A stretch of DNA of 48,495 bases from Clostridia bacterium. Its GTDB lineage: Bacteria > Bacillota > Clostridia > Oscillospirales > CAG-272. The stretch spans positions 1 to 48,495 of the forward strand of contig JAFQGY010000346.1 in assembly GCA_017415325.1 (NCBI GenBank), read 5' to 3'. Below, in pieces: positions 1 through 48,495 of this stretch. Within the stretch, counting starts at the first letter, position 1; every line of letters begins with the position of its first letter. The position numbers were made by a program, and so were the translations under genes. The notes under the pieces were generated by a model that ran no database searches, had not been told where the DNA came from, and worked only from the letters and a program-made list of their open reading frames with translations.

Positions 1-74
1 AAGGTGCATTCAGAGAGCAAGAGATTGCCTCTGTTACAGTTGCAAGCTGCGGGGAACTGCAGATGCAGCAAAAA

Positions 75-190
<116 letters not shown>

Positions 191-198
191 ACGAAACG

Positions 199-240
199 AC
201 GGAGGTTAGACGAAAACGTTTGACCTCCGTTTGCTTTCGG
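199..240 (+). terminator. Hairpin after 5S rRNA, probable terminator
   Basis: Perfect arms ACGGAGGT (199-206) and ACCTCCGT (223-230) extend inwards through TAGACG/CGTTTG around an AAAA loop. A short T-rich run (TTTGCTTT) follows. It separates the 5S gene from the tRNA, so it may be a weak or intrinsic terminator, or a processing site. Confidence 0.6.
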
Positions 241-275
241 AAACACAGCGGGTTGTTTGCCTTGCTGTTCCATAT

Positions 276-348
276 TCCTCCATAGCTCAGTCGGTAGAGC
301 ACCTGACTGTTAATCAGGGTGTCACTGGTTCGAGTCCAGTTGGGGGAG
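276..348 (+). tRNA. tRNA-Asn (anticodon GTT)
   Basis: The cloverleaf folds by eye: acceptor arm TCCTCCA (276-282) pairs with TGGGGGA (341-347) with one G-U pair; the D-arm is GCTC/GAGC; the anticodon stem CCTGA/TCAGG encloses CTGTTAA, giving anticodon GTT; the T-arm ACTGG/CCAGT encloses TTCGAGT. The discriminator base is G348 and no CCA is encoded. Its position just after the 5S gene is the usual rRNA-operon-linked arrangement. Confidence 0.96.
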
Positions 349-353
349 TAAGA

Positions 354-381
354 AGCTCTCAGGGTTTTCTGAGGGCTTTTT
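354..381 (+). terminator. Rho-independent terminator after tRNA-Asn
   Basis: Stem AGCTCTCAG (354-362) pairs with CTGAGGGCT (369-377) across the loop GGTTTT, with one G-U pair, and is followed by a run of T. It closes the rRNA/tRNA transcription unit. Confidence 0.85.
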
Positions 382-469
382 CATTGCAAAAACAGCGGGG
401 TCTGCGGAGATTTCTGCAAACAGCGGACTTTTCCACAGGATCTTTTTTCAGAAAGAAGGTACAACATCC

Positions 470-1012
470 ATGCCGCAGATGCTCATTGGGCAGATTCTTG
501 GAATTACAGCGACGCTTATTGCGTTTGTTTCGTATCAGTGCAGGGGACAGAAACAGCTGCTGCTCCTGCAGACTTTTTCCACAGCCTGCAACTGTCTCAG
601 TTACCTGTTCCTGGGGGCTTCCTCCGGCTTTGTGCTGAACATCGTCTGCATGGTGAGAAACGTAGTTTACTATATTTTCCGCTCCAATGCCAAGGTCAGC
701 ACCGTGTCCGGGTGGCTGCTGGCGGGGGTGATTGCGGTGTTGGGAGCATTTTCCTGGCAGGGGCCGGTTTCGCTGCTGATTATCGTGGCACTGGCGGCCA
801 ATACGGTGTTCATGTCCATGCGCAGTCCCCAGCTGCTGCGGATCAGCATCCTGTTTACCTGTTCGCTGATTCTGGTGTACAATATATTCGTGTTCTCCAT
901 CGGCGGGATCCTCAACGAAAGCGTTTCCATTGTTTCCGCAGCTATCGGGATTGTGCGTTTTGCGAAAAGCAGTGGTAAGAATGCCGAAAACGATGCGGCG
1001 GAGAAACCGTAA
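470..1012 (+). CDS. YgjV-family small multi-pass membrane protein
   Basis: A 180-residue protein that is almost entirely hydrophobic, with about six predicted membrane segments separated by short charged turns and a short, hydrophilic, lysine/alanine-rich C-terminus. The start MPQMLIGQILG, the early FVSYQCR(G)QK turn and the later MVRN motif resemble the YgjV family of inner-membrane proteins, whose biochemical function is not established. The ATG at 470 is preceded by AGAAGG at a suitable distance. The gene stands alone between the tRNA terminator and a terminator at 1060. I am fairly confident that it is a real membrane protein, less so about the family name. Confidence 0.8.
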   Translation: MPQMLIGQILGITATLIAFVSYQCRGQKQLLLLQTFSTACNCLSYLFLGASSGFVLNIVCMVRNVVYYIFRSNAKVSTVSGWLLAGVIAVLGAFSWQGPVSLLIIVALAANTVFMSMRSPQLLRISILFTCSLILVYNIFVFSIGGILNESVSIVSAAIGIVRFAKSSGKNAENDAAEKP

Positions 1013-1059
1013 GCGTCGGGTGTACATATAAAAATGAAGGAATATGGAGGAGTTCCTGC

Positions 1060-1089
1060 AAAAGCCTGTGTGAAAGCATGGGCTTTTTT
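1060..1089 (+). terminator. Terminator of the YgjV-type gene
   Basis: AAAAGCCTGTG (1060-1070) and CATGGGCTTTTTT (1077-1089) form a stem with a six-base loop and end in a T run, 48 bases after the stop codon. Confidence 0.85.
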
Positions 1090-1104
1090 CTGCGGAATGC
1101 AGAA

Positions 1105-1150
1105 AGACCTGCGGCAAAGATGTGCGGTGACATCGGATGCGGCAGGTCTT
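1105..1150 (-). terminator. Inverted repeat at convergent gene ends
   Basis: AAGACCTGC (1106-1114 region) and GCAGGTCTT (ending 1150) are perfect inverted repeats enclosing a smaller GATGT/ACATC stem. It lies 36 bases beyond the stop of the minus-strand alpha-galactosidase. The T-run on that strand is short, so termination is plausible rather than certain. Confidence 0.45.
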
Positions 1151-1185
1151 ATTTGGTGTTTTATGATGGAATATGGTGGAACCGC

Positions 1186-3366
1186 TTATTCCTTGACGAA
1201 ATGCCAGAGCTTGGCGTCCCAGCCGGATGCGTCGGGGGTGAATTCTCCGATTTCGATACCGGTGCGGAGCTGTTCGCCGGTGACTGTCAGGCCGGTGCGG
1301 GTGTCACGGTAGGTGGCCTTCGGGTCGGCAGTGCGGACGGACAGCTTTCTGCAGGGTTTCTTTTTGCCGATGATGATTTTGCCGTCTGTCAGAACGGCGC
1401 TGAGCAGAATCTGGTTGTCCAGCTGGAAGTAATAGGCGGACACGTCGGATTCGTAGGGGGAAGAAATCCGGTAGTATTCCCCGTCGGTGATGACCCGGTC
1501 GAAGGTGCGGTATTCCTCTACCTGACGGCGGATCTCGTCCTTCACTTCGTCGGGGGTGTCCAGCACGTTGAATTCGTACCCCAGAACCCCGTTGACGGCC
1601 ACCTTGTATTTCAGATCCAGCTCGTGGAGGTTGCCGTGGGGGTTGGATACGTGGCAGCTCATGACGGAGGCCGGGTATGCCAGCATGGAGGAATACTGGA
1701 TCAGGGTCCGGTCGCGGGCATTGGTATTGTCGCTGGTCCAGATCTGGGAGCTGACGGACATCATGGCCAGGTCATACCGCCCGCCGCCGCCGGAGCAGTT
1801 TTCGATCATGGTGTCCGGGTAGGTTTCCATGAACCAGCGGAACAGGGAATATACCCCCTGCATGTAGCGGTATTCCATGGATCCCTGGTCTTCCGCCGCC
1901 AGATACGGGGAGCCGGGTTCGGAGATGTGGCGGTTCATGTCCCACTTGAAGTAGTCGATGGGCACATCCCGGAAGGTTTCGGTGAACATTTCCTTCAGGT
2001 ATTCGATGACGGCGGGGTTGGCCATGTCCAGCACATACTGGGAGCGGGAGTAGGACATGGGTCTGCCGGGACAGCGGATACACCAGTCGGGATGGGCACG
2101 GAACAGGTCGGAGTCGGGGTTCACCATTTCCGGTTCCACCCAGATACCGAACTTCACGCCGGTTTTCTTGACCCGGTCTACATAGGGAGCCAGACCGTCC
2201 TTGAAGCGGTTCCGGTTCACAAACCAGTCCCCCAGCCCTGCCTTGTCGTTGACCCGGGCGCCGAACCATCCGTCGTCCATGATGACCATGTCCATACCGC
2301 AGTCGGCAGCAGCGGCAGCAAAGTCCACCATCACGTCTTCGTTGATGTTGAAGAAGAAGGCTTCCCAGGAATTCAGCACCACGGGACGCCGTTCTTTGGC
2401 TTTGGCGGGGACGATGTGGTCATTGGTGAAGTGGTGGAAGTTCCGGGACATGGTGCCCAGCCCCTTGGCGGAGTAGGTCATGACGGCTTCGGGGCAGAAT
2501 ACGGTTTCGCCGTCCCGGAGGCGGTAGTTGAAGTTTTCGTCCCCCAGACCCATCTGGACCCGGGTTTTGCCGGTCTGATCCCCTTCCACTTCGTTCAGAA
2601 AGCTGCCGCTGTAGACAAAGTTGAAGCCGTAAACATCACCGTGGGTTTCGTCGGCCTTCCGGTCGCAGACGGCCATGAAGGGGTTCATCTGGTGGCTGGC
2701 AGCACCCCGGCGGCTGTGCATGGAAATGTTGCCCCGGAACACGGGAGTCCGTTCGTTGTAGACTCTCTCGAAGCAGTGGGAACCGGCCAGGGAGATCACG
2801 TCGTACTGGTTGTGAGGCAGATCCAGCGCAAGGCTCATCCATTTTTCGATGACCACATCGCCGCCGCTTTTGTTGGTGACGGAGGCGTACCGGGAGATCA
2901 CGTCGCAGTCGTAGAACACGGTGTAGTACAGGTGGAGCTCACAGCCGGAAGCGTCGTCCCGGAGGGTGATGTCCAGGGTCTGGGTGTGCTCATCCGCCCG
3001 GCCGCAGGGAATGGAAGGAATCTCCACCCGTCCGCTGCGGATCTTGTGGGAAACATAGGTGAAATCGGTGACGGAATTGCCGGCTCCGTTGCGGATGCGT
3101 AGGGCGGTGGTGCGGAAATCGCCGCTGCCGAAATACGAATATTCCAGAGGCTGGGTGTCCACGGAAAAATGGACTTCCCCTTCTTTGGCATAAGGGGCAA
3201 AGGACCACACTCTGCCGGGATCCTCGGCGTAGGTTTTTACGTCTGCGCCCAGCTTTTTGCCGTAGTAACGGTGGATCAGGCGGCCTTTTGCGATGTCGAA
3301 GGCGTAGAGGGTGTTTTTTGTGGTCAGCCGGAAGAGGCTGTTTTCTTTCTGGAAGGAAATGGGCAT
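1186..3366 (-). CDS. GH36 alpha-galactosidase
   Basis: A 726-residue protein without a signal peptide, so probably cytoplasmic, removing terminal alpha-1,6-galactose from imported oligosaccharides such as raffinose or melibiose. The length is that of the usual ~730-residue bacterial GH36 enzymes. Diagnostic motifs are MDDGWFG (about 363), FGIWVEPEM (about 406), KWDMNRH with the predicted nucleophile Asp476, ENCSGGGGR (about 522) and WTSDNT with the predicted acid/base Asp546; the N-terminal third is the beta-supersandwich domain. The ATG at 3366 is chosen over an upstream in-frame start because AAAAGGAG precedes it at the right distance and a promoter lies just beyond. It has its own promoter and no co-transcribed transporter in the window. 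Confidence 0.95.
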   Translation of the reverse strand: MPISFQKENSLFRLTTKNTLYAFDIAKGRLIHRYYGKKLGADVKTYAEDPGRVWSFAPYAKEGEVHFSVDTQPLEYSYFGSGDFRTTALRIRNGAGNSVTDFTYVSHKIRSGRVEIPSIPCGRADEHTQTLDITLRDDASGCELHLYYTVFYDCDVISRYASVTNKSGGDVVIEKWMSLALDLPHNQYDVISLAGSHCFERVYNERTPVFRGNISMHSRRGAASHQMNPFMAVCDRKADETHGDVYGFNFVYSGSFLNEVEGDQTGKTRVQMGLGDENFNYRLRDGETVFCPEAVMTYSAKGLGTMSRNFHHFTNDHIVPAKAKERRPVVLNSWEAFFFNINEDVMVDFAAAAADCGMDMVIMDDGWFGARVNDKAGLGDWFVNRNRFKDGLAPYVDRVKKTGVKFGIWVEPEMVNPDSDLFRAHPDWCIRCPGRPMSYSRSQYVLDMANPAVIEYLKEMFTETFRDVPIDYFKWDMNRHISEPGSPYLAAEDQGSMEYRYMQGVYSLFRWFMETYPDTMIENCSGGGGRYDLAMMSVSSQIWTSDNTNARDRTLIQYSSMLAYPASVMSCHVSNPHGNLHELDLKYKVAVNGVLGYEFNVLDTPDEVKDEIRRQVEEYRTFDRVITDGEYYRISSPYESDVSAYYFQLDNQILLSAVLTDGKIIIGKKKPCRKLSVRTADPKATYRDTRTGLTVTGEQLRTGIEIGEFTPDASGWDAKLWHFVKE

Positions 3367-3403
3367 ATTGATTCTCCTTTTCGGGTGGTGTTGGTATGGA
3401 GGT

Positions 3404-3432
3404 ATTGTATCATATTGCAGGAAAAAATACAA
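3404..3432 (-). promoter_or_regulatory. Sigma-A promoter of the alpha-galactosidase gene
   Basis: Reading the minus strand, TTGTAT (3432-3427), a 17-base spacer and TACAAT (3409-3404) lie about 40 bases before the start codon. The promoter at 46125-46153 has the same two hexamers. Confidence 0.75.
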
Positions 3433-3529
3433 GAGGCGTGGATAAATATACCGGAAGAGGGAGATGGACGGCAGGTGTCTTTGCGGAAAAAAAGAATGGT
3501 ATGAAGCATGAAATAATATTGGAAAACTA

Positions 3530-3558
3530 TTGCATTTATACTGTTTGTGTGATATAAT
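3530..3558 (+). promoter_or_regulatory. Sigma-A promoter of the scaffoldin operon
   Basis: TTGCAT (3530-3535), a 17-base spacer and a perfect TATAAT (3553-3558) lie 87 bases before the first scaffoldin start. The leader contains no clear riboswitch-like fold. Confidence 0.8.
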
Positions 3559-3644
3559 TACTACAATTCCGGATGGTATGTCCATAGTATGCCTGTTTGG
3601 AGATGGACTGCGTACGGACTTTCAGAAAAAAAGGAGAGGCAAAA

Positions 3645-4820
3645 ATGAAGAGAAGAATTTTCTGTGCTGTTATGACAGTGGTACTGGTGCTGACCATGCT
3701 GCCTGTCATCGTTGCTGCGGAAGGCGCCGTTGAAATCGCATTCACGCAGCGGGAAACCAAAGCAGGTGCCACACAGGTGCAGGTGGGCGTTGACATGAGC
3801 AACAACCCCGGTCTGGTTACCGCAACCATTCCCGTAACCTGGGACAATGATGTGCTGCATCTGGTGGATGTAATCCCGTCCGAAGACATTCTGTCCGCCG
3901 GTTGGATCGGCATGTCCATGGATGAATATGAATCCAACGGTACTTACTATCTGGCATGGGACAATGACCTGGCTGAAGCAGACTTCACCACGGAAGTAGG
4001 CTGTCTGGCTGAGCTGGTGTTTGATATTGTGGATCCTTCCAAGGATACCAATACCACTCTGGCGTTTGACATGGACGACCCCATTGCCAACGTGATGAAT
4101 TTTGATATGGAAGACCTGCGGGAAACCGTTACTGTGAATGCGGCAAACGGGACTGTTGCTGTTGCTGCGGAAGCAGGCGGGGATGATCCTGTGGTGGATC
4201 CGGAAAGTGCGCAGTTCTATATGCCTACTGTGGATAGAGTGCGGATGGGTGAACCCTTCTCTCTTCCTGTGGATCTTGTAAATAATGCAGGTCTGTCTTC
4301 TATCATCATTGATGTATACTACGATGCAGATGTTTTCAATTATGTTGATGCAGTATACGGAAGTGAGTTTTTGAAGCCGATTACGAATGCAATGACTGAC
4401 GCTGAAGGCAACCCATTCCTGAGATGTACGTGGGTTGATGGTCTCGAAAATATTGTTGGCGACAAAACTTTTGTAACACTGAATTTCCTTGTAAATGAAG
4501 GTGTTGAAGAAGGTTCTTACGAATTTGATATTGTATATGATCCTGACAATGTGTACATGGTAGAAGGTTATGATTACTATAATGTTGACATGGCTGTTGT
4601 AAAGGGTGTTGCGAATATTGTGGATTATATTCCCGGTGACATTGACGGTGACGGAAATGTAAACGCTAAGGACCAGGGGCGGCTGCTGCAGTATCTGGCA
4701 GGTCTGCCTGTAACTGTGGATGTAAAAGCACTTGATGTCAATGGTGACGGAAATGTAAACGCTAAGGACCAGGGGCGGTTGCTGCAGTATCTGGCAGGTC
4801 TGCCTGTGGAAATTTATTAA
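3645..4820 (+). CDS. Secreted adaptor scaffoldin: cohesin-cohesin-dockerin
   Basis: A 391-residue exported protein. Residues 1-26 are a signal peptide ending VIVAAEG. Cohesin-like domain 1 spans about 28-175 (NNPGL strand, then GCLAELVFDI); cohesin-like domain 2 spans about 189-326 (VNNAGL, TWVDG, VYMVEGYDY). Residues 331-391 form a type I dockerin with two almost identical calcium loops (DGDGNVNAKD). In cellulosomes, cohesins capture dockerins of client proteins, so this protein should hold two clients and dock through its own dockerin to another cohesin, plausibly the SLH-anchored one encoded next. The start at 3645 is set by AAGGAGAGG; an upstream in-frame ATG at 3597 lacks a ribosome site and would disrupt the signal peptide. 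The stop codon overlaps the ribosome site of the next gene, so the two are co-translated. Confidence 0.88.
   Translation: MKRRIFCAVMTVVLVLTMLPVIVAAEGAVEIAFTQRETKAGATQVQVGVDMSNNPGLVTATIPVTWDNDVLHLVDVIPSEDILSAGWIGMSMDEYESNGTYYLAWDNDLAEADFTTEVGCLAELVFDIVDPSKDTNTTLAFDMDDPIANVMNFDMEDLRETVTVNAANGTVAVAAEAGGDDPVVDPESAQFYMPTVDRVRMGEPFSLPVDLVNNAGLSSIIIDVYYDADVFNYVDAVYGSEFLKPITNAMTDAEGNPFLRCTWVDGLENIVGDKTFVTLNFLVNEGVEEGSYEFDIVYDPDNVYMVEGYDYYNVDMAVVKGVANIVDYIPGDIDGDGNVNAKDQGRLLQYLAGLPVTVDVKALDVNGDGNVNAKDQGRLLQYLAGLPVEIY
4647..4807 (+). repeat. DNA-level duplication inside the scaffoldin dockerin
   Basis: Bases 4647-4711 recur at 4743-4807, offset by exactly 96 bases (32 codons), with one difference seen by eye (C versus T near 4683/4779). 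This encodes both dockerin halves, so the two calcium-binding segments are nearly identical in DNA as well as protein. Confidence 0.92.
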
Positions 4821-4830
4821 GGAGTAAATA

Positions 4831-7800
4831 ATGAAAAAGAGTTTATCTGTTATTTTAGCAGTAATGCTCGTAATTTGTATGTTGCCTATCGGAGTATTGG
4901 CAGCTGGTGATCCTATTATGAATATCTCTGACGCTTCTGGTGAAAAAGGTCAGACGGTAAGCGTTAAGGTTGATCTGGAAAACAATCCTGGGATTGCTTC
5001 GTGCATTATTGATTTATATTATGATGGTACAGCATTTACATTTGATAGTGCTGAATATCACAGCAAGATTTCCAAGCCCATTACCAACGCCATGAATGAG
5101 AACGGAAAAAATTGGGTTCGGTTTACATGGGTAGATGGTATGGCAAATGTTACTGGCGATTTCACATTTGTGGATGTTAAATTTGTCATTAACGATGCAG
5201 CGGAATACAAGGAATATCCTCTGGATATCAAGTATAATCCGGAAGATGTATACATGGTTGAAGGATATGATTATTTCAATGTACCGTTCAGCATTGAAAA
5301 GGGTTCCATCACCGTAACCGAAAAGCCTAAGGCTGACTTCACTGAAGACATGTACCTCACTACCAACAAGACCAGCTACACCTATGGTGATACTGTTGCA
5401 GTATCCGTTGCCAATCTGGCTGACGGTGCTGATGTGAAGTACATTGTCAACGATGGCGAACCTGCCGATACCGTAAACATCAAGGATGCCGGTGAATACA
5501 CCATTTCCGCCGTTGTTTCCAAGGATGGTTACAATGATAAGGAACTGGATGCCATTACTGTAAAGATTGCCAAGAAGGACGTTACCATTTCCGGTATTAC
5601 TGCAGCAGACAAGACTTACGATGGTACTGCCAATGTTGATGTGGATACCACGAATGTGGTGATCAATGGAAAGGTTGAAGGGGATGATCTGGAGGCCGTG
5701 TTTCCTGAACCCTTCCAGCTCGACTCTGCCGATGCCGGTAATCGTTCTGTTGTGCTTGCTGGTACCAAGCTTGATGGTGATGCTGCTGATAATTATACGC
5801 TCACATCGGTCGAAGAAGTAACAATTGAAGTATCCAAGAGAGCAATCACTGTAAAGGCTGAAAATGATACCAAGAAAGTTGGAAACAGTGATCCCGATAA
5901 GTTCGTTGCGACTATCACAGAAGGTACTCTTGCTGATGGTCAGGATATCAAATATACTGTATCCAGAGAAGCAGGTGAAGAAGTTGGCAAGTATGCAATT
6001 ACACCTGTTGCTGAAATCACTGCCGATGATAAAGATGTAACGGCTAACTATGAGATTTCGTATCAGAACGGTATTTTTGAAATTATTGACAAGACGCTGA
6101 AGTCCATCGCAGTAACCACTCCTCCCACGGATGTTGAGTATGTTGTTGATGAAACACTGGATATTACCGGTATGGTTGTAACAGCTACATACGACAACGG
6201 TACTACTGATTCCGTGGACGCATATACTGTTCCTGAAAAGATTCAGTTCACAGAAGCTGATATCGGTGAAAAGGAAATTACTGTAAAGTACGGTGAAGCG
6301 ACAGCAACCTTTACAGTAACAGTTATCGCAAAGGAACTCCAGGGTATCACTGTGGATTCCTCCAAGGCAAAGACCGAATACATTGTTGGTCAGACCTTCT
6401 CTGCTGCAGGCCTGCTGGTATACCCTGTGTATAACAACAATGTAGAATATCCTGCGCTGGATTCTGCCGACTACACGGTGGAAGCCCCCGATATGGATAC
6501 TGTGGCAGATGACGCAGTTGCAACGGTTACTTACGAAGGTAAAACCCAGACATACAAGGTTGTTATCAAGGACAAGAGTCTGGAAAAGCAGCTGATTGTT
6601 ACTGAAAAGAACGCCGAAGACATCAAGAACGTTTATGTTGAAGGCAAGACATTCGATTCATCCAACCTGACTGTTACTGCAAAGTATAATAACGGTGATG
6701 AAGTTGTTGTAACCGACTTTACCGTAGAGCTCGCAGGCAGTCTGGCAGTTACAGATAAGTATGTAACTATCAGTTGGACTGATGAAGAACGTGGTCAGAC
6801 TGCTACTTACCAGTATGGCATTACTGTAAATGAAGCAGAAGTAGAGAGTTTCCTGTTTGTATCTTGGGAAAATGAATATATCGAAGATCAGGAATTTGAC
6901 GTTTCTTCTGTTGTTCTGGAAGTATTCTATAACAATGGAACTTCCAAAGAAGTAGTTAGTGGTTTTGCTGTTTCTCCGATGAGAATGACCACAGATATCA
7001 CTTATGTAACTGTTACATATGCTGGTATTTCCATGACAGCAGATGTTCAGGTTTCTGCCAAGGTTCTGGAAGACATTGCTGTTCCCGCAGCTGCTGCAAG
7101 ACAGTATGTTGAAGGCGACAGCTACAAGACTGCCTACATCAATTATATTGAAGCAACCTACAACAACGGTAAGACCTATATGCTGTCTCCTGCCAAGTAT
7201 ACGGTAGAACCGGAAATCATGGCAGTGGATACTACCGAACTGGTATTTACTTACACAGAAGGTGACGTTACCAAGACAGCGACACTGGCTGTAACTGTTC
7301 TGGAATGCGTAGCCACCAACGGTGACGACAGATACGCCAGCATCGTGGATGCTCTCAACGATGCAGAAGATGAAGATACCATCGACGTAATCGGTGAAGC
7401 TGTAATCGACGAAGATGTAATCATCAATGAAGACATCACTGTTGATGTTGATGAAGATGCTTCCCTTACCCAGGAAGAAGACACTGATATTACCGTTTCC
7501 GAAGGTTCTCTGACCATCGTGAACAACACCGAAGAAGATATTACTCTGACCATCAACGGTGAAGAAGTTACTATCGCTGCCGGTGAATCCTACACTGCTG
7601 AACCTGTTGTGGAAGAAGATGACGGCTTTGATGCTTACTATAGCTTCTACATGCAGATGCTCCAGTGGAGAAACCGTATCTTCAATATTAACTACAAGCA
7701 GACTGAAGGCGGTACCGTCTCCGGTCTGAAGAATGCCCGCATCGGCCAGACTGTAACTGTTACCATCACTCCCGACGAAGGCTATGCCATCGCAGATGTA

Positions 7801-8454
7801 CTGGTGAACGGCAAGTCTGTGGGTGCTGTGGAATCCTACAAGATTCGTAACATCAAGTCCAACCAGACCGTTTCCGCTGTATTCGAAAAGATCGCAGCAA
7901 CCAGTCCCTTCGTGGATGTTTCCGTAGACGCTCCTTACTTTGACGCTGTTCTGTACGTATACAACAACGGCATCATCAACGGCGTTTCCGAAACCGAAAT
8001 GGTATTCGCTCCCGACACCACCATGACCCGCGCTATGTTCGTTACCGTTCTGGGCAGAATGTCCGGCGTGAACATGGCTGACTACCCGGTTGTTACCTTT
8101 GCCGACTGCGAAGCCGGTTCCTGGTACGCTCCTTACGTAGAATGGGCCGCACAGGCTGGTATCGTGAAGGGCTACAGCGCAGAAGCCTTCGGTCCCATGG
8201 ACGAAATCACCGTGGAACAGGCTGCTGTAATCCTGTATCGCTACATTGCATACATGGGCTACAACACCGCTGCTGACGCTGATCTGGCGAACTACGCTGA
8301 CGGCGCACAGGTTTCCGAATGGGCTGCAGAACAGATGAAGTGGGCTCTGGCCAACAACATCTACGTTTCCGACACCACTCTGGATCCTCAGGCTCCCGCT
8401 GCACGTTCTCTGGTAGCCGAAATGCTGTACAACCTGTCCGTCTGGAGGGGCTGA
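4831..8454 (+). CDS. Cell-surface anchoring scaffoldin: cohesin, Ig-like repeats, SLH
   Basis: A 1207-residue exported protein. A signal peptide (1-25) is followed by one cohesin-like domain (about 27-163; SKPITNAM, TWVDG, VYMVEGYDY), very similar to cohesin 2 of the preceding gene. Next come a DKTYDGTA-type YDG domain (about 250-335), an MBG-like segment (about 337-420), a series of bacterial Ig-like (Big_3-type) modules with the pattern YNNG or YDNG (about 425-830), an acidic stretch, and a GGTVSG...GY module (about 950-1020). Three SLH domains close the protein (about 1025-1207; FVDV, FADCEAGSWYAPYV, NYADGAQVSEWA). SLH domains bind pyruvylated secondary wall polymers, so this is the predicted wall anchor. 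The ATG at 4831 follows AAGGAG at 4819-4824, which overlaps the upstream stop. Bases of roughly 4200-7200 are visibly more A+T-rich than both flanks. Confidence 0.9.
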   Translation: MKKSLSVILAVMLVICMLPIGVLAAGDPIMNISDASGEKGQTVSVKVDLENNPGIASCIIDLYYDGTAFTFDSAEYHSKISKPITNAMNENGKNWVRFTWVDGMANVTGDFTFVDVKFVINDAAEYKEYPLDIKYNPEDVYMVEGYDYFNVPFSIEKGSITVTEKPKADFTEDMYLTTNKTSYTYGDTVAVSVANLADGADVKYIVNDGEPADTVNIKDAGEYTISAVVSKDGYNDKELDAITVKIAKKDVTISGITAADKTYDGTANVDVDTTNVVINGKVEGDDLEAVFPEPFQLDSADAGNRSVVLAGTKLDGDAADNYTLTSVEEVTIEVSKRAITVKAENDTKKVGNSDPDKFVATITEGTLADGQDIKYTVSREAGEEVGKYAITPVAEITADDKDVTANYEISYQNGIFEIIDKTLKSIAVTTPPTDVEYVVDETLDITGMVVTATYDNGTTDSVDAYTVPEKIQFTEADIGEKEITVKYGEATATFTVTVIAKELQGITVDSSKAKTEYIVGQTFSAAGLLVYPVYNNNVEYPALDSADYTVEAPDMDTVADDAVATVTYEGKTQTYKVVIKDKSLEKQLIVTEKNAEDIKNVYVEGKTFDSSNLTVTAKYNNGDEVVVTDFTVELAGSLAVTDKYVTISWTDEERGQTATYQYGITVNEAEVESFLFVSWENEYIEDQEFDVSSVVLEVFYNNGTSKEVVSGFAVSPMRMTTDITYVTVTYAGISMTADVQVSAKVLEDIAVPAAAARQYVEGDSYKTAYINYIEATYNNGKTYMLSPAKYTVEPEIMAVDTTELVFTYTEGDVTKTATLAVTVLECVATNGDDRYASIVDALNDAEDEDTIDVIGEAVIDEDVIINEDITVDVDEDASLTQEEDTDITVSEGSLTIVNNTEEDITLTINGEEVTIAAGESYTAEPVVEEDDGFDAYYSFYMQMLQWRNRIFNINYKQTEGGTVSGLKNARIGQTVTVTITPDEGYAIADVLVNGKSVGAVESYKIRNIKSNQTVSAVFEKIAATSPFVDVSVDAPYFDAVLYVYNNGIINGVSETEMVFAPDTTMTRAMFVTVLGRMSGVNMADYPVVTFADCEAGSWYAPYVEWAAQAGIVKGYSAEAFGPMDEITVEQAAVILYRYIAYMGYNTAADADLANYADGAQVSEWAAEQMKWALANNIYVSDTTLDPQAPAARSLVAEMLYNLSVWRG

Positions 8455-8527
8455 GTCACAGCAATCCTGTAATGCAGTCTCCCGGAGCAATCCCGGGATG
8501 CGCTGCTGACATCAATATCTGAACCCG

Positions 8528-8576
8528 AAAAGCGGTCGTTTCCCATGAGACAATTGGTGGAATCGGCCGCTTTTGT
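8528..8576 (+). terminator. Terminator of the scaffoldin operon
   Basis: A 16-base arm beginning AAAAGCGG (8528-8543) pairs with GGAATCGGCCGCTTTT (8559-8574) with two mismatches; T residues follow. A second small hairpin, TCCCGG/CCGGGA, sits at about 8480-8499. Confidence 0.8.
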
Positions 8577-8626
8577 CGGATTTTTGTGTTTTCACAGAAC
8601 AAGCTCACAAGAAAAAGGATGACAAT

Positions 8627-10654
8627 ATGATGAAACTGACCAAATGGATCGGTGTGCTGGCAGGGCTGGCGGCAGGGACTGTCATGATCACCGGCGCCGC
8701 AGCGGAAACCGTTCCGGAAACATTGTCCCTCCTGTACAAAGGAGATCTGGTGCCTGTGTTTTTTGATGCAGACCGGCAGGAGGCATTTACAGAACCACAG
8801 GCAATTGTCTATGATGCACTTGCGGATGCCGTGAATTCCGGCGCAGAACGGGTGTCTGTAGCGGATGCGGCATATACGGATGTGGCGGAACTGCATGCTT
8901 TCGTGCAGGAAACGCTGAATGTGGAAGTGTACTGGCCCCATGTGGAACGGGAAGTGCAGTATAGTACCGATGACCAGACCGGCGTGGTGACAGAACTGCT
9001 TCTGACCTACTCTGCGGACGACCGGTACAGCTTTTCCGGGGAAACCAGTGCGGCCGCCGGCATCACCACCATCGAACAGGGTGTGGCACATGCCATGGCA
9101 GCCATCCGGGACGATATGACCGATCTGGAAAAGGTGCTGGCGATCCACGATTATCTGGTGCGGGAAGTGGATTACGATCCGGGGTATCCGGACAATATCA
9201 ATGAAGACTCCTACTGGCTCGAGGGCGTTTTCCTGAACCGGATTGCCGTGTGCAACGGGTATGCGCTGGCCTATTCCCATCTTCTGAGCCAGTGCGGCAT
9301 TGACTCCTATGTGGTTTCCTCCGACCCCATGAACCATGCCTGGAACCTGATTGAGCTGGACGGAACCTGGTACCATGCCGACGCCACCTGGGACGACCCC
9401 TCCAATCAGTGCGGCGGATTTGTGTACCATAAGTATTTCCTGAAAAGCGATGCGGAATTTGAAAACGAACTGGGGCATTACAGCTGGGTAATCCAGAACA
9501 GCGGCGGAACAGCGGCACCGGAAGCCACCGTCAGCGACAGCTTTGCCGGATATGCTTTCCGGGAAACGGCGGATGATGTGCGTCCCGGGATGCTGAACGA
9601 GCTGGACGGCACCTATTACTACCTGTCAAACGTGTGGGGCAGCAATACCATGTATGTTTCCGACATCTCCCGTACGGAGGTACAGCAGATCACCCTGCCG
9701 GTAACGGTGGAGTTTCTGTTCCTGTATGACGGGAAACTGTACGGAAATACCGCCAGCCGGGTCTACGAAATGGATCTGGCGGGGAATATCCTCCGTACGG
9801 TAGCGGCCTCTCCGGAGCAGATCGTCAATTTCTGGCTGAAGCTGGATACGCTGTCCTATTGTGTGCAGCATGGGGACGGAACCCAGTCCGTTCTGGATGT
9901 GGATCTGGTGAACGGCGCCACAAACCTGATTACGGAAAACGGCCTGACCTATATCATTAACGGCGGAAAGGCCACCCTGGTGGAAGCGGACGAAACCATC
10001 ATCGATCTGACAGTGCCGGCAGCGGTAAGCGGATACCCGGTGACGGCCATCGGTGCCTCTGCCCTGGAAGGAAACCGGAATCTGGTAACTGTGTTTCTCC
10101 CGGATGGACTGGAAACCATCGGAAACAGAGCGTTCATGCAGACCGGTCTGAGAAGGGTGGGCATCCCGGCTTCTGTAACCTATATCGGCGACATGGCGTT
10201 CTGGAACAACTATTCCATGACCATGATGACGATCGAAGGGAATCTGGACTATCTGGGCAATGAAGCGTTCAAATACTGTTACAGACTGGCGAATGTCTGG
10301 TTTGACGGAAATGCGCCCAGAACCGTGGGCACAAATGTATTTACGGAATGCGACGCTGATTTTACCATCTATTATAATGTAGGAACCACCGGCTGGAGCA
10401 CTCCCACCTGGTCCCCCAATGCCAATGAAAGCTACAACGCTGTCATGCTCACTCCCGTAGGGGATCTGACCGGTAATGGTACGGTGGATCAGGAGGACGT
10501 TTCCATGATCTCCGACTGGTTCGCCGGGAAGTATGCCGAAGTGCCCTTTGAAACCTACAAGGCCGACTTCAACGGCGACGGGAAGTTCAGCCGGGCGGAC
10601 GGTATGTATCTGGCAAGAGCACTGGCGGGCTGGGAAGGATACACCCTGAGCTGA
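8627..10654 (+). CDS. Secreted transglutaminase-like/LRR protein with C-terminal dockerin (1 of 3)
   Basis: A 675-residue exported protein. Residues 1-26 are a signal peptide. A transglutaminase-like fold spans about 150-300, with the full Cys209-His237-Asp252 triad seen in IAVCNGYALAY, MNHAWN and HADATWDD. Residues 310-440 look like a small beta-propeller or sheet region (repeated LDGTYYY and LYDGKLY segments). BspA-type leucine-rich repeats follow (about 445-600; ETIGNRAFMQT, YIGDMAFW). A dockerin ends the protein (612-675; GNGTVDQED and NGDGKFSRAD). Members of this fold act as cross-linkers, peptidases or inactive binders, so catalytic direction is inferred only. ATG 8627 is preceded by AAAAAGGA; no strong promoter is visible after the terminator at 8576. 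The next gene follows after 64 bases. Confidence 0.88.
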   Translation: MMKLTKWIGVLAGLAAGTVMITGAAAETVPETLSLLYKGDLVPVFFDADRQEAFTEPQAIVYDALADAVNSGAERVSVADAAYTDVAELHAFVQETLNVEVYWPHVEREVQYSTDDQTGVVTELLLTYSADDRYSFSGETSAAAGITTIEQGVAHAMAAIRDDMTDLEKVLAIHDYLVREVDYDPGYPDNINEDSYWLEGVFLNRIAVCNGYALAYSHLLSQCGIDSYVVSSDPMNHAWNLIELDGTWYHADATWDDPSNQCGGFVYHKYFLKSDAEFENELGHYSWVIQNSGGTAAPEATVSDSFAGYAFRETADDVRPGMLNELDGTYYYLSNVWGSNTMYVSDISRTEVQQITLPVTVEFLFLYDGKLYGNTASRVYEMDLAGNILRTVAASPEQIVNFWLKLDTLSYCVQHGDGTQSVLDVDLVNGATNLITENGLTYIINGGKATLVEADETIIDLTVPAAVSGYPVTAIGASALEGNRNLVTVFLPDGLETIGNRAFMQTGLRRVGIPASVTYIGDMAFWNNYSMTMMTIEGNLDYLGNEAFKYCYRLANVWFDGNAPRTVGTNVFTECDADFTIYYNVGTTGWSTPTWSPNANESYNAVMLTPVGDLTGNGTVDQEDVSMISDWFAGKYAEVPFETYKADFNGDGKFSRADGMYLARALAGWEGYTLS

Positions 10655-10718
10655 TCGACGCAGGAATGTTCTGCCGGAGAAACCGGTTTTATAACAGGAA
10701 TCACAGAGGAATAGTCAC

Positions 10719-12656
10719 ATGAAACTTCAGAAAACCATATCTGTCCTGACGGCGCTGTTGCTGACGATGCAGTGTGCTGTTCTGCCTGCATGGGCGGAAT
10801 CTGCAGAACCGGTACCGGCAGGCAGTTATCAGATCAACCCCATCGGCAGTGACCTTCTTCCGGAAGATCTGCCGGAACCCGAGGGGGAACAGGGCGAAAC
10901 GCTGTTTGTGGAGCAGGCAGCAGTATATTACACGACCGTGGAAGACGCAGCCGATGCGATCATGGATGCCATGAAGAGACGGGAAGCGGCCATTTCCGTA
11001 GGTGTCACCCGGGAAGTGTACGATATTCTGAACAGCACGGATGCGCATCCCCATAACGTCCTTTTTGACGCAGCCTGCGAGCACGATCCGGACGACCCCA
11101 CCGCCGGGGACTATACCGGTCAGCTGTACCACTACTGGCAATCCGATGCAACCAGCTGGAACGGAAACAACGCCACAATTGTCTATCATGTTATCTACCG
11201 CACAACGCTGGCGGAAGAACAGCTGGTGGATGCCGCCGTGGCTGAACTGGTGGCCCAATGGACTGCTGCAGACATGGAACCATACGATACCATCTGTACG
11301 ATCTATGACTACATTACCGAAAACGTGGTGTATGACTATGCCGGTCTGGATGCAGGGGATCTGCATGTCTATACGGCGTACAAGGGTCTGATCGAGGGTA
11401 CCGCCGTATGCATGGGGATTGCCAATCTGTTCTACCGGCTGGCCATGGAAATGGGGATTGACGCCCGGATGATCCACAGTATTGATCGGGAAAACCATAC
11501 CTGGAACATCGTGGAATTGGACGGGCTGTACTACAATCTGGACGCCACATGGGATCTGGGAACGAATCCTGTTGCGTACAATTATTTCCTCCTGAGCCCG
11601 GAAATCTTCGGTATCGGCCACAACCGCCGGAGTGATTACGACACAGCAGCATTCCATCAGGCGTATCCCATGGACACTGTGGGGTATCTGCCCTTTGAGG
11701 GATCTGATTCCGGTACCTGCGGGGAAAACCTGACCTGGACCCTGACGGACGAGGGGATTCTGTCCATCGAAGGCACCGGTGCCATGTACGACTACAATTT
11801 CCGCCGGAACGGAGAGAACTGTTCCCCCTGGAGCCCCTGGACGGCAAAAATCACCGGACTGAACATCGGTGAGGGCGTGTCCTATCTGGGAAACTGGGCA
11901 TTTATGGAGTGCGTTGGTCTGGATTCCATTGCGATTCCCGGCAGTGTTGAGAGAATCGGATCCGGCACCTTTGCGTTCTGTGAATGGTATACGGAACTGA
12001 CGCTGTCGGAAGGACTGCAGCATATCGGCGGCATGGCGTTTTACGGCTCCAAAATCGATACGCTGAACCTTCCTTCCACGCTGCAGACCATTGGCAGTCA
12101 GGCGTTTTCCTCCTGTCTCCGGATCACGGAGCTGACCATTCCGGAAAATGTGACAAACATCGGCGACATGGCCTTCTCCTATAATACCTCTCTGGAAACC
12201 CTGCGGATTCTGGGGGATCTGGACTATCTGGGCGTGCAGGCGTTCTCCTGGTGTTATCCCCTGACCCGTGTGGAATTCCATGGGGGTGTGCCGGGGACAT
12301 GGTGGTCAGGACTGTTCAGTGAAAACGACCAGGATCCCGTGATTTATGCCGCCCGCAGCGATGCGTGGACTCCCTATGAGGGGACGGACGGCAGCCTGCT
12401 GTGGAATGCACCGGACGGAACGGCATACAAGTTTGAGTGGCTGGACGGGGAGGAGACCCCCGGCGACCTGACCGGTGACGGAAAGACGGACGAAGACGAT
12501 GCCGCCATGATTTCCGCCTGGTTTGCCGGCATGTACGCGGAAATTCCCTTTGACCCCGAAATGGCCGACTGCAACGGTGACGGAAAATTCACCCGGGCGG
12601 ACGGTATGTATCTGGCAAGAGCACTGGCAGGCTGGGAAGGATATACCCTGCCGTGA
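10719..12656 (+). CDS. Secreted transglutaminase-like/LRR protein with C-terminal dockerin (2 of 3)
   Basis: A 645-residue exported protein with a signal peptide (1-27). The transglutaminase-like domain (about 70-300) keeps Cys231, His260 and Asp275 in GTAVCMGIANLFYR, ENHTWN and YNLDATWD. A cap segment TLTDEGILSIEGTG (about 343) leads into BspA-type leucine-rich repeats (about 380-530; SYLGNWAFMEC, TIGSQAFSSC, NIGDMAFSY). The dockerin occupies about 582-645 (TGDGKTDEDD, NGDGKFTRAD, ending GWEGYTLP), of the same subclass as the preceding gene. AGAGGAA precedes the ATG. The 64-base upstream and 104-base downstream gaps contain no clear terminator, so 8627-18166 is probably one operon. Confidence 0.88.
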   Translation: MKLQKTISVLTALLLTMQCAVLPAWAESAEPVPAGSYQINPIGSDLLPEDLPEPEGEQGETLFVEQAAVYYTTVEDAADAIMDAMKRREAAISVGVTREVYDILNSTDAHPHNVLFDAACEHDPDDPTAGDYTGQLYHYWQSDATSWNGNNATIVYHVIYRTTLAEEQLVDAAVAELVAQWTAADMEPYDTICTIYDYITENVVYDYAGLDAGDLHVYTAYKGLIEGTAVCMGIANLFYRLAMEMGIDARMIHSIDRENHTWNIVELDGLYYNLDATWDLGTNPVAYNYFLLSPEIFGIGHNRRSDYDTAAFHQAYPMDTVGYLPFEGSDSGTCGENLTWTLTDEGILSIEGTGAMYDYNFRRNGENCSPWSPWTAKITGLNIGEGVSYLGNWAFMECVGLDSIAIPGSVERIGSGTFAFCEWYTELTLSEGLQHIGGMAFYGSKIDTLNLPSTLQTIGSQAFSSCLRITELTIPENVTNIGDMAFSYNTSLETLRILGDLDYLGVQAFSWCYPLTRVEFHGGVPGTWWSGLFSENDQDPVIYAARSDAWTPYEGTDGSLLWNAPDGTAYKFEWLDGEETPGDLTGDGKTDEDDAAMISAWFAGMYAEIPFDPEMADCNGDGKFTRADGMYLARALAGWEGYTLP

Positions 12657-12760
12657 CCTTCTGCCATGCGGCTTCCCGCTAAAACGGACGCCGGAACGCA
12701 AACTCCCATGCAATGGACATCTGTATCTGTGGGTACGGAGGTCCGGAAAGGAAACATATC

Positions 12761-15700
12761 ATGCAAATCAAAAAATGGTTGTCCCTGTTCACGGCGCTGC
12801 TTCTGGTGGTCCAGAGTGCGGTGGTACTGACAGGGGCGGAAGAACCCGCTGTTTCTCTGACAGATGTTTCTGCTGATCCCGGAGCGGCGGTGGTATACGA
12901 AGCAGAAGAAACGGCGGCAGCAGAACCGGGGACTTCCTCCACAGCCAGTGCCATGGCAGCAGCGGCGGCATCCGGTCTGTATATCACCGATTCCTATGTG
13001 AACCCGCTGTATGAAGGGCTGACCATCGGCGAACTGCCTGCCGACACAGCAGAATCCGGTTTCCGGCTGATGACGGAAGAAGCGGACGTTGTGTTCCACG
13101 ATACCGCAGAAGAAGCGGCGGAGGTTCTGCTGGATGGGATGAAAGCCAGAGAATCTGTCATTGTTCTGGGGGTTACTGCGGAACTGTATGACCGGCTGGC
13201 GGCCATCACCTCTGCCCACAAGGAAATTTTCTATGCGGCGTATGCCCATGACCCGGCAGACCCCACCGGCGGGGACTATATCCGGTTCACCTTCGGCGGA
13301 TGGAACGGTGCCGGTGTCAAGTCGGACGAAGGCTGGACGCTGACCTACTACTTTGATTACTACACCACGCTGGCAGAAGAAGAAGCTGTGGACGCCAAAG
13401 TGGAAGAGCTGACTGCAGCATGGAAAGCCATGGACATGACGGAGTATCAGATTGTCCGCACCATTTATGAATATATCACCGAAAACGTAACCTATGACGA
13501 TGCCGGTCTGACTGCCTACAGGAATGCCGTCAGCAGCGATACCCTGACCATGAACCACTGCAAGATCTTTACGGCGTACAAGGCACTGATCAAAGGTACG
13601 GCTGTATGCCAGGGATTTGCGAATCTGTTCTACCGGCTGGCGCTGGAGATGGGTGTGGATGCCCGGATTATCGCCAGTGTCAAAGCGGAAAACCATGCAT
13701 GGAATATCGTGAAGCTGGGCAGATGGTACTACAATGTGGACGCCACCTGGGATGCCGAAAACGTGGAAACGGGGTATCTGTGGTTCCTGCTGAACGAGGA
13801 GGAATTTTCCGTCAAGCACACCCGCCGGGCGGAATTTGATACGGAAGCATTCCATGAAGCGTATCCCATGGGGGAAAGTATGTATGTGGGCATCGATGAA
13901 ACCATGACCGGTGCCTGCGGGGACGGTGTATACTGGACATTGACAGCCGATGGAAATCTCATTATTTCCGGGAACGGAAAAACGGATGCGTTTACGCTGG
14001 AAGGAACCGCACCATGGTATCCATACCGGGAAAGTATCCGGTGTCTCACTGTGGAAGAAGGGGTTACGGAGATCGGATATGCAGCATTCTGTGACTGCAC
14101 CAGTCTGGAAAGTCTGTCTTTACATGACGGCATTACAGATATGCACCCTTATGTATTTTATAACTGCAAATCTCTTACGTCTTTCTCTCTGCCGGCAAGT
14201 TCCCCCTGTGTGAATGCCAATGTGTTTGAAGGCTGTACTTCCCTCAGAGATGTGTATCTGCATGACAATACCTATGTTATTTATTTTGAGGCATTCAAAG
14301 GCTGTACGGCATTGACGGAAATTGCTGTGCCGCAGGATGTTTTTATGATCGGAACGGGTGCATTTGAAGACTGTACCAATCTGGAAGGCATCTATTTCTA
14401 TGGCAGTGATTTCTATTTTGAAGGGAATTATGATTTCCTTGTCAACGTCACACCGACACTGTATTATGTTGCCGGGACTGCACACTGGGAAAACTGGCCG
14501 AATGCGGTACCGTTCGAACCGGATATGTCTCATGTACAACTGCCGGTTTCCGGAAAGTGCGGAGAAAATGTCACATGGACACTGGATCAGTACGGTGTTC
14601 TGACACTGTCCGGCACAGGAGAGACTGCGTGGAGTACGTACTCCGGGAATGCTCCCTGGTACAGCTACCGTTCTCTGATTCGGAAATTGGTTGTGGAAGA
14701 GGGGATAACTGTACTCAGCGATAGACTTGTCGATGACTGTGTCCGTTTGGAAGAAATAGAAATCAGCAGTTCTGTGACCGGGATAAAGGGGAGATTCTAT
14801 GGCTGTACGGCTATGGAAACCTTTGAATGGCCAGTATCCGGTACATCTGATTTTGGGATCGAATGCTGGCATTCCCTGAAGGAACTTCATATTCCGGATA
14901 CGGTAACAGAGCTCGGCTATATTACCCATTGTACTTCACTGGAAGAACTGCATATCCCGGCTGGGATTACTGCACTGAAGGCATTCGGGATCAATAATAA
15001 CCCGAATCTTCAGAAAATCTATTTTTACAGTACAGAGGATCCCGCCGGCTATTTCAGTGAGAATGCAATATACAACACCAATGCAACCCTGTATTATCCT
15101 GTAGGTGCGAAAGGTTGGACAGAACCGGAATGGACTGCTCCGGACGGAAGTGTATACAGAACGGAGATGTATGTGCCTGAGGATCATACACATACATACG
15201 AAATTACTGTAAAGATTGATCCGACATGTACGGAAGCAGGCAGCATTACGTATACCTGCCCGGTATGTAAGGATACCTATACCGAAGAAATTTCTCCCAA
15301 GGGGCATGCCTACGGTACTCTGGTGGTTGTGGAGTCCGCTACTGTTCTGGAGGAAGGCCGCGGATATTACCAGTGCGGGAACTGCGGCATCAGGCAGGAA
15401 AAGACAATCGCAAAGCTTACTGTGGATGCAAATGATCCGAATTATGGAATCGCATACTTTACAGTAATAGATGCAAACACACTGGAACCGCTGGAAAATA
15501 TCCATATTCTGGTGGCAACGGCCAAAGATGGTGAATGCACACTGACAACGGATGCATACGGAAAAGCGGCTCAGATTCTTCCTGTCGGCAAACAGAACAT
15601 CTCCGTGTATGCCAAGGGGTATCTGACCAGAAATCTGACCATTACCGTTGCTCTCGGTGAAAACAGTCTGCCGTATATTGGTATGAGTACCAAACCTGTT

Positions 15701-18166
15701 GTGGAGTCGGAAATCATCATCACGGAAATGACCCTGGAAGAAATCATAGACGCGGGTATTGATGTAGCAGACCCGGATAATACCCATATTTTCAAACATT
15801 CCGTGAAAATTACCTTTACTCCGGAAATAGATGTCATCTCCCTGGATGCCTATTTTGACGATACCGGGAAATATAAAGGAGGTTCCTATACGCCGCCGAG
15901 TGGTCCCAACAATGAAGACGGAGGCGGCGGTGGAGATGATGACCCCTCAGATGACGGATCCGAAGAAGAGGACCCCGATTCTCCTTCCGAATCAACGCCG
16001 GTACATAAGGATTTCACCGACAATAAATTCACATATCCTCAGAAAGATGGAACCATCATTTCTGTATATCCTGTTTCCGAAAAGTTTTATCTGATTGTGT
16101 ACGGGGAAACCAAGTGGCTCAAGGAAATGTTTGATGTGGAAATGCTGATTGTGAACAATTCCGGTGTGGATGCCCTGTACGATCTGGAAGCGGAAATTTC
16201 TCTCCCGGATGGTCTTGCGCTGGCAGATTTGGTGTCCGGTCAGCAGTCTGCTCTGGTTCCCCTGTCTTTTGTGGGGGTAAAGAGCCAGACATCCGTACAC
16301 TGGTATGTGCGCGGGGACGAAGAAGGCACCTATACCATTGACGCTTCTTTGCGGGGGCTTATCGGAGCATATGCACAGGAATTTGCATATACCTATACGT
16401 CTGATGCCATTCATGTATATGCCGGGAACGCACTGCATATGAATGTGATCCTGCCCTATTCCACGTATTACGGAGATGACTACACTGTCCGGATTGAACT
16501 GGAAAATGTTTCTCCAAGAACCTTGTATGGTGTCCGGTATACCATTCCCGGTCTGGAACAGGGACAGGCAGTGTGGTATCATGACGGTTCTGTGAAAGAA
16601 ACGGTTCTGCTGACTGCCGGCAATGCGGAAGTCATTCAGGCGGATACTTTCCTGCCGGGTGACAAGATTGTGGTGGAAGTGTCCAGTAATATTCTGTTCC
16701 AGTCAGAAATGATGGAATACCAGAAACAGAAGCTGGGCGAACAAATCGGCAGAACCAAAGCTATGGTGGAGCTGTACGATTATGCTTCCAAACTCATGGA
16801 AGTTGCGGAATTTGTGATTTCATTCAGCAAAGGAGCACTGATTGCTATTGGAGAATTTGTGCTGGAAGAAATTGTGGAAGAAGCTATGAAACCGGACGCC
16901 GAACTGCTGACGGCTGCCATAGAAAATATCGTACGGATTGCATCGGAAGATGCCAGTGCAGCTTCTCTGGATACCATGATGCGTCTGCAGTCCAATGAAT
17001 TGTACGGTGGTCTGGCAGACAGTCTGGCAAGTCCGGAACAGTATACAGCATACCTGAATTCGCTGTCCGGTAACCATTTGAAAGCTCTTGCCGCCTCTGT
17101 TGCGGTGCTTAGCCTGCAGCTGGAAGCATCTGATGTGAGTGATATTCTGGATTCCATTCGTACTATGGTAGAAGCACTTCCCGTGGCATTCTTCGTGGAA
17201 GATGTGGTGGTATCTACGCTGGACGGATCTACAACGTCCATTCCGTACACCATTAGTCTGGACACTACCAAAAAAGTGCAGTATTTCGGAATCGACAGCA
17301 TGGACGATTACCTGCGCAGTATGCTGATTGCAGCGGTAGGGAAAACAAAGGAACCGTTGTATCAGAATATCCGGATTGAGTCGGATATCAAGGATTATAA
17401 GTCGGCCGAAAAATATCTGAAGATCCAGAAGGAACAGATTGCCGCATTCTCAGCAGCGGATGCTACCGGCGAAACCGAATTCAAAATGTATCTTGTATCG
17501 GAGGACGGGCAGAGATCGGCAGCAGAACTGACAGAACGGTTTACGGTTTCCTGTACCAACGATACAGCGGCATATTCCAACGGAGTGCTGTCCTTCACTG
17601 GCGGCGCCATGCTGGAACTGCTTCCTACAGGAGATATGGGCGGCACAGTATGTGTGACTGCCAACGATCAGGTGCTGCGTACCTATACTATCGAAGTGGT
17701 TGAAACCCATACCTGCACTTCTGATACATGGGTCATTGAACAGTGCCAGACAGAAAGTTATGCCGGTCTGCGGGCCAAATACTGCGATATCTGTGAGCAG
17801 ACAATTGTTCTGGAACCCATCGCCCCCTGTGAGGAGCATATCTGGGGAGAAACAGTTGTAGAAGTAAAAGCAGCAGAAGATATGGACGGAATTTCCTACC
17901 AGGCGTGCGAAACCTGCGGACACCGGACATATGCGTTTTATGCATACCAGCCGGAACCGGAAAGACCTGTGGGCGACTTCACCGGTGACGGAGAGGTCAC
18001 ACTGGAAGACGCCGACCTGCTTGCGGAGTATTTTGCCGGATATCCGGTACAGATTGACAAAGCGGCCGCTGACATCAACGGCGACGGCAAGCTGACCCGT
18101 GCGGATGCGATGATCCTGAAACGGTATCTGGCCGGCTGGGCGGGATATGACCGGTACTTCGGCTGA
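12761..18166 (+). CDS. Giant secreted transglutaminase-like/LRR protein with helical and CxxC segments and dockerin (3 of 3)
   Basis: An 1801-residue exported protein. After the signal peptide (1-26) and an alanine-rich stretch comes a transglutaminase-like domain with Cys283, His312 and Asp327 (GTAVCQGFANLFYR, ENHAWN, YNVDATWD). Two capped LRR blocks cover about 383-570 and 594-803. Cysteine-pair modules lie at about 807-886 (CPVC, CGNC) and 1647-1728 (CDIC, CETC). A Gly/Asp/Glu-rich linker (about 1040-1081), beta-rich CARDB-like segments (about 1100-1310) and a long helical region (about 1313-1481) lie between them. The dockerin is 1735-1801 (TGDGEVTLED, NGDGKLTRAD, GWAGYDRYF). ATG 12761 is chosen over 12713 because AAAGGAA precedes it and a proper signal peptide starts there. 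The function of the helical and CxxC parts is unknown to me. Confidence 0.87.
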   Translation: MQIKKWLSLFTALLLVVQSAVVLTGAEEPAVSLTDVSADPGAAVVYEAEETAAAEPGTSSTASAMAAAAASGLYITDSYVNPLYEGLTIGELPADTAESGFRLMTEEADVVFHDTAEEAAEVLLDGMKARESVIVLGVTAELYDRLAAITSAHKEIFYAAYAHDPADPTGGDYIRFTFGGWNGAGVKSDEGWTLTYYFDYYTTLAEEEAVDAKVEELTAAWKAMDMTEYQIVRTIYEYITENVTYDDAGLTAYRNAVSSDTLTMNHCKIFTAYKALIKGTAVCQGFANLFYRLALEMGVDARIIASVKAENHAWNIVKLGRWYYNVDATWDAENVETGYLWFLLNEEEFSVKHTRRAEFDTEAFHEAYPMGESMYVGIDETMTGACGDGVYWTLTADGNLIISGNGKTDAFTLEGTAPWYPYRESIRCLTVEEGVTEIGYAAFCDCTSLESLSLHDGITDMHPYVFYNCKSLTSFSLPASSPCVNANVFEGCTSLRDVYLHDNTYVIYFEAFKGCTALTEIAVPQDVFMIGTGAFEDCTNLEGIYFYGSDFYFEGNYDFLVNVTPTLYYVAGTAHWENWPNAVPFEPDMSHVQLPVSGKCGENVTWTLDQYGVLTLSGTGETAWSTYSGNAPWYSYRSLIRKLVVEEGITVLSDRLVDDCVRLEEIEISSSVTGIKGRFYGCTAMETFEWPVSGTSDFGIECWHSLKELHIPDTVTELGYITHCTSLEELHIPAGITALKAFGINNNPNLQKIYFYSTEDPAGYFSENAIYNTNATLYYPVGAKGWTEPEWTAPDGSVYRTEMYVPEDHTHTYEITVKIDPTCTEAGSITYTCPVCKDTYTEEISPKGHAYGTLVVVESATVLEEGRGYYQCGNCGIRQEKTIAKLTVDANDPNYGIAYFTVIDANTLEPLENIHILVATAKDGECTLTTDAYGKAAQILPVGKQNISVYAKGYLTRNLTITVALGENSLPYIGMSTKPVVESEIIITEMTLEEIIDAGIDVADPDNTHIFKHSVKITFTPEIDVISLDAYFDDTGKYKGGSYTPPSGPNNEDGGGGGDDDPSDDGSEEEDPDSPSESTPVHKDFTDNKFTYPQKDGTIISVYPVSEKFYLIVYGETKWLKEMFDVEMLIVNNSGVDALYDLEAEISLPDGLALADLVSGQQSALVPLSFVGVKSQTSVHWYVRGDEEGTYTIDASLRGLIGAYAQEFAYTYTSDAIHVYAGNALHMNVILPYSTYYGDDYTVRIELENVSPRTLYGVRYTIPGLEQGQAVWYHDGSVKETVLLTAGNAEVIQADTFLPGDKIVVEVSSNILFQSEMMEYQKQKLGEQIGRTKAMVELYDYASKLMEVAEFVISFSKGALIAIGEFVLEEIVEEAMKPDAELLTAAIENIVRIASEDASAASLDTMMRLQSNELYGGLADSLASPEQYTAYLNSLSGNHLKALAASVAVLSLQLEASDVSDILDSIRTMVEALPVAFFVEDVVVSTLDGSTTSIPYTISLDTTKKVQYFGIDSMDDYLRSMLIAAVGKTKEPLYQNIRIESDIKDYKSAEKYLKIQKEQIAAFSAADATGETEFKMYLVSEDGQRSAAELTERFTVSCTNDTAAYSNGVLSFTGGAMLELLPTGDMGGTVCVTANDQVLRTYTIEVVETHTCTSDTWVIEQCQTESYAGLRAKYCDICEQTIVLEPIAPCEEHIWGETVVEVKAAEDMDGISYQACETCGHRTYAFYAYQPEPERPVGDFTGDGEVTLEDADLLAEYFAGYPVQIDKAAADINGDGKLTRADAMILKRYLAGWAGYDRYFG

Positions 18167-18221
18167 AACAGGGATCGTGCCGCAGATTGTCCTGCATATT
18201 TGCAATTTTGTATATCCTTCC

Positions 18222-18270
18222 GAAACACCATGGGGGAGAAGGCCTCTCCTGTGGTGTTTTGTTTTTTGTT
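18222..18270 (+). terminator. Terminator closing the transglutaminase/LRR operon
   Basis: AACACCA (18224-18230) pairs with TGGTGTT (18252-18258), with an inner GGAGA/TCTCC stem, followed by TTTGTTTTTTG. It lies 58 bases after the stop codon. Confidence 0.85.
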
Positions 18271-18294
18271 TTTCGGTAAACTGCCAAATTTTTC

Positions 18295-18342
18295 TATACC
18301 GGTATATGATGGACAGATGGTGTCCATGCAGAATGGTATAAT
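18295..18342 (+). promoter_or_regulatory. Extended -10 promoter with upstream palindrome
   Basis: A perfect TATAAT (18337-18342) is preceded by TGG, an extended -10 element, but no good -35 box lies at 16-18 bases. A perfect 12-base palindrome TATACCGGTATA (18295-18306) sits about 30 bases upstream, where an activator or operator could act. The first codon of the next gene is 58 bases downstream. Confidence 0.6.
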
Positions 18343-18400
18343 AGAAACAACATCAGAATGCCGGACGTTCGGCTTTTGGAGAGGGAAGGAGAGTATTTGT

Positions 18401-21400
18401 ATGAGAAAATGCACATCTGCGGTTCTGTGTGCCATACTGCTGGCGGCCTGCCTGACTGCCGGAAACGCTGCGGTGTCTGCCGTGGTGCCGGAGGATGGGG
18501 TGATTCTGTCTGACAGCATGACAGGCGAGACTGCCGAAGCATCGTTTCCGTCGGATTTCCAGTGGAACTATGATGCGGACACGAAAACGCTGACGCTGTC
18601 CGGAACGGGGTATGTGAACGTAAATCCTTTGGCGGATATGCCGTGGGTGGACGTGAACAATGAGATTGAACATATCGTGCTGGAGGAAGGGATCACGGGG
18701 TACTATCAGTCCTTCAGCGGGGATACATCTGCTCCGACCATGTATAAGTCTGTGAAGACGCTTTCAGTGCCGTCAACCCTGAATAGTTTCAGTGTGTATA
18801 TTCCCACTCTGGAAAAATATACAGCAGCGGAAGGCGGATGTTTTTATTGTGCGGATGATGTTTTATACCGTAAAGACGGGGAGGAAACTGTGCTGGTCTC
18901 CTATCCGAGAGGGAAAAGCGATCTGACATCTTTTACCGTTCCGGAGGGAGTCACAACCATTCAGAACGGTGGTCTGCAGAATGAGTATCTGCGGGAGATT
19001 CTGCTGCCGGATACGCTTACTACACTGCAGAACCGTTCTTTGGGGATGATCAGTGCAGCCACCCTGCATATTCCCGCATCTGTCACGGAAATTGACCCAC
19101 AGGCATTTGCGGCAAATGGAAATATGATGGAATACACCGTGGCGGAGGACAACCCGTATTTCAAATCCGTGGACGGCTGTATCTATGACATCGATCAGAC
19201 CATTCTGTATGCCTATCCACTGAACAGCAGCCGGACGGAATACACTGTCTCCGAGGGTGTGACCCGGATTCCCGACGATATGCTCCGGTGGAAGAATGCA
19301 CTGGATGCCCTGTATCTGCCGACTACGCTGGAAACGGTGGTTGTGACCCATTGCAGCAACGGGAGATCCCCCGCTGTGGTGGAAATTGCGGAGGGAAATC
19401 CGTATCTGTGCTGTGTGGACAATATCCTGTACTCAGCCGATATGAAGACGATGGTTCACTATCCCAACGGAAAAACAGAGACGGAATTTACGATTCCCGA
19501 TACAGTGGAAACCTTTGCGGAACAGTGCTTTATGGGATGCCCCATCCGGAAACTGTACCTGGGCAGCGGCATCACGGACATGAATCTGGATCAGAACTGG
19601 TTCTATAACGCCAGCCGCCTATACTTCCAGACCGAACCGCCCGCATGGCTGCAGGAAGCGACGGAATACGATATGCAGAAGTTCTACCGTGACCTGTCCG
19701 GGCTGTATCTGTGCTATCCGGAAGGAACCGAAGGCTGGGAAACCCCCACATGGACCAGTGAAGCGGGCGTGACCTATAACACTGCCGTCATCGGCACGGA
19801 ACCGGAACCGGAAAGCGGCAGCAGCGGAAACAGCTGGATTGTTCTGGAGGAAGAAGACCGGGGCAATATCGCGTTCGGTGTCAAGCGCGCACAGACGGCA
19901 TGGTCGGCGGACGGCGTGTTCACCGAGGGAGAATACCATCTCATCGACGTACAGGATACCTGGATTTCTGCGGTCTCCGACAATGCGGAGGATGCCGAAA
20001 CTGCCAAGGCGCTGGACTTCACGCTGGCCATGTCCTGGGATGACCAGTACCTGTACAGCTGGATTTCCTATACGGATCCCGACGGAGAGTATGTGATTAC
20101 CCCTGAACTCTGGAACGGAAGCTGTGTGCAGTTCGGTGCAGCGGATGTGGGGGCGGCGGACAGCAATGACCGGCTGGAAATCGGGATTGCCATGGATGCC
20201 GGGACCGGGGAAGAATTCTCTCTGAACTGGTCAGACCGGATGGGCAGCGGGTTTATGGCGGACAACAGCAGCCCGGAAGATTTCTGCGTAACCGTGGACG
20301 GGGCTGCCGTTTCCTATGAACTGCGGGTGCCCTTTACAGCGATTTCCGAAAAAACACCGGAAGAAAATGCACAGTATGCACTGGCGTATGTGCTGTCCTG
20401 GGGCAACGGCGGCAGCAGCTTCAGCCACACCCAGCTGGCATCCGGGATCTCCGGCGGAAAGAACCCTGCGGACTTTGCCACGGTGACGCTGGAAGAAAAC
20501 TGGGAAGATTTTGAAAATGTACAGTGGCGCTTTGACAAGGAAGACGGTACCCTGTATGTGCGCGGGGACGGGGCTGTGCCTTCTCTCTCCAGAGGGGAAG
20601 ATTACCCATGGATCGGTCATGCCGCCGATATCAGGACGCTGGTGCTGCAGGAAGGGATCACCTCCTATCCGTATCTGGCATTCCGCCATTTGGCGAACGG
20701 CGAGTTCTTCTATGCCATCGAAACGGTATATCTGCCCTCCACACTGATACAGCACAGTGACGGAATCAACTCCGGCAACCATGTACTGCAGAATGTATTT
20801 GTGACACCGGGCGGAAAGTATTATGACATTGACGGTGTTCTCTTCTCCGAAACGGACGGTGAAGTTACGCTGGAAATCTACCCCAACGGCAGAACCAATG
20901 TGGAATCCTACACGGTTCCCGAAAATGTACAGCATCTGCAGGATATGTCCTTCTTTGCCACCGATGTGGCGGAGGTGATTCTGCAGGAAGGCCTGCTGAC
21001 CATCGGTGATTCTGCATTCTATTCCGCCAATATTGAAAAACTGGTTCTCCCTGCCAGCCTGACCACCATTGGACACAAGGGAATCCAGTACAACCGCCTG
21101 CTGGAAGAAATTGTTCTGGCGGAAGGCAGTGAATACTTCACGACGCTGGACGGTGTTCTCTATACCAAAGATATGAAGACTCTGGCGGCGTTCCCCTGCG
21201 GATGGCCGGGAGAAGAATTCACCATCCCGAATGGTGTGGAAACCATTCCTGCCAATATGTTCCGGTTTGCATTCCATGTGAAGAACCTGAACATCCCCGC
21301 ATCGGTTGTGAACATTGAAGATACCATGGACGGTGCCGGCTATACGGCTCTTGAAGCGTTCCATGTGGATGCCGATAACCCCAGCTGGTCCAGTGTGGAC

Positions 21401-22678
21401 GGTGTGCTGTTCAATAAGGATCAGACCCTGCTGTATTACTATCCCTCTTCCAGACCGGATACGGAATATATGGTTCCCGATACGGTGACGGAAATTGAAG
21501 AAACGGCGTTCTATATGATCCACAATCTGCAGAACCTGATTATGGGGAAGAATGTAGAAACGCTGGAATGGTACAGAACCTTCTATGCCGGAAATGCGCA
21601 GGCTCTCACCACAGTTACTTTCCAGAATGCTGAGGTTCCCGCATATATGCACGATGCCGATGCATTCTCCTATATCCGGGACAAAATGACGCTGTATGTG
21701 CCCGCTTCCTCTGCAGAATGGACGACCCCCACCTGGACGAACGATGCCGGTGTGACCTTCAACACTGCCCGATACAGCAGTTTTATGGCAGCGGAAGCAG
21801 ACCGGGGGATCAATATCCTCATCGACAAGGCACAGACCGCATGGACAGCCGACGGCATCTTCACTGCGGGCGAATATCACACCATTGACGTACAGAATTC
21901 CTGGGTATCCGGGGTAGCCAGCGCAGATCTGCTGGGACTGCAGGCCAAGAATCTGGATTTTGATCTGGCCATGTCCTGGGATGACACCTATCTGTACACC
22001 TGGATTTCCTATACCGATCCCAACGGATACCTGTTCACAGACGAAAATAACCCCTCTTTCTGGGATGGCAGTATCGTTCAGTTTGCCGGTGCGGAGTATT
22101 CTGTCGGTGAACAGTCTATGAACTTCTTAGAGGTAGGCTTCGGTGTGACTTCGGATACCGGTGAAGAACGGACCATCCGCTGGAACGATTATCTGGGCAG
22201 CAGCTTTATGGGGGCTAACAGTGATCTGGAAGATTTCTGTGCCGTAGTGGACGGAGATACGGTTTCTTATGAATTCCGTGTGCCGATCTCTGCCTTCTCG
22301 GAAAAGGATCCTGCCGTATATGCCCAGTATAAGGTGTCTTATGCGCTCTCCTGGGGGAACGGCGGCGGTGAATATGCCCTGACCCAGCTTGGCGATGGCA
22401 TCGCAGGCGGCCCCAAGGATCCCTCCCAGTATGCGGGCATCACGCTGATTGATACTGCCTCCGGTGCAGATATGCCTGTAAAGGGTGACATCACCGGCGA
22501 CGGTAAGGTGACAGCATCCGACCTGAGCCTTCTGCAGCAGTATTACGCCGGATACCCCACCGAAATCAATATATATGCCGTGGATTTCGACGGAAACGGG
22601 AAGCTGACCCGGAAGGATGTCATGATTCTCGCCCGGTATCTGGCCGGATGGGATGGGTATGACCAGTATTTCCGCTGA
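18401..22678 (+). CDS. Secreted LRR / CBM9-like alternating protein with dockerin
   Basis: A 1425-residue exported protein. A signal peptide (about 1-30) is followed by a cap (TKTLTLSGTG) and BspA-type leucine-rich repeats (about 45-470), a CBM9/DOMON-like beta-sandwich (about 485-700; DGVFTEGEY, MSWDDQYLY, YELRVPF), a second LRR block (about 702-1120), a second CBM9-like domain (about 1132-1355; DGIFTAGEY, MSWDDTYLY, YEFRVPI) and a dockerin (1361-1425; TGDGKVTASD, GNGKLTRKD, GWDGYDQYF). CBM9-like domains bind sugar chain ends in xylanases, but here no catalytic domain accompanies them, so adhesion is the more likely role. ATG 18401 is preceded by AAGGAGAG; upstream in-frame codons run through the terminator and are not coding. 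Confidence 0.87.
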   Translation: MRKCTSAVLCAILLAACLTAGNAAVSAVVPEDGVILSDSMTGETAEASFPSDFQWNYDADTKTLTLSGTGYVNVNPLADMPWVDVNNEIEHIVLEEGITGYYQSFSGDTSAPTMYKSVKTLSVPSTLNSFSVYIPTLEKYTAAEGGCFYCADDVLYRKDGEETVLVSYPRGKSDLTSFTVPEGVTTIQNGGLQNEYLREILLPDTLTTLQNRSLGMISAATLHIPASVTEIDPQAFAANGNMMEYTVAEDNPYFKSVDGCIYDIDQTILYAYPLNSSRTEYTVSEGVTRIPDDMLRWKNALDALYLPTTLETVVVTHCSNGRSPAVVEIAEGNPYLCCVDNILYSADMKTMVHYPNGKTETEFTIPDTVETFAEQCFMGCPIRKLYLGSGITDMNLDQNWFYNASRLYFQTEPPAWLQEATEYDMQKFYRDLSGLYLCYPEGTEGWETPTWTSEAGVTYNTAVIGTEPEPESGSSGNSWIVLEEEDRGNIAFGVKRAQTAWSADGVFTEGEYHLIDVQDTWISAVSDNAEDAETAKALDFTLAMSWDDQYLYSWISYTDPDGEYVITPELWNGSCVQFGAADVGAADSNDRLEIGIAMDAGTGEEFSLNWSDRMGSGFMADNSSPEDFCVTVDGAAVSYELRVPFTAISEKTPEENAQYALAYVLSWGNGGSSFSHTQLASGISGGKNPADFATVTLEENWEDFENVQWRFDKEDGTLYVRGDGAVPSLSRGEDYPWIGHAADIRTLVLQEGITSYPYLAFRHLANGEFFYAIETVYLPSTLIQHSDGINSGNHVLQNVFVTPGGKYYDIDGVLFSETDGEVTLEIYPNGRTNVESYTVPENVQHLQDMSFFATDVAEVILQEGLLTIGDSAFYSANIEKLVLPASLTTIGHKGIQYNRLLEEIVLAEGSEYFTTLDGVLYTKDMKTLAAFPCGWPGEEFTIPNGVETIPANMFRFAFHVKNLNIPASVVNIEDTMDGAGYTALEAFHVDADNPSWSSVDGVLFNKDQTLLYYYPSSRPDTEYMVPDTVTEIEETAFYMIHNLQNLIMGKNVETLEWYRTFYAGNAQALTTVTFQNAEVPAYMHDADAFSYIRDKMTLYVPASSAEWTTPTWTNDAGVTFNTARYSSFMAAEADRGINILIDKAQTAWTADGIFTAGEYHTIDVQNSWVSGVASADLLGLQAKNLDFDLAMSWDDTYLYTWISYTDPNGYLFTDENNPSFWDGSIVQFAGAEYSVGEQSMNFLEVGFGVTSDTGEERTIRWNDYLGSSFMGANSDLEDFCAVVDGDTVSYEFRVPISAFSEKDPAVYAQYKVSYALSWGNGGGEYALTQLGDGIAGGPKDPSQYAGITLIDTASGADMPVKGDITGDGKVTASDLSLLQQYYAGYPTEINIYAVDFDGNGKLTRKDVMILARYLAGWDGYDQYFR

Positions 22679-22703
22679 ACTCCGATACAATCCAATACCC
22701 TGG

Positions 22704-22743
22704 CAGCACCTTCGGATCCTTTCTTCCGGAGGTGCTGTTTTTT
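22704..22743 (+). terminator. Terminator after the LRR/CBM9-like gene
   Basis: AGCACCTTCGG and CCGGAGGTGCT form an 11-base stem with one G-U pair, followed by six T residues, 25 bases past the stop codon. Confidence 0.9.
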
Positions 22744-22771
22744 AAAATGGCCATTAAATACCGAAATTCTC

Positions 22772-22800
22772 TTGAAAAATATAGGTGAATATGTTATACT
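22772..22800 (+). promoter_or_regulatory. Sigma-A promoter of the triple CBM9-like gene
   Basis: TTGAAA (22772-22777), 17 bases, TATACT (22795-22800), 39 bases before the start codon. The terminator just upstream makes this gene monocistronic. Confidence 0.85.
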
Positions 22801-22839
22801 GATTTCCGGAGAATTTTAATTCATAAGGAGAGGTTTGTT

Positions 22840-25800
22840 ATGAAAAAACTGTATGCTGCAATGGCGGCGGCCGGGCTTGCGGGGCTTCTTGCTCTGTCTG
22901 CCGGGGCTATGTACATTGGGGATGACCTGTCCGGGTTCACGGAAATCAGCGTGTATCCCATGCAGGCAGAGGCATGGATACCGGACGGTGTCTTTTCAGA
23001 AGGGGAATACCACGAGATTCACTACGAACGCGGATGGGTTTCTGCCAATACGACGCTGGATGAAGATGCACAGGCCGGGAAAGATCTGGATTTCACCCTC
23101 GCCATGAGCTGGGACGGTGATTATATCTATACATATGTACAGTATGTGGATGAAAACGGTTACGACAGCAGCTATGCTGCCAACCAGATGTATCTTGGGA
23201 ACATGCTGCAGCTGAACTTTGCGCTGGGAGACGCCGGCGGAGAAAATCTGTACAGTGTGGAAATGACCCGGTATGATCAGGGCGATCTGGGGGCATATTC
23301 CTGGTATGACTATCTGGTATCCGGATGGCTGCCCACGGCCGGTACGGATTATACCGTAATCGTGGAGGAGACTGCGGCCGGTAAGGATTTGGTGACTTAT
23401 GAAGCCCGGGTTCCCTTTGATGTTTTTTGTGAATTCGAACCGTCAAACGGCGAACGGTACAGCATGCTGCCCCTGATTTCCTGGGGGAGTGAAGGGGAAC
23501 TGATCCATACCCAGTTGGGCTGCGGCAGATCCGAGGGACTTTGGGTGTTCGGTTTTGTCAACTTCACCCTGCGTGACAGTGCGCCTGTACAGACAGAAAA
23601 TTACTGGCCCGAAGCGGAAGGGGCTTTCCAGAAGCTGGATCTCTGTGTACCCTACAGAGAAGCGGAATGGAATCCGGCCGACGGGGAGATGGGCGAAGGG
23701 GAATATTTCCTGATCGAAGAAGATTCCAGCTGGAACTCCGCCAGTGTGGGGGATCCCGCTCTGCTGGAAACGGCAAAGTATCTGGACTATACTCTCGGTA
23801 TGTCCTGGGATCAGGATTACCTGTATACCTATATGGAATTTATTGACCCCGACGGACATGTAAACGAAGGCGATGCGGAAAATATCTGGAACAACGGCGG
23901 TCTGCAGATCGGGCTGGCCTGCGGTGACCGGTCCGGCGGCGGTTTCCTGGAATACGGAATTTCCAGATCCACTGCGGATGACAGTCTGATGGCCCATCAG
24001 TGGAACGCCAATGAAGGCGGGGCGTATGATGCTTCCGGCAATTTCAACGTGGTTGTAACCGATCTGGAGAACGGAACATCCAAGGTTGTATATGAAGTAC
24101 GTACTCCCTTTGATGCATATACCGACTGGGGGGTACAGAGCGGCATGGTATCCAGCGTGGCATATGTGCTCTGCTGGGGGAACAATGCTGTTGCCCATAC
24201 CCAGATGTCCTCCGGGATCAGCGGCCAGATGGGGAAGGATGCAGCCTGCTTTGCGGATATTATTCTGACCGGCGGCCCTGCCAACTACATTGATGAAGAA
24301 GATGTGGGCAATGTTGCCTTCACGGTAGAACAGGCTACCGCAGCATGGGCAGCCGATGGTATGTACAGCGAAGGGGAATACTTCGATATCGACGTACAGA
24401 ACACCTGGATGTCTGCATTTTCCAGCGATCCTTTCCTGACGGAGGATGTTAAGAATCTGGACTTTGATCTGGCAATGTCCTGGGACGAAGATTACCTGTA
24501 CAGCTATGTGAAGTTCACTGCCCCCGGCGGATATGTACCGACTCCTGCAGGAAATCCGGGAGAGATGTGGGGATATACCTGTCTGCAGGTGGGCGCTGCG
24601 GATACCGACTGTACCGGCGGTAACCGACTGGAATACGGTCTGGCTACCGATACGGACGGAGATATGATCTCTGCCAACTGGAGTGATTACAGCTACAATC
24701 CCGAAGGAAATTACGGCGTATTTGTGGACGGCAGCACCGTTGTGTATGAACTGCGGACTCCCTTTACCGCTTTCTCCCGGTATCTGCCCTCCGACGGGAA
24801 CGAATACGGTATAGGCTATGTGATGAGCACCAGTATCGATACGGGTAATCTGCGGCATACCCAGCTGGCATCCGGTATCTCCGGTGACCCCGGCAAGGAT
24901 GCAGCCCGCTTTGCCACCATCACCCTGAACGGGGAAACCTATGATTACAGCGTTGCCTGGGAACTGTCCGATGACGGTACTCTTACTGTGTCCGGCAGCA
25001 ATCCGATCATGGGATACAACTCCGCTGACGAACAGCCCTGGGCAGAAGTGCGTGACCAGATCAAGGCCATCGTGATCGAAGGTTCCGTGGGCATTATCGG
25101 TACCAATGCGTTCCTGGACTGTGTGAATGCCGAAACCATCACCATCGGAGAGGGCATTGAAGAAATTGCCATTTTCGCCTTTGAACACTGTGCTGCCGTG
25201 AAGACCATTCACATTCCGGAAAGCGTGACCAACATTTCCGTGGGTGCCTTCAAGCGGTGCTATTCTCTGGAAGCCTTTACTGTGGATGCAGACAATGACA
25301 GTTATACTGCACAGGACGGTGTACTGTTTACAAAGGATATGATCCGTCTTCTGCGGTATCCTCTGAACAAGCAGGATACCTTCTACAAGGTGCCGGATTC
25401 CGTGGTGGTTCTGTCGGCTGCTGCCATGGAAGAACTGCAGAATCTGACCGATCTGACCCTGCCTGTGCATCTGGAATCCATTGAAAACTGGTGCTTCTAC
25501 GGCACAACAGGCCTGCAGGAAATCCGGATTCCCGCACGGCTGGAATTCCTGGACTCTTATGCATTCGGCGGCTGCACCAGTCTGACCGATGTATATTTCG
25601 CAGGCAGCAAGCCCTGGGTAAGATTTGCAGAAGATGCGTTTGCAGACACCACCGAAGGGATCACTCTGCACTACCACGCCGGTAAGGAAGGCTGGGATAC
25701 TGTGGAAGGATACAGAATGGACATGATGGGCTTCAGAGGGGACATCACCGGCGACGATGCTGTGACCGAAAACGACCTGTTGCTCCTGCAGCAGTATTAT

Positions 25801-25929
25801 TCCGGTTATCCCACCGAGATCAGCATGGATGCGGCGGATGTGGACGGCGACGGCAGACTGACCCGCAGAGATGTCATGATCTATGCCCGGTATATGGACA
25901 ACTGGGAAGCGTATGACCTGTACTTCTGA
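22840..25929 (+). CDS. Secreted triple CBM9-like / LRR protein with dockerin
   Basis: A 1029-residue exported protein. A signal peptide (1-23) precedes three tandem CBM9/DOMON-like domains (about 40-245, 267-477 and 487-697), each with the same landmarks: DGxxxEGEY at the start, MSWDxDYxY in the middle and YExRxPF near the end. A capped BspA-type LRR block (about 700-960; IIGTNAFLDC, EIAIFAFEHC) and a dockerin (966-1029; TGDDAVTEND, DGDGRLTRRD) follow. The first dockerin loop has Asp-Asp where the others have Asp-Gly. The ATG is preceded by AAGGAGAGG. It has its own promoter and terminator. A binding or adhesive role on the predicted scaffold is inferred; no catalytic domain is visible. Confidence 0.88.
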   Translation: MKKLYAAMAAAGLAGLLALSAGAMYIGDDLSGFTEISVYPMQAEAWIPDGVFSEGEYHEIHYERGWVSANTTLDEDAQAGKDLDFTLAMSWDGDYIYTYVQYVDENGYDSSYAANQMYLGNMLQLNFALGDAGGENLYSVEMTRYDQGDLGAYSWYDYLVSGWLPTAGTDYTVIVEETAAGKDLVTYEARVPFDVFCEFEPSNGERYSMLPLISWGSEGELIHTQLGCGRSEGLWVFGFVNFTLRDSAPVQTENYWPEAEGAFQKLDLCVPYREAEWNPADGEMGEGEYFLIEEDSSWNSASVGDPALLETAKYLDYTLGMSWDQDYLYTYMEFIDPDGHVNEGDAENIWNNGGLQIGLACGDRSGGGFLEYGISRSTADDSLMAHQWNANEGGAYDASGNFNVVVTDLENGTSKVVYEVRTPFDAYTDWGVQSGMVSSVAYVLCWGNNAVAHTQMSSGISGQMGKDAACFADIILTGGPANYIDEEDVGNVAFTVEQATAAWAADGMYSEGEYFDIDVQNTWMSAFSSDPFLTEDVKNLDFDLAMSWDEDYLYSYVKFTAPGGYVPTPAGNPGEMWGYTCLQVGAADTDCTGGNRLEYGLATDTDGDMISANWSDYSYNPEGNYGVFVDGSTVVYELRTPFTAFSRYLPSDGNEYGIGYVMSTSIDTGNLRHTQLASGISGDPGKDAARFATITLNGETYDYSVAWELSDDGTLTVSGSNPIMGYNSADEQPWAEVRDQIKAIVIEGSVGIIGTNAFLDCVNAETITIGEGIEEIAIFAFEHCAAVKTIHIPESVTNISVGAFKRCYSLEAFTVDADNDSYTAQDGVLFTKDMIRLLRYPLNKQDTFYKVPDSVVVLSAAAMEELQNLTDLTLPVHLESIENWCFYGTTGLQEIRIPARLEFLDSYAFGGCTSLTDVYFAGSKPWVRFAEDAFADTTEGITLHYHAGKEGWDTVEGYRMDMMGFRGDITGDDAVTENDLLLLQQYYSGYPTEISMDAADVDGDGRLTRRDVMIYARYMDNWEAYDLYF

Positions 25930-25960
25930 TTTGTACCGGATATCTGAATAAAACCGGAAC

Positions 25961-26005
25961 AAAACCGCTCCTGTGGGACAAACCTGCGGGGGCGGGTTTT
26001 GTTTG
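25961..26005 (+). terminator. Terminator, copy 1 of a repeated type
   Basis: AAAACCGCTCCTG pairs imperfectly with the G-rich arm ending GGGCGGGTTTT, followed by T-rich sequence. Near-identical hairpins follow the next two genes (28957-28999, 32003-32050). Confidence 0.8.
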
Positions 26006-26036
26006 TGCAGATAAAATGTATTTTTTATCAAACAAC

Positions 26037-26065
26037 TTGCGGAAAGAATAGTTTTGTGCTATACT
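26037..26065 (+). promoter_or_regulatory. Sigma-A promoter of LRR-dockerin gene 1
   Basis: TTGCGG (26037-26042), 17 bases, TATACT (26060-26065). The same arrangement is present in the repeated copy at 29032-29060. Confidence 0.82.
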
Positions 26066-26102
26066 GTTGGGGAACAACAATACAGGAGGACAACAGAGGG
26101 AT

Positions 26103-28931
26103 ATGAAGACAATGAAAAAACTGCTGCTTGCGGCCGGGATGCTGGCACTGCTGATGCTGCCGGTGCAGGCGGAGGATGCTGTGACAGAACCGGTTCAGGA
26201 AGTGGAAATGACCGGCGAAACGCTGACAGCGGACTATCAGACATGGTATAATGTACAGTGGAAATTTGATTCTGCCACCGGAACGCTGTATATCGGCGGG
26301 GAAGGGGCACTGCTGCAGGGCGGCCCCAGCTTCTATCCGTGGTATTCCTATGCATCGCAGATCAAAAAGGTCGTGGTGGAAGAAGGAATTACGGATCTGG
26401 CATACTCTTCTGTACGGGCGGATACCATTTCCTATACCGAAATCCATCTGCCGTCCACGCTGACCGAAATGGACGCTGTTCTGCTGCATGGATACAATCT
26501 GAAAACCATCACTGTGGCCGACGGCGGGATGTTTTATGTACAGAACGGAATCCTGTTCAAGGACGACGGAACGGACGTTACTCTGGTGTGCCAGCCGGGC
26601 GGACTGGTTCTGCGTACCTATACGGTTCCTGAGGATGTAACAAAGATCGGGGATTATGCATTCATGTCCCAGACTCTTACAGAACTGACCCTGCCGGAAG
26701 GGCTTGTCAGCATCGGCAGTCAGGCGTTTTATGGATGCAATGTCCTGACCTCCCTGTACATCCCGGCGGCGGTGACGGACATTCATGAGGAAGCCTTTAC
26801 CTACTGCAATGCGCTGGAAACCATTACGGTGGATCCGGATAACACGGTGTACACGGCGCAGGACGGGGTTCTGTTCACAAAGGATATGAAGCTGCTGCAT
26901 ACCTATCCGGCAAGAAAAGCGGGGACAGAGTATATGGTACCCGACGGTGTGGAACAGATTGCCTCTACCGTAATGAAACACTCCCGGATTCTGGAAGAAC
27001 TGACACTTTCCGCAACGGTACGGGAAGTTGTGCAGGTTATGGGATCCCTGTCTCCCCTGCCGTTCCGGGCGGTGTATGTGGATGCGGACAACCCGTATCT
27101 GTGCAGCAAAGACGGTATTCTGTACAGCAAGGATATGACTGCCCTGGTGCACTATCCCATCGGTCATACGGCTGCGGTATATGTGATGCCGGATACACTG
27201 AAGACGATCGTGAACGATGCCATCTGGGCAGTTTCCAATCTGGAGACAGTATACTGGGGCAGCGGCGTGGAAACGGTGGAAAACCGGATATACTGGGGCG
27301 GCGGCGTAAAGAGTATGTATTTCCCCGGGGATGTACCGGTATGGATGACCAACGGCTGCCGCAATGTACGCACGCAGGCGACCATGTACTACCCCGCAGG
27401 CAATACCACCTGGACAGACGGAACCATGACCTACGATGGGAATACCTATACTACTGCGGCATATGAAGCGGAAGAAGACGTGCAGTGGAATACATGGGAA
27501 AATATTCTGTGGAGATATGATGAAGAAACCGGGACACTGCATATCTCCGGGGAAGGGACAATGCCGGATGTGGAAGCGGATCTGTGGCCGTGGTATTCCC
27601 TTGCGGAATCTGTACAGCATGTAGTGTTTTACGGATTTGAAGAACTGTTGTATGACGTGTTCGGCTGTGCATACGGTGAGGGGGAGGCATATCCGAATAT
27701 TGTTTCCGTGACTCTGCCCTCCTCCCTGACATATCTGAATCCGATTGTAACCGGGTATCTGCCGCTTCAGAATTATTATGCGGAAGAGGGCGGATTCTAT
27801 TTTACACAGGACGGTATTCTGTATTCCATGCAGAATGGTCTGAAGAATCTTATATCCTATCCGTCCGGGCGCGATGAACAGCAAATCGTCGTTCCGGAAG
27901 GTACCCAGCGGATCTGGCAGGAAGCCATACTGCAGTCAGAGGCCGAAGAAATTGTGCTGCCGGAGAGTCTGCTGGAGATACTCTCACTTTCCATAGACTC
28001 CAGAGTGATTACTACGATCCATATTCCGGCAGGTGTTGAATATGTGTATGAGGATGCCTTTGTATTGTGCAATGCTCTGCAGTCCATTACAGTGGATACG
28101 AAAAATACAGAGTATTCTGCAGTGGACGGCGTATTGTATACGAAAGATATGACCATTCTGGTGGAATATCCCGAAGGTCGGCCGGATGAGATCTATGCCG
28201 TACCGGAAGGAGTGGAAAAGATCAATTCCTCTGTCATGACTACCCCGCAGTATATGAAAAGACTGGAACTTCCTGCATCTCTGATAAACATCGGAAATGT
28301 CGGGATATGGATGATGAATTGTTCTTTGGAAGAAATCAATGTTGATCCGGACAATACCGTATATGCTTCTGTGGATGGTGTGTTGTATGATAAGGATGTC
28401 ACAACAATGTATGTGTATCCTGTGGGTAAGCAGAATACAGTCTTCCGGATTCCGGATACGGTATCTGTATTGTATACAAGTAGCATGAATTTTAACAGGT
28501 ATCTGACAGATCTGTATATGAATAATGTGGAAACTGTAGGGATGTTTGCGTTAAGCGAAATTCCGGAACTGCGTAATGTGTATTTCTCCGGTGCGGTACC
28601 GGCATATCTGAATACGGCTTTTTCAGAATACGGAACTGCAATTACACTGCGGTATCTGCAGAGTGCAGAAGGCTGGAGCAGTCCCACAATGACCGTGGAG
28701 GGTGTGACATACAATACGGCTGTATATTCGATTGCAGGTGACATCACCGGCGACGGAAAAACCGACGAAACCGACCTGTCTCTCCTGACCCAGTATTTTT
28801 CCGGCTACCCCACAGAAATCGATGAATCTGCCGTGGATCTGGACGGAAACGGGAAGTTGACCCGGAAGGATGTCATGATTCTCGCCCGGTATCTGGCCGG
28901 ATGGGATGGGTATGACCAGTATTTCAGCTGA
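26103..28931 (+). CDS. Secreted BspA-type LRR protein with dockerin, tandem paralogue 1
   Basis: A 942-residue exported protein. A signal peptide (1-25, ending PVQAEDA) is followed by two LRR blocks, each opened by a cap of the pattern WxxDxxTGTLxIxGEG (about 55 and 475). The repeats have the BspA form (KIGDYAFMSQ, SIGSQAFYGC) alternating with DGxLFTKDM units. A dockerin ends it (878-942; TGDGKTDETD, GNGKLTRKD, GWDGYDQYF). BspA-type repeats mediate binding to host proteins or other cells in several bacteria; the ligand here is unknown. The ATG at 26103 (MKTMKK) is chosen because the upstream in-frame ATG at 26067 lies in the -10 region; an ATG at 26112 is also possible. AGGAGG lies at 26084. 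Confidence 0.87.
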   Translation: MKTMKKLLLAAGMLALLMLPVQAEDAVTEPVQEVEMTGETLTADYQTWYNVQWKFDSATGTLYIGGEGALLQGGPSFYPWYSYASQIKKVVVEEGITDLAYSSVRADTISYTEIHLPSTLTEMDAVLLHGYNLKTITVADGGMFYVQNGILFKDDGTDVTLVCQPGGLVLRTYTVPEDVTKIGDYAFMSQTLTELTLPEGLVSIGSQAFYGCNVLTSLYIPAAVTDIHEEAFTYCNALETITVDPDNTVYTAQDGVLFTKDMKLLHTYPARKAGTEYMVPDGVEQIASTVMKHSRILEELTLSATVREVVQVMGSLSPLPFRAVYVDADNPYLCSKDGILYSKDMTALVHYPIGHTAAVYVMPDTLKTIVNDAIWAVSNLETVYWGSGVETVENRIYWGGGVKSMYFPGDVPVWMTNGCRNVRTQATMYYPAGNTTWTDGTMTYDGNTYTTAAYEAEEDVQWNTWENILWRYDEETGTLHISGEGTMPDVEADLWPWYSLAESVQHVVFYGFEELLYDVFGCAYGEGEAYPNIVSVTLPSSLTYLNPIVTGYLPLQNYYAEEGGFYFTQDGILYSMQNGLKNLISYPSGRDEQQIVVPEGTQRIWQEAILQSEAEEIVLPESLLEILSLSIDSRVITTIHIPAGVEYVYEDAFVLCNALQSITVDTKNTEYSAVDGVLYTKDMTILVEYPEGRPDEIYAVPEGVEKINSSVMTTPQYMKRLELPASLINIGNVGIWMMNCSLEEINVDPDNTVYASVDGVLYDKDVTTMYVYPVGKQNTVFRIPDTVSVLYTSSMNFNRYLTDLYMNNVETVGMFALSEIPELRNVYFSGAVPAYLNTAFSEYGTAITLRYLQSAEGWSSPTMTVEGVTYNTAVYSIAGDITGDGKTDETDLSLLTQYFSGYPTEIDESAVDLDGNGKLTRKDVMILARYLAGWDGYDQYFS

Positions 28932-28956
28932 GGAAAAACCAATACAGCCAAAACCA

Positions 28957-28999
28957 AATCCGCTCCTGTGGGACAAACCTGCGAGGGCGGGTTTTGTTT
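28957..28999 (+). terminator. Terminator, copy 2 of a repeated type
   Basis: Same hairpin as at 25961, with CCGCTCCTG facing GAGGGCGGG and a following TTTTGTTTG. Confidence 0.8.
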
Positions 29000-29031
29000 G
29001 TGCAGATAAAATGTATTTTTCATCAAACAAC

Positions 29032-29060
29032 TTGCAGGAAGAATAGTTTTGTGCTATACT
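29032..29060 (+). promoter_or_regulatory. Sigma-A promoter of LRR-dockerin gene 2
   Basis: TTGCAG (29032-29037), 17 bases, TATACT (29055-29060), within the repeated intergenic cassette. Confidence 0.82.
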
Positions 29061-29097
29061 ATTGGGGAACAACAATACAGGAGGACAACAGAGGATT

Positions 29098-31977
29098 ATG
29101 AAGACAATGAAAAAACTGCTGCTTACGGCTGGAATGCTGGCACTGCTGATGCTGCCGGTACAGGCGGAGGATGCTGAGCCGGTGTATATGCCTGCCCATG
29201 CACCTGCCGGAGCAGAGGAAGAAATGACCGGTTCATCCGGTTTCGGGGAAACATCCGCAGCATTCCAGGAGTGGAACAATATCCAGTGGGAATTCGATGA
29301 AACCACAGGGACACTGACGATCACAGGGCAGGGGAAAATGCCTGGATGGAGTTTCAGAGATGCCCCATGGGTCGGACATGCTGCTCAGGTAAAGACGGTA
29401 ATTGTAGGAGAAGGTATTACCTATATCGACAGCTGGGTACTTTCTTGCAGAGATATGCCGTATACTGCCCTCCATCTGCCGTCAACGCTGGAATATATAG
29501 ATGTAAACATGCTGGAGAACACTTCTCTGAATACCATTACGGTTGCAGAGGGCGGTATGTATTATGTAGAAGATAATGTTCTTTTCTGTAAAGATGGAAA
29601 TATGGTGACACTGAGCTTTTATCCGGGCGGTCTGACGAATACGGAATATACCGTTCCTGAGGGTGTTTCACATATTGGCAGATCTGCATTCGTCAATCGG
29701 AATCTGAAGAAGGTAACTCTGCCGGAAAGTCTTGTGGGAATCGGATATGTGGCGTTCGATGGTGCATACAGTCTTACGGAAATAACAATTCCGGCAGGGG
29801 TATCGGAGATTGATCTTGCAGCATTTGTGTATAGTGGTCTGCAAAATATTTATGTGGATCCAGACAACACCTGCTATACTTCTGTGGACGGCGTTCTGTT
29901 TACAAAGGATATGTCTATGCTGCATACCTATCCGGAGCGTAAAGAAGGGAACGGAGAATATACGGTGCCGGACGGAGTAACCGATGTGGTTTCAACCATA
30001 ATGTCTCTGAGCTATATTCGAAAGCTGTATCTGCCGGCTTCCGTGGAACGGCTGGTATCTGCTGGTACAGGGGCTTCCTCCTCTGCCTGGCTTCGTGAAA
30101 TCTATGTTGCGGAGGACAATCCGTACATGACGAGCGTGGATGGTATTCTGTACAGCAAGGATGTGACAGAACTGCTGTGGTATCCCAACAATCATTCCAA
30201 TATAGAATATACGGTACCGGATACGGTAGAACATATATACAGTTCTTCTTTCTGGTGGATCACCAATCTGCAGACAGTAATTTTCAACGATAAGGTATCT
30301 GTTGACGGATTTCTGCAGTGGGGAAACACCCTGACAGCGATGTACTTCCCTGGGAATGTTCCGGCCTGGCTGAATGATGCATGCAGGAGTGTGAAGGATC
30401 AGGCTATCCTGTACTATCCCAATGGAAACCCCACCTGGACGGACGGCTCCATGACAGTGGATGGGTATACCTATACCACAGCGGCATACGGAGAAGGGGT
30501 AGAAGACAGCACTGTATGGAACACATGGGAGAATATCGAGTGGTTCTATTACGATGTTACAGGCATCCTGAAGGTTCGCGGAACGGGTACCATCCCCGAT
30601 GTGGAATATGCAGAATATCCGTGGAATTCCTACAGATTCAACATCAAAAACCTGACTGTGGAAGCCGGCATCACCGATATTCCCTGGGGGGCATTTTATG
30701 GGTGTTATAATATGCTGTCCGTAAATCTCCCTGCTACGCTGGAAAGTATGAATACGGAATTTCTCATAAATGCATATAGCTTAAGAAGTCTTCAGGTAGA
30801 AGAAGGCGGTACCATATATACAGAGGACGGCGTGCTGTTTTCTGCGAAAGATAAGTCGCTGCTTCTGTATCCGCGATATCTGCAGAATGCATCGTATACT
30901 GTACCGGAAGGGACTATACGCATTGCATACAACGCTATAAACGGAAACGGTTCGCTGAAAGAACTGATTCTTCCGGAATCTCTTGAAGAAATCATGGGAA
31001 GGGCGCTGCAGATATCCGGTCTGGAGAGTCTGTACATTCCCAAAAATGTCCGGTATATTGATATGAACGGGATCCGTTTCTGTGATTATCTGACGGAAAT
31101 CACGGTGGATGCCGATAATCCCTATTATAAATCTGTGGACGGTATTCTTTTCACGGAAGATATGACAGTACTGCATACCTATCCGATGGGTCGTACGGCG
31201 GCTGAATACACGGTGCCGGATACGGTTGTGATAATGCCTGCTGCTGTATATACACAGGTACGGCAGCTGAAAAAACTGAATATTCCCGCTTCTGTGGAAG
31301 AGATCTGTGCGGCTACCGGCTGGTCTGGCGGATGCGTACTGGAAGAAATCGTGGTGGATCCGGACAATGCATATTTCTGTTCCGAAGACGGCGTGCTGTA
31401 CAGCAAGGACAAGACCGTACTGTACCATTATCCTGCCTGTAAAGAAGAGAAAGAATACCATATACCGGATTCGGTAACCACAACGATGTCTTTATGTATC
31501 TATGATGCGGATTATCTGGAAACACTGTATGTCGGGAAGAATATTGCCGATGTTCGGGATGCTATATTAGGCGGAACCTTCCCCCGACTCACCGGGGTCT
31601 ATTTCCAGGGGGATTTCCCGGACTATTTCTGGAAGGCATTCAACAATCTGCTCTACAGAGGAACAAAGTGTACATTCTATTATCCGGAAGGTGCCGAAGG
31701 ATGGAGCAGCCCCACCATGGAGATCAATGGATTTACATTCACCACTGCGGCATACACCCCCGACACTGCTGACATTCCCGCAGGTGACATCACCGGCGAC
31801 GGAACCACCGACCAGAATGACCTGTCTCTCCTGACCCAGTATTTCTCCGGCTACCCCACCGAAATCGATGAATCTGCTGTGGATCTGGACGGAAACGGGA
31901 AGCTGACCCGGAAGGATGTCATGATTCTCGCCCGGTATCTGGCCGGATGGGATGGGTATGACCAGTACTTCAGCTGA
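29098..31977 (+). CDS. Secreted BspA-type LRR protein with dockerin, tandem paralogue 2
   Basis: A 959-residue exported protein and the clear tandem paralogue of the preceding gene: same signal peptide (MKTMKKLLLTAGML...), same two capped LRR blocks (TTGTLTITGQGKMP near 75, VTGILKVRGTGTIP near 490), same DGxLFTKDM/YSKD alternation and a nearly identical dockerin (894-959; TGDGTTDQND, GNGKLTRKD, GWDGYDQYF). The two proteins diverge most in the LRR faces, while the ends are conserved in DNA, as expected if ends are exchanged by recombination. The ATG at 29098 follows AGGAGG and AGAGGA; the in-frame ATG at 29062 lies at the -10 box and is rejected. It is followed by a third copy of the terminator. 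Confidence 0.87.
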   Translation: MKTMKKLLLTAGMLALLMLPVQAEDAEPVYMPAHAPAGAEEEMTGSSGFGETSAAFQEWNNIQWEFDETTGTLTITGQGKMPGWSFRDAPWVGHAAQVKTVIVGEGITYIDSWVLSCRDMPYTALHLPSTLEYIDVNMLENTSLNTITVAEGGMYYVEDNVLFCKDGNMVTLSFYPGGLTNTEYTVPEGVSHIGRSAFVNRNLKKVTLPESLVGIGYVAFDGAYSLTEITIPAGVSEIDLAAFVYSGLQNIYVDPDNTCYTSVDGVLFTKDMSMLHTYPERKEGNGEYTVPDGVTDVVSTIMSLSYIRKLYLPASVERLVSAGTGASSSAWLREIYVAEDNPYMTSVDGILYSKDVTELLWYPNNHSNIEYTVPDTVEHIYSSSFWWITNLQTVIFNDKVSVDGFLQWGNTLTAMYFPGNVPAWLNDACRSVKDQAILYYPNGNPTWTDGSMTVDGYTYTTAAYGEGVEDSTVWNTWENIEWFYYDVTGILKVRGTGTIPDVEYAEYPWNSYRFNIKNLTVEAGITDIPWGAFYGCYNMLSVNLPATLESMNTEFLINAYSLRSLQVEEGGTIYTEDGVLFSAKDKSLLLYPRYLQNASYTVPEGTIRIAYNAINGNGSLKELILPESLEEIMGRALQISGLESLYIPKNVRYIDMNGIRFCDYLTEITVDADNPYYKSVDGILFTEDMTVLHTYPMGRTAAEYTVPDTVVIMPAAVYTQVRQLKKLNIPASVEEICAATGWSGGCVLEEIVVDPDNAYFCSEDGVLYSKDKTVLYHYPACKEEKEYHIPDSVTTTMSLCIYDADYLETLYVGKNIADVRDAILGGTFPRLTGVYFQGDFPDYFWKAFNNLLYRGTKCTFYYPEGAEGWSSPTMEINGFTFTTAAYTPDTADIPAGDITGDGTTDQNDLSLLTQYFSGYPTEIDESAVDLDGNGKLTRKDVMILARYLAGWDGYDQYFS

Positions 31978-32002
31978 GGAAAACCCTATACAGCCATAAC
32001 CG

Positions 32003-32050
32003 AATCCGCTCCTGTGGGACAAACCTGCGGGGGCGGGTTTTGTTTGTTTT
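32003..32050 (+). terminator. Terminator, copy 3 of a repeated type
   Basis: CCGCTCCTG and GGGGGCGGG form the stem, followed by TTTTGTTTGTTTTT. Confidence 0.82.
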
Positions 32051-32111
32051 TGGGAGTAATTAATCTGCCTTTAAAAAATCATGGCCAAAGGGATTTTTCT
32101 GATAAAATCGC

Positions 32112-32140
32112 TTGCAATTTGCATTCTTTGGTGTTATACT
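32112..32140 (+). promoter_or_regulatory. Sigma-A promoter of the 1583-residue gene
   Basis: TTGCAA (32112-32117), 17 bases, TATACT (32135-32140), 53 bases before the start codon. Confidence 0.83.
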
Positions 32141-32193
32141 TATACATGGACAAATATTGTCATGGCAAAATTTTCTAAGAGGAGAGAGAACCA

Positions 32194-35100
32194 ATGAAAC
32201 GCAAACTTTGGACAGCGCTGCTTCTGGCGGCCCTGACGACGACCCTGCTTTCCACGGCTGCGGCTGCGGAAGACTGGGGAAGCGGCGGATGGGAAGTGGC
32301 CAAGCGGAAAGCGGACTGGAATCCGGACGGTATCTGGGCAGAAGGGGAATACTATTCCGTTGACCCGGCCTATGATACGGAAAACTATCAGGCTGCCAAC
32401 GATGAACTGTACGAACGGGCAGAAAATCTGAACTACATGATGGCGATGTCCTGGGACGAAGACTACCTGTACACGTACATTTCCTATCAGGCACCCGCCG
32501 AACCGGTTGTTTCCGCAGACCTGTGGGACGGCCATGTGATTCAGTTCTCCGGGACAGATGTGGGGAACGAAACCATTTATAATGAAAATGGGGAAGTAAC
32601 AGATGACCCCCGCCTGGAAATCGGGATTACCAGAAATTTTGAAACCGACGAGAAGATCAGTACCAACTGGTGCACCTGGCTGGATTCTGACTATGGCTTC
32701 GATTCCAACTGTACGGACGACTTCGAAGCGTTCTTCTGCGACGGTTGGGTGACTTACGAATTCCGCGTGCCCTTTGCCGCATTCTCGGAGATTACCCCTG
32801 CGGTGAACGAACAGGTCGGCGTGGCGTATGTGATTGCCGTTGGGGACGGGGACTGGAATTATTCCCATGTCCAGATCGGGCAGGGCGTCACCGGCGGGAA
32901 GCATGCGGAACTGCATTCTGTGATCACCCTGACGGATACATTTGAGTTTCCGGAACGGGACGGCAATGCGTACTATATCCTGTTCCATAATATCGGGAAC
33001 AACAATCCCCACAGCGAATATTTCTCATACTATGAAAGCGGTGACAGCCTGCAGTATTACGGTACGGACGGCGCTGAAGATACCGCATATGCAGACGACC
33101 TGCTTGCCCTTCTGCCGGAAGAAAAACGGGAAGAAATGCAGAACGTGGAAGGGTATGATTTTATCAACTTCCGTCTTGCATACTGGAACGAGACAGACGG
33201 TGTCGGCTCCGTGGTGGAAAACCGGCAATTCAAGCTGACGGACAAGGTTTCTCTTGCGGATGTACAGGACTATGCGTTCTACGACGGGTACAACTGGTGC
33301 ATCATGTTCACCGCCTGCTATGACCCGGAAATGTACACCGTAAAGTTCAACAACATCGGGAACGTGAATCCGGGCGACTACTGGTCGGCACAGAAGATGG
33401 ATGTTGTTCCCTTTGACACCAACTTCTACGATATTTTCCCGTATGAATGGGACTACCCGACTCTGTTTGACGTACCCGGGTTCCGGTTCGACCGCTGGCG
33501 TGTGCTGGACTTCACCAATGAAGTGGAAAATCCCGGATATGAAGAACAGTACATGAGCGGCGGCGCCATGTATTACGGCGGTGCTGCTACAGAAGACGGG
33601 AGATACCCGCTGGACGGCTTCATTGCCGGATTTGCTTCCGAAATGGAAAGTGACGAATATCCGGTCATTACCCTCCGTGCGGTGTATTATCCCATCGACT
33701 ACACCATCCGCTTTGTGGACGATGACGGCGTGACGGAACTGCGGGATTCTGTGGTTCTGCACATCGGTGACGGGATCCGTGACCACTTCCCGGAAATCCC
33801 CGAGAAGGACTACGGTACCTTTACCCACTGGAAGCTGGACTGGGTGAACGGGGAAGACGGCTTCTATACCATGCCGTATGACGACGCAGACAACCCGGGA
33901 TACCCCATTGACGAAAACCTGATCGAAAAGTGTGCCGTGGATACCGATGATGACGGGTTCGGCGACACCATCACCCTCGTGGCGGAATACGAGCTGAACG
34001 AAGATGCCGGGGATCTGCGTGCATCCGGTATCATCGAAACCGAAAACGGCGATATCCAGTGGGAAGTACACTGGAACGGCCTGCTGTTTGTGGGCAACCA
34101 TGACCTGATAAACGGGCTTGTGATTCCGGATTATGAGATCTGGGAGGGCGTTTATGCACCGTGGCATCCCTACAGAAACTACATCACCGAACTGGAAATC
34201 GGCAGTGAAATTGGCGTGATCGGTAAAAATGCCTTTGCGGAACTGCAGAGAGTGGACTATCTCTTTATTCCCGGCAACGTAAAGGAAATCCGCGAAAATG
34301 CATTTATTGACTGCTGGAATGTAGGCTATATCGAACTGGATTACGGTATCGAAAAGATCGGCCGGGACGCATTCTGCGGCTGCAATACCGGCGATCTCTG
34401 GATTCCCGAAACTGTGACCGAAATGGACAGAGCTTCCTTCGCCCATCTGGGTACCAACTGGTACGGTGTGGACGGGAATAACCCTGTGTTCCATGCAGTA
34501 GACGGCGTCCTGTTCTATGAAGCAGACGGCCGGTACATCCTTTGGGCATATCCCAAGTGGGATGGACGACCTTCCTATGCAGTGCCGGAGGGTGTGGATA
34601 CCATCGGCGCCTGTGCATTCAAATGGGCAGAAAACGTAAAATCTGTGATTCTGCCGGATTCTCTGAAGTCTATCGAAGACGCTGCATTCTCCCGCTCCGG
34701 TGTGGAAACCATTCAGATTCCCGCCGGTGTGGTATTCCTGGACAACGGGGCATTTGAAGGTACGAATTCCCTGTCTTCCGTATACTTCTACGGCCCTGTT
34801 CCGACAGACTATGTAGGGTATGAGGTATTTACGGAAAACACCGACGACTTTACCATCTACTATCTCGAAGGTCAGGAAGGCTGGACGGAAGGTACATGGG
34901 ACAACCCCTATACGGAAGATGCAGCGGAAGCATATCCCACCGCCACCTTCTCCGCAGATGTCAACTTTGCGGAAGGTTCCATTGAAGGGTATGACATCAC
35001 ATGGTACATCACCATGGACGGCAGGCTGTATGTAAACGGCTCCGGCGAAATCCCGGACTATATCTGGGAGTACGGCTACAGCTGGTATGACCATATGAAT

Positions 35101-36945
35101 TCCATCCGGGAAATCCATATCGGCGACGACATCACCCGGATCGGGAACCATGCCTTTGACTGCGCATGCTATGTATCTGCTCTGACCCTGCCGAAGAATC
35201 TGGTGGAAGTCGGCGCACATGCATTCAATGGACAGTACAACAATGTGGGTACTCTGGTACTGCCCTATCAGGTGGAAACACTGGATTACAGCGCGTTCTG
35301 GGATATGGGTATCACCAAGGTAACCATTCCCGCATCCACCACCCTGATCGTCGGCAACGTATTTGCAGGCTGTCCCGTGGAAGAATACGTGGTGGAAAGC
35401 GGTAACCCTGTACACATGGCAGATGAATACGGTGTACTGTATTACTTGGAAAACGGTAAAGTGGCGGCAATTACCGCATATCCCATGGCCTCCGAACTGA
35501 CCGAATACACCATTCCCGAAGGGGAAGTGGAAATCGACGGCGTAACCTACGACTTTGCCGTAACCGACATCGACGACAGAGCGATTCACTGCACATGGAA
35601 TCTGGAAAAGATCACACTGCCGGAAACCCTGTGTGTGATCAAGGAACACAGTCTGAGCTACAACAACAATCTGTGGGAACTGACCATTCCTGCTTCCGTA
35701 TGCGAACTGTATCGGGATGCCCTGGCCTACAACTGGAACCTGCCCTCCATCCTCTTTGAAGGGAACAAGCCCGATATGCATGATGAGGAAGAAGGAACCC
35801 AGTTTAGGGAAAGCGGCGGCTATTGCGATACAGAATTCACCATCTACTACTACGAAGGTGCCGAAGGCTGGGCGGACTACACTCTGTACAAAACCGTGGC
35901 CATCGGTGAAGACGGTGTGATGTACAGCGGTACCATTGACGATACTATCACATGGTACATCACTGCGGACGGCAAGCTGTATGTAAACGGTTCCGGTTCC
36001 ATCCCGAACGATGTAGGAGATTATGAATACAGCTGGCATAACCACAAGGATTTTGTAAAAGAAATCCACATCGGCGAAGGCATCAAGGTGATCGGAAACA
36101 ACGCATTCTCCGGCTTCGGCAATGCGACTGTGCTGACTCTGCCGGATTCTCTGGAAGAAATCTGGACTGGCGCATTCCATGATACGGGCATCACCCATGT
36201 GACCATTCCTGCGGCTACATGGCAGATCATTGACAATGTATTCGGCGGCAGCCCTGTGGAAGAAATCACAGTGGAAGAAGGCAACCTCTGGCATGCAGTG
36301 GACGAATACGGTGCGCTGTATTATATGGAAGATGAAAACTATGGCTATCTGCTGTCCTATCCTGCCGCATCTGAGGGTACGGAACTGACAGTACAGGAAG
36401 GCACACACCACATCGGCAACCATGCTATTTACGGAACTTCTCTGACCTCCATTACCCTGCCCGGTTCTCTGCAGCATATCGGTTACGCCGGGATCTGCCT
36501 TAACGAAGGTCTGACCTCCCTGACCATTCCCGCTTCTGTGGGAGAGGTGGAAGAACGGGCTCTGGCATACAACAGGAATCTCAGTGCCATTACCTTTGAA
36601 GGCGACAAGCCCAATCTGTGGAGTGAAGAAGAAGGACTGCAGTTCGAACAGAACGCCGAAGACTTCACCATCTACTACTACGAAGGTGCCGAAGGCTGGG
36701 TGGACTATACTCTGTATCCCACCGTGGCGCTGCGGCGTACTTCCAAGGGGGACGTTACCGGGGACGGCAAGGTGACAGAAAACGACCTTGCTCTCCTGAC
36801 CCAGTACTTCGCAGGCTATCCTGTGGAAGTGGATGTATCCGTCATCGACATCGACGGTGAAAACGGCCTGACCCGGAAGGATGTCATGATCCTGAAACGG
36901 TACATCGCCGGCTGGGAAGGCTACGACCAGTACTTCGCAGAATAA
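32194..36945 (+). CDS. Giant secreted CBM9-like / LRR protein with dockerin
   Basis: A 1583-residue exported protein. A signal peptide (1-25) is followed by one CBM9/DOMON-like domain (about 30-250; DGIWAEGEY, MSWDEDYLY, YEFRVPF), two or three InlB/bacterial-repeat-like beta segments (about 385-600; YTVKFNNIG, YTIRFVDDDG), and three LRR blocks (about 615-930, 940-1215, 1225-1510). Blocks two and three open with nearly the same cap (TWYIT.DG.LYVNGSG). A dockerin closes it (1518-1583; TGDGKVTEND, then DGENGLTRKD with one extra residue in the calcium loop, GWEGYDQYF). AGAGGAGAG precedes the ATG. It is monocistronic with its own promoter and terminator. The role is inferred as a multivalent binding component of the scaffold. 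Confidence 0.88.
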   Translation: MKRKLWTALLLAALTTTLLSTAAAAEDWGSGGWEVAKRKADWNPDGIWAEGEYYSVDPAYDTENYQAANDELYERAENLNYMMAMSWDEDYLYTYISYQAPAEPVVSADLWDGHVIQFSGTDVGNETIYNENGEVTDDPRLEIGITRNFETDEKISTNWCTWLDSDYGFDSNCTDDFEAFFCDGWVTYEFRVPFAAFSEITPAVNEQVGVAYVIAVGDGDWNYSHVQIGQGVTGGKHAELHSVITLTDTFEFPERDGNAYYILFHNIGNNNPHSEYFSYYESGDSLQYYGTDGAEDTAYADDLLALLPEEKREEMQNVEGYDFINFRLAYWNETDGVGSVVENRQFKLTDKVSLADVQDYAFYDGYNWCIMFTACYDPEMYTVKFNNIGNVNPGDYWSAQKMDVVPFDTNFYDIFPYEWDYPTLFDVPGFRFDRWRVLDFTNEVENPGYEEQYMSGGAMYYGGAATEDGRYPLDGFIAGFASEMESDEYPVITLRAVYYPIDYTIRFVDDDGVTELRDSVVLHIGDGIRDHFPEIPEKDYGTFTHWKLDWVNGEDGFYTMPYDDADNPGYPIDENLIEKCAVDTDDDGFGDTITLVAEYELNEDAGDLRASGIIETENGDIQWEVHWNGLLFVGNHDLINGLVIPDYEIWEGVYAPWHPYRNYITELEIGSEIGVIGKNAFAELQRVDYLFIPGNVKEIRENAFIDCWNVGYIELDYGIEKIGRDAFCGCNTGDLWIPETVTEMDRASFAHLGTNWYGVDGNNPVFHAVDGVLFYEADGRYILWAYPKWDGRPSYAVPEGVDTIGACAFKWAENVKSVILPDSLKSIEDAAFSRSGVETIQIPAGVVFLDNGAFEGTNSLSSVYFYGPVPTDYVGYEVFTENTDDFTIYYLEGQEGWTEGTWDNPYTEDAAEAYPTATFSADVNFAEGSIEGYDITWYITMDGRLYVNGSGEIPDYIWEYGYSWYDHMNSIREIHIGDDITRIGNHAFDCACYVSALTLPKNLVEVGAHAFNGQYNNVGTLVLPYQVETLDYSAFWDMGITKVTIPASTTLIVGNVFAGCPVEEYVVESGNPVHMADEYGVLYYLENGKVAAITAYPMASELTEYTIPEGEVEIDGVTYDFAVTDIDDRAIHCTWNLEKITLPETLCVIKEHSLSYNNNLWELTIPASVCELYRDALAYNWNLPSILFEGNKPDMHDEEEGTQFRESGGYCDTEFTIYYYEGAEGWADYTLYKTVAIGEDGVMYSGTIDDTITWYITADGKLYVNGSGSIPNDVGDYEYSWHNHKDFVKEIHIGEGIKVIGNNAFSGFGNATVLTLPDSLEEIWTGAFHDTGITHVTIPAATWQIIDNVFGGSPVEEITVEEGNLWHAVDEYGALYYMEDENYGYLLSYPAASEGTELTVQEGTHHIGNHAIYGTSLTSITLPGSLQHIGYAGICLNEGLTSLTIPASVGEVEERALAYNRNLSAITFEGDKPNLWSEEEGLQFEQNAEDFTIYYYEGAEGWVDYTLYPTVALRRTSKGDVTGDGKVTENDLALLTQYFAGYPVEVDVSVIDIDGENGLTRKDVMILKRYIAGWEGYDQYFAE

Positions 36946-36963
36946 CCCGAATCCCAAACAAAG

Positions 36964-36991
36964 ACCACCTCACATCATGGGGTGGTTTTTT
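36964..36991 (+). terminator. Terminator at the end of the dockerin gene cluster
   Basis: ACCACCTCA and TGGGGTGGT form a stem over a short loop, followed by six T residues. Confidence 0.9.
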
Positions 36992-37000
36992 GTGCGGATA

Positions 37001-37029
37001 TTGACTTCAATGCGGGGCTGTGCTATAAT
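37001..37029 (+). promoter_or_regulatory. Sigma-A promoter of the PfkB kinase gene
   Basis: TTGACT (37001-37006), 17 bases, perfect TATAAT (37024-37029). The transcript leader would begin just before the facing heptad repeats. Confidence 0.88.
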
Positions 37030-37034
37030 ATGTT

Positions 37035-37131
37035 AGATATAAGAAGTCAGAAATAAGAAGTGTTGCCCATGGCAGGCAGCGAAAAAGCCGTTTTGTATTT
37101 CTGATATCTTATTTCTTACTTCTTCTTTTTC
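37035..37131. repeat. Facing pair of 7-base repeats in the PfkB leader
   Basis: A run of TAAGAAG/TCAGAAA/TAAGAAG units (37035-37061) faces its inverse (37098-37131). The arms can pair across a ~37-base loop in the mRNA leader, ending close to the ribosome site at 37134. The same units occur at five stop codons further right. Confidence 0.8.
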
Positions 37132-37144
37132 ACGGGGGGTGCGT

Positions 37145-38155
37145 ATGCAGAATCAGAACGGAATCACCTTCGCAGGAAATATACTGGTGGATGTGGTCAA
37201 AACCATCACGGGCTATCCCGAACCGGGGATGCTGGCGAATATCACCGCTGTGTCCCAGGCTGTGGGCGGATGCGTGCCCAATACGGCCATCGATGTGGCG
37301 AAAATGGATCAAAATGTGCCCATCAGAGCCCTCGGACGGGTGGGGGACGACGCCTACGGCCGCTATGTCACCGGGCAGATGCAGAAATACGGCATCGATA
37401 CCGCCGGCGTGATCGTCACCGAAGACGTGCCCACCAGCTTTTCCGATGTGATGAGCGACGTTTCTTCCGGGGAAAGAACATTCTTCCATGCCAGAGGCGC
37501 CAATGCCCTGTTCTCCCCTGACGACGTGGACGTGGATGCACTGGACTGCCGGATCTTCCATATCGGCTATATCCTGCTGCTGGATAAAATGGACGAAGCG
37601 GACGAAACCTTCGGCACAAAGCTGGCGGCCCTGCTGAAACGGGTGCAGGAGAGGGGCATCAGAACCTCCATCGACGTGGTCAGCGACTCCACCGGCCGGT
37701 TCCGGGAAAAGGTCGCTCCGGCACTGCGGTATGCCGACTATGCCATCATGAACGAAATCGAAGGCTGCGGCGTGTCCGGTCTGAACCCCAGAAAGGCAGA
37801 CGGCAGCATCGATGTGGAAAATATGCGCCAAACCATGCAGATCATGCTGGATATGGGCGTCCGTGACCGGGTGATCCTCCACAGCAAGGAGGCAGGATTC
37901 ATGCTCACAAAGGACGGTCAGTTCCGCATGGCCGATGCCGTGGATATTGACCCCAGTGAAATCGCCGGAAAGGTAGGTGCCGGAGATGCTTTCTGTGCCG
38001 GATGCCTGTACGGCCTGTACACCGGAATCCCGGACGAAAAACTGCTGGACTACGCTTCCGCCGCCGCCGTATGCAACCTCACCGCAGCCGACTCCATCAG
38101 CGGGATGAAGAGCGCAGAGGAAATCTGGCGGATTGTGGAGAGAAATCAGAAGTAA
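37145..38155 (+). CDS. PfkB-family (ribokinase-like) carbohydrate kinase
   Basis: A 336-residue cytoplasmic kinase that should phosphorylate a sugar or sugar phosphate with ATP. The N-terminal glycine motif is seen in VGGCVPNTAID (about 40-50) and the C-terminal PfkB signature in GKVGAGDAFCAG (about 275-286), with Asp281 as predicted catalytic base; length is normal for the family. Substrate cannot be told; the class II aldolase next door suggests a ketose or tagatose/fructose phosphate route. ATG 37145 is chosen because a G-rich ribosome site ends 5 bases before it; a GTG two codons upstream is possible. The last codons and stop (AGAAATCAGAAGTAA) already belong to the heptad repeat, so that repeat encodes the C-terminus. 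Confidence 0.92.
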   Translation: MQNQNGITFAGNILVDVVKTITGYPEPGMLANITAVSQAVGGCVPNTAIDVAKMDQNVPIRALGRVGDDAYGRYVTGQMQKYGIDTAGVIVTEDVPTSFSDVMSDVSSGERTFFHARGANALFSPDDVDVDALDCRIFHIGYILLLDKMDEADETFGTKLAALLKRVQERGIRTSIDVVSDSTGRFREKVAPALRYADYAIMNEIEGCGVSGLNPRKADGSIDVENMRQTMQIMLDMGVRDRVILHSKEAGFMLTKDGQFRMADAVDIDPSEIAGKVGAGDAFCAGCLYGLYTGIPDEKLLDYASAAAVCNLTAADSISGMKSAEEIWRIVERNQK

Positions 38156-38211
38156 GAAATCAGAGATAAGAAATAGAGGGAAAGAGAATTCAGAAATCAG
38201 AATTGAATAAG
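38141..38211 (+). repeat. Heptad repeat at the PfkB stop codon
   Basis: AGAAATC, AGAAGTA, AGAAATC, AGAGATA and AGAAATA follow one another from 38141 to 38176, with a weaker continuation to about 38211. The gene's stop codon (38153-38155) lies inside it. Confidence 0.88.
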
Positions 38212-38480
38212 GCAAAACGAAAAACTACAGCAAAAAACGAAAAACAAAAAAATATCAGCCCCAAACGAAATCAAGCAATCGGAAACGATCTGTGGCGAAC
38301 GGGCTTGGTCCCCGTGAGCTCGCTTAACTATTCCGTCGGCCTTTGGACTGAATATAGTCCTGTGCAGATGGAATTGCAGAAACTCCACTCAGCTGGAACC
38401 CATGTTTAAAGTTTTTTGCCAAGCTTTTTTTCAAAAAAGCGTCTCGCGTCCCCCTAACCAAACAGTTTAGATACTCAATA
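38212..38480. other. Non-coding stretch between PfkB and aldolase genes
   Basis: No convincing gene. It starts with an A-rich segment, then holds a perfect small hairpin GGACT/AGTCC (38345-38360) and a palindrome GCTTTTTTTCAAAAAAGC (38423-38440) preceded by another T-rich run. A 68-codon open frame at 38203-38409 has no ribosome site and low-complexity composition. Its look (A-rich block, hairpins, terminator-like palindrome) suggests a repeat relic or a regulatory leader for the aldolase gene. Confidence 0.4.
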
Positions 38481-38495
38481 TTCTGGAGGATACAT

Positions 38496-39341
38496 ATGTT
38501 AGCCAATTTGAATGACGTGCTGATTCCCGCACGGAAGAACCACTACGGGGTGGGGCTGTTCAATGCCACCGACTCCGATGCACTGGAAGCAGTGATTGCT
38601 GCGGCAGAAGAACTGCGGGCTCCTGTCATCATCGGGACGGCGGAAGTGCTGCTGCCTTATGGGGAACTGCAGCTGATCGCCCCCGGGATGCTCCATGCGG
38701 CCAAGAGAGCCAGCGTGCCGGTGGTGCTGCACTACGACCATGGCCTGACCTTTGATAAGTGCATGGAAGCCCTGTCTCTGGGGTTCTCCAGCGTGATGTT
38801 CGACGGCAGCGCCCATCCCTATGAAGAAAACCTGAAGCAGACTGTCGAAATGGTCAAGATCTGCCATTCCCTTGGCGTTACCGTGGAAGGGGAAATCGGT
38901 CATGTGGGGCTGGCTGCCACCGAAGACAACGCCGCCGAAGACCGGTATACCACCACCGACGAAGCAAGAGAATTCTACGAAGCTACCGGCGTGGACGCAC
39001 TGGCAATCGCCATCGGGACTGCACACGGCGCATACAAGTCCAAGCCCAGGCTGGATCTGGAACGGCTGAAGGCTATCCGGGATACCATCGACGTACCCCT
39101 GGTGCTCCACGGAGGCTCCGGCCTGTCCGACGACGACTTCCGCAACACCATCCGTGACGGGATCTCCAAGGTCAATATCCACACCGACCTGTGCATCGCC
39201 GGGATCGAAGGCATGAAGGCAGGCCTGGCAGAAGGTCTGGAATACCTCCCCCTGCGGAATAAGAAGGTGGAATACATCAAGAACGCCGTCAAGGAAAAGA
39301 TGCTGCTGTTTGGCTGCGACGGGAAAGCAGACGTGAAGTAA
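38496..39341 (+). CDS. Class II (zinc) fructose-bisphosphate/tagatose-bisphosphate aldolase family
   Basis: A 281-residue cytoplasmic enzyme. The catalytic Asp81 and zinc-ligand His82 are in VVLHYDHG; further metal and phosphate-binding motifs are VEGEIGHVG (about 130), IGTAHG (His177), LHGGSGL (His205) and KVNIHTD (about 225). Class II aldolases split a ketose bisphosphate into dihydroxyacetone phosphate and an aldehyde; fructose versus tagatose specificity cannot be told by eye. TGGAGGA precedes the ATG by five bases. Together with the PfkB kinase it forms a plausible short sugar-phosphate pathway. The stop codon is the first unit of a heptad repeat. Confidence 0.93.
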   Translation: MLANLNDVLIPARKNHYGVGLFNATDSDALEAVIAAAEELRAPVIIGTAEVLLPYGELQLIAPGMLHAAKRASVPVVLHYDHGLTFDKCMEALSLGFSSVMFDGSAHPYEENLKQTVEMVKICHSLGVTVEGEIGHVGLAATEDNAAEDRYTTTDEAREFYEATGVDALAIAIGTAHGAYKSKPRLDLERLKAIRDTIDVPLVLHGGSGLSDDDFRNTIRDGISKVNIHTDLCIAGIEGMKAGLAEGLEYLPLRNKKVEYIKNAVKEKMLLFGCDGKADVK

Positions 39342-39374
39342 GATAAGAAATAAGAGATAAGAAGTAAGAAATAG
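39335..39374 (+). repeat. Heptad repeat at the aldolase stop codon
   Basis: From 39335, stop triplets TAA recur every seven bases (after one five-base step) and the run ends in TAG. The gene's own TAA (39339-39341) is the first. A terminator hairpin follows directly. Confidence 0.9.
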
Positions 39375-39377
39375 GGT

Positions 39378-39419
39378 GCAAAGCGTTTCTTCGGTTACCA
39401 GACTGGGGGAACGCTTTTT
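39378..39419 (+). terminator. Terminator of the aldolase gene
   Basis: AAAGCGTT (39380-39387) pairs with AACGCTTT (39410-39417), followed by T. Its left arm AAAGCGTTTCTTC recurs in other terminators of the region. Confidence 0.88.
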
Positions 39420-39457
39420 GACAGGATACATAAAATTTTGCAGTTTACAAAAAACAG

Positions 39458-39487
39458 TTGACACCATATATGACACCATGGTATACT
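39458..39487 (+). promoter_or_regulatory. hicAB promoter with probable operator
   Basis: A perfect TTGACA (39458-39463), 18 bases, TATACT (39482-39487). The spacer carries a direct repeat of TGACACCAT and a palindrome ACCATGGT at its end, symmetric enough to be the site where the HicB DNA-binding domain represses its own operon. Confidence 0.8.
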
Positions 39488-39507
39488 ATATATAAGTGGT
39501 GGGAATC

Positions 39508-39758
39508 ATGTCAAAATGGGATAAACTGTTGTCTCGAATTTGTTCATTGGATAAAGGAATGCGATTTGAGGAACTGCGTAAGGTTCTTGAAAGTTATGGG
39601 TATGAAATGAAACGCCCTTCCGGCGGCAGCAGCCACTGTACGTTTCGGAAAGCAGGCCGTAGTCCCATCACCTTCCTCTGCATGAGCCGATCAAAACCGT
39701 GTATGTACAGATGGTCAAAGAGGTAATAGAAACGGAGGAACAACATGAAAACGATTGA
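39508..39758 (+). pseudogene. hicA: hicA-type mRNA interferase toxin, apparent -1 frameshift
   Basis: The frame starting at 39508 gives MSKWDKLL..., with RFEELRKVLESYGYE and the HicA hallmark GSSHCTFRK, containing the catalytic His of this double-stranded-RNA-binding-like fold. After SPITF the frame departs from the family and ends at 39726. If one base is missing in TTCCT (39673-39677), the next frame restores LHEPIKTVYVQMVKEVIE, typical of HicA, and runs to a TGA at 39756-39758 that overlaps the hicB start, the normal hicAB arrangement. The as-read product is therefore probably inactive. A sequencing error is the main alternative. Confidence 0.82.
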
Positions 39759-40110
39759 GGAATATATGCGTTTGCCGTATCGTATGGAAATTCTTCCGGA
39801 TCCGGTGGAAGGAGGATATGCCGTACGTTTTCCGGAACTTCCGGGGTGTATGACCTGCGGTGATACACTGGAAGAAGCCCTTCGCAATGTTGACGACTGC
39901 CGGAGAGAATGGATCAACGCAGCATTGGAAGAAGGAATAGAGATTCCCGAACCTGTATCCGAAGAAGAATATTCCGGTCAGTTCAAGCTGCGGATTCCGA
40001 AATCCCTGCATAAATCTCTGGCAGAACACTCCAGAGCGGAAGGAATCAGTATGAACCAGTATTGTCTGTATCTGCTGGCAAAAAACGATGGGATGTATGG
40101 GAGAAAATAA
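39745..40110 (+). CDS. hicB: HicB-type antitoxin
   Basis: A 121-residue antitoxin. The N-terminal half is the degenerate RNase H-like HicB fold (YAVRFPELPGCMTCGDTLEEAL, in two parts), which binds and blocks HicA; the C-terminal part (FKLRIPKSLHKSLAEHS, then MNQYCLYLL) is a ribbon-helix-helix DNA-binding segment used for autorepression. ACGGAGG precedes the ATG. The gene appears intact even though its partner hicA is shifted, as expected because antitoxin loss is toxic and toxin loss is not. A terminator follows after 16 bases. Confidence 0.92.
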   Translation: MKTIEEYMRLPYRMEILPDPVEGGYAVRFPELPGCMTCGDTLEEALRNVDDCRREWINAALEEGIEIPEPVSEEEYSGQFKLRIPKSLHKSLAEHSRAEGISMNQYCLYLLAKNDGMYGRK

Positions 40111-40125
40111 GATATCAGAATTGGG

Positions 40126-40162
40126 AAAAGCGTTTCTCTGGAAAAACAGGGAGACGCTTTTT
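40126..40162 (+). terminator. Terminator of hicAB
   Basis: AAAAGCGTTTCTCTG (40126-40140) pairs with CAGGGAGACGCTTTTT (40147-40162). Confidence 0.92.
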
Positions 40163-40172
40163 ATATACACAA

Positions 40173-40202
40173 AAACGCCCCCCTGTCAGCCAGAGAGGCG
40201 TT
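40173..40202 (-). terminator. Terminator of solute-binding lipoprotein gene 1
   Basis: On the minus strand AACGCCTCTCTG and CAGGGGGGCGTT form the stem, followed by TTTGTG. It faces the hicAB terminator and insulates the convergent genes. Confidence 0.85.
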
Positions 40203-40210
40203 CTGTACAT

Positions 40211-40244
40211 ATTTCTTACTTCTTATCTCTTACTTCTTACTTTT
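40211..40244 (-). repeat. Heptad repeat after solute-binding gene 1
   Basis: Read on the minus strand: TAAGAAG, TAAGAGA, TAAGAAG, TAAGAAA. It begins about five bases after the TGA stop codon at 40247-40249 and ends before the terminator. Confidence 0.9.
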
Positions 40245-40246
40245 CC

Positions 40247-41734
40247 TCACCATTCCATGCCGGAGAACTGTTCGTATGCTTCCAGGATTTCGGTGAAGCG
40301 CTTTTCCATGGGCTGGGCCAGCTTTTCCAGAGAAGATACGATCTGGCCGCCGGAGGACTTCAGGTGACGGTAGATGGCCCATACATAGGTGGAGTCGCCG
40401 CCGCTGAAGGAGTAGCCGATGTCCCATCTTCTGCCGGCGCCGATGTATTCGATCATTTCCACGGTTTCGGCGTCTCTGGCGTACCGGGAGTTCTGGATGG
40501 AGTCGGTGTATACCGGCAGGGTGTCATAATAGCTTGCGCAGGACTGGGCTTCCAGAATCAGGCCCACGTTGGAAATGGTTTCCGGGTCTGCGTCAATCGG
40601 AATGGCCAGAGAACCGGCACGGGCGTCCACGTAGGTGTAGTACTTGTCCTGTCCTTCGTCAAACTTGGCGTAGGGCAGCACACCGTAGTCGGATTCGCAT
40701 TCACGGAATCTTTCCAGGTCTGCCAGCCAGATGGCCTGAATGAATACCCGGTTTTCGTCCCACTTGATGTCGCATTCCTTGTCCCAGCCGATCTCAAAGG
40801 TCAGGTTGCTGCCGCCGTACAGGATGTCATACAGCCAGACACAGGTGTCATAGAACCGTTCGTTGCCCCAGCCCAGCTTCACCGGCGTGTCGGCCTCGGG
40901 ATCCAGATGAACGGATACGTTCCCGGCCGCGTAGCCCCAGGTGATGGCGTGGTAGCCCATGTTGGAGGCAAAGCCGTAGGTGTCGTTTACGGTGAAAGCG
41001 CCGTCCCCGTCAGAGTCACTCGTGAACTGGGAGATGAGCTCTTCAAAGGCGTCAAAGGTCCAGGTGCCTTCTCTGACCATGGCGTACAGATCACCGGCGG
41101 ACATGCCGTGGTCAATGGCCATCTGCTTGTTGAAGATCAGGGCGTTGGAGTACTGGTAGGAGCTGATGAGGTAGTCGGAGGACACGAAGGGCAGGTAGTC
41201 GTACAGGGTGTACTGGTTGTTCATGTCCGTGTGCCACCAGGGCTTTTCAAAGTTGATGTGGTCTACTTCCAGCATGTTGTAGAGCACACCGTCCATGATG
41301 ACAGAGCCGTTGGAAGCGAAGGGCAGCAGGAAGCAGACGTCATAGTCCCGGGAGCCGGCCTTTACGCTGTTGGTGAGCATGGGGATGTCCGCTGCCCAGG
41401 AGCCGCCGGTGACGATGGAAAAGTCACAGTTGAACCGTTCCTTGGTGGCGATGTCCCGCTGGTACATGGCGTCGTTCACCACTTCCCCGGTGAGTTCGTA
41501 GGCATAGAAGGTGTCTTCGGTGGAAAGGTGGTCTGCGTGGGACAGGAACCGCATGGTCCAGCCGCCAAGGTCGGTTTCCGGCAGATCGTCGGACAGGCGT
41601 TCCGGTTCGGTTTCCACGGGTGTTGTATCCGCTGCAGTATCCGCCGCATCGGTTTCGGCATCCGCACCGCCGCAGGAAGCCAGCAGAGGCAGGGAAACCA
41701 GCATGGCGATGAGCAGGGAGAGGGTACGTTTCAT
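40247..41734 (-). CDS. Extracellular solute-binding lipoprotein (ABC importer type), paralogue 1
   Basis: A 495-residue lipoprotein with lipobox LLASC (Cys about 20) and an acidic, threonine-rich linker, so it should be tethered to the outer face of the membrane. The body resembles large family 1-type solute-binding proteins (FNKQMAID, GTWTFDAFEELI, AWLADLERFRE, YGVLPYAKFDE), normally partners of sugar or oligosaccharide ABC importers. No permease or ATPase is nearby, so the cognate transporter must be elsewhere. The paralogue at 46752-48236 shares YGV(L/I)PY.KFDE and length. ATG 41734 is preceded by AAAGGAG. Confidence 0.85.
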   Translation of the reverse strand: MKRTLSLLIAMLVSLPLLASCGGADAETDAADTAADTTPVETEPERLSDDLPETDLGGWTMRFLSHADHLSTEDTFYAYELTGEVVNDAMYQRDIATKERFNCDFSIVTGGSWAADIPMLTNSVKAGSRDYDVCFLLPFASNGSVIMDGVLYNMLEVDHINFEKPWWHTDMNNQYTLYDYLPFVSSDYLISSYQYSNALIFNKQMAIDHGMSAGDLYAMVREGTWTFDAFEELISQFTSDSDGDGAFTVNDTYGFASNMGYHAITWGYAAGNVSVHLDPEADTPVKLGWGNERFYDTCVWLYDILYGGSNLTFEIGWDKECDIKWDENRVFIQAIWLADLERFRECESDYGVLPYAKFDEGQDKYYTYVDARAGSLAIPIDADPETISNVGLILEAQSCASYYDTLPVYTDSIQNSRYARDAETVEMIEYIGAGRRWDIGYSFSGGDSTYVWAIYRHLKSSGGQIVSSLEKLAQPMEKRFTEILEAYEQFSGMEW

Positions 41735-41779
41735 ATGTTGTCTCCTTTGGTGAGGATTTTTAGGGTGTATGTCAGTTGT

Positions 41780-41808
41780 ATTATAACACAAATACGGCAG
41801 AAAGTAAA
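41780..41808 (-). promoter_or_regulatory. Sigma-A promoter of solute-binding gene 1
   Basis: Minus strand TTTACT (41808-41803), 17 bases, perfect TATAAT (41785-41780). Confidence 0.75.
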
Positions 41809-41850
41809 GGGAGATGCGTAATTATGGACGGAATTCGAAATATGGGACAG

Positions 41851-41887
41851 AAAAACGCCCTGCCCATAGGTGAGGGAAGAGCGTTTT
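41851..41887 (-). terminator. Terminator of the N-terminal-dockerin gene
   Basis: Minus strand AAAACGCTCTTCCC pairs with the arm ending GGGCGTTTTT, just downstream of the stop codon at 41902. Confidence 0.82.
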
Positions 41888-41901
41888 GTGCGGTGCGTGG
41901 T

Positions 41902-43494
41902 TTACTGTGCGGCAAGGTCAATGTCCACGACCAGTCCGTCCACCACCAGAACGGATACCTGCTGCATCAGGTAATTGTCCAGTTCTGCAGCGATCAGATC
42001 CCGGAAGGCGGTACTGTTGTCTCCCCGCAGGAGTGTGGTGCCTGGCAATGTGTCATAACCGTAGGCATATTTCATACCGTCGATGGTCACTGTGGTACCG
42101 GAGGTGGAGTATGCCTGCAGGACCCCGGTGAACCGGTAAGAATCTACGTCGCCGCCGGTGCCATTGGTGGGAATGTATTTGAAAATGGACAGTTCCCCTG
42201 TGGTTTTGTCGTAATTGTAGAGCACTGTGCCGTTGTTATAGGAACCGTCGTCATTCATAAATCCGGGAACGGTTGTCGGAGTGCTGATCCAGGCAAAACC
42301 ATCGGTACCGCGATCACAGTTCTGGTGGCCGTTTTCTGTAAAGACATCCAGCAATGTATTGCCTTCCAGGTGGGATATGGTATATGTGGGCATCACTCTG
42401 CCGCAGGAGGAACACTTTTTGGCGCGCTGTGACAGAATGCCGATGGCGTAGGTGTCATACAGCCCGATGTCCCCTGTCCGATCCCCATCCAGATCAAACA
42501 GCCGGAGCTGGGCATAGGCCGAAGGGGCAGAGAGAATGCTGTTGTCTGTGAGGGCGTATTCTGTTTGTTCACCAATTTCAACAGCTGTAACATGTTTATA
42601 CCATGCGGCATATTTTTCTTCGGACATCCTGTTGATATAGGTTATTTCGTCCCCATCTTCAAAAATGTAATAATAATACTCGTCATCTGCGGCATTATAA
42701 TACCATCCGATGTACCATGCCTGTGCTGCTTCATCCCAATACAGGATGTTTCCGGTTTCTTCATCCGTTTTCACCAGAGAGGGATCTTCTTCCGTAATGG
42801 AAACGACGGATTTTGTGTACAGCTGCAGGGTTTCCGGATTGGCGAAGCTGCCGGAGGCGATTGTCAGCTGGATAGGGAGCTTGGAAAATGCAATGCCGTC
42901 ATTATCGGTGCGGCCGGTATTCATGAGCGTGACAAAATTCATGGGAGCGGAAACATCCATAACAGCTTTGTCCCCTTCTGTGGTAAAGGCTGCGGTATAC
43001 ACAAATCCCAGTACCTGTTCCTCCATGTGTCCATACAGACCAAGATCCGCTGCATTGGTGTAATAGACTGTGGAATCCAGCGAGCCATCATCCTGTACAA
43101 TTCTGAATCCGACGGTACTGGCAGGGCTACGCAGACCATTGCAGCCCACACTGCCTTCGTCGGTGGCAACGATCATGATATTCCGGAATTTCTGGTCGGA
43201 AACCGGGTGGCCGATGAAGTTGCCGTATCCGGGGTGCCCTGCAAAATACCGGCTGAGATCCTCGGCATCGTCTGCTGCATACAGGCCGTCTGCATTGATG
43301 TCCATTGTAAATTCCTGCACCAACGCATCGTATCCTTCCCATCCGGCATGATACCGCCGCAAAATCATGGCGTCTTTCCGGGTGACAGAACCGTCTCCGT
43401 CAACATCTCCCAGAGGCAGCGTCAGCGCAGATACAGAAGAAGCCAGCAGAATCCCTGCCAGTACAGCGGAGGCCCATTTTTCAAATCGTTTCAT
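41902..43494 (-). CDS. Secreted protein with N-terminal, permuted dockerin
   Basis: A 530-residue exported protein. A signal peptide (about 1-24) is followed at once by a dockerin (29-92): DGDGSVTRKDAMIL...GWEGYD, then DINADGLYAADD...YFAG. The order is reversed relative to the C-terminal dockerins, in which the TRKD/GWxGYD half comes second. The remaining ~440 residues are beta-rich and unrecognised, with acidic Tyr-rich stretches (DDEYYYYIF), a CSSC pair (about 387-390) and a calcium-loop-like DLDGDRTGD (about 368). ATG 43494 is chosen over 43500 on ribosome-site spacing (AGGAAG). It sits outside the main cluster, on the opposite strand. Confidence 0.82.
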   Translation of the reverse strand: MKRFEKWASAVLAGILLASSVSALTLPLGDVDGDGSVTRKDAMILRRYHAGWEGYDALVQEFTMDINADGLYAADDAEDLSRYFAGHPGYGNFIGHPVSDQKFRNIMIVATDEGSVGCNGLRSPASTVGFRIVQDDGSLDSTVYYTNAADLGLYGHMEEQVLGFVYTAAFTTEGDKAVMDVSAPMNFVTLMNTGRTDNDGIAFSKLPIQLTIASGSFANPETLQLYTKSVVSITEEDPSLVKTDEETGNILYWDEAAQAWYIGWYYNAADDEYYYYIFEDGDEITYINRMSEEKYAAWYKHVTAVEIGEQTEYALTDNSILSAPSAYAQLRLFDLDGDRTGDIGLYDTYAIGILSQRAKKCSSCGRVMPTYTISHLEGNTLLDVFTENGHQNCDRGTDGFAWISTPTTVPGFMNDDGSYNNGTVLYNYDKTTGELSIFKYIPTNGTGGDVDSYRFTGVLQAYSTSGTTVTIDGMKYAYGYDTLPGTTLLRGDNSTAFRDLIAAELDNYLMQQVSVLVVDGLVVDIDLAAQ

Positions 43495-43528
43495 ACACAT
43501 ATACTTCCTGTCTTGTGATAATACCAAT

Positions 43529-43557
43529 AGTATATCACATCCCCAGGAGGAATGCAA
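43529..43557 (-). promoter_or_regulatory. Sigma-A promoter of the N-terminal-dockerin gene
   Basis: Minus strand TTGCAT (43557-43552), 17 bases, TATACT (43534-43529): the same hexamer style as the promoters of the main cluster. Confidence 0.83.
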
Positions 43558-43581
43558 CCGGTACAGAGACAGTTTCTATAG

Positions 43582-43617
43582 AAAAAGCGTCTCTCACCCC
43601 CAAGAAGAAACGCTTTT
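43582..43617 (-). terminator. Terminator of the unknown lipoprotein gene
   Basis: Minus strand AAAAGCGTTTCTTC pairs with the arm ending GACGCTTTTT, 12 bases beyond the stop codon. Confidence 0.9.
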
Positions 43618-43628
43618 CCGGATTTTCT

Positions 43629-44990
43629 TCAGTCCGCCTGTACCACATAGGTGATCTGTCCGTCCCGGATGACCAGATGGTTCGCATCGTATCTGTCCAC
43701 CTCCACCCGGGCAAGCTCCCTGTCCAGATCGGGGGAATAGATGGAGATGACTTCCGGCAGATCCCGGATTTCTCTGTCGGTCATTCCTGTGGTGTCAGCA
43801 GAAACAGGCGCAATTTCATACCAATAGGGCTGTGTGAATACCGGCCCGGAGGAATACCATGTTTCGCCGAAGGACAGCCAGTATACACCGTCCTCTTTTT
43901 CCCAGGAAGCCAGCAGTGTCCGTTTGCCTTCCGGGGTGGTTTTGTAGATGTGGGTCACCCGGTACTGCTCATGGGACCGGTTTTCCGTCAGATAAATCTG
44001 CCCCTCGTGGATCCCTCGTACGTTTCCGTCAAAGGTTTGGGTCGTCCCGGTCATCAGATCAAAGATGCCGTATCCCACTGTCCATTCCCAGCCGCCGATG
44101 GTGTATACAAACCGGGTGTCGTCCAGAAATCCCACGGGACTGTATCCCCGTACGTCTCCGATGTCGGCCTGTTTTCCGTTCGGGAGGGTATCCCAGATGG
44201 TGACGTTTTCAAACAACCGCAGGGAGGAGCCGTCCGGATAGAACAGATCCAGCCCTCCATGCCCCATGCCGTCCTCCTGGACAGAGGCAACCCGGAATCG
44301 GCCGTCCGGGGAAGTGACAGAGGCATACTCTCTGGGATACGGTGCAAATTCCATCACCGGAGGAAATGAAGTGGAGTTCGTCACCGACCGCATATCCAGT
44401 GCCCCGGCATCCGGCGTATAGAGGATCTGCAGCGGATTGTCCGCATGGTATTCGCTGTTTTCCTCGTCCAGCCGGAAATGGCACAGCACCACCGCCCCGT
44501 TCCGGTATATGGCGTCATTCCAGATGGAGTCCCCCGGAACTGTCGTGTCCGCCGCAATGGTGCCTGTGGTCAGATCCACCAGATACAGATGCTTGTCCCG
44601 GTTGGCCAGTTCCCGGTTCTTTTCATCCGCAATGTATGTGTAGGTCATGTACAGCACATGGTTTTCGTCATACGCCCACCAGCGCAGATTCTCTCCCGGC
44701 AGGGTCAGCATGGTACAGGAAAAATGTTCTTCCCCGGACAGCATCCGGATATACGGTTCCGGACGGGAAGGGGGAGCAGACAGTTCTTCCTCCGGCATAT
44801 CCGACAGTTCCGCCGCAGGTTCCGTTCCCTGCACCATATCCGGCGGTATTGCTTTTTCGGATACCGTTTCCATGTCCGGCAGATTTTCTTCCGCCGGCAG
44901 GGGGAGGGTCTGTTCTGTCTCCGGCATATCTTTCCCGCACCCGTTCAGGCAAAACACCAGCAGCAGCAGCCAGATACAGATTTTTTTCAT
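43629..44990 (-). CDS. Unrecognised lipoprotein, probably a beta-propeller
   Basis: A 453-residue lipoprotein: lipobox FCLNGC (Cys about 18), then a Pro/Glu-rich linker (about 22-75). The body has recurring beta strands with YLVDLTTG, SPDGRFRVASVQ, GYSPVGFLDDTRFVYTIGG and GIFDLMTG segments. These resemble TolB/WD-like propeller blades, but I do not recognise a family. It could be a sensor or quinoprotein-like surface protein; this is a guess from fold-like repeats only. ATG 44990 has AAGGAG nine bases upstream; an in-frame upstream extension lacks a ribosome site and has no signal sequence at its start. It is transcribed in the same direction as the dockerin gene but separated from it by a terminator. 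Confidence 0.75.
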   Translation of the reverse strand: MKKICIWLLLLVFCLNGCGKDMPETEQTLPLPAEENLPDMETVSEKAIPPDMVQGTEPAAELSDMPEEELSAPPSRPEPYIRMLSGEEHFSCTMLTLPGENLRWWAYDENHVLYMTYTYIADEKNRELANRDKHLYLVDLTTGTIAADTTVPGDSIWNDAIYRNGAVVLCHFRLDEENSEYHADNPLQILYTPDAGALDMRSVTNSTSFPPVMEFAPYPREYASVTSPDGRFRVASVQEDGMGHGGLDLFYPDGSSLRLFENVTIWDTLPNGKQADIGDVRGYSPVGFLDDTRFVYTIGGWEWTVGYGIFDLMTGTTQTFDGNVRGIHEGQIYLTENRSHEQYRVTHIYKTTPEGKRTLLASWEKEDGVYWLSFGETWYSSGPVFTQPYWYEIAPVSADTTGMTDREIRDLPEVISIYSPDLDRELARVEVDRYDANHLVIRDGQITYVVQAD

Positions 44991-45069
44991 GAGAGGATGC
45001 TCCTTTCTGTGTATACATGTGTATATTCCATAGGACGTCATAAACAGAAAAAAGTTCCGGAAAAATACA

Positions 45070-45106
45070 GAAAAAGCGTCCCTTCCCCCAAAGAAGAAAC
45101 GCTTTT
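45070..45106 (-). terminator. Terminator of the AEC transporter gene
   Basis: Minus strand AAAAGCGTTTCTTCTTTGGG pairs with the arm ending GGACGCTTTTT. Confidence 0.9.
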
Positions 45107-45111
45107 GCAAT

Positions 45112-45149
45112 CTACTTCTTATTTCTTACTTCTTACCTCTTACTTATAT
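45112..45149 (-). repeat. Heptad repeat at the AEC stop codon
   Basis: Minus strand: the gene's own TAA starts the run, then TAAGAGG, TAAGAAG, TAAGAAA, TAAGAAG and a final TAG. A terminator follows. Confidence 0.92.
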
Positions 45150-46085
45150 CGTCACCAGCCACGCCGCATAGGAGATCACCGGCACCAGTGTGGCCGTACA
45201 CAGAACCGACGTGCTGCCTACAAATTCCGCCGCAAGACCGGGCTGGATGTCGTACATCTCCCCGAACATGGTCGCAACTGCCGCCGTGGGCATGGCAGAC
45301 ATGACGCAGCCGAATACCACAAAGTTGTCCGGGATTCCCACAAGCCACAGCACCGTGGTCACCACCATGGGAATGATCACCAGCCGCCACAGATTCACGT
45401 AGTACACCAGCGGAGAGGTCAGCATCTTCTTCAGACTCCGGCGGGCCAGGTTGGAGCCGGTGATGATGACGGCAATGGGGGTACACAGGGAGGCCAGATA
45501 GGCGGAGAAGTCCGTAAACGCCTCCGGCAGAGGGATCCGGGAAACAAACAGCAGAAGCCCGATGAGACTGGGGACGGTGCCGAAGTTGACCAGGGCTTTC
45601 CGGATGGTCAGGCGGATGTCGTCACGCTTCCGGGCCAGGATCGCAATGCCCCAGGTCCAGGTGAACAGGTGGAAGCTGATGATGAAAAACGCCCCGTAAA
45701 ACAGCCCTTCCGCTCCGAAAATGGACTCCAGAATGGGGAACCCGATGAACCCGCAGTTGGTGAACACCATGGAGAATTCTCCTAGCTTCCGTTCGTCCAG
45801 CCCCTTGATGGGCAGTGCCCCCAGAAACGCCAGCGCCGCCAGCAGGACATGCATCCCCAGACCCAGCAGCAGCACCAGCAGCCCGGTTTTGAGATTTTCG
45901 GGAGAGAATTCCAGCCCGATGAGGGAATTGATGATCAGAAATGGCTGCCCTACCTTGACGATCAGGGTGGAAAGATTTTTGGAAGCCACTTCATCCACGA
46001 TTTTCAGCCGCCCGCAGAGATACCCCGCCGCCAGCAGCAGGAACAGGGTGACAATGGTGGACAGAAGGGAAGTAAACGAAAACAT
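45144..46085 (-). CDS. AEC-family (auxin efflux carrier-like) transporter
   Basis: A 313-residue integral membrane protein with about ten hydrophobic segments in two halves. Typical features are the N-terminal LFLLLAAGYLCGRLKIV, the NCGFIGFPI loop after the first half and the late segment ending MPTAAVATMFG, found in bacterial AEC permeases that export or exchange small organic acids or related anions. The substrate is unknown. A GAGG ribosome site precedes the ATG, and a promoter with TTGTAT/TACAAT lies upstream. No regulator gene is adjacent. Confidence 0.93.
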   Translation of the reverse strand: MFSFTSLLSTIVTLFLLLAAGYLCGRLKIVDEVASKNLSTLIVKVGQPFLIINSLIGLEFSPENLKTGLLVLLLGLGMHVLLAALAFLGALPIKGLDERKLGEFSMVFTNCGFIGFPILESIFGAEGLFYGAFFIISFHLFTWTWGIAILARKRDDIRLTIRKALVNFGTVPSLIGLLLFVSRIPLPEAFTDFSAYLASLCTPIAVIITGSNLARRSLKKMLTSPLVYYVNLWRLVIIPMVVTTVLWLVGIPDNFVVFGCVMSAMPTAAVATMFGEMYDIQPGLAAEFVGSTSVLCTATLVPVISYAAWLVTI

Positions 46086-46124
46086 AGATAACCTCAGTGA
46101 AAGAATGGGATTTTGGATACCTTT

Positions 46125-46153
46125 ATTGTACCACAGGAGAGGGGAAAATACAA
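46125..46153 (-). promoter_or_regulatory. Sigma-A promoter of the AEC gene
   Basis: Minus strand TTGTAT (46153-46148), 17 bases, TACAAT (46130-46125). It diverges from the toxin promoter starting at 46182. Confidence 0.8.
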
Positions 46154-46181
46154 GTGGGACAGGGGGGTTTTGGCTTTTCGG

Positions 46182-46210
46182 TTGACAGAATCTGACATTT
46201 ATGATATACT
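46182..46210 (+). promoter_or_regulatory. Promoter of the putative toxin mRNA
   Basis: Perfect TTGACA (46182-46187), 17 bases, TATACT (46205-46210). The leader up to the toxin start is about 170 bases, unusually long for a 39-codon gene. Confidence 0.9.
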
Positions 46211-46294
46211 ATTCTGCGGAAACCGATTGAGATTCGCTGTACGAACTCAACAAGACGGCTGCCTGACACCCGCATTGAGCGGGAAGGAGGGCGA

Positions 46295-46324
46295 ATGTTT
46301 CAGCTCCTGCGGGAATATTCCTGA
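46295..46324 (+). CDS. Nine-codon leader ORF in the toxin mRNA
   Basis: ATG 46295 to TGA 46324 encodes MFQLLREYS. AAGGAGG lies four bases upstream, the best ribosome site in the leader. Its TGA overlaps a second AAAGGAGG (46324-46331) that has no start codon at a normal distance. Translation here could control ribosome access or mRNA folding further on. Too short to be certain it is translated. Confidence 0.5.
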   Translation: MFQLLREYS

Positions 46325-46387
46325 AAGGAGGCTTGATACACCGAGATTGGCGCAGCCAACTCGACGAGTTCCCTCCGGGAACCTCGG

Positions 46388-46507
46388 ATGGAAGCTGTTC
46401 TCTTTGTATGTACCCTGATCGGCGGGATTGCTGGGATGATTCAGATTGGTGAATCTATCTATACGCTGTACCGTTTCATGCAGGAAAAAAATACAAAGAA
46501 AAAGTGA
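46388..46507 (+). CDS. Putative type I toxin: 39-residue membrane peptide
   Basis: A small protein reading MEAVLFVCTLIGGIAG..., with one hydrophobic helix (about 3-28) and a basic tail ending NTKKK, the build of holin-like or TxpA/BsrG-type toxins that damage the membrane. The start codon has no good free ribosome site: GGGA upstream is part of a hairpin GAGTTCCC/GGGAACCTC (46367-46384), so translation should be restrained. The stop codon overlaps the terminator stem of an antisense RNA. It is preceded by a strong promoter and a long leader. The functional call rests on architecture, not on homology I can prove. Confidence 0.72.
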   Translation: MEAVLFVCTLIGGIAGMIQIGESIYTLYRFMQEKNTKKK

Positions 46508-46535
46508 GCCGTCTGTTGCAACCAGATTGGCTCAC
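46497..46535 (-). terminator. Terminator of the antisense RNA
   Basis: Minus strand GTGAGCC and GGCTCAC form the stem; the following TTTTTCTTT is templated by the lysine codons of the toxin. Confidence 0.88.
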
Positions 46536-46610
46536 ATGTGGGTTGAGGGCGCAAACCTCAATTCATTAATGTGACGTATCATCTGTGGCAGCCGTCTTAC
46601 CGGTTTCCAC
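46497..46610 (-). ncRNA. Putative antisense RNA antitoxin
   Basis: A transcript of about 110 bases is predicted from a perfect promoter (46645-46617) to a terminator formed by GTGAGCC/GGCTCAC (46535-46504) with an inner TCTG/CAGA stem and a U-rich tail. It is fully complementary to the 3' untranslated part of the toxin mRNA and to the last codons of the toxin. This is the geometry of TxpA/RatA- and BsrG/SR4-type systems. Confidence 0.75.
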
Positions 46611-46616
46611 ATTTTT
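46584..46616 (+). terminator. Terminator of the toxin mRNA
   Basis: TGTGG (46584-46588) pairs with CCACA (46607-46611), with an inner CCG/CGG pair, followed by five T. It coincides with the start of the antisense transcript. Confidence 0.7.
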
Positions 46617-46645
46617 ATTATAGCATATCTTTCTCAGTCTGTCAA
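46617..46645 (-). promoter_or_regulatory. Perfect consensus promoter of the antisense RNA
   Basis: Minus strand TTGACA (46645-46640), 17 bases, TATAAT (46622-46617): both hexamers match the consensus exactly, stronger than the toxin promoter. Confidence 0.93.
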
Positions 46646-46677
46646 CTGTACCGTTCGATATTTCCCGAAAACCAAAA

Positions 46678-46709
46678 GGTACGTCTCCCAAAGCCGGAAA
46701 GACGTACCT
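46678..46709 (-). terminator. Terminator of solute-binding gene 2
   Basis: Perfect arms AGGTACGTCT and AGACGTACCT (46678-46687, 46700-46709), followed on the minus strand by TTTTGGTTTTC. Confidence 0.9.
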
Positions 46710-46712
46710 GTA

Positions 46713-46748
46713 CTATTTCTTATCTCTGATCTCTTATTTCTTGCTTTT
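46713..46748 (-). repeat. Heptad repeat after solute-binding gene 2
   Basis: Minus strand: CAAGAAA, TAAGAGA, TCAGAGA, TAAGAAA, TAG. It starts a few bases after the TGA stop codon and ends just before the terminator. Confidence 0.9.
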
Positions 46749-46751
46749 CGT

Positions 46752-48236
46752 TCATTCCAGTTCCGAATAGGATTCGATCAGTGTGTCCAGAGCGGATTCC
46801 GCCTTGGTCTGGATCTTTGCCCACTGGGACGCAATATTCCCGGACTTGGCGTCGATGAGGGAACGGTGCATATATCCGGCGGATTCCGTCATGGAGGCGT
46901 AAGCGTAGCCGGTTTCCGTGTAGGCCAGGTCGTGAATATGGTCGATCAGGGCGGCGGCAGTGTCGGTGGAATCACGCATGTACTTGCCCTTCAGCACGAT
47001 GTCGTAGTAGGCGGGGGAGGTGGACTTGTATCCCTGGAACGCCAGCTCTTCCATCACGGCACAGACTCTGTCCACATCGGGGCAGGTCACCGGCAGGGCG
47101 CAGAGGGCCACGTCGTTGTGTACCAGCGCCCGGTAGGATTCCACGGTTTCGTCAAACTTCGGGTAGGGGATAACGCCGTAATCGCTTTCCATATCCCGCA
47201 GGAAGTCAGAGGTGAAGAAATAGCCGAACAGGAACAGCATCTCGTCCTGGGCAAACTTGGCGGTGATGTCGTTGTTGAAGACATCCCAGGTGGTGGGCTC
47301 GTATACACAGCAGGCCGGATTGGTATAGTAAATGTCGTACAGCCCTTCCATGGCGGATACGTTCAGCTCGGACAGGGGATCCAGCACCGGCATCCCGTCG
47401 GCGTCACGGGTCATGTAGTGAATCCCGCTGTTGATGTACAGGGAGTCGGTCAGCGCAGATTTGATAAGCCCGTAGCCCAGCATATCTTCCGGGTCGGTCT
47501 TGCCGTTCATGTTGTTGTCCACATACAGGGTTTCCGTCAGCTCGAACAGCTTGTCATAGGTCCACTGGCCTTCCGTCACCAGATCATACATGGCGGCGGG
47601 GTCCCCGTAGTTGTTTTCGTAAACGGTCTTGTTGAAATAGCAGCAGGAAATCCAGCGCAGGAACAGGGGCGTGATATCCCCGGTCAGGAAGTACAGCCGG
47701 TCGTTGCCGATATTGATGTTTTCGATGTATTCGCCCGCCCACCAGGGACTTGCGGTGTCGATATAGGGGGCGTCGATGAGGTTCAGATACAGCCCGTCGT
47801 TGATCATCTTCACCAGCTGGTACTGGGGCCCGGTGATCATGTCGAAGGTGTTGTCGGCGGCCTGGACGGAGTTGCGGACAAAGTTCAGAATGTCGCTCAC
47901 GGTGGTCATATTGAACTGGATTTCCACCGCCAGCTTGTCCATGACCGTCAGATTCCGGCGGTATACCTCGTCGTTCAGCACATCCCCGGTTTCCTCTTCG
48001 GCGGCAAACAGAATTTCGTCCCCGGTCTGGGTGGGGCAGTACAGGATTTTGTGCAGTGCACCGTCAAAGGTCACATCCGCCGGCACCCCGGAGGTCACCT
48101 CGGTTTCGGTTTCCGCGACTGTTTCGGTATTCACTTCGGTACCGGCCGTTTCCGCAGGATCCCCCGCATTGCCGCAGGAGGACACCAGCAGGGCGGACAG
48201 CAGGATCAGCAGGACAGAACGTATGGATTTATGCAT
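46752..48236 (-). CDS. Extracellular solute-binding lipoprotein (ABC importer type), paralogue 2
   Basis: A 494-residue lipoprotein with lipobox LLVSSC (Cys about 21) and a Thr/Glu-rich linker (about 25-50). The body parallels the 40247-41734 protein: YFNKTVYENN, EGQWTYDKLFELTE, YGVIPYPKFDE and similar length. It should bind a solute, probably an oligosaccharide, outside the cell for an ABC importer encoded elsewhere. ATG 48236 is chosen because GAAAGGAG precedes it; an upstream in-frame start lacks one. It has a strong promoter and its own terminator, so it is transcribed alone. Confidence 0.85.
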   Translation of the reverse strand: MHKSIRSVLLILLSALLVSSCGNAGDPAETAGTEVNTETVAETETEVTSGVPADVTFDGALHKILYCPTQTGDEILFAAEEETGDVLNDEVYRRNLTVMDKLAVEIQFNMTTVSDILNFVRNSVQAADNTFDMITGPQYQLVKMINDGLYLNLIDAPYIDTASPWWAGEYIENINIGNDRLYFLTGDITPLFLRWISCCYFNKTVYENNYGDPAAMYDLVTEGQWTYDKLFELTETLYVDNNMNGKTDPEDMLGYGLIKSALTDSLYINSGIHYMTRDADGMPVLDPLSELNVSAMEGLYDIYYTNPACCVYEPTTWDVFNNDITAKFAQDEMLFLFGYFFTSDFLRDMESDYGVIPYPKFDETVESYRALVHNDVALCALPVTCPDVDRVCAVMEELAFQGYKSTSPAYYDIVLKGKYMRDSTDTAAALIDHIHDLAYTETGYAYASMTESAGYMHRSLIDAKSGNIASQWAKIQTKAESALDTLIESYSELE

Positions 48237-48267
48237 AAAGAAACTCCTTTCGGGGTGGTATGATATA

Positions 48268-48296
48268 GTTATACCATATAAAATCCGTGGTGTCAA
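48268..48296 (-). promoter_or_regulatory. Promoter of solute-binding gene 2
   Basis: Minus strand TTGACA (48296-48291), 17 bases, TATAAC (48273-48268). Confidence 0.85.
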
Positions 48297-48495
48297 GTGG
48301 GGTGGTATTTTCTATGATATTTGTTGAGGGAGGGATTTCGTACTGGCGTACAGCGGGGTGGTTTCTCGAAGATGTTTGAGGGGATTTTCTTTTACTTCTG
48401 CTTACAGCGGTTTATTTTTTCTATGACCATAGAAGGGGTGTCCTTCCGGACGGGACTCAGAGGATAGGGGAGGGAGGAAATCGGTGCTCAAACGC
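48297..48495. other. Right-end non-coding stretch
   Basis: No gene, RNA or terminator that I can support. A small perfect palindrome TCTATGACCATAGA (48419-48432) is the only structure seen. Confidence 0.5.

Follow-up and report, generated by a model that had tools for sequence, protein, structure and literature searches.

A candidate SLH-anchored cohesin-dockerin display locus with LRR, CBM9-fold, and transglutaminase-like clients in a Clostridia bacterium

We analyzed a window of 48,495 nucleotides from a Clostridia bacterium (GenBank assembly: GCA_017415325.1; contig JAFQGY010000346.1), in which ten consecutive genes on the plus strand encode secreted proteins that together carry nine dockerins and three cohesins. 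One further dockerin is encoded apart from them, at 41.9-43.5 kb on the opposite strand. This inventory, originally drawn up in an earlier note on the same DNA, was confirmed. Pfam Dockerin_1 scored above its cut-off in all 10 dockerins, namely the adaptor scaffoldin ScaA, all eight clients, and the minus-strand ORF 41902-43557. The likely starts of the ten consecutive genes are at positions 3645, 4831, 8630, 10719, 12761, 18401, 22840, 26112, 29107, and 32194, and gaps of 10-216 bases separate the listed ORFs. Based on a crude hydropathy check, each of the ten proteins has a signal-peptide-like N-terminus. A promoter and terminator scan of positions 3000-13000 identified no excess relative to shuffles. 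A GH36 gene adjoins the cluster.

The first gene (3645..4820) encodes a ScaA-like adaptor scaffoldin with a signal peptide, cohesin 1 (3717..4181), cohesin 2 (4197..4631), and a C-terminal dockerin (4632..4820). The second gene (4831..8454) encodes an anchor scaffoldin with cohesin 3 (4921-5226), in which Pfam also identified YDG, MBG_2, Big_3, Flg_new_2, and SLH modules. Cohesin 2 (34.3 bits) and cohesin 3 (45.2 bits) exceeded the Pfam Cohesin cut-off, whereas cohesin 1 (22.6 bits) fell below it on its own; profile-profile alignment of cohesin 1 to other cohesins gave an hhalign probability of 98.5 (E 1.9e-15). A profile search of the PDB with cohesin 1 returned two cohesin entries (E 0.02 and 0.039), matches too weak to stand alone, and the predicted ScaA model has a pLDDT under 50 in this region. 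In the full-length anchor (1207 aa), hmmscan at E up to 1 returned no Cohesin row, so the assignment of cohesin 3 is based on the cohesin match in the genome-wide Pfam search and on its 47% identity to cohesin 2 (E 1e-40). Based on sequence comparison, cohesins 2 and 3 are sisters and cohesin 1 is a separate type; the kinship of the former two may reflect duplication without a common specificity. No CBM family matched ScaA or the anchor in Pfam at E up to 1. Assignment of ScaA to the NCBIfam family CelK was rejected, as that match spans the dockerin only and reaches 27 of 1700 bits, far below the cut-off. A single search of ScaA against a collection of genome contigs gave four loci, all matched by the dockerin only (45-48% identity).

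Pfam placed LRR_5 in all eight clients, Transglut_core in three of them, and SLH in the anchor. The three clients with Transglut_core (8630..10654, 10719..12656, and 12761..18166) combine a transglutaminase-like module with LRR_5 and a dockerin, and the last of these also contains a long unassigned region. Two others (26112..28931 and 29107..31977) resemble each other and consist of LRR_5 and a dockerin. The remaining three carry six copies of a CBM9-like module: two in 18401..22678 (19871-20500 and 21812-22456, after LRR_5), three in 22840..25929 (22927-23580, 23632-24273, and 24316-24933, before LRR_5), and one in 32194..36945 (32287-32940, before LRR_5), each protein again with a dockerin. 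The outlying client on the minus strand (41902..43494) has its dockerin at the N-terminus, and repeat 1 of this dockerin bears the client signature; the rest of the protein is unassigned. Pfam identified no anchor domain belonging to the eight clients themselves.

The modules initially described as CBM9/DOMON-like almost entirely escaped detection by Pfam (best match to CBM9_1, 0.33). Because a PDB sequence search gave chance matches only (best E 0.17), we assigned them by fold comparison, in which they are predicted to fold as CBM9. Among the eight clients, Pfam at E up to 1 gave no match to any GH, PL, or CE family, and the only carbohydrate-related rows were sub-threshold matches to CBM77 (0.012 and 0.071) and to CBM9_1. 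Given the predicted CBM9 fold, some clients may bind sugars. The earlier proposal that the cargo is not for polysaccharides therefore goes too far, although it stands with respect to enzymes, which are lacking from 17/17 readable dockerin proteins.

In all three transglutaminase-like modules, C, H, and D are invariant within the motifs AVCxG, NHxWN, and DATWD, and we take these residues to be the positions of a Cys-His-Asp triad. A PDB search with one transglutaminase-like region returned 0 matches. On another contig (C272), a subtilase carries an N-terminal dockerin with the client code, and S8 and M6 peptidase families occur on dockerin ORFs of the genus. The invariant residues and these peptidases would suit a surface protein-processing station, in which the transglutaminase-like modules would act as cysteine peptidases alongside the subtilase while LRR and CBM9 modules target them. 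We regard this reading as rather unlikely, as such a domain is found on only 4 of the 17 readable dockerin proteins of the genome, whereas LRR_5 is found on 12.

In a genome-wide Pfam search, the three cohesins described here were the only ones identified, and ~40 kb of the 3.87-Mb assembly holds all 3 of them together with 10 of the 18 dockerins. One of the 18 dockerin proteins is cut by a contig end. Among the 17 that are readable, 12 carry LRR_5 (3 of these are also transglutaminase-like), and the others are one subtilase, one protein with a weak CBM9 match, two with nothing recognised, and the adaptor. None of the 17 carries a glycoside hydrolase, lyase, or esterase (GH, PL, or CE) in scans at E up to 1 for the scaffoldins and eight clients and at E up to 0.1 for the other dockerin proteins. 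As a positive control, a comparable scan of 32 dockerin ORFs, picked from four genomes belonging to other genera, yielded matches to SASA (3), AXE1 (2), GDSL (3), and GH26 (1).

The assembly comprises 433 contigs and is 92.3% complete and 4.6% contaminated, so it may lack a GH-bearing dockerin or some divergent cohesin. The locus could alternatively belong to a reduced cellulosome whose scaffold serves glycan breakdown; its GH-dockerins would have fallen into assembly gaps, or the sugar-binding clients would draw free GHs close. In favor of this, CBM9 folds bind carbohydrates, a GH36 gene adjoins the cluster, the genome has six GH5 matches (four over the cut-off), and esterases and a GH26 occur on dockerin proteins of other genera within the family. 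However, the GH5 contigs differ from the dockerin contigs, and no GH, PL, or CE was among the families listed for 77 same-genus dockerin ORFs; with 0/17 such enzymes on the genome's own readable dockerin proteins, we find this explanation unlikely. The exoglucanase GH48, considered as a cellulosome marker, matched 0/25 genus genomes but also 0/14 control genomes and was therefore left out of the evidence.

One recognition signature, R[KRA]DxMx[LFY]xR, is common to 17 of the genome's 18 dockerins (16/17 counted, plus a truncated dockerin on contig C230 read by eye). The exception is the adaptor ScaA, whose dockerin has a different code and is symmetric, with A, K, L, and Q at positions 10, 11, 17, and 18 of both repeats. 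In an alignment of 15 client dockerins (without those of ScaA, 41902-43557, and contig C330), R, M, and R are invariant at positions 10, 14, and 18 of repeat 2, and the mean entropy at positions 10, 11, 17, and 18 is lower in repeat 2 (0.65 bits) than in repeat 1 (2.42 bits). Clients of this kind might instead be secreted adhesins that use their dockerins to attach to the cohesins of other species or to some other partner, in which case the local scaffold would be incidental; R. albus and other microbes have many dockerins and no cohesin or one, according to the available portion of one report (PMC4081043). Both the code common to the 17 dockerins other than that of ScaA and the consecutive, closely spaced arrangement of scaffold and client genes on one strand argue against this, and we consider it highly improbable.

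We fetched stretches from 28 other genomes, and the client code was present in those of two, G251 (4/6 dockerins) and G253 (5/9), and in 0/120 dockerins of the other 26. A related motif without the first R, DRMILAR, occurs in G256 (5/5 dockerins) and in part of the G099 dockerins; G099 lacks cohesin 1, which suggests that other cohesins read near relatives of the client code. Among the genomes searched, only G253, of the same genus, has a clear cohesin 1 ortholog (42% identity), and it carries the client signature; a second, weak cohesin match lies at C335:34926 (24.8 bits). G251 (70% complete) has the client code, no cohesin 1, and two weak cohesin matches on contig C81. The proposed link between cohesin 1 and the client code thus draws on one genome, G253.

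We read the loci of 16 genomes picked as matches of ScaA, cohesin, or dockerin queries, and 15 of them contained Coh-Doc dyads (19 in all). A second cohesin gene adjoins the dyad gene in G112, G037, G051, G003, G223, G090, and G246. In several relatives, this second gene has a C-terminal cohesin and lacks a visible anchor, which means that such a pair need not consist of adaptor plus anchor. In G246, the two cohesins do not match each other best. Conservation of the whole cluster in the genus was considered and rejected; in the stretches read, no relative contained it, and what recurs is the scaffold plan alone (G246, L170).

Based on these sequence features, we consider it probable that this is a self-contained locus for cohesin-dockerin display on the cell surface, anchored by SLH and with cohesin 1 as the client socket. 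The earlier suggestion of a dedicated assembly is well supported by sequence, as the locus has its own anchor, its own adaptor, and one client code, and no other cohesin was found. The SLH module and a CsaB-family match (PF04230) are in keeping with this reading. We infer that the anchor would be seated in the cell wall and offer cohesin 3 to the symmetric dockerin of ScaA, which might also dock on cohesin 2 of another ScaA because cohesins 2 and 3 are sisters. Clients with the one common code, encoded in this cluster and on seven other contigs, would then bind cohesin 1 of ScaA. Since these clients comprise LRR, CBM9-fold, transglutaminase-like proteins and a subtilase, the surface would gain a coat of interchangeable modules for binding and for processing proteins, none of them a glycoside hydrolase. 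The end function may be to adhere to surfaces of glycan or protein, possibly combined with cross-linking or proteolysis.

A tentative further reading, to which we give about one chance in four, is that ScaA forms a head-to-tail polymer, a non-covalent surface filament. Each ScaA would insert its dockerin into cohesin 2 of its neighbor, the last one would dock on cohesin 3 of the anchor, and every unit would expose one cohesin 1. Exchangeable LRR, CBM9, and transglutaminase-like clients would decorate such a filament, and some of these could introduce covalent cross-links into it. In the rest of the family, LamG, LRR, Big_3, or even a MACPF domain would take the place of cohesin 1 as payloads of the X-Coh-Doc plan.

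The display system that we favor resembles cellulosomes and amylosomes in its cohesins, dockerins, adaptor and anchor scaffoldins, and surface anchor module (SLH), but it differs from them in that the readable dockerin proteins lack GH, PL, and CE and that ScaA and the anchor lack a CBM. It shares the use of cohesins and dockerins outside cellulose degradation with the non-cellulosomal proteins of Peer et al. 2009, which are reportedly mostly isolated modules, whereas here an anchor, an adaptor, and eight clients are linked. The clients share LRR_5 repeats on secreted proteins with BspA-type LRR proteins, albeit with dockerins and with no anchor domain of their own found.

The closest precedent is in R. 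flavefaciens FD-1, as described in the available portions of two reports. There, the group-4b genes ORF01263-01267 are five consecutive transglutaminase/LRR dockerin genes in a putative operon (PMC2930009), encoding four transglutaminase-like proteins and one LRR protein, all secreted and with C-terminal dockerins (PMC2930009, PMC5301203), and dockerin proteins of the strain hold 28 LRR modules (PMC2930009). Symmetry also characterizes the group-4 dockerins of FD-1, several of which bind ScaE, a surface anchor with a single cohesin (PMC2930009, PMC5301203); the authors suggested that these dockerins may structure the cell surface (PMC2930009). The dockerin of the Coh-Doc protein ScaH recognised ScaH's own cohesin (PMC2930009, PMC5301203). 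In FD-1, however, such proteins make up a single branch of a cellulosome, which comprises 222 dockerin proteins (GHs being present on many of them) and uses a sortase-type anchor, whereas here they are all that was found in the genome, the SLH anchor and adaptor lie in the same cluster, and LRR clients carry a CBM9 fold. The earlier statement that no such whole locus is described as a system is accordingly weaker than first put. To the earlier note, the present analysis adds the common client signature, the symmetric ScaA code, the kinship of cohesins 2 and 3, the separate cohesin 1, the recurring adaptors, and the predicted CBM9 fold.

Microbes that are not cellulolytic but have numerous dockerins and few cohesins have been recorded (PMC4081043), and the function of non-cellulosomal cohesins and dockerins has been raised as an open question (PMC4081043, PMC2930009), as far as the portions of these reports available to us go. 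With three cohesins set against two dockerin codes in one cluster and no background cellulosome seen, this locus makes that question testable with a few purified domains. The locus further hints that cohesin-dockerin plugs could serve as a general toolkit for surface display in this family, where 130/246 of the genomes sampled have a cohesin match.

Ten consecutive genes on the + strand occupy positions 3645 to 36945. Neighbouring ORFs as listed are 10-216 bases apart, and the later, likelier start codons would, if correct, widen these gaps. The first encodes ScaA (3645..4820), an adaptor scaffoldin with two cohesins and one dockerin, and the second encodes an anchor (4831..8454) that combines a single cohesin with SLH and several Ig-like modules; the remaining eight encode clients, each with a dockerin at its C-terminal end. 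Based on a crude hydropathy check, all ten N-termini are signal-peptide-like. Pfam domain searches bore out the count in the earlier note of three cohesins and nine dockerins in these ten proteins, as well as a tenth dockerin near 41.9-43.5 kb, which is N-terminal in a minus-strand ORF (41902-43557). One client ORF (12713-18166, +) has no confident Pfam family across a long stretch between its LRR region and its dockerin. Outside the cluster, a gene at 39745-40110 (+) resembles a HicB-type antitoxin, and two lipoprotein-like ORFs (40247-41791 and 46752-48296, both -) look by eye like ABC solute-binding proteins; Pfam returned no family for either at E-values up to 0.1.

The source assembly (3.87 Mb, 433 contigs, 92.3% complete, 4.6% contamination), in which the window is contig C320, contains Pfam Cohesin matches in three places, each inside the window, and Dockerin_1 matches in 18 places, 10 of them inside it. 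The eight outside lie on contigs C21, C83 (two), C133, C138, C230, C272 and C330; seven of these eight, and 17 of all 18, belong to readable proteins, the C230 dockerin being cut off by a contig end. LRR_5 occurs in the C21, C330 and both C83 proteins, and the C133 protein has CBM9_1 and CBM_35 matches, both below the cut-off; in the C138 protein the dockerin is the sole family above it. The C272 protein is a subtilase, in which a client-code dockerin is N-terminal to the protease and the ORF extends past the contig end. Among the 17 readable proteins, 12 carry LRR_5 (three together with Transglut_core), one is the subtilase and one has the weak CBM9 match; the other three are ScaA and the 41902-43557 and C138 proteins, which lack an assigned domain. 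The Pfam scan found no GH, PL or CE family in any of the 17, so that the absence of glycoside hydrolases, esterases and lyases noted earlier for the clients holds for the readable dockerin proteins genome-wide. GH5 has six matches in the genome (on C197, C116, C384, C55, C337 and C153), four of them over the cut-off, and none of these contigs carries a dockerin.

In an alignment of 15 client dockerins from this genome, which leaves aside those of ScaA, the minus-strand protein and C330, positions 10, 14 and 18 of repeat 2 are always R, M and R, respectively, whereas repeat 1 is variable; numbering starts with the first Asp in the calcium loop. Mean entropy over positions 10, 11, 17 and 18 is 0.65 bits in repeat 2 versus 2.42 bits in repeat 1; on the assumption that the numbering is the same, these are the positions predicted to govern recognition in R. 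albus (PMC4081043). By scripted count, the client pattern R[KRA]DxMx[LFY]xR is present in 16 of 17 dockerins of this genome, and it was seen by eye in the C230 dockerin, which is too short for that count. In the minus-strand protein (41902-43494), for which Pfam gave no family besides dockerin, the signature lies in repeat 1 and not repeat 2. That C320 shares this code with the seven other dockerin contigs argues against its being a contaminant relative to them. The sole exception is ScaA, in which both repeats have A, K, L and Q at positions 10, 11, 17 and 18 and share a long identical stretch. Across the fetched stretches of 28 other genomes, the client pattern occurs in 4/6 dockerins of G251, 5/9 of G253 and 0/120 of the other 26; a related DRMILAR motif, minus the first R, is found in 5/5 dockerins of G256 and part of those of G099.

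The cohesins likewise fall into two types, as cohesins 2 and 3 are mutual best matches and cohesin 1 is far from both. Cohesin 3, that of the anchor, scored 45.2 bits in a six-frame Pfam search and is 47% identical to cohesin 2; against it, it is missing from the hmmscan output for the full-length anchor. Cohesin 1 alone scores under the Pfam cut-off and matches other cohesins by profile-to-profile comparison. A profile of cohesin 1 and its G253 relative gave 289 and 276 bits in its own two source genomes, and beyond these at most 51.5 bits among 395 family genomes and 36.4 bits (G256) among 25 genus genomes. The G253 copy is a stand-alone 265-aa protein (L158:8723-9517, +) with a signal-peptide-like start and no second Pfam family. 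The presence of the client code in G253 too makes cohesin 1 the best candidate for the client socket. However, G253 has a second, weak cohesin as well, and G251, which is 70% complete, has the client code without cohesin 1; its two weak cohesin matches both lie on C81.

Dockerin matches were found in 21 of 25 genus genomes. From 15 of these we scanned 77 ORFs of the 107 non-own matches in two sets (46 and 31), a sample that omits part of G248, G249, G251, G256 and G259 and all of G250 and G261-G264. LRR_5 was present in 19/46 and 11/31, Transglut_core in three and six, and Cohesin in four of the second set. Among the best 25 of 36 and 25 of 32 families, ordered by member count and then E-value, none was a GH family; single matches included NAGPA (phosphodiester glycosidase), GDSL (weak) and Cthe_2159 (carbohydrate-binding). 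Each family beyond these had a single member, with an E-value weaker than about 2e-5 or 8e-5 in the two sets, respectively. A control of 32 dockerin ORFs, from 20 hand-picked regions in four genomes of other genera, yielded LRR_5 (9), SASA (3), AXE1 (2), GDSL (3) and GH26 (1) among the best 25 of 29 families, indicating that the scan detects carbohydrate enzymes where present and that dockerin proteins with LRR are common outside the genus as well, so that such cargo is not unique to it.

Cohesin matches occur in 130 of 246 family genomes. Among 16 genomes whose loci were read, selected on having matched already, 15 have a cohesin followed by a dockerin in one protein, as in ScaA (19 dyads in total). 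Near-symmetry, of the NNKDxTRLxQYL type, is seen in several of the dyad dockerins. Another cohesin gene adjoins the dyad gene in G112, G037, G051, G003, G223, G090 and G246; its cohesin is C-terminal in G037, G051 and G003 and, as in the window, near the N-terminus in the others. Four adjoining genes were scanned, giving SLH in two (G246, G223) and only a cohesin in two (G112, G090). The G112 protein has at its end NPQTG followed by a hydrophobic stretch and a basic tail, an arrangement that resembles a sortase signal. In the window, G223 and G056 the two cohesin kinds match each other best in both directions; in G232 and G112 they are close, and in G246 they are not reciprocal best matches. 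Upstream of the dyad, the payloads include LamG and LRR_5 (G246), Big_3 (G112, G037) and MACPF (G037). In G037, MACPF and Big_3 repeats share a protein with a terminal dyad (L161:12458-17437, -), a payload very unlike the LRR clients.

Prior art for the locus comes from R. flavefaciens FD-1, in which a single putative operon encodes dockerin proteins of which four are transglutaminase-like and one is LRR, dockerin proteins include 28 LRR modules, and group-4 dockerins are suggested as possible cell-surface structuring elements (PMC2930009). The ScaA cohesin of the FD-1 cellulosome itself is a binding partner of group 1a LRR dockerin proteins (PMC5301203). Among the papers listed in searches of open-licence PMC, none was seen to describe a locus free of GHs that has an anchor, an adaptor and clients of its own. 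The anatomy of the locus supports the model of a display scaffold anchored through SLH, in which cohesin 1 would be the client socket; cohesin-dockerin binding, the formation of chains and the function of the structure are inferred.
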